Origin: a virus | Strand: one strand, 5' to 3' | IMG/VR virus record: IMGVR_UViG_3300030118_000470 | Location: 1 to 23,683 of that record | Length of the DNA stretch: 23,683 bases | Shown: piece by piece, positions 1 through 23,683 of the stretch | Layout: every line of letters starts with the position of its first letter | Position numbering within the stretch: the first letter of the stretch is position 1 | Program-made: the position numbers and the translations under genes | The notes under the pieces: generated by a model | The model's input: only the letters and a program-made list of their open reading frames with translations | Told to the model about the DNA's origin: nothing | The model's database searches: none

Positions 1-731
1 TCTTTAAACCAATCGTTTATCTTTGTAAAACTTTCACCATGTAACATAGGTATAAAATTACTTTCAGTTACACCTTTAAATCGTAAGTATGGTTTCATAC
101 CATCATATTGACTTGATGATTTACTACTACCATATAAACTTGTTGTTTCAAACAAACATATATTTGTGTTATACTTATCATCTATCAGTTTCTTTATTCT
201 ATGACTACAACATATCGCGGCAAGTAATTTACCACCAAGATAGTTGTAACCAAATGGTTGTGTAGGCACAATAGTGAAACCCATGATTGCGGCATGATTA
301 AATCTTTTCATTTCTACCTTGTCTTGCGTTTTCAATGGTCTACCTAATACTTCGTTTCTAGGTTTACTATTCATCATAGGACTACCAAAACGAATAAACC
401 CTACAATCTTATTTGTGTTTGTTTCTTTTACAATTATTCGTATTGCTTTACCAGGTATACTTGCCATCGCTGTATGACTTGTAACTTTATTTAATATTCT
501 GGTAAATGTATCGTTGTCCATTTCTTGTATATCAAAATTCATATTCTCTGGCAATATGCCAAAGTCATTAAAGAAATCATCTTCATCTGCCATACCAGGT
601 AATTGAAACGGAAAGTCTTTTACTTGTTCTAGTTTTTGTTCTTTGATATATTGGTCTATTCTTTCAAACTGAGCAAAGTAGTTTGTAAAATATAACATCG
701 CCCATTCAGCGTCTTGTTGATTTAATATCAT
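1..731 (-). CDS. DUF4338/DruA-like protein, 3' end cut by window edge
   Basis: An open frame starts at the ATG at 731, overlaps the stop of the Mom-like gene as ATGA, and runs 243 codons to the left edge without a stop, so the C-terminus is missing. Visible landmarks are VGFIRFGSP (about residue 108), then IVPTQPFGYNYLGGKLLAA, and a CLFETTSLYG segment. This order (a strand ending in FG, an I-V-P segment with a helix after it, then LFETT) resembles DUF4338, the family of the Druantia component DruA, and more loosely a GNAT-type core. The same order of elements is seen in the upstream neighbour, so the two may share a fold. The overlap with the polymerase operon suggests expression together with replication. 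The family call is my inference from motif order; a generic GNAT-like phage protein is the alternative. That a gene is here is very likely. Confidence 0.75.
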   Translation of the reverse strand, partial: MILNQQDAEWAMLYFTNYFAQFERIDQYIKEQKLEQVKDFPFQLPGMADEDDFFNDFGILPENMNFDIQEMDNDTFTRILNKVTSHTAMASIPGKAIRIIVKETNTNKIVGFIRFGSPMMNSKPRNEVLGRPLKTQDKVEMKRFNHAAIMGFTIVPTQPFGYNYLGGKLLAAICCSHRIKKLIDDKYNTNICLFETTSLYGSSKSSSQYDGMKPYLRFKGVTESNFIPMLHGESFTKINDWFK

Positions 732-1510
732 GCAAAAAAGTCCTCTAAATTTTGTGTTTGATATCTTGCAACATTACTGTAATTGTATTCTGTTTCTTTT
801 GTTAATGTAAATGGCATTTTAGTAGTGTTAGTATATTTTGTTTCGCCAGGTTTTTTTATTTTCCATTCTAAATCTTTGTCTTTAGGATATTGTTTGTTCC
901 ATTCTATTGTACTATGTTTTAAATATTTTCTCATCTTCTTTGTCATGGGTAGAATATATCTAAACTGTTTACCTTTTACTCTACTTAATTTTAATTCTTT
1001 TAGTTGTTCAGGATTTGGTCTCATACCGTACTTTCTATTTTTAGTGTTTGGTATTCTACCTTGCATTGTTCTAGGGTGTACCTTTTCACCTTTATCTGTA
1101 ACATAAGTATCTGTCCATATAAAACCCCCATATAAAAAATTAAATGCTTGATACACATAACCGGGTTTACCAACAAGACCATCTGCCCAGGTAAATATAT
1201 ATTTTAAATCAGGTTCTTTCTTTCTTAACCAACTCACTGCCGCTGACATCATTTGTGTTTCTGAATTTCTTTTCATGCTTTCGTCCATACACATTTTACC
1301 AATCTCATAATAATCTTTTGTGTCTAACATTGGAAATAATTTCTGTATAGTATGTTTTGGTCTTACACCCCAACCAAAAGTAATCACACCTTTTAAATCA
1401 CTATTAACAAAATAACCACAATAGTATTTTGTTAATCTTGGTAGTAAAGCAGAATAGTGTCTAGTGCTAGTATATTGACCTGCCATGACTTTATCTATTA
1501 ATTTTATCAT
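728..1510 (-). CDS. Mom-like DNA modification protein (GNAT-like fold)
   Basis: This 260-residue protein overlaps gp43 upstream (ATGA) and the next gene downstream (ATGA). Landmarks are HYSALLPR (18-25), LKGVITFGWG (39-48), YEIGKMCMDE (68-77), and a block at about 109-129 with ADGLVGKPG followed by VYQAFNFLYGG. This layout, especially the A-D-G-x-x-G and Y-Q-A-x-N-F/W-x-Y-x-G signature, is that of phage Mom-like proteins; Mu Mom modifies adenine in phage DNA to evade restriction and has an acetyltransferase-like fold. The basic middle (about 150-230) could bind DNA. The last residues, NLEDFFA, nearly match the C-terminus of gp43 (TIEDFFA), which suggests a sliding-clamp-binding tail and modification coupled to replication. 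Family assignment is by motif recognition; the chemistry of the modification cannot be read from sequence. Confidence 0.72.
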   Translation of the reverse strand: MIKLIDKVMAGQYTSTRHYSALLPRLTKYYCGYFVNSDLKGVITFGWGVRPKHTIQKLFPMLDTKDYYEIGKMCMDESMKRNSETQMMSAAVSWLRKKEPDLKYIFTWADGLVGKPGYVYQAFNFLYGGFIWTDTYVTDKGEKVHPRTMQGRIPNTKNRKYGMRPNPEQLKELKLSRVKGKQFRYILPMTKKMRKYLKHSTIEWNKQYPKDKDLEWKIKKPGETKYTNTTKMPFTLTKETEYNYSNVARYQTQNLEDFFA

Positions 1511-3978
1511 GCGAAAAAATCTTCTATTGTGTTACTATCAGAGGCGTCTATATGCCAGTTGATTGCACCTAGAATAAATCGTAATGGTTCCATAAATGAT
1601 TTAGTGAATTGTGTTTCATAATCAATATACCCATGCATATCAAACTCTTTAGGTAATTTAGATATAAAGGTAATACAGTTTGCATTCCATAGATTTTTTC
1701 TTAGGTGAATATATTTACCTTTGTCGCCCTCATAGATAGGTTGAAACTTATGACCAATCTTTTTAATTTTAAGTAGGTGATTATACATCAATGCACCTTT
1801 AACATGCATTGGTGTACCTTTCTTGTATATAGATGTTCTATCACCATATTTCTTCACACCATTTACACTACGAGGAAAAGCAATCTGTTCAGGTGGTAAC
1901 AATTCAAACTCACGCCTAAAGTCAATAATAAATTGTTTCATTTCTTGTTGATCACCACCCATGATAACTTTGAATGCCTCTTTAAGTTTATCTCTACAAG
2001 GTAAAGGGGTAGAAGTTTTTACTGCCTCGATACCCATGATTTTTAATTTAGGTTCTGGGTATTGTACACCTTCAGAATTATGAACATTAAGAATATATCT
2101 TTTCTTTGCCGTCCAGATACCTTTGTCAGCGATAACTTCTCTTTTCATTACCATTTTGTTTTCATAAACATTCATGTAACTACCAAGTTCGTTATAACAC
2201 TTTTCAATATATGGTTCAAACTTTTCTGTACAGAATTGATCTAATGCTTTTACAATTTTTGTTTTATCAGTTGCACCAGTTAACTTTACAAGTGGTGCCA
2301 TATTAACATAGATACTATCTGTATCAGAGGCAATAACATAATCTTTGTTATCTGTTTTATATAACTTGTTAAAATACTCGTTGACTTTTTTATCTATCCA
2401 TCTGATATTCAATTGACCAGATGTAGTGATTGCTTCTGCCTGTCTGTGGTCATAGTATCTAAAATATTTGTTACCAATCGCACCATAGGCACTATTCAAA
2501 GAAATCTTTTTAGAATGTTGTATTAGATAAAATTTTCTTGCCAGTTTTTCATACTTTTTATCTTTTGTGTTGGCATACATTTGTTCTGCCTCTAACATTT
2601 TCTTTTTGTAGATAACACGGTCGTCATATTCTCTTTTAATAATTCTAGGTAACATACCAAGTTTACCTGTCTTATACATTGTGCCATTTGCAGCCATACA
2701 ATTACCATCAGACATATCAATCTTTTTGTCTAGTAGTTCATCTATCAAAACATCTTTACGGTCATCTAGTATTGTTTCTGGTGAGATATTATACTGCATA
2801 ATCAAATGTGGATATAGTGAGTTCAAATCAAACGATACTACCCAATCATGGAAACCAGTAGTAGGTTCTTTTACATATGCACCAACAAGTTCTTTCGATT
2901 GTGGGTTCATATCACGCATTGGCACAATCGTATTTGTTTTTAATAGTTCGTTGTAAATGATAGTGTCCCACATACGAACCTGTGAGAATACATCTTCATA
3001 ATTTACTTTGGCATTGTATGCCATAGTGATTGCAAGTTCTATCAGTTGTAATCTATCTTCTAGTCTATCAACTAATTCAACATCTTGTATATTATAATCT
3101 ATGAATGATTGTATGTCTTGTTGATACCATTCTTTGAAAGTATCATATGGGTTATCGTCTTTTGTTTCACCAAGTTCTACAAAACCAATATGGTCTAGTT
3201 TATAACTCTCTTGGTTTTTGATTGTAAATTTTTGATAGAGTTGTAGGTAATCTAATTGTGCAATACCATGTAATCTAAAATAAGTTTGTGTCTTACCCAT
3301 ATAGTAGGTACTATCTTCCATGACTTGACCCCAAGGCGACATTTTATTCTTTACAGTTTCGCCAAGTATCTTATCAATTCGTCTTACAAGATATGGTATG
3401 TCAAAGTATTTACTATTCCAACCTGTAATGATGTCAGGTGTATATTCTTTCCAGAATTTAATAAACTTAATAAGTAAATCTTTTTCATCAATACATTTTA
3501 TATAATGCACATTGTCTTGTTTAGGTTTATAATCTGCTAAACCCCAAACCAATATTTGTTTTTTAACTTGGTCTTTGATTGTTATACAAATCATTTTTTC
3601 TGCATGGTCTTCTACACTAGGAAAACCATGTTCACTTTCAACCTCAATATCAATAGTGTAAATACGAAGTTTATCTTTATCGTATTCTACTATGCCAGGA
3701 TATTTGTCTGAAATAAATTGATATTGAAATCTATCTGTGCCATAAACAAAGTTTTTATGTTCTTCATATCTTTTAATGGCACTTCTTGCCTCTCTTATTG
3801 TATTATAAGATTTAGGCATAAGACCTTTGCCATCTAAAGAGTTATGGGTACATTGACCTTTGAATGGAAAATATAGACGAGGTTGGTATTTTATTCTTTC
3901 AGAAAATCTTTCACCATTTTCAAAACCTCGTATGTGTAGAAAATCGCCATGTGGCGTAACATTCGTGTAAAATTGCAT
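1507..3978 (-). CDS. 43: DNA polymerase gp43 (family B, T4 type)
   Basis: Replicative DNA polymerase with 3'-5' proofreading exonuclease; 823 residues against 898 in T4. Exonuclease motifs: Exo I TIDIEVE (D110, E112), Exo II GWNSKYFDIPYL (D193), Exo III YNIQDVELVD (D299). Polymerase motifs: A SFDLNSLYP (D384), B around KISLNSAYGAIG (491-502), C ASDTDSIYV (D552, D554). All catalytic residues are present, so the enzyme should be fully active. The C-terminal residues TIEDFFA fit the clamp-binding tail by which T4-type polymerases attach to gp45. It is the first gene of its operon, with a sigma70-like promoter whose -10 lies six bases before the ATG; there is no room for a Shine-Dalgarno sequence. 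Two putative DNA-modification genes follow with overlapping starts. The exact T4 order regA-43 is interrupted only by a small ORF. Confidence 0.99.
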   Translation of the reverse strand: MQFYTNVTPHGDFLHIRGFENGERFSERIKYQPRLYFPFKGQCTHNSLDGKGLMPKSYNTIREARSAIKRYEEHKNFVYGTDRFQYQFISDKYPGIVEYDKDKLRIYTIDIEVESEHGFPSVEDHAEKMICITIKDQVKKQILVWGLADYKPKQDNVHYIKCIDEKDLLIKFIKFWKEYTPDIITGWNSKYFDIPYLVRRIDKILGETVKNKMSPWGQVMEDSTYYMGKTQTYFRLHGIAQLDYLQLYQKFTIKNQESYKLDHIGFVELGETKDDNPYDTFKEWYQQDIQSFIDYNIQDVELVDRLEDRLQLIELAITMAYNAKVNYEDVFSQVRMWDTIIYNELLKTNTIVPMRDMNPQSKELVGAYVKEPTTGFHDWVVSFDLNSLYPHLIMQYNISPETILDDRKDVLIDELLDKKIDMSDGNCMAANGTMYKTGKLGMLPRIIKREYDDRVIYKKKMLEAEQMYANTKDKKYEKLARKFYLIQHSKKISLNSAYGAIGNKYFRYYDHRQAEAITTSGQLNIRWIDKKVNEYFNKLYKTDNKDYVIASDTDSIYVNMAPLVKLTGATDKTKIVKALDQFCTEKFEPYIEKCYNELGSYMNVYENKMVMKREVIADKGIWTAKKRYILNVHNSEGVQYPEPKLKIMGIEAVKTSTPLPCRDKLKEAFKVIMGGDQQEMKQFIIDFRREFELLPPEQIAFPRSVNGVKKYGDRTSIYKKGTPMHVKGALMYNHLLKIKKIGHKFQPIYEGDKGKYIHLRKNLWNANCITFISKLPKEFDMHGYIDYETQFTKSFMEPLRFILGAINWHIDASDSNTIEDFFA

Positions 3979-3984
3979 TATATA

Positions 3985-4012
3985 ATTATATCAGGTTTTC
4001 GTAAAAAGTCAA
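3985..4012 (-). promoter_or_regulatory. Sigma70-like promoter of gp43
   Basis: The minus strand has TTGACT (4012-4007), a 16-base spacer and TATAAT (3990-3985) with the extended -10 form TGATATAAT. The -35 overlaps the TGA stop of the preceding small ORF. Only six bases (TATATA) separate the -10 from the gp43 ATG at 3978, so initiation is predicted at or next to the start codon, giving a leaderless mRNA. The element closely resembles those before the DUF3310-like, glycosyltransferase and gp55 genes, which supports its being real. Confidence 0.85.
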
Positions 4013-4212
4013 GCGTCAAAATATTCTTTTAATACATCTAATTGTTCTTTGTATTTACCAATATGGTTTAATTCTTTTTCAATAGTTTCAACAATGTCTG
4101 AATGTTCGCCTATACCAGTTGTGTTGTTTAGGTAAACATCTACATTGGCTTTGTGTTTGGCAATCTGCCCTTCTGCATGTTGCCTAAGTGCTTGTAGTAG
4201 TTGTACTTTCAT
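4009..4212 (-). CDS. Small hypothetical protein between regA and gp43
   Basis: Sixty-seven residues from the ATG at 4212, which I prefer because GAGGAG (4222-4217) lies four bases upstream; the open frame extends nine codons further to an earlier start that lacks such a site. The gene overlaps the 3' end of regA by 29 bases in another frame and ends inside the -35 of the gp43 promoter. The protein is charged and predicted helical (MKVQLLQALRQHAEGQIAKH at the start), with spaced hydrophobic residues that could form a short coiled coil. There are no catalytic motifs. Its end, VLKEYFDA, loosely resembles the gp55 tail LEYFMA, but this is too weak to call a clamp-binding tail. Function is unknown; the position inside the replication cluster and the good ribosome binding site argue that it is expressed. 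Confidence 0.7.
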   Translation of the reverse strand: MKVQLLQALRQHAEGQIAKHKANVDVYLNNTTGIGEHSDIVETIEKELNHIGKYKEQLDVLKEYFDA

Positions 4213-4624
4213 TTTTCTCCTCACTTGGTTTCTTACCAATATTATATTTTGGTTCTAATATCCATTCATGTTTTTCTTTGAATGGTAAAACTTTTATTTG
4301 TGATAGAGGCGCTGTTGTTGTAACTTCACCAACAAGTTCTATAAGTCCCCAATCACTTAATAACTTACCAATAGTATTTCTTCTTTCAATATCATTGGCA
4401 AAGATATTTGCTGTCTTGCCATCTAAGGCAAATAACTCTTTGAAGTGGACAATAAAATATCTACCTTGTTTATGTAGTATATGACAAGATTGATATATCT
4501 TCCGTTCTTTTCTACTTGCAACACCTATTCGTGTTAGTGTCTCTCTAATTTTTAGGAAATCGTCTGGCTCTTTGATTTTCACCTCGAGCATTTGATCTGG
4601 TTTCCATTCTATAACTTCACTCAT
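4184..4624 (-). CDS. regA: RegA translational repressor of early genes
   Basis: RegA is an RNA-binding protein that blocks translation initiation on T4 early mRNAs, including those of gp44, gp45 and itself. The sequence from residue 12 (MLEVKIKEPDDFLKIRETL) runs in parallel with T4 RegA through YQSCHILHK, YFIVHFKEL, LLSDWGLIEL and KHEWILEPKYNIGK, so the core is complete. T4 RegA has 122 residues; here there is an 11-residue N-terminal addition and a Ser/Thr/Glu-rich C-terminal tail (about 134-146). The start at 4624 overlaps the gp62 stop as ATGA and has AGGTGG upstream; Met12 at 4591 is an alternative start that would restore the T4-like N-terminus. The gene sits in the conserved order 45-44-62-regA, whose mRNAs are its expected targets. 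Confidence 0.97.
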   Translation of the reverse strand: MSEVIEWKPDQMLEVKIKEPDDFLKIRETLTRIGVASRKERKIYQSCHILHKQGRYFIVHFKELFALDGKTANIFANDIERRNTIGKLLSDWGLIELVGEVTTTAPLSQIKVLPFKEKHEWILEPKYNIGKKPSEEKNESTTTTST

Positions 4625-5013
4625 TTTTTCCCACCTTTATATAATCTCTCTTTTATATAATCAATCTGTGATTTGGTAAGAATGTTGAGAGCCTCACTTG
4701 CTTTCTTATTTGAGTAACCATAGTATTGTTTTATAACATCAATATCTTTGATCTTACTCTTTGTTAACCACTTACTAAATCGTTTCTTATTTCTTATAGT
4801 ATTTAGTAGAAACGAAAATTGCATGTGTTTTGAGGCATGATGTAACCTATTCATTTCGTTAGCATACATCACCGTATCAGGAAAGTAAGATAAACCTTTG
4901 TTGATAATGAATGGTGGATATTTCTTTTCCCAATCTTTATCACCACTATCTAGTAGTTTTTCTTTCGACCAGTTGATTGCGGTGAGGTAGTTTGTTAATT
5001 TATACTCACTCAT
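4621..5013 (-). CDS. 62: Clamp loader small subunit gp62
   Basis: One gp62 with four gp44 subunits forms the T4-type clamp loader that opens gp45 and places it on primed DNA. The assignment rests on position, directly after gp44 (ATGA overlap) and before regA (ATGA overlap), and on an N-terminus with LTNYLTAINWSKEKLLD and the downstream FPDTVMYANEMNRLHHAS segment, typical of gp62 in marine T4-like phages. It has 130 residues, shorter than T4 gp62 (187), as in the cyanophage and pelagiphage versions. There is no Walker motif, as expected for the non-ATPase subunit. Start codon use with almost no independent ribosome site suggests translational coupling to gp44, as in T4. Confidence 0.9.
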   Translation of the reverse strand: MSEYKLTNYLTAINWSKEKLLDSGDKDWEKKYPPFIINKGLSYFPDTVMYANEMNRLHHASKHMQFSFLLNTIRNKKRFSKWLTKSKIKDIDVIKQYYGYSNKKASEALNILTKSQIDYIKERLYKGGKK

Positions 5014-5954
5014 TTGAATTTACACTCACCCATTATTTCTGTTAAACATGCCACCATATTTAACTCTGGGTCAGCCACAAACGCATTTTTATATTGATAT
5101 TCTGCCAATAGTATAACCATAGGTGGTATACTTTCTGGTTTCATAGTATTATAAAAGTTTGAATATAAATCTTTGAATAGTCCTGCAGGATCTTGGTCAA
5201 TATTATCTACGACCCACTTTCTCATATCACCAAAGTGTCTATTCTTTAGTGCCTTAGATAATGATTGTAGGTTTGCTTCAGATATTGTTACAAGTATGCC
5301 AGTATCTATTTTACCAGATACAGAATATCTTTGTAACTCGTTTATTGTTCTTCTAAAGTCAGGATAATATTTGATGATTAATTCTGCAACAACCTTGGCG
5401 TCAAAGTCTATGTTCTCTTGTTCAAGTATTGTACATAATCTTTTATGAAATAAACCTGCTAGTTGTTCTTTATCTTTATTCTGTATTACAAAATTTATAA
5501 CAGTACACCTAGAATGAATAGCAGGTATAATTTTATTCTTGTAATTACATGTAAATATAAATCTACAATTATTACTAAATGTTTCGATAAAGTTTCTTAA
5601 TGCAGGTTGCACGGACTCAGCATTCATATAATCTGCCTCGTCAACAATAACAACTTTTGGTTTATCACTTTCGTTTAGTGATACAGTACTGGCAAAATTT
5701 TTGATTTGATTTCTTACAACATCAATTGAACGACCTTCGTCAGAACCATTGATGACCATAACATCACAATCAAGTTCATTACATAGTGCCTTAGCGACAG
5801 TAGTTTTACCTGTACCAGCAGTACCAGATAATAATAAATTTGGTATATCACCTTGATTGAGTATAGACTTAAAAGTCTTTTTAATCTCAACGGGTAATAT
5901 ACACTCGTCAATCGTAGAAGGTCTATACGCTTCTACCCATAATGTGTTGTCCAT
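5010..5954 (-). CDS. 44: Clamp loader ATPase subunit gp44
   Basis: AAA+ ATPase that loads the sliding clamp; 314 residues against 319 in T4. Visible motifs are an N-terminal WVEAYRP box (6-12), Walker A SGTAGTGKTT (43-52), Walker B VVIVDEAD (101-108), sensor 1 FTCN (134-137) and the SRC arginine-finger motif (148-150). The later PDFRRTINELQRYS region is the sensor 2 helix. All ATPase residues are intact. The start has GAGGG seven bases upstream and follows gp45 by two bases; the end overlaps gp62. The order 45-44-62-regA is exactly that of T4. Confidence 0.99.
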   Translation of the reverse strand: MDNTLWVEAYRPSTIDECILPVEIKKTFKSILNQGDIPNLLLSGTAGTGKTTVAKALCNELDCDVMVINGSDEGRSIDVVRNQIKNFASTVSLNESDKPKVVIVDEADYMNAESVQPALRNFIETFSNNCRFIFTCNYKNKIIPAIHSRCTVINFVIQNKDKEQLAGLFHKRLCTILEQENIDFDAKVVAELIIKYYPDFRRTINELQRYSVSGKIDTGILVTISEANLQSLSKALKNRHFGDMRKWVVDNIDQDPAGLFKDLYSNFYNTMKPESIPPMVILLAEYQYKNAFVADPELNMVACLTEIMGECKFK

Positions 5955-5956
5955 AA

Positions 5957-6631
5957 TTATCCCTCATACTTACTTGTATTTTCTAACGCAACCCAATATT
6001 GTAAGGTTTTGTTTTTGTGTCTGAAATTAGAAATAAGTTTTGATGAGATATAAACATTATAATCACCAGGTAACATTTTAAGATGTTCAGTTTTAAAATG
6101 AAAGTCAAACGATTTGTTTGTATCACAAACGCCAACTTTTACACCGTAAGTGTTCGCTGTTTCGTTCTTCTTATCTATCGCGGACATCATTATATCACCA
6201 TCATTTGATTTAACAGATATGTCTGGTAATTGTAACATCGCGGCTGCCTTTTTAACTTTAATTAGGTCTGCCTCAGTAAGTGTAAACTCTACCTCTGTGT
6301 CAGGCATTTTTACATCTTTTTGTGGGGTAGTTAAGATAGAAGCGTCAGCGAAGAAATATTTGGACTTTGTAGAAGTGCCTTCTTCATTGATTGTCATAAA
6401 CTTTTCATCAAAAGTAAATGTTGGTTTACTGAATAAAGACATCATGCCTAAAAATTCAGATAGGTCATATATGGCAATATCTTGCGGAAAGTCTTCTTCG
6501 ACACCTGCCGTTGCCAATATGTTTTTCATTGTAGAGATAGTCTTAATAGTTTTACCTGGTGTGATCATCAAGTTAGGATTGATCTCACTAAAGTTTTTAA
6601 GTATCTCTTTGGTATTATCACTTATTTTCAT
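5957..6631 (-). CDS. 45: Sliding clamp gp45
   Basis: Trimeric ring clamp that tethers the polymerase and, in T4, activates late transcription through gp55 and gp33. It has 224 residues against 228 in T4. N-terminal MKISDNTKEILKNFSEINPN and the following MITPGKTIKTIS, then IAIYDLSEFLGMMSLF, are diagnostic of gp45. An AGGAGA ribosome site lies seven bases before the ATG, and gp44 follows after two bases. This clamp is the presumed partner of the acidic-hydrophobic tails on gp43, gp55, the Mom-like protein and one glycosyltransferase in this window. Confidence 0.97.
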   Translation of the reverse strand: MKISDNTKEILKNFSEINPNLMITPGKTIKTISTMKNILATAGVEEDFPQDIAIYDLSEFLGMMSLFSKPTFTFDEKFMTINEEGTSTKSKYFFADASILTTPQKDVKMPDTEVEFTLTEADLIKVKKAAAMLQLPDISVKSNDGDIMMSAIDKKNETANTYGVKVGVCDTNKSFDFHFKTEHLKMLPGDYNVYISSKLISNFRHKNKTLQYWVALENTSKYEG

Positions 6632-6642
6632 TATATAATCTC

Positions 6643-7020
6643 CTAGTCATTAGGGTTGTTTAACTTCTCTGCCATAGGGTTTTGAAGTGGTGCATTGTCG
6701 TCCCATTTACCAATATCGTGTTGTAGTAAATCTTCGTTTAATGTTTCTATCAAAGACTTATCATTTGAATAATGATCTTGGGACAATTGTATGAGGGCAT
6801 AATGTATTACCTTCATCAAATCTTTTTTGTTCTTGCCATCTTTCTTGCCATATCGTTGAGCATACTTTAAAATATTACCCATACAAAAACCCTCACCGTA
6901 TCCTTGGTCGATGATAATTTCTGTGGCTTGTTTTTGAGTTTTGGCATAATGTGAATTATAGGTATCGTCAATATACCTTTTCACATCATCTAAAATAATT
7001 TTTTCTTTAAATTTATACAT
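6643..7020 (-). CDS. DUF3310-like protein (SaV-like)
   Basis: This 125-residue protein contains GYGEGFCMGNILKYAQRYGK and a following DLMKVIHYALIQL, which matches the DUF3310 pattern (a G-N-x-x-K-Y-x-x-R core, then D-L-x-K-x-x-x-Y). The family is common in phages and is sometimes labelled nucleotide kinase, but I know of no firm function. The N-terminus (MYKFKEKIILDDVKRYIDD) and acidic C-terminus are unremarkable. It is the first gene of the replication operon; its promoter places the -10 six bases before the ATG, so no leader is predicted. It is followed by gp45 after 11 bases, which hints at a role in nucleotide supply or replication, but this is inference only. Confidence 0.85.
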   Translation of the reverse strand: MYKFKEKIILDDVKRYIDDTYNSHYAKTQKQATEIIIDQGYGEGFCMGNILKYAQRYGKKDGKNKKDLMKVIHYALIQLSQDHYSNDKSLIETLNEDLLQHDIGKWDDNAPLQNPMAEKLNNPND

Positions 7021-7026
7021 AACATA

Positions 7027-7055
7027 ATTATATCACAGGTTAGTTTAAAAGTCAA
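7027..7055 (-). promoter_or_regulatory. Sigma70-like promoter of the gp45-44-62-regA operon
   Basis: TTGACT (7055-7050), a 17-base spacer and TATAAT (7032-7027) with extended TGATATAAT. The gap to the ATG at 7020 is six bases, so the transcript should start at or beside the start codon. The -35 doubles as the T-rich tail of the hsp20 terminator hairpin immediately upstream. Confidence 0.88.
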
Positions 7056-7073
7056 GCGGGGTTTACACCCCGC
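7056..7073 (-). terminator. Terminator hairpin after hsp20
   Basis: Six-base GC stem GCGGGG/CCCCGC around a six-base loop, ten bases after the hsp20 stop, followed on the minus strand by TTGACTTTT, a moderate T tract. In an AT-rich genome this GC stem stands out. It separates late hsp20 transcription from the replication operon. Confidence 0.75.
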
Positions 7074-7082
7074 CCAAAAAAT

Positions 7083-7508
7083 TTATGCAATATCAATTGT
7101 TCTAGGTTTCTTACCTTCTGGTACGATTTTCTCTAAAGCAATTTTCAACATGCCGTCAACCATTTCTGCACCTTTCACTTCAACATCATCTGCCACAGTA
7201 AACGATCTAGTAAAATGTCTTTTCGCAATACCTCTATGTATTGTTTCAGTATCATCTTCATCTTTGTGGATAGATTTTATAGTCAATGAGTTATCAGCAT
7301 AATGAACATCTATATCTTTTTTATTGTACCCGGCAAGTGCCAGTTCAATAGTCCAGTTTAGTTCGTCTTTGCCTTTAACGATATTATATGGTGGAAAAGT
7401 TGTTTGCTTACTATCTAAATGTAAGTCAAAGTGATGGAAGAGATTATCAAACCCTATTGAGAAAGGTCTTAAATCACCCCATATTGATAAATTTCTTGTG
7501 CTATTCAT
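7083..7508 (-). CDS. hsp20: Small heat shock protein Hsp20
   Basis: Alpha-crystallin-type chaperone of 141 residues; phage versions are thought to protect or assist folding of virion proteins. The ATG at 7508 is chosen because AGGAG lies seven bases upstream (7520-7516); the upstream TTG that extends the frame by seven codons lies in the leader. The alpha-crystallin domain covers about residues 40-130: IELALAGYNKKDIDVHYADN, then LTIKS, and the conserved D-G-M-L-K-I-A-L near the end. The final TIDIA provides the I-x-I tail used for oligomer contacts. A TATAAATA late promoter lies 58 bases upstream and a terminator follows, so it is a late single-gene unit. Such hsp20 genes are standard in T4-like cyanophages and pelagiphages. 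Confidence 0.96.
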   Translation of the reverse strand: MNSTRNLSIWGDLRPFSIGFDNLFHHFDLHLDSKQTTFPPYNIVKGKDELNWTIELALAGYNKKDIDVHYADNSLTIKSIHKDEDDTETIHRGIAKRHFTRSFTVADDVEVKGAEMVDGMLKIALEKIVPEGKKPRTIDIA

Positions 7509-7538
7509 AGTATTACTCCTGTTTAGCAAGTTTAAAAT

Positions 7539-7560
7539 GTATACCCATCATGGCATATAC
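7539..7560 (-). promoter_or_regulatory. Small hairpin in the hsp20 leader
   Basis: GTATA/TATAC arms with an inner CCA/TGG pairing and a TGA loop can form on the minus-strand RNA just after the predicted late start site. It lies about 20 bases before the AGGAG and does not cover it, so any effect would be on stability rather than direct occlusion. Confidence 0.35.
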
Positions 7561-7565
7561 ACTAT

Positions 7566-7573
7566 TATTTATA
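7566..7573 (-). promoter_or_regulatory. Late promoter TATAAATA of hsp20
   Basis: Perfect T4-type late octamer on the minus strand. It lies on the downstream arm of the 21-bp inverted repeat and leaves a leader of roughly 50 bases that carries a normal AGGAG site. T4 late promoters need only this octamer and are read by gp55-bearing polymerase; gp55 is encoded in this window. Confidence 0.8.
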
Positions 7574-7630
7574 TAATAATAGAGTTCGAGTCGGGCCCGA
7601 TATGCTTTATCGAACTCTATTATTATATAA
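7569..7630. repeat. 21-bp perfect inverted repeat with nested palindrome
   Basis: Arms 7569-7589 and 7610-7630 are exactly complementary, with a 20-base loop that itself contains the perfect palindrome TCGGGCCCGA (7591-7600). This is by far the longest perfect hairpin in the window. There is no T tract after it on the minus strand, so it is not a standard intrinsic terminator for the HTH gene. The arm overlaps the late octamer, so a cruciform or protein bound here could influence hsp20 transcription; as RNA it could protect a 3' end. Confidence 0.85.
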
Positions 7631-7632
7631 GT

Positions 7633-7672
7633 AGGGTTTTGTTTTTTTCAAGTCTAAACCCTAAAAAGACTT
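7633..7672 (-). ncRNA. Candidate H-type RNA pseudoknot upstream of hsp20
   Basis: On the minus strand, stem 1 is AAGTCT/AGACTT (7672-7667 with 7655-7650) and stem 2 is AGGGTTT/AAACCCT (7662-7656 with 7639-7633). The arms interleave in the order S1-S2-S1-S2, with loop 1 of four Us, no base between the stems, and an A-rich loop 3 (GAAAAAAACA). This is the geometry of classical H-type pseudoknots with loop-stem triples. It lies about 60 bases after the HTH stop and before the long hairpin. It could be a 3'-end stabiliser, a riboswitch-like element or an sRNA domain. It is a fold seen by eye without energy calculation. Confidence 0.4.
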
Positions 7673-7734
7673 ATAATGTTGCACTTTACGAGAGGCAACT
7701 AACAACAGGTCTTACGAATTGCCTGTGTTACTAT

Positions 7735-7998
7735 TTATGCTCCAACGGCATTGTTCATGTTTTCTAGGGCAGCAAAACCTGCGGCGATTAGTGCCTTAGA
7801 TGGGTTGCCAATTCTGTAACTGGTACCCTTTGTTGTTTTGTTGATGTACACACAATGTCCATCTTCTCTTAACTTATTCACCACACTTCTTGGTGATTTT
7901 AAGTTGAATTTCTTTTGTGCATCTGTCCAAGAAACACTATTGCCTCTTAGCATTGCATTTAGAAATTTAGTTGAGTTTGCTATTCTTTTTCTAGCCAT
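7735..7998 (-). CDS. Small helix-turn-helix / winged-helix protein
   Basis: Eighty-seven residues. The N-terminal two thirds look like a small winged-helix domain: a helix (STKFLNAMLRG), then VSWTDAQKKFNLKSPRSVVNKLRE as helix-turn-helix, and a hairpin wing (HCVYINKTTKGTSYRIG). The Ala-rich C-terminus (SKALIAAGFAALENMNNAVGA) could be a dimer helix. Similar small HTH proteins occur in T4-like cyanophages, often without known targets. The ribosome site AAGGAG lies inside the palindrome CCTTATATAAGG, six bases before the ATG, which might serve as an operator or an occluding hairpin. It follows rpsU after 25 bases and probably shares its transcript from the cobS promoter. Confidence 0.8.
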   Translation of the reverse strand: MARKRIANSTKFLNAMLRGNSVSWTDAQKKFNLKSPRSVVNKLREDGHCVYINKTTKGTSYRIGNPSKALIAAGFAALENMNNAVGA

Positions 7999-8006
7999 AA
8001 TATACT

Positions 8007-8018
8007 CCTTATATAAGG
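8007..8018 (-). promoter_or_regulatory. Palindrome covering the ribosome site of the HTH gene
   Basis: Perfect 12-base palindrome CCTTATATAAGG whose right half on the minus strand supplies the AAGG of the Shine-Dalgarno sequence AAGGAG. As RNA it gives only a four-base stem; as DNA it is a possible operator for the HTH protein encoded directly after it. Confidence 0.4.
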
Positions 8019-8023
8019 TTGTA

Positions 8024-8227
8024 TTAAAGAAACCGCTCTTGCTGTCTCTTTAATTTGTTAATACGCTTTAGACCCTCTTTGGCCTTGCGTTGTCTTTTTA
8101 AAGTAGGTTTCTCATAGTACTGGCGCATCTTCACCTCTTTTAAGATACCTTCTTTCATAACTTTTTTCTTTAGTTGCCTAATTGCTTTTTCAATATTGTT
8201 ATTTCTAACTTTAACCTCTAATGTCAT
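8024..8227 (-). CDS. rpsU: Ribosomal protein bS21
   Basis: A 67-residue, strongly basic protein that matches bS21 along its whole length: VKVRNNNIEKAIRQLKKKV, EGILKEVKMRQYYEKPTLKR, then a Lys/Arg-rich helix. The Y-E-K-P motif and the N-N-I-E-K-A-I-R-x-L-K-K-K stretch follow the alphaproteobacterial version more than the E. coli one. bS21 sits near the anti-Shine-Dalgarno end of 16S rRNA on the small subunit, and phage-borne copies are known in pelagiphages and other marine viruses, where they are thought to replace host bS21 and favour phage mRNA initiation. AGGTGG lies seven bases before the ATG, and a strong hairpin lies between cobS and this gene. It is complete, with no sign of decay. Confidence 0.95.
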   Translation of the reverse strand: MTLEVKVRNNNIEKAIRQLKKKVMKEGILKEVKMRQYYEKPTLKRQRKAKEGLKRINKLKRQQERFL

Positions 8228-8249
8228 TATATCACCACCTTTGAGTTAT

Positions 8250-8273
8250 GAGTGGCAAGTTTCCCTGCCACTC
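8250..8273 (-). promoter_or_regulatory. Hairpin in the leader between cobS and rpsU
   Basis: Perfect eight-base stem GAGTGGCA/TGCCACTC with an eight-base loop, 23 bases before the rpsU start. There is no T tract behind it on the minus strand, so termination is unlikely to be its main role. RNA processing, mRNA end protection or autoregulation by bS21 are possible; none can be shown here. Confidence 0.55.
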
Positions 8274-8302
8274 TATTGAGGTCTACATTATGAAAAATGG
8301 AT

Positions 8303-9472
8303 TTATTGGTCATCAACCAACTCCTCACCATCATTGGAAGATCCTTGATTTAATTCTTCAATCGACACACCAGCGTCAACTTTAGTGTACAAATCAAGGA
8401 AACTCTTTTTAGTATCATCATCAAAACGATTGATACAAACTTCAACAGCCTTTAACTTGTTGTTAAAGATTGCAAAGGCATTGATAATATGAACCAATCT
8501 TCTAGTGGCGATAATTTCATCTACCCCACCATCAAAGAATGTTTTACGAATAACCTCTGCCCACTTAACAAGATTGGCAGTAAAGTCAGTATCTTTTTTA
8601 CCGTAATGATCCATTACATTATCTAAAATCTTTGTTTCAGTTTTTGCATTTGGATATTCTTGTTCGAATGTAACAGGAAATCTTTCTAGGAAAGCCTCGT
8701 TCATTATGTTAGTACCAATAAATCTACCGTCATCAGAACCTTTACCTTTAGTATTGGCAGTGGCAACGACATTGAACCCATCTTTAGGTTCTACAAAGGT
8801 ACCAGTCTTCTTTAGAAAGACACCGTTACCTTCTAGTATTGGTTGTAAACACATAATCTTATTAGACGCCAAATCTATTTCGTCTAGTAATAGAACAGCA
8901 CCACGCTTCATAGCGTCAACTACTGGACCATCATGCCAAACAGTTTGACCGTCTTGCAATCTAAACCCACCAAGTAAATCGTCCTCGTCAGTTTCGATTG
9001 TTATATTAACTCTAATTAATTCTCTTTTAAGTTCAGCACAACTTTGGATTACACCTAAAGTTTTACCGTTACCAGAAAGACCAGTAATGAAAGTTGGATA
9101 GAAAATTTTAGATTTAATGATATTCTTAATATCTCTAAAATTACCAAAAGGAACAAATGTTTCTTCTTTGTTAGGTACAAGATTTTCTTGTATTGCAACC
9201 GCGGTAGATATTCTACCTTTAGTTACAGGTTGAGAAACAGGTTCAACTTTTTGTTTAACATTTTTAGATGGGTTTATAATATTTGGTAAAGTATAAACAC
9301 CACGACCTTTTCTAGCCACTTGGTCTTTGTATCTCCAATGTGATACCCAAGAACCGTCAACTTTGAAATTTCTTTCAAGGTCTTTGATTTGTTGGGTTGT
9401 GATATCTAAAGAACCAAACTCTTTATGAGCAAGTTCGATAAATTCAATTTTAGTTTCATTCAATTTAGTCAT
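8303..9472 (-). CDS. cobS: CobS/MoxR-like AAA+ ATPase
   Basis: 389-residue AAA+ ATPase of the CobS/MoxR group. Motifs: Walker A GLSGNGKT (131-138), Walker B LLLDEIDLAS (194-203), sensor 1 VVATANT (235-241), arginine finger region FLERFPVTFE (261-270) and ATRRLVHI for sensor 2. The N-terminal 60 residues (SWVSHWRYKDQVARKGRGVY) look like a small helical DNA- or protein-binding module. Marine T4-like phages carry this gene as cobS, after the cobaltochelatase subunit, but the window has no other cobalamin gene except possibly its VWA partner next door. MoxR-type ATPases work with VWA proteins as chaperones, so this pair may remodel a protein complex. It has its own promoter with an unusual conserved upstream box, and a leader with GAGG before the ATG. 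Confidence 0.92.
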   Translation of the reverse strand: MTKLNETKIEFIELAHKEFGSLDITTQQIKDLERNFKVDGSWVSHWRYKDQVARKGRGVYTLPNIINPSKNVKQKVEPVSQPVTKGRISTAVAIQENLVPNKEETFVPFGNFRDIKNIIKSKIFYPTFITGLSGNGKTLGVIQSCAELKRELIRVNITIETDEDDLLGGFRLQDGQTVWHDGPVVDAMKRGAVLLLDEIDLASNKIMCLQPILEGNGVFLKKTGTFVEPKDGFNVVATANTKGKGSDDGRFIGTNIMNEAFLERFPVTFEQEYPNAKTETKILDNVMDHYGKKDTDFTANLVKWAEVIRKTFFDGGVDEIIATRRLVHIINAFAIFNNKLKAVEVCINRFDDDTKKSFLDLYTKVDAGVSIEELNQGSSNDGEELVDDQ

Positions 9473-9503
9473 AATAAAGTCCTCACTTTTTAATTATTGT
9501 TAT

Positions 9504-9532
9504 ATCCTATCATACTTTTGGTGATTTGTCAA
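9504..9532 (-). promoter_or_regulatory. Promoter of cobS-rpsU-HTH
   Basis: TTGACA (9532-9527), a 17-base spacer and TAGGAT (9509-9504), with TG one base upstream of the -10. Predicted initiation leaves a leader of about 25 bases with GAGG eight bases before the ATG. The -10 differs from the TATAAT class and matches the TAGCAT of the VWA-peptidase promoter, which shares the same upstream box. Confidence 0.7.
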
Positions 9533-9543
9533 CCATTTTCTTA

Positions 9544-9573
9544 AAATTAAAAGCATTATATTTCAATGACTTA
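9544..9573 (-). promoter_or_regulatory. Upstream box, copy A (before cobS promoter)
   Basis: Thirty bases that match 11826-11855 at 27 positions. The box begins 11 bases upstream of the -35 of the cobS promoter and includes the stop codon of the VWA-peptidase gene. The core on the minus strand is ATTGAAATATAA. It could be an UP-like element or an activator site. Confidence 0.7.
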
Positions 9574-11778
9574 CGCAACCTTGTCAATAAATTTGTTGAG
9601 TAAAACCCTAGAAACACGCTTTGTTTTAAAGTTTTTAAGAAATTGTTGCTTCATTTTAGCGGCACTCATATCAGTTGTAATATCTGCCTCTTCATCTTTT
9701 ACCTGTAATTTAGACTTAGGTAAGATATAGAGTTCATCATAACCAATATTCTTCTTTGTTATAACACCATGTTCTTTCAATTCTTTTCTAGCCTTCATAG
9801 TTTCCTCATAAGAGTTTTGATATGGGTCTTTAGAAAAGTTTGATAGTTCGTTGTATGATAGATTTCTACCACTAGTAACAAAGAAACCAATTAGTTGACT
9901 ACCAGTCTTATGTTTGAAATAATCGAACATAGGTTTGTGGCAACGCATAAATTGGTAACCTCTAATATTATTATTGTAACCAAACTGGTATTGATTGTCT
10001 TGTATTACAATATTACCATTTGGGTGATCTGCCATAAAGTTATTCATGTCTTCATCTTTTTCATATTCATTATTTGCAACCTTAGTAACATTACCACTAG
10101 AATGCCCAACACCGTCAGTTAGAAATATAGTAGTCATTTTTTGTACTCTATATTTTTTCTGAAAGTTGTTTACAATATCAATAGTTTGTAAGATTGCACT
10201 ATCTAATGGAGTACCACCAAGTCTCATAGGATTTGGCATACTGAAATAACTGTCTTCTTCAATATAGTCATCAGTAGGTGTATTGTTCATACCGTATCTA
10301 TTTCTTCTACCATGAAAGTATTTTGTAGTTTGATATAGATAAGTCATTGATTGATTGTAGATAGGAGTTTTTTGTGTTGTATCTACTAATTCCATCATAG
10401 TAACATTTTCCATAATAAGTTGATCTTCTTTATCATAGATGTATGGAGTATGTTTATATCTACCATTACCTAACCAACCAAGATAATCGTCTTCTTTGTT
10501 TTCATCAAAATGTCTTTTACCAATATCAGTAAATGCATAAACTTTACAAGGTATTTGTACTGCCTTACAAAACATAACTAGGTTCATTGTTTGTACTAGG
10601 GTATCATGCATAGCAGTATCCATACTCCCTGACCAATCAACAACTAATATCATACCATGATTTTTTGCACCAGGTGTAATTTCTATTCTTTTGAATATAT
10701 CCTCGTTGTATTTGTAAGTATGTAATTTATTCATGTTTAGCATACCAGTTCTACTTGTTTTAGTTCTACGGTATGCGTCAGCAGATTTTTTCATTTCAAA
10801 CTCTTTAACCATATAGTTAACAGTTCTTAATTGTTGTTGTTTGAATTTTTTGAAGTTTTGATAATATGCGGTATAGTAATTACTATTTCTTTTATTAAAC
10901 AATTCTAATATTCTTTTATTAGGTACAACCGCATTTGTTCTTTTAGGTAAAGTTACATAGATGTTATCTCTATATTCTTTATCTTGTGGCGTCAAAGATT
11001 TTTTCTGTTCTTCTAACGCTTTGTCTGTGATTGCTTCGTTTGTATTTTCTGGGTTGTATCCTGCGTCTTCGTTAGAGGTTTCGCTTTCTCTATTGGGATC
11101 AGTTTCATTCTCGGCAGTAGTTTCCTCAGTTTGCTCTTGTGGCTCATAATCATCACCTAATCTTTCAGATAGTTCAGAACCTGTAACTAATACCTGTTCT
11201 TCTTGGTATTGTTCTTCATCATATTGTTCTTCTTTCGAATAATCAAAAATATCTTGTACTAACTTTTCAACATCAGCCCAAGTATCTAGGTCTTGCGATC
11301 TCTTAATAAAACCTTGTTCGATATCGTTAAAGTCAATATCATTGTAAGTATAACCAGACTTTGTATAAACATTAAGTCTATCAATAAATCTCATTGAGTT
11401 AATATCTTTTTCAGATAGTCTAAAGAAATCTCTTTCAAGTAATTCATTGTAACCATTAAAGTAAGATTTTTTTAGACCAGGATATTTAGATTTCATTTTC
11501 TTATCAATACGAATGTCCTCAACTACATTGTAATAAGAATGTGGTATTTTTTTCTCTTTGATTTTTTGTACATCTTCAACAGGCGTATATAAAGCATGAC
11601 CAACTTCGTGCCCTACTAACATATCGTATAAGTCATTAGACATATCGTCCCAAACTGGTAGACATAATAATCTAGTTTTTGGTACAAAGTATGCCGTCTC
11701 AACTTTTCTGTGTTGAACCGTAATATTTTCTGTGGCAAGTAGTTTTGCCAGATTTGATTTTTGCGTTTGTGTTATCAT
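9571..11778 (-). CDS. VWA-domain protein with N-terminal zinc-peptidase motif (CobT-like partner of CobS)
   Basis: I start at the ATG at 11778 (735 residues) because the frame further upstream runs through the promoter. The N-terminal region has a zincin motif HEVGHALYTP (57-66) followed by YYNVVEDIRID with a glutamate (E87) suited as third zinc ligand. A long acidic, low-complexity linker spans about 183-260. A VWA domain follows with an intact MIDAS start DWSGSMD (381-387), a GGTPLDSA threonine loop and TIFLTDGVG. VWA proteins pair with MoxR/CobS-type ATPases; CobT is the classical partner of CobS, but CobT does not carry an HExxH peptidase, so this is better seen as an ATPase-driven metallopeptidase or chaperone. 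The gene directly precedes cobS and shares its unusual promoter box. The substrate is unknown. Confidence 0.85.
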   Translation of the reverse strand: MITQTQKSNLAKLLATENITVQHRKVETAYFVPKTRLLCLPVWDDMSNDLYDMLVGHEVGHALYTPVEDVQKIKEKKIPHSYYNVVEDIRIDKKMKSKYPGLKKSYFNGYNELLERDFFRLSEKDINSMRFIDRLNVYTKSGYTYNDIDFNDIEQGFIKRSQDLDTWADVEKLVQDIFDYSKEEQYDEEQYQEEQVLVTGSELSERLGDDYEPQEQTEETTAENETDPNRESETSNEDAGYNPENTNEAITDKALEEQKKSLTPQDKEYRDNIYVTLPKRTNAVVPNKRILELFNKRNSNYYTAYYQNFKKFKQQQLRTVNYMVKEFEMKKSADAYRRTKTSRTGMLNMNKLHTYKYNEDIFKRIEITPGAKNHGMILVVDWSGSMDTAMHDTLVQTMNLVMFCKAVQIPCKVYAFTDIGKRHFDENKEDDYLGWLGNGRYKHTPYIYDKEDQLIMENVTMMELVDTTQKTPIYNQSMTYLYQTTKYFHGRRNRYGMNNTPTDDYIEEDSYFSMPNPMRLGGTPLDSAILQTIDIVNNFQKKYRVQKMTTIFLTDGVGHSSGNVTKVANNEYEKDEDMNNFMADHPNGNIVIQDNQYQFGYNNNIRGYQFMRCHKPMFDYFKHKTGSQLIGFFVTSGRNLSYNELSNFSKDPYQNSYEETMKARKELKEHGVITKKNIGYDELYILPKSKLQVKDEEADITTDMSAAKMKQQFLKNFKTKRVSRVLLNKFIDKVA

Positions 11779-11785
11779 GTGGCTT

Positions 11786-11814
11786 ATGCTATACCAATTT
11801 GCCATAAAAGTCAA
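11786..11814 (-). promoter_or_regulatory. Promoter of the VWA-peptidase gene
   Basis: TTGACT (11814-11809), a 17-base spacer and TAGCAT (11791-11786), seven bases before the ATG at 11778, so a leaderless transcript is predicted. The -10 is non-consensus like that of the cobS promoter, and the same 30-base box lies 11 bases upstream of the -35. Confidence 0.65.
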
Positions 11815-11825
11815 TATAATAATTT

Positions 11826-11855
11826 AAATTAAAATCGTTATATTTCAATAACTTA
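11826..11855 (-). promoter_or_regulatory. Upstream box, copy B (before VWA-peptidase promoter)
   Basis: Partner of the box at 9544-9573: 27 of 30 bases agree and the offset of 2282 bases is identical for box and -35. Unlike copy A it lies in non-coding DNA, so coding constraint does not explain its conservation. Confidence 0.7.
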
Positions 11856-11861
11856 ACTAGG

Positions 11862-11877
11862 GTGCGACAAAACGCAC
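11862..11877 (-). terminator. Weak hairpin after the 512-residue glycosyltransferase gene
   Basis: Stem GTGCG/CGCAC with a six-base loop begins four bases after the stop codon. There is no good T tract behind it, so it may be a factor-dependent terminator or mRNA end hairpin rather than a strong intrinsic one. Confidence 0.45.
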
Positions 11878-11880
11878 AGC

Positions 11881-13419
11881 CTAATGTACTGCTTTCCAGT
11901 CAAAATCCGTAACCAATTTCATGCCATATTCGTTATTTTCGTCTGGCAATACCACATCTGGTTTAAGTTTCAACTTGTTTATCTTAAATGGCGTGTAATC
12001 TACAAAGTGGTGCCATCTACCATATTTCCATACCAGACTTGCAACATCTGGGTGCATATCAACTAACATTTGGGATTTGTTGATTGTGCCATCTACATTG
12101 TAACCTGTCTCTTTAAATTCTTTGTTATCTGTATTTTCTGCATGGTAAAATTCTGCCGTGTTACCACCTTTAACAGTTTGTGTTGCAGCCTTACCTTGTA
12201 GAAAGGCATTGAATTGAACGCAACAATCACCATCTTTCATTACTCGTAAACAGATATCAGTATCTTCATTGTATCTACCACGCCATCTATGTTTGGTATC
12301 ATTACGAATTAATAAACAACTGTATATTCTAGTGTTCGATACAAATGGTGGGTAACTACTATCTGGTGCAATAAAGAAACGATATTGTGGACCTGCAATA
12401 TAAATGTTTTCATATCTATCAACAAAATCTTCCATCACTTGAAAACCAACACCACTTTCAAATCGTATTCTTTGATTATTATGTAAACGATAAAAGTCTG
12501 ATATGTTATCATCAAATACCCAATGACTTGTTGCACCAATAGATATAGAATGATCCCATGCCCAGTTTCTTGCACGACCAGGTCCATCACCATGATTAGA
12601 AAATGGTGCCTCTAGTAGAGTTACATATTCTCTTATCTTAAAATTATCTAATGCCTTATCGTAGTCTTGCATGTCTTGTGGTTCTACTACAATGTAATGT
12701 GGTATCTGCATACGGGCAAGTGATCTACTTGTAATCATTGTATCACTACGACCTTTACTTACAATGTAACAAGGGTGTCTAGGGTTAGTTCTCTTTTCTT
12801 GTACCCATCGTAATAATAAATTTTTCGTAATCTCTAGTTTAGGGTGCCAAATAGATTTACTTTTTTCTGTAACTTCTTGTTCTATCTTTTCACCAAACTC
12901 TTTGTAATCTTCTTTTGTTCTAAAGTGTAATAGAAACTTACGATATGGTGCGTTGTCTTCTTGTTTATATTCTGGCATACCTTTCCAATGTTTAGGCCAT
13001 GCGTTGTCTTGTATTTCACTATCTCTTGTTTTGTCTGCTTTTACTTTACCAAAAAATTTTTTGACTTTCTTTGGTTCTAGTTTTCTTCTATCAATCACAA
13101 CTGGTTCATCATCATCTGCCAGAAAACTTGTACCTGCACTTGTAGATTTAAGTGGGTAGTATGTTTCTGATACATCACCAGGTATCATTTGATTAATCTT
13201 TTTACAAAAGTCTTCTAGGTCATCTAGGTTTCTAAATGCCATGTAGATTGTTTTGTATGTATCGTCTTTTTGTTTTATTTCTTTTTGGGTAGTATCAATA
13301 ACAGTACCCACAATAAGATCATCACCTTCAACATGTCTATCCAATGTGGCGATGTATTCGTCATCTTTGACTTGGGTCTTTTCCATAAAGTTATCATATC
13401 TTGCACTTTCTTTTACCAT
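11881..13419 (-). CDS. TET-associated-type glycosyltransferase (TAGT-like) with N-terminal repeats
   Basis: 512 residues. The C-terminal two thirds (from about 210) look like the TAGT/GREB1-type GT-A glycosyltransferases: HPCYIVSKGR (215-224), HYIVVEPQD (241-249), GPGRARNWAWDH (279-290), the nucleotide-sugar/metal motif FDDN (302-305) and NEDTDICLR (384-392). In phages, this family is associated with glycosylation of oxidised or hydroxymethylated DNA bases. The N-terminal part has two related repeats, at 57-89 and 161-193, each reading as hydrophobic strand, F-x-x-x-x-D-x-x-x-F-x-x-x-I and an aromatic-P end (ETYYP, SIWHP); similar repeats occur in phage ParB-like proteins and may bind nucleic acid. 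The start overlaps the preceding glycosyltransferase as TAATG, so the two are translationally coupled. The acceptor and sugar are unknown. Confidence 0.8.
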   Translation of the reverse strand: MVKESARYDNFMEKTQVKDDEYIATLDRHVEGDDLIVGTVIDTTQKEIKQKDDTYKTIYMAFRNLDDLEDFCKKINQMIPGDVSETYYPLKSTSAGTSFLADDDEPVVIDRRKLEPKKVKKFFGKVKADKTRDSEIQDNAWPKHWKGMPEYKQEDNAPYRKFLLHFRTKEDYKEFGEKIEQEVTEKSKSIWHPKLEITKNLLLRWVQEKRTNPRHPCYIVSKGRSDTMITSRSLARMQIPHYIVVEPQDMQDYDKALDNFKIREYVTLLEAPFSNHGDGPGRARNWAWDHSISIGATSHWVFDDNISDFYRLHNNQRIRFESGVGFQVMEDFVDRYENIYIAGPQYRFFIAPDSSYPPFVSNTRIYSCLLIRNDTKHRWRGRYNEDTDICLRVMKDGDCCVQFNAFLQGKAATQTVKGGNTAEFYHAENTDNKEFKETGYNVDGTINKSQMLVDMHPDVASLVWKYGRWHHFVDYTPFKINKLKLKPDVVLPDENNEYGMKLVTDFDWKAVH

Positions 13420-14276
13420 TAAATAAACTCCTCTAAACTATTTGTATTACCTTTCTTATATGCCTTTGACCAAGACACTTTGACTTTACCATAATCTCTG
13501 AAACCACCTTGCACTCTGGTACCGTCTGTATTATATAGGATTTTAAAAAACTCTGGAAATCTTTCTTGTATCTTTTTATGGTCGTTATGTGTTTGTTCAA
13601 ATGTTTGATTATCCCATACTGTACTTGCCATATTCTTTTTTGTAACACTTGTATTTGAAAAACAAAATTCACTTGATACTCTGTTACCATAACCATTTGT
13701 AAGTAATGTTAAAAAGAAGTGTGTATCTTCCATCACTCGTATAGATGTTAAATCCCATTTGTGTAAGTCTTTATAGAAATCTTTACCATTAAACCAAACA
13801 CCAGAACCAAGACTTGAATGATTGACATATGGTTTACCACCAGGTGGATTTTCTACATGACTACAACCACAGAATGATACTTCATCTTCATCTAACCATT
13901 TTTCATATAGTTCAAACATTTCTAATATATCATCTGGCGTACATAATCGTCTGGACTTTTCCATGTTATCTTTGCCACCAAAGTATTTACTGTTTCGTCT
14001 ATGAAAGTTTAAGTCATCATCTAATACCACATACTTACTATTACCTGCTTCATCATATATAAATTTTCTTGTTTTTGGTAAACAATAATATTCTGAATAA
14101 TGATATTCTTTTGTATTTGGTAATACTATAACAGAACCTAGAAAGTTTGGTAGATTGTAGTTACCTAGTTCATGTGCCTGTACAACCAATGTAACTTTTC
14201 TTTGTAATTCTTCTGGTAAATGATTGTAAGTAATCTGGTTGTTGTATCTATGAACAGTTGGTATATAAATTTTCAT
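13419..14276 (-). CDS. Glycosyltransferase-like protein with DDD motif
   Basis: 285 residues, GT-A type by eye: N-terminal strand MKIYIPTVHR, then VTLVVQAHE, a conserved KTRKFIYDEA helix leading to VVLDDDLNFHRR with the DDD motif (86-88), SLGSGVWFNG, and VMEDTHFFLTLLTNG (181-195) in which E183-D184 is placed like the catalytic acidic pair. The layout (P-x-x-x-R start, DDx motif, EDTxxxL) parallels the coupled 512-residue TAGT-like protein, so the two may act on the same substrate. The C-terminus SLEEFI resembles the gp43 and gp55 tails and may bind gp45; T4 alpha-glucosyltransferase is reported to interact with gp45, a precedent. It is the first gene of its operon with a strong promoter seven bases before the ATG. 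Glycosylation of DNA is likely but unproven. Confidence 0.72.
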   Translation of the reverse strand: MKIYIPTVHRYNNQITYNHLPEELQRKVTLVVQAHELGNYNLPNFLGSVIVLPNTKEYHYSEYYCLPKTRKFIYDEAGNSKYVVLDDDLNFHRRNSKYFGGKDNMEKSRRLCTPDDILEMFELYEKWLDEDEVSFCGCSHVENPPGGKPYVNHSSLGSGVWFNGKDFYKDLHKWDLTSIRVMEDTHFFLTLLTNGYGNRVSSEFCFSNTSVTKKNMASTVWDNQTFEQTHNDHKKIQERFPEFFKILYNTDGTRVQGGFRDYGKVKVSWSKAYKKGNTNSLEEFI

Positions 14277-14283
14277 ATTCTAT

Positions 14284-14312
14284 ATTATATCACAAAAAGA
14301 TAAAAAAGTCAA
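14284..14312 (-). promoter_or_regulatory. Sigma70-like promoter of the glycosyltransferase pair
   Basis: TTGACT (14312-14307), a 17-base spacer and TATAAT (14289-14284) with extended TGATATAAT; the ATG follows after seven bases, predicting a leaderless mRNA. It starts two bases after the gp46 stop. Confidence 0.86.
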
Positions 14313-14314
14313 GC

Positions 14315-16021
14315 CTACTCAATAATTTTAGTAAAATTCCCTACTTTTTCAAACTTCATTACATTGGCAAATCTATCTGCTATCATATCTGTTTTGTGTG
14401 ATATGATAAAGACATTCTCACCTTCTAAAGTATTTAGGATTTTCAAAAAGTCATCTGTGCCTGTACCATCTAAACTACTGTCAAATATTTCATCTAGTAG
14501 TAAAAGATTGGTAGATATACTATTCTTCATCTTCGCAATGGCACGCCAAGTAAATAATAGTGCCAGATTTATTCTCATCTTTTCACCCTCACTAAATGAG
14601 GCATAAGAAAACTCGTCACGGAATCTACTTCGTATTGTTTCTTTAAATTCATTATCTAATCTAAAGTTTACAAAGAAATCCATACTTGCAAGATACTTGT
14701 TAATGAGTTGGTTCATTATTGGTAGATATTGTTTTATCACTTTTGTTTTAATACCACTATCATTTAACATTGTTTTTGCCGCGGACAGATAATCTAGTTC
14801 TTCACTCTTACTTAATTTTTTTTCATCAATACTTTTTTGTTGTTCTTCTAATTCTAATAGTTTGCCTCTCGCTTCGCCACTATCACTTGATTGTTGTTTT
14901 AATTCATTTATCTTATGTGTTAATTTTGTGTTAATATTGTGTAACTCTAATTTTGATTGTTCAAACTTGGCCACATCTATTTCTACTGTTCTTATATCTG
15001 CCTCTATACTTTGTATCTTTTCTAATCTTTTACTAATATTTCTTATTTCTTTGTCCGCGTCTTCTAATGCTTGATTCCATTTCATAATAGATTGATTGTT
15101 GTCTCTAATCATATCTTGTTTATTACTTAATACTTGTTTACATGTTGGACAGTTATCATGGTTCTCATAGAAAGATTTGTGTTTGTTACATTCTTTTAAT
15201 TTACTTTCAAACTGTGCCTCAAAGTTTCGTAACTTATTTGATTTGTCAGATAGATTATCTTTGTCTGTAATATCAGATCGTAGTTTAGATATTTCAGATT
15301 GTAAGGCACTAATGTGTGTATTGTATTTGTCTATTGCATTTGTATTACTGGTAACTTTCTCTATCTCACTTTGTACTTCAATATTAGATCGTTCTTGTAA
15401 TTTACCAATATATTCTTTTTGTGTTTCTATCTTAGCATTTGTGATATCAAGTTCTCTTAATATATCTTTGATTTGTTCTTCTTGTTCTTTTATTCGTACT
15501 TTGGCAAGCATTTGCATTACAGAAAATATCTTAATATCTAATATGTCCTCAACGACCTCTCTACGGTGAGAGGACTTTAATTCCATGAAAGGTACGAAGG
15601 TTGAAGACCCTAATATAACAACCTGTGTAAAACTTCTATAATTAAACTTTAGTATTTGTTGTTCTAACATCTTTTGATAATCTGCAATTGTGGCGTCTTG
15701 GTTTATCATTTCACCATTCTGGTAGATTTCAAATATGTTAGGTTTGATACCTCGTCTAATTTTATACTTGTTGTTTGATATACTAAACTCTAGTTCTACC
15801 TCTGTGCCACCTAAATTAATACTATTGACTAATTGTTCTTGTTTGATTTCTCTAAAAGGTTTTTTAAACAAAGCAAAACATAAGGCGTCTAATATAGTAG
15901 ATTTACCTGCACCATTATGACCTACTATAAGTGTAGTAGAGTTTTGGTCTAGTGGTACCTCTATAAATTGATTACCAGAAGATAGAAAGTTTTTCCATCT
16001 TATCTTTTCAAATACTATCAT
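14315..16021 (-). CDS. 46: Recombination nuclease ATPase subunit gp46 (Rad50-like)
   Basis: SMC-type ATPase which with gp47 resects DNA ends for recombination-dependent replication and host DNA breakdown; 568 residues against 560 in T4. Walker A GHNGAGKST (34-42), coiled coils from about 170 to 280 and 300 to 420, zinc hook CPTC (291-294), ABC signature SFSEGE (475-480) and Walker B LLLLDEIFD (507-515) are all present. The start directly abuts the stop of the oxygenase gene. The gene order 55-47-(oxygenase)-46 shows T4 linkage with one insertion. Confidence 0.98.
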   Translation of the reverse strand: MIVFEKIRWKNFLSSGNQFIEVPLDQNSTTLIVGHNGAGKSTILDALCFALFKKPFREIKQEQLVNSINLGGTEVELEFSISNNKYKIRRGIKPNIFEIYQNGEMINQDATIADYQKMLEQQILKFNYRSFTQVVILGSSTFVPFMELKSSHRREVVEDILDIKIFSVMQMLAKVRIKEQEEQIKDILRELDITNAKIETQKEYIGKLQERSNIEVQSEIEKVTSNTNAIDKYNTHISALQSEISKLRSDITDKDNLSDKSNKLRNFEAQFESKLKECNKHKSFYENHDNCPTCKQVLSNKQDMIRDNNQSIMKWNQALEDADKEIRNISKRLEKIQSIEADIRTVEIDVAKFEQSKLELHNINTKLTHKINELKQQSSDSGEARGKLLELEEQQKSIDEKKLSKSEELDYLSAAKTMLNDSGIKTKVIKQYLPIMNQLINKYLASMDFFVNFRLDNEFKETIRSRFRDEFSYASFSEGEKMRINLALLFTWRAIAKMKNSISTNLLLLDEIFDSSLDGTGTDDFLKILNTLEGENVFIISHKTDMIADRFANVMKFEKVGNFTKIIE

Positions 16022-16774
16022 TTACCAATATCTATTAGGGTATTCTTCTTTGTTTGTAAATCGTATGTTGCCTGACACACTTATTCTCACACCTTTTGTT
16101 TTGAATGGATAAACCTCATGGTTTAATTCTGCAGGAAATATCCACATATTACCAACTTCTGGAAAGATAGGGTGTTGCGTCTCTTTCCATTTCTGGTCGC
16201 CTCGTTGACTTAATTCCATACAAAAATTTAGTGTGCCTGGTGGTGTTGAGTTTCCTACAAAGTTTTTGATTTCATCTTCCCACTCTGGGTTTTGACAAAA
16301 TATAACAAATGATAAATCACCACTATGATTATGTGTAGGATTAAACTCACCTGCTTGCATGTAATTAATCCATAAACTTTCTAAACTAAATCTCATAGGA
16401 AAACGAATACTATTACCATCTTTATCTTTTGGTAAGTATTCATGTAAATCAAAATGGTCTTCATGGCTATGTCTGTATGCCATAAATATCTTTGCCATTT
16501 TAGACATGAACCAATCTTTATCATCTGGTGTATAAAAATGTTCTAGGTCTAAATGACCTGCAAGTGCCCTTCTAGCGTCATTCGTTCTATTCTTTTGTGC
16601 CCGGTCGATAAGTTCATTTATAAAGTACATAGGTAGTTTGATACCCATAACAAATGGTCCCCAAACACAACTTTTAAATTTAAAGTGTGATTTTTCACTT
16701 TCTAAATCAACAGGTTCAATCTCTTGTAACCTGCTAATATAACTTGGCACAGTATCTCCAATTTTAGTTCTCAT
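16022..16774 (-). CDS. 2OG-Fe(II) oxygenase superfamily protein
   Basis: 250 residues. The C-terminal half fits the 2OG-FeII_Oxy_5 type of dioxygenases: WINYMQAGEFNPTHNHSGDL with candidate iron ligands H148/H150, VGNMWIFPAELNH with H219, and VRISVSGNI with R230 as the 2-oxoglutarate anchor. Such enzymes hydroxylate proteins or small molecules; related genes are widespread in T4-like cyanophages and pelagiphages with unknown substrate. The gene lies between gp47 (ATGA overlap) and gp46 (abutting), so it is co-translated with the recombination nuclease. It does not look like TET/JBP base oxygenases, so a direct role with the glycosyltransferases in base modification is only a possibility. Confidence 0.83.
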   Translation of the reverse strand: MRTKIGDTVPSYISRLQEIEPVDLESEKSHFKFKSCVWGPFVMGIKLPMYFINELIDRAQKNRTNDARRALAGHLDLEHFYTPDDKDWFMSKMAKIFMAYRHSHEDHFDLHEYLPKDKDGNSIRFPMRFSLESLWINYMQAGEFNPTHNHSGDLSFVIFCQNPEWEDEIKNFVGNSTPPGTLNFCMELSQRGDQKWKETQHPIFPEVGNMWIFPAELNHEVYPFKTKGVRISVSGNIRFTNKEEYPNRYW

Positions 16775-17826
16775 ATTTCAATATCTCCTGCTTCAGTATA
16801 TAAAGATTTCATTAAGACTTTCAATTTATCTTTATCTAAATCTGTTTCTAGTTGTTCAATATAATTATCTAAAAGTGTTGGTGTATCTTCACTTCTTTCC
16901 GCGATATCATCTGCCACAGTAGAAGCGTCTAGGTCAGAAAAGTCTTCAACAACTTTTATATCATTGACGGTCGTTTTGTAGAACCCGTCTAAAAATTTAT
17001 CAAATAAGAAATAATCTTTTTTCTTTTCGACAATCAGTTTTACAAACTTGTCATTGTATTTCGAATGGTCAAAGTTTGAGTAATCGTTTGTTTCATCATT
17101 GTAATATATTTTTTCGTGTATTGTTTCTGGGTTTCGTATATGTTTTATTTCTCTTGTTTCTGTATCTAGTATGTGAAAACCTTTTGGGCAATTGTGATCT
17201 GCCCAGTTAAACTCGTATGGACTACCAAGATAATATATTTGACCATCGTCAGATTTCTTATGAAAGTGGCCAGACAATACTGTTTCAAATCGTCTAAACA
17301 ATTTCTTTTCTAAACCATTTGTTGATATGTGGCCATTGTGCATTTCAAAACCTTTGATTTCTAAATGACCAAGTACCATATCTGCGCTTTCTTGTTCTAA
17401 CATCATAGTTGTTTGTTCTATGTTAGAAGAATTAACCCATGGTAGAAATAAAAATCTCATATCATCTATTGTTGTTGTAATAGGATCTTTATGTATATTA
17501 AACAATAAAGGGTTCAGTAATTCAGTTGGTGAATTTATTTCATTTGTATTCTTATAGTAAGTATCGTGGTTACCTACAATGATATCAACATTACAACCAC
17601 GATTGATTAATGGGTTTACAAACTTATTGTTAAAGTCAGATAGTGTTTTGAAGTTTACAAACTTTCGTCTATCTAACACATCACCAAGATGTATCACATT
17701 CTTTATATGATTAGCCTCTAGGTAAGGAAAAAATATCTCATCATAAAACTTATAAAAGTATTTACTGTAATGAGGGTTATCGTTTCTTGCACCTAGGTGT
17801 GTATCTGCAATTAAAGCAATTTCCAT
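16771..17826 (-). CDS. 47: Recombination nuclease subunit gp47 (Mre11-like)
   Basis: Metallophosphoesterase nuclease, partner of gp46; 351 residues (T4 339). All metal-binding motifs are present: IADTHLG (D8, H10), HLGDVLDRR (D49), VGNHD (N86, H87), GHLEIKG (H154) and SGHFHKK (H187, H189). The acidic C-terminus (from about 295) probably contacts gp46. It follows gp55 after one base and overlaps the oxygenase gene, so the gp55-47-oxygenase-46 group is one operon. Confidence 0.98.
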   Translation of the reverse strand: MEIALIADTHLGARNDNPHYSKYFYKFYDEIFFPYLEANHIKNVIHLGDVLDRRKFVNFKTLSDFNNKFVNPLINRGCNVDIIVGNHDTYYKNTNEINSPTELLNPLLFNIHKDPITTTIDDMRFLFLPWVNSSNIEQTTMMLEQESADMVLGHLEIKGFEMHNGHISTNGLEKKLFRRFETVLSGHFHKKSDDGQIYYLGSPYEFNWADHNCPKGFHILDTETREIKHIRNPETIHEKIYYNDETNDYSNFDHSKYNDKFVKLIVEKKKDYFLFDKFLDGFYKTTVNDIKVVEDFSDLDASTVADDIAERSEDTPTLLDNYIEQLETDLDKDKLKVLMKSLYTEAGDIEI

Positions 17827-17827
17827 A

Positions 17828-18385
17828 TTATGCCATAAAGTATTCTAATTTCTTAGGTTCTTTCTTTTTTCTTTTTGTTGGTTTGTTTTCAACTGGTTTT
17901 GGTTCTTCTTCGTATATCATATTCTTTTTGAGAAAATCTGTATAGGCATTTTGATATTCTGTATTATCACTTTCTTGCCTTACAATCTCATCTAGTCCAC
18001 CCTTCATTATTAATTTTTGTTTTATTGTTGTTTGTTTTTTCTCTTTCTGTATTCTACGAATAAAAGCATAATAAATTATTTGGGTGAAGTAGGCAAAAGG
18101 ATTAGATGACTTTTCAGGGTCAAAGTTGGCGACATACTGTAAACAGTTTTCTATGCCATCACTAATCATATCCTCTTTGTATGTATAGTTTATAAAGTTT
18201 GGTCTATAAGACAAATGGTTTGCAATCTTTAAAAAACATTCACCAATGTAATCACTTATTGGTGGGTCTCGTCTTTTTCTATTTCTTGCACTTACCACTT
18301 TCTTATGGTATTTTTTCATTTCTTCAAGGAACTTTTTATTATCAACATAATGTTCCTTTTTGCGTGTATTTAATTTTACATTCAT
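17828..18385 (-). CDS. 55: Late sigma factor gp55
   Basis: Sigma-like protein that directs host RNA polymerase to TATAAATA late promoters, together with gp33 and the gp45 clamp. It has 185 residues, the same as T4 gp55. Diagnostic stretches are YKEDMISDGIENCLQYVANF, DPEKSSNPFAYFTQIIYYAF and RRIQKEKK, the reduced sigma region 2. The tail is Lys-rich and ends KKLEYFMA, corresponding to the clamp-binding C-terminus of T4 gp55. It is the first gene of its operon, with a promoter eight bases before the ATG and no Shine-Dalgarno. Its target octamers are present upstream of hsp20, the Lsm-like gene and the tail-tube-like gene. Confidence 0.96.
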   Translation of the reverse strand: MNVKLNTRKKEHYVDNKKFLEEMKKYHKKVVSARNRKRRDPPISDYIGECFLKIANHLSYRPNFINYTYKEDMISDGIENCLQYVANFDPEKSSNPFAYFTQIIYYAFIRRIQKEKKQTTIKQKLIMKGGLDEIVRQESDNTEYQNAYTDFLKKNMIYEEEPKPVENKPTKRKKKEPKKLEYFMA

Positions 18386-18393
18386 AATTAGTT

Positions 18394-18422
18394 ATTATAT
18401 CATATTATAGTATAAAAGTCAA
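18394..18422 (-). promoter_or_regulatory. Sigma70-like promoter of the gp55-47-46 operon
   Basis: TTGACT (18422-18417), a 17-base spacer and TATAAT (18399-18394) with extended TGATATAAT; eight bases to the gp55 ATG, again predicting little or no leader. Confidence 0.86.
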
Positions 18423-18468
18423 CCATATATACTAGATTTAGTTAAATTAATTTTATTGAAAATAATGC

Positions 18469-18497
18469 TTGACAAAACCGTTGACTTGGTATATAAT
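18469..18497 (+). promoter_or_regulatory. Consensus sigma70 promoter on the plus strand
   Basis: TTGACA, exactly 17 bases, TATAAT: a perfect consensus and the only such element I found pointing against the genes. It is flanked by an imperfect inverted repeat (18470-18480 with 18509-18517). Transcription from it would run antisense through the Lsm-like gene. Confidence 0.65.
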
Positions 18498-18502
18498 GGG
18501 CC

Positions 18503-18601
18503 ATGCCCCGGTTGTCAGAGTATCTTGCTTTAGTGTTTAGTTTTGTTACCTTTGAGATATTCCATAGTATCATAGTAATCCTCATCATTCATTCTGTCTA
18601 A
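18503..18601 (+). CDS. Possible 32-codon plus-strand micropeptide ORF
   Basis: An ATG five bases after the -10 of the consensus plus-strand promoter opens a 32-codon frame, MPRLSEYLALVFSFVTFEIF and then mostly Ile/Val. The distance from -10 to ATG is like that of the leaderless genes on the other strand. The product would be a single hydrophobic segment, but most of the frame is antisense to the charged C-terminus of the Lsm-like protein, and antisense of charged codons tends to read hydrophobic, so hydrophobicity is weak support. An antisense or small regulatory RNA is an equally good reading. Confidence 0.25.
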   Translation: MPRLSEYLALVFSFVTFEIFHSIIVILIIHSV

Positions 18602-18988
18602 TAGTTTTTGCATACTGTCTTTTTCTCTTTTCAATTTATCTTGTAAAGGTTCTAATTTTTTGTTATAATTCATTCTTAAATTATTATAATAATCTTTGAG
18701 ACTATCGTTAGGCACCGCCAAGGTCATTACATTATTTTTATGTATTGAAAATATTTTATCAGTAGATTGAAATACCCAAGGTCTTAATGCCATACGCTCT
18801 TCAATCCAGTATTGGTCATCTTCAACTGGTTCGTTATGCAAATCTATTTTATATGGATCACTCAATCGCAAAAAGTCTGAGCCTTCTTGCACTAAAATAC
18901 CTGCGATTACTTGTTCACCTGAAACAAGTTTAAGTAACCTAGGCACAGGTATTTTTACATGAGTTTCTTTTACTTTTTCATTACTCAT
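18530..18988 (-). CDS. Lsm/Sm-like phage protein
   Basis: 152 residues. The N-terminal 70 or so look Sm-like: VPRLLKLVSGEQVIAGILVQ, then DFLRLSDPYKI, which follows the Sm pattern of a strand, G-E-x-V-x-G, and a second strand ending in x-L-x-D/N-P. The C-terminal third (about 100-150) is a charged helix with coiled-coil tendency (KKLEPLQDKLKREKDSMQKL). Comparable proteins sit at this position in marine T4-like phages and are usually called hypothetical; RNA binding is possible. A TATAAATA octamer five bases before the ATG, on top of the uvsW stop, marks it as a late gene with a predicted leaderless mRNA. It occupies the slot between uvsW and gp55. I see no resemblance to the late coactivator gp33. 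Confidence 0.8.
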   Translation of the reverse strand: MSNEKVKETHVKIPVPRLLKLVSGEQVIAGILVQEGSDFLRLSDPYKIDLHNEPVEDDQYWIEERMALRPWVFQSTDKIFSIHKNNVMTLAVPNDSLKDYYNNLRMNYNKKLEPLQDKLKREKDSMQKLLDRMNDEDYYDTMEYLKGNKTKH

Positions 18989-18993
18989 ATTAT

Positions 18994-19001
18994 TATTTAT
19001 A
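18994..19001 (-). promoter_or_regulatory. Late promoter TATAAATA of the Lsm-like gene
   Basis: Perfect late octamer overlapping the uvsW stop codon. It is followed by ATAAT and then the ATG, the same five-base spacing as at 22850. Confidence 0.7.
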
Positions 19002-20463
19002 TATCCACATTATGCATTTCATAGTCGAACTCTTGTTCAGTATAAAACCCTACTCTTTCCATAAAGTGATTAAGGGTAAAGTTTTTTCTTTCTTTGTACG
19101 AAAAGTCGTCAGCGATATCATACAAAGTCGCCCTAGACTTACTATCACCAAGACGCAACCCACGACCAAGAGACTGTAAAACTCGTATTTTAGATTTGGT
19201 AGGGCTTGCGAATATAACATTGTGTAGATTCCTAATATTGATACCAGTAGAAAAAGTTCCGTAACTCGCAACGATAATGGCATTGTTTTCATTTTCTGTA
19301 ATACTCCTTATTGTTTCTCTATCTTTAGTGTCTGTGCCACCATAAACAAAAAATAATTTTCTTGTATGTGGGTCTAAAGTATCACCAATCATATCATACA
19401 GTATTTTACCATGTTTGTCAACATATTGAAATAAAACTAAAGTATTCCCTGTCTGGTCTTTGGTAAGATTTTTGATAAAGTTGTTTCGTCTTTGATGTGA
19501 TACTATGTATTCCATTTCTTCTTGGTACTTTAAATTTTTTACTTGTATGCAATCTTCTTTAGGATATTTGAGTACCACACATTGTATTTTGAGGTCGGCA
19601 AGTTGTTTCTTATCTATCAAATCTCTTGTAGTTGTAACATTTGTAACAGGACCAAACAAACCTTCTAATACTAATTTATGGACTTTACTATCATCTAAAG
19701 TACCAGTCGTGCCTATTCTAAAGTTTGCATTGACTAGACTACCCATAATCTTTTGTAGTTCTTTTGATTTGTATAGATGTGCCTCATCACCAATTACACA
19801 ATCAAACTGTTCAAAATATTTCTTATCAAAGGTCGCCAGAGATTGCCATGTAGATACAACAACAGGTTTCTTTTCATCTATCTCATAACCATAATACTTT
19901 CTTTGTACATAGTCTTCCGCTTTCCAAGAATAGTCTTCAAAGTCTTTGTACATTTGTTCTACCAATGATGTAGTTGGCACTACCAATAAACTTCTTTTAC
20001 CAAGTGTTGTCATCATTCGTATGATACAATAGATGATTAAAGACTTACCAGAAGCGGTAGGCGATAACAAAATACAGCGTCTATGATTAATCGCATGTGC
20101 AAAAGCGTCCAGTTGGTAATCTCTAATTTTTAGGGATTTCGTCAAAATTTTGTCAACAAACTTGGAAAAATCGTCTCTAGGAACGCTACCAGTCCTGTTT
20201 AAGCCATCGGGCAGTATGATTGTATGGCCGTTTTTTTCACAAAAATGCTGTACATACGGCACTAGACCGCGATACAGTTTACCAGTCGCTTTACTGTATA
20301 ATCGTATCTTACCGTCCCATCTTTTGGCACGAACAGATGGCATGAAACTTGCACCTGGTACTTGAAATGTAAAAAAGTCTGATAAGTCTTGGACTAATCC
20401 AAGGTCTTCACTTTTACATTTGACATATGCTTGATTAAAGATTTCTATTTGTAATTCTGCCAT
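18997..20463 (-). CDS. uvsW: UvsW helicase
   Basis: Superfamily 2 helicase that remodels D-loops, R-loops and stalled forks and drives the switch to recombination-dependent replication; 488 residues (T4 503). N-terminal domain ends with WDGKIRLYSKATGKLYRGLV; then KIRDYQLDA (112-120), motif I LSPTASGKSL (133-142), motif Ia VVPTTSLVEQ (161-170), DEAH (226-229), motif III TTGTLDD and motif VI VLQSLGRGLRLG. All helicase motifs are intact. The ATG lies inside the end of the preceding GNGESR gene (29-base overlap), so it is likely translated by coupling from the uvsY transcript. Confidence 0.98.
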   Translation of the reverse strand: MAELQIEIFNQAYVKCKSEDLGLVQDLSDFFTFQVPGASFMPSVRAKRWDGKIRLYSKATGKLYRGLVPYVQHFCEKNGHTIILPDGLNRTGSVPRDDFSKFVDKILTKSLKIRDYQLDAFAHAINHRRCILLSPTASGKSLIIYCIIRMMTTLGKRSLLVVPTTSLVEQMYKDFEDYSWKAEDYVQRKYYGYEIDEKKPVVVSTWQSLATFDKKYFEQFDCVIGDEAHLYKSKELQKIMGSLVNANFRIGTTGTLDDSKVHKLVLEGLFGPVTNVTTTRDLIDKKQLADLKIQCVVLKYPKEDCIQVKNLKYQEEMEYIVSHQRRNNFIKNLTKDQTGNTLVLFQYVDKHGKILYDMIGDTLDPHTRKLFFVYGGTDTKDRETIRSITENENNAIIVASYGTFSTGINIRNLHNVIFASPTKSKIRVLQSLGRGLRLGDSKSRATLYDIADDFSYKERKNFTLNHFMERVGFYTEQEFDYEMHNVDI

Positions 20464-21253
20464 CTAATTCTTCATATGATATATTTGTCCAATTATCTCT
20501 TTCATCTAATTCTTCTATATTATCACCAACATGTATAAACTCGTGGTCTTCGTATTTGTTTAGTAATCGTTTCGTATGAGATATCCAGTTTACTGGATTT
20601 ACTTTGTTTGCATTAGTACCAACATAACCTTTTGTACCTTTATATACATTGTTTACTGTATCTGTTTTTGAATAGTAGTCATAACCTATCAGATATATTT
20701 TTTTCTCTTTATCTGCTGCCATCATGGCAATCAATATACCTGCATTTGTTTTTTCTTGTTTATATTTACCTAGACCCATTACTTTGTCTTTCTTCTTCGT
20801 CCAGGTTATAAGATATCCTTCTTGGTCTTCACTTAGGTAGAGTTTGAAATCGTCTTCATTCTTGTCTGTGCTTTCTTCTCTCATCTTTCTCATCAAGTCT
20901 CTATTGTTTGCCCAACATACAAAATATCTTTTCTTCTCACCACGCCATGCCCATTCGTCTGTATAGTCGTTAATGTCTATGTCTTGTCCTATAAACTTTG
21001 CAACTGTTTCAGGTTCAAATAGTTTAGGGTATAATGTGTGTGGATTCTTTTCCCATGTTTTCAGATATACAGGATTCTCAAATGCATATCCACTACGATA
21101 TATTTCGTGGCATATATTATAGTCCATTGCCAATAATACATCAGGTGTAAAGTCTCTATAAAGACCATTACAACCATATATCTTTCCGTGTTCTCTTAAT
21201 CTATGTAGGTCAAAGTCTTTTCTACTTTCACCATTACCAATACAAAATATCAT
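20435..21253 (-). CDS. GNGESR-motif protein, possible glycosyltransferase-like (long copy)
   Basis: 272 residues, homologous to the next gene upstream: both begin with a strand and IGNGESR, then D-x-x-x-L, YGCNGLYRD/YGCNAIYRD and an acidic D. Later it has NAGILIAMMAADKEKKIYLIGYDYYSK. The order GNGxS, CN, small-residue helix, then I-x-L-x-G-x-D-x-Y resembles CstII-type sialyltransferases (GT42) and DUF115-type proteins, in which the G-N-G-x-S loop binds the nucleotide sugar. An insertion of about 60 residues (around 95-155) is absent from the shorter copy. It overlaps the upstream gene as ATGA and uvsW downstream. I propose nucleotide-sugar binding; the acceptor is unknown, and the call is inference from motif order. 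Confidence 0.72.
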   Translation of the reverse strand: MIFCIGNGESRKDFDLHRLREHGKIYGCNGLYRDFTPDVLLAMDYNICHEIYRSGYAFENPVYLKTWEKNPHTLYPKLFEPETVAKFIGQDIDINDYTDEWAWRGEKKRYFVCWANNRDLMRKMREESTDKNEDDFKLYLSEDQEGYLITWTKKKDKVMGLGKYKQEKTNAGILIAMMAADKEKKIYLIGYDYYSKTDTVNNVYKGTKGYVGTNANKVNPVNWISHTKRLLNKYEDHEFIHVGDNIEELDERDNWTNISYEELDGRITNRNL

Positions 21254-21813
21254 GCCAATCTCACATTCTCATAATTGTTTAATATATTATCCCAGTTACC
21301 ATACTGTACAAATTTCATCTGTGGATATAATTCAAAAGTTTCTACAAACTGTTTACTTGGAAATACTTTAGGATTATTTTTAAGTGGATAATTATTACTA
21401 CTCTTATATATGTTATTATGTTTACCTGTTTTATCGTAATCAAATCCAATCATATGTACCTCTACACCACCTGGATATTTCCATTCATCATTCAAATACT
21501 TACACGCATTTATTGTTGCCAATCGTAATGCCGCTGTGCCACAATCAGGCCAGTCTTGGTCCCAATAACATATTCTATTATATGCGTCTCTACTTTCACT
21601 ATCGTTTCGCCAACGATGTTGAAATAATACTCTACGATCTTTCCAACAACCTGCAAAAGTAACTTCATTCGATATACCTTTGTCTTTACAAAACAAATAG
21701 TCTGTCCAATAATCTCTATAAATGGCATTGCACCCATACTTAACACCTTTAAGATTGTCTATGTTAATAGACCTTCTACTTTCACCGTTACCAATAACCC
21801 AATGTATTAACAC
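21250..21813 (-). CDS. GNGESR-motif protein, possible glycosyltransferase-like (short copy)
   Basis: 187 residues from a GTG start at 21813 that overlaps the uvsY stop as TAGTG; no ATG lies before the conserved motif, so GTG is required. HWVIGNGESRRSINIDNLKG and the following VKYGCNAIYRD match the next gene closely, and GGVEVHMIGFDYDKTGKHNN matches its KKIYLIGYDYYSK region. The two are therefore tandem paralogues. GNGxS plus a late G-x-D-Y/F motif suggests a CstII/DUF115-like nucleotide-sugar site. It sits between uvsY and uvsW, two recombination genes, and is co-transcribed with them. Confidence 0.72.
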   Translation of the reverse strand: MLIHWVIGNGESRRSINIDNLKGVKYGCNAIYRDYWTDYLFCKDKGISNEVTFAGCWKDRRVLFQHRWRNDSESRDAYNRICYWDQDWPDCGTAALRLATINACKYLNDEWKYPGGVEVHMIGFDYDKTGKHNNIYKSSNNYPLKNNPKVFPSKQFVETFELYPQMKFVQYGNWDNILNNYENVRLA

Positions 21814-22241
21814 TAGATACTGCCTTCAGTAAACTTTTTCCATTCTATCGCATTTTTAATTTGAAAGGTGCGATTGTTAATTTGTTTAAGTGTATCTTCA
21901 CAGAATTTACATATCTGTTTTAGATATTCAATCTTTTGTCTTTGTTTAATAATACTATCGTCAGCGTCTAAAAATTTATCCACATCTTGTCGTAATACTT
22001 TTAAATCAAAGTTTTCATTCTGGTATTCTTCTGGGTCTGCTTTGCCAGTATAGAACAACCATCTCTTAATGTGTAGTTTAGAATAGTCGCCTTCTTCTTT
22101 CTTCAACATCAAAGCATATGTTGAATATATCTTTAAGTATTTTGAGTGTAGTGTAGGTGTAGATAAACTCTCTATATCAAGTTGAGTATCATCTATTGCC
22201 AGGTCTTTAGACGCCTGGTCTTGTAGTTCTTCTAATGTCAT
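21813..22241 (-). CDS. uvsY: Recombination mediator UvsY
   Basis: Loads UvsX recombinase on gp32-coated single-stranded DNA in T4. 142 residues (T4 137). MTLEELQDQASKDLAIDDTQ at the start, LHSKYLKIYSTYALMLKKEE, the KRWLFYTGKADPEEY segment (T4 has DYYSGRGDGDEF at the same place) and the CKFCEDTLKQINNRTFQIKN ending all parallel T4 UvsY. It follows the tail-tube-like gene by 12 bases with no obvious terminator or separate promoter, so it can be read from the late promoter at 22850. The downstream GTG start overlaps its stop. Confidence 0.95.
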   Translation of the reverse strand: MTLEELQDQASKDLAIDDTQLDIESLSTPTLHSKYLKIYSTYALMLKKEEGDYSKLHIKRWLFYTGKADPEEYQNENFDLKVLRQDVDKFLDADDSIIKQRQKIEYLKQICKFCEDTLKQINNRTFQIKNAIEWKKFTEGSI

Positions 22242-22253
22242 AGTATCTCATAA

Positions 22254-22844
22254 TTATAATGTTGTATATGTATGTATCTTATATCCAAAGGTACAACTTG
22301 CCGTTAGATATTCCACATCCGTTAAGTTTTGATTATACTCTAAAGCACTTAATGATTTAGGGTATATGTCTTGGTAATTTATTTCCATCACATTGATGTT
22401 TCTACTTGTCATTACCGTTAGTTTTGCGTCAGCAAATATAGCGCCATCATTTGTTGCACGGGTAGGTCTACCTGCGTCAGTTGACCTAGTTTGTGTTGAC
22501 AATGGCATTCTATCACCACCATCAGCAATTAATGCCCTATACTTTTCATCGCTATCTACCTGTGCCAACCCTGCCATCCAATCATGTATTTGTTTGTATG
22601 TCTCTAGGTTTTCATCTACTGTAAATGTAATTGTTAGGTCATCAAAAGTTAAATCATTACCAGGTATTTTAAGTTGTTGTAATCTTGTAGGTTGTATCAA
22701 TTCAGTTAGAGTAATACCAGGTATATTTGCCTGTACTGTATTAAACTCAACCTTTGGTATCTTTACACATTGAAACCTAAACTTGGTAGGATCTGCAAAA
22801 TCCAGATTTGATGGTTGTTTACTTGCTAAACTTGCTTCCGTCAT
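22254..22844 (-). CDS. Tail-tube-like virion structural protein (gp19 fold)
   Basis: 196 residues. The pattern compares with T4 gp19: KFRFQCVKIPKVEF as first strands, IPGITLTELIQPT, then LKIPGNDLTFDDLTITFTVD (T4: VAGDRTFDDWTVTVMND), a helix YKQIHDWMAGL, and near the end DIYPKSLSALEYNQNLTDVE with final strands TASCTFGYKIHTY (T4: GLWPTNVGELQLDW...). It is therefore a tail-tube-fold protein; it may be the tube itself or a related tube/baseplate-associated protein, since the order next to gp23 differs from T4. A TATAAATA octamer lies five bases before the ATG, with no Shine-Dalgarno, predicting a leaderless late mRNA. Confidence 0.75.
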   Translation of the reverse strand: MTEASLASKQPSNLDFADPTKFRFQCVKIPKVEFNTVQANIPGITLTELIQPTRLQQLKIPGNDLTFDDLTITFTVDENLETYKQIHDWMAGLAQVDSDEKYRALIADGGDRMPLSTQTRSTDAGRPTRATNDGAIFADAKLTVMTSRNINVMEINYQDIYPKSLSALEYNQNLTDVEYLTASCTFGYKIHTYTTL

Positions 22845-22849
22845 ATTAG

Positions 22850-22857
22850 TATTTATA
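22850..22857 (-). promoter_or_regulatory. Late promoter TATAAATA of the tail-tube-like gene
   Basis: Perfect late octamer followed by CTAAT and the ATG. It sits just after the T tract of the gp23 terminator, so terminator, promoter and start codon are packed into about 45 bases. Confidence 0.8.
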
Positions 22858-22866
22858 ATAAAAAAA

Positions 22867-22885
22867 GGGGGCGATATTGCCCCCC
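22867..22885 (-). terminator. Intrinsic terminator after gp23
   Basis: On the minus strand a GGGGGC/GCCCCC stem (one G left unpaired) with loop AATATC is followed directly by a run of seven Ts, 25 bases after the gp23 stop. This is the clearest Rho-independent terminator in the window, fitting the very high expression expected of the capsid gene. Confidence 0.93.
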
Positions 22886-22909
22886 TTAATCTCTATATTA
22901 CAGATAAAA

Positions 22910-23683
22910 TTACATTAAGTTAGTAACTTTTACCATTCTGTAATAGATGTTTGCTTGGTCAGTTCCAACACCAGAAGCCTGTGCTGAACTTTCAGCAAAT
23001 GGGTTTCTGATTAAACCGTATCTAGTTTTGAATCCAATTTTTGGTTGGAATGTATCTTCACCAACTGCTCTCACCATTTGTAGTGGAACATATGGGCAAT
23101 AGAACATACCAGCATCATATGGACTGTTACCTTTGTAACCCACTGTGAAGTATTGAGCCGCAGTATTATTTGACGCATATGGGTCAATGTATACTTTGTA
23201 TCTTCCGTTCATAGTACCAGCAAAAGTATTACCAGTATCATCAACATTTAGTGAGTTGTTAAGAGCAGGAGTGTAATCTAATACACCAGCCATTTGTAGA
23301 GCAGAAGCAACATCTGAAGAACAGATAATTAAGTTACCTTTTCCTCTTCTTGTTTCTTGTGCGATTACATTAGCGTCTCTCTCAACTTGGAACATTAAAC
23401 CTTTGAATTTTTCTACTGACCAACGACCGTTAGAGTCCGTATCTAAATCAAAAGTACCTGATGTAGTTGTATTTGTGTTAGCACCTTTTTTCGCTTTTTC
23501 ATAAATTGTTCTAACTACTTCCCTGTTGATCTCTCCAAGGATTTCAGCAGATAGTATGTTAGCCAATTCAGTTTCAGCGTCTAAACCGTGGATTGCTTTA
23601 AGGTCTTGAGCAAGTTCCATTGTGTATTCTGCTTTTAACTGTCTAGTTTTAGCAGTAACAGTAGACTTCTCAATACTGAAAGC
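22910..23683 (-). CDS. 23: Major capsid protein gp23, C-terminal part (5' end outside window)
   Basis: The frame is open to the right edge: the window starts inside the gene at AFSIEKSTVTAKTRQLKAEY and continues into TMELAQDLKAIHGLDAETEL, the most conserved stretch of T4 gp23, so the Met at 23620 is internal. 257 codons are visible, about half of a T4-length protein (521). ILSAEILGEINREVVRTIYE, the FKGLMFQVERDANVIAQETR stretch and PKIGFKTRYGLIRNPFAES are further gp23 signatures. It forms the HK97-fold hexamers of the head shell. The gene ends with a strong terminator. Confidence 0.98.
   Translation of the reverse strand, partial: AFSIEKSTVTAKTRQLKAEYTMELAQDLKAIHGLDAETELANILSAEILGEINREVVRTIYEKAKKGANTNTTTSGTFDLDTDSNGRWSVEKFKGLMFQVERDANVIAQETRRGKGNLIICSSDVASALQMAGVLDYTPALNNSLNVDDTGNTFAGTMNGRYKVYIDPYASNNTAAQYFTVGYKGNSPYDAGMFYCPYVPLQMVRAVGEDTFQPKIGFKTRYGLIRNPFAESSAQASGVGTDQANIYYRMVKVTNLM

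Follow-up and report, generated by a model that had tools for sequence, protein, structure and literature searches.

The window, by which we mean the whole 23,683-nucleotide stretch of DNA analyzed here, is contained in a 26.6-kb viral record (IMG/VR IMGVR_UViG_3300030118_000470) that is kin of Pelagibacter phage HTVC008M, and its source is a marine T4-like phage. Its minus-strand genes include gp43, regA, gp62, gp44, gp45, gp46, gp47, gp55 and uvsW, together with a Mom-like protein and two TET-associated glycosyltransferases, GT285 and GT512. The first 4 nt of the Mom-like gene are shared with the end of gp43, and the GT512 gene overlaps that of GT285 by one base. The sliding clamp is homologous over its full length to gp45 of RB69 (1b77/1b8h) and of T4 (1czd/6drt), with E-values of about 1e-20. 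Also near the glycosyltransferases is a 2OG-Fe(II) oxygenase-like gene (phrog_81, 16022-16774), flanked by gp46 and gp47. The features that matter below are these:

728..1510, minus strand: Mom-like DNA-modification protein, 260 aa (PF25680, E 1.6e-45)
731..751, minus strand: Mom-like tail NLEDFFA (...TQNLEDFFA), candidate gp45-binding motif (profile, conservation, model pLDDT)
1507..3978, minus strand: gp43 DNA polymerase, 823 aa
1510..1530, minus strand: gp43 tail TIEDFFA (...SNTIEDFFA), established clamp-binding type (homology to T4/RB69 gp43, PMC2988020)
4621..5954, minus strand: clamp loader, gp62 and gp44
5957..6631, minus strand: gp45 sliding clamp, 224 aa, proposed binding partner (PF09116, E 3.8e-18)
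11881..13419, minus strand: TAGT GT512, 512 aa, ends FDWKAVH (PF20691, E 7e-43)
13419..14276, minus strand: TAGT GT285, 285 aa (PF20691, E 1e-9)
13422..13439, minus strand: GT285 tail SLEEFI (...TNSLEEFI), candidate gp45-binding motif (profile, conservation)
17828..18385, minus strand: gp55 late sigma factor, 185 aa
17831..17851, minus strand: gp55 tail KLEYFMA (...PKKLEYFMA), established clamp-binding type (homology, PMC2988020, PMC7892883)

Four C-terminal tails in the window

The original prediction held that gp43, the Mom-like protein, gp55 and GT285 close with similar tails, and that most other proteins of the window have no such end. Translation ends confirmed the four tails at these C-termini. 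We built a position matrix trained on the gp43 and gp55 tails only, and took as the null the same score at artificial C-termini placed 8-48 residues inside the same proteins. Out of 27 called window genes, the profile selects exactly four: gp43, gp55, the Mom-like gene and GT285. Expected counts per 27 window genes were 0.001 for Mom, 0.002 for gp43 and gp55, and 0.006 for GT285; the remaining genes all have expected counts above 1, bearing out the second half of the claim. The tails sit at or a few residues from the C-terminus, and are hydrophobic and acidic, patterned like those of the phage's own gp43 and gp55. We inspected the C-terminus of GT512, the neighbor of GT285, and found it without the tail. 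A 76-aa ORF at 4009-4239 (...LKEYFDA) was considered as a fifth client and rejected, because its relatives continue beyond the motif.

It had also been proposed that scanning whole genomes for the terminal motif would reveal clamp clients, and this held up well. As a positive control, T4 gp33, a clamp client known from experiment that lay outside the training set, ranked second among 258 T4 genes (expected count 0.16); apart from gp43, gp55 and gp33, the proteins recovered were nearly all DNA-acting enzymes. An earlier regex scan of ten contigs had given 32 hits against 7.5 expected, and the profile was later used in its place. The wider profile scan covered 19 other genomes or contigs, with hits kept at an expected count below 0.1. 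Besides gp43, gp55 and gp33, it returned Mom, a TET/JBP dioxygenase, methyltransferases, HNH proteins, GT285 and a GT-B glycosyltransferase, along with a 180-aa protein of unknown family that appears nuclease-like by eye and one KVP40 protein related to baseplate gp26. The clamp gene gp45 is carried by the window and by 10 of the 15 larger related contigs, and the Melnitz isolate has gp45, a tailed Mom and a tailed TET.

Baseplate proteins like gp26 end in RGxxDFF or RG[IL]xxFF (L323:6720-7445, L460:15779-16627). As these proteins (RGISDFFS, RGIEDFFV) form one conserved virion family, we set them aside as clients; their ends are likely due to chance or structure. They are a probable false-positive class for motif searches and, since they score, a match to the motif is by itself no proof of a client. 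The clamp tail of gp55 is present in T4, RB49 and pelagiphages and absent from the cyanophage gp55 of S-PM2, Syn9 and P-SSM2 (L403, L438 and L424, respectively), and clamp-activated late transcription may therefore differ in those cyanophages.

Conservation of the Mom and GT285 tails

Close relatives keep the tail in both proteins. Among 80 Mom relatives from IMG/VR (55-100% identity), 78 have a complete C-terminus, and all 78 carry it; for GT285, it is found in 8/8 relatives with 75-99% identity. Across 19 non-redundant Mom tails, Leu is kept in 18, Phe in 18 and the second hydrophobic residue in all 19. Leu and the first Phe have an entropy of 0.30 bits each in this set, as against mostly 2-3 bits for the linker. 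The codons at the conserved positions vary synonymously, showing that selection acts on the protein. None of seven more phage Moms scored for the tail (0/7) has it: those of Mu, Listeria phage A511, Staphylococcus phage Alsa_2, Pseudomonas phage PAN70, Polaribacter phage P12002L, Psychrobacter phage Y8A and Edwardsiella phage ET-ABTNL-9.

We then placed the tail on a predicted structure of the Mom-like protein. A first model, made with 19 close sequences, reached a pLDDT of 54; with 32 sequences (13 added, 10 of them more distant) it reached 88 and matched the crystal structure of Mu Mom (8bv8, Foldseek E 6.5e-13). The RNSET of the window protein aligns with RNSES, the active-site serine region of Mu, so that a hydroxyl is kept opposite position 124 in the 241-aa form of Mu Mom, to which the numbering of the published S124A mutant may not correspond. 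The model is weak mainly at a loop near residue 155 and at the last ten residues, and residues 251-260 are its least ordered block (mean pLDDT 56), predicted to lie outside the confident catalytic fold. This bears on the idea that each enzyme fold simply finishes structurally in the tail, or that the tail is a dimerization or degradation signal, its likeness to gp43 being convergence. Short hydrophobic-acidic ends can serve other roles, and the gp26-like baseplate proteins are indeed structural proteins with a similar end. However, the tail is common to unrelated folds, homologues in phages lacking gp45 do not have it, the Mom model would place it beyond the confident fold, and it follows the dialect of the polymerase tail, as described below. 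We consider such a structural or signaling role highly improbable.

GT285 relatives at 34% identity lack the tail and end QVGKLPI. One of these, in phage G002, resembles at its end the same phage's gp33 (KHAKLPI). Marine T4-like gp33 homologues end in LP[ILV] and not in the T4 clamp motif, and among all genes there are 12 LP[ILV] ends versus 2.2 expected. A second kind of tail, of the LP[ILV] type, may exist in marine T4-like phages (loci L331:10858-11625 and L329:8033-8257, G002).

Tailed families, dialects and possible capture beside gp43

To look for the tail irrespective of protein family, we searched IMG/VR DNA for T-L-E-[DE]-F-F-x-stop, with the same codons in reverse as the control. The motif was found on 83 contigs and the reversed motif on one. 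At all 80 of the 80 loci read, the match closes an ORF that is long or leaves the contig. By homology, 65 of the 80 are gp43. The others comprise four C5 methyltransferases (PF00145), three N4/N6 methyltransferases, one HNH endonuclease, three proteins matching the helical domain of 5-hmdU DNA kinases (PF18723), two short fragments and two unnamed proteins; the kinase-like and C5 groups are near-identical internally and so count as one lineage each. The unnamed TLEDFF-tailed proteins (L220:9408-10655 and L234:10859-11800) are candidates for new DNA-modification enzymes. The contig of L220 also carries gp45, and a comparison of L220 with solved structures gave no significant match; L234 matches part of a long PHROG (17781), as do the 5-hmdU-kinase-like proteins.

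Within families the tail is well kept. It is present in 75 of 77 complete N4/N6 methyltransferase relatives, the other two ending TLEKWLV, and in 16/16 TET/JBP proteins with intact C-termini, mostly as NLESFF or NLENFF; the TET of Melnitz, a cultured phage, ends NLNDFLGE. Further tailed genes include a Dam-like methyltransferase (L126), N4/N6 methyltransferases (L059, L150, L319) and HNH proteins (L155, L066). Across related phages the tail is thus shared by seven or more DNA-modifying enzyme families that are unrelated to one another. Nevertheless, it is optional and not universal among modification enzymes: in many close relatives the C5 methyltransferase directly after gp43 has VLDKL as its end, and the Dam-like methyltransferase L123 is likewise without it. 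The C5 methyltransferase L215 ends TLEDFFI, while relatives 54-56% identical in three Vibrio phages are tail-less.

The form of the tail co-varies with that of the polymerase. The family B polymerase in the record of L473 ends TAEKFFSF, the Mom of L470-L473 ends NVNKFFG, and two methyltransferases beside Mom in L470 end KVNKFFG and KYKFFL, a dialect common to the polymerase, Mom and neighboring methyltransferases. The Mom of L468 and L469 (L468:297-1085, L469:3069-3857) ends QLTLFGD; the QLTLF within it fits QL[S/D]LF, the bacterial consensus for the host beta clamp (PMC3716654). The L468 and L469 contigs yielded no gp45 and no family B polymerase, an absence that weighs little because the contigs are fragments.

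The slot right after gp43, entered through a 4-base overlap, swaps its contents among relatives (window 728-1510; L099-L158). It holds Mom, a C5 methyltransferase, an N4/N6 methyltransferase, a Dam-like methyltransferase, an HNH endonuclease or, in HTVC008M, a DruA-domain protein (PF14236), and has the look of a hot spot where genes for DNA modification and conflict are exchanged. If genes inserted here simply copied the 3' end of gp43, the tails could be functionless remnants of recombination at gene ends. The slot is indeed a site of turnover, and one case fits closely: the Dam-like L126 (6293-6844) extends some 20 residues past the point where its homologues stop and closes NTIEDFFA, and its last 27 nt match the gp43 end of the same contig at 25/27 positions, which suggests capture of the clamp tail, possibly recently. 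On the other hand, the Mom and gp43 tails of the window differ at synonymous sites, tails persist in families away from gp43 (GT285, the Melnitz Mom), and Leu and Phe hold even as the codons and the linker change. That the tails are mere remnants is therefore very unlikely; capture from gp43 may be how tails arise and not why they are retained.

A putative clamp tether and its known counterparts

In T4, gp43, gp55 and gp33 bind gp45 via interchangeable C-terminal motifs (PMC2988020), which dock on a hydrophobic patch on the C-face of the clamp (PMC7892883). Our data are most consistent with a model in which the Mom-like protein and GT285 each carry, as their final six or seven residues, a portable clamp-binding motif of this kind that tethers the enzyme to gp45; we give this reading a probability of roughly 85%. 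Their tails would bind the same gp45 patch as those of gp43, gp55 and gp33. The clamp tail has been joined, apparently independently, to Mom, glycosyltransferases, several DNA methyltransferases and TET/JBP dioxygenases, and likewise to 5-hmdU-kinase-like proteins and HNH nucleases in phages with a gp45-type clamp. The likely purpose would be to keep the enzymes on newly replicated duplex behind the fork. There they could modify daughter strands ahead of attack by host restriction or by nucleases of the phage itself, and the tether might make them prefer phage over host DNA. Because the tail is common to the polymerase and at least seven unrelated modifying families, the Mom-like protein and glycosyltransferase of the window, and their counterparts in related phages, probably ride the replication machinery. 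The sequences themselves show the tails, how they are conserved, their specificity for DNA-acting enzymes and their co-variation with the polymerase tail; from this we infer both the binding of the Mom and GT285 tails to gp45 and their benefit at the fork.

The tails could also bind gp45 and serve mainly some other end, such as restricting the enzymes to phage DNA, tying them to late transcription or competing with gp43 and gp55. This would accord with the same tail on gp55 and the additional role of gp45 in late transcription (PMC2988020), and with tailed HNH nucleases, for which fork-coupled modification is not the point. T4 alpha-glucosyltransferase, the best-known phage modifier bound to the clamp and cited in the original prediction as an analogy, leans the same way. 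Its contact with the clamp stands, in that the enzyme co-purifies with gp45 in a pull-down (PMC13216743, citing Sommer 2004); the likeness of its tail does not, as it ends FKEQFDIITK and so must bind gp45 another way, and it belongs to a glycosyltransferase family other than TAGT. The same source (2026) holds that the share of alpha-glucosylation is set mostly by promoter and Shine-Dalgarno strength and hardly by the gp45 contact. Since that contact is argued to have little effect and the enzyme lacks a gp43-like tail, we can only infer that modification follows the fork here. Against a different main use, tailed families other than the polymerase are mostly base-modifying enzymes, for which new DNA is the natural substrate. 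We judge it doubtful, and prefer tethering near the fork.

A tether of this kind would bear on how a phage gets its full genome modified ahead of host restriction. Should the enzymes ride the clamp, modification would be coupled to replication, and deleting six residues should uncouple the two with the catalytic domain untouched; the cultured Melnitz phages have two tailed enzymes, Mom and TET. The tail may also serve as a search key able to nominate new genes for DNA hypermodification, because the family-blind scan yielded polymerases and mostly DNA-modifying enzymes, some of them of unknown function. The finding thus extends well beyond the window and appears to be a known motif put to new use; searches of the open-licence literature turned up no account of such tails on Mom or phage methyltransferases. 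We lean slightly towards a general rule whereby tailed phages couple hypermodification to the replisome through a portable tag, whose dialect would follow the clamp in use (gp45 of several lineages, or the host beta clamp) and which would by itself reveal new DNA-modification enzymes and other clamp clients.

Several known systems offer comparison. The motifs of T4 gp43, gp55 and gp33 are, like the tails described here, short hydrophobic-acidic C-terminal peptides after a variable linker, although the marine phage form is [ST]LExFF and that of T4 is SLDFLF. The gp45 clients known so far comprise the polymerase, transcription factors and the ligase (PMC7892883), whereas here the motif is found on DNA-modification enzymes. 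Mu Mom has the fold (8bv8) and Pfam family of the window Mom, but in the alignment it stops some 50 residues sooner and is tail-less. Beta-clamp binders with QL[S/D]LF (Pol II, UmuC and others) follow the same principle and resemble the Mom of L468 and L469; they differ in using the host clamp instead of gp45, and none was seen in the window. Finally, Dnmt1, with its PCNA-binding motif, differs in being eukaryotic, in performing maintenance methylation and in its motif and clamp, but it too modifies DNA while held on a sliding clamp, which lets it act on new DNA (PMC9690074).
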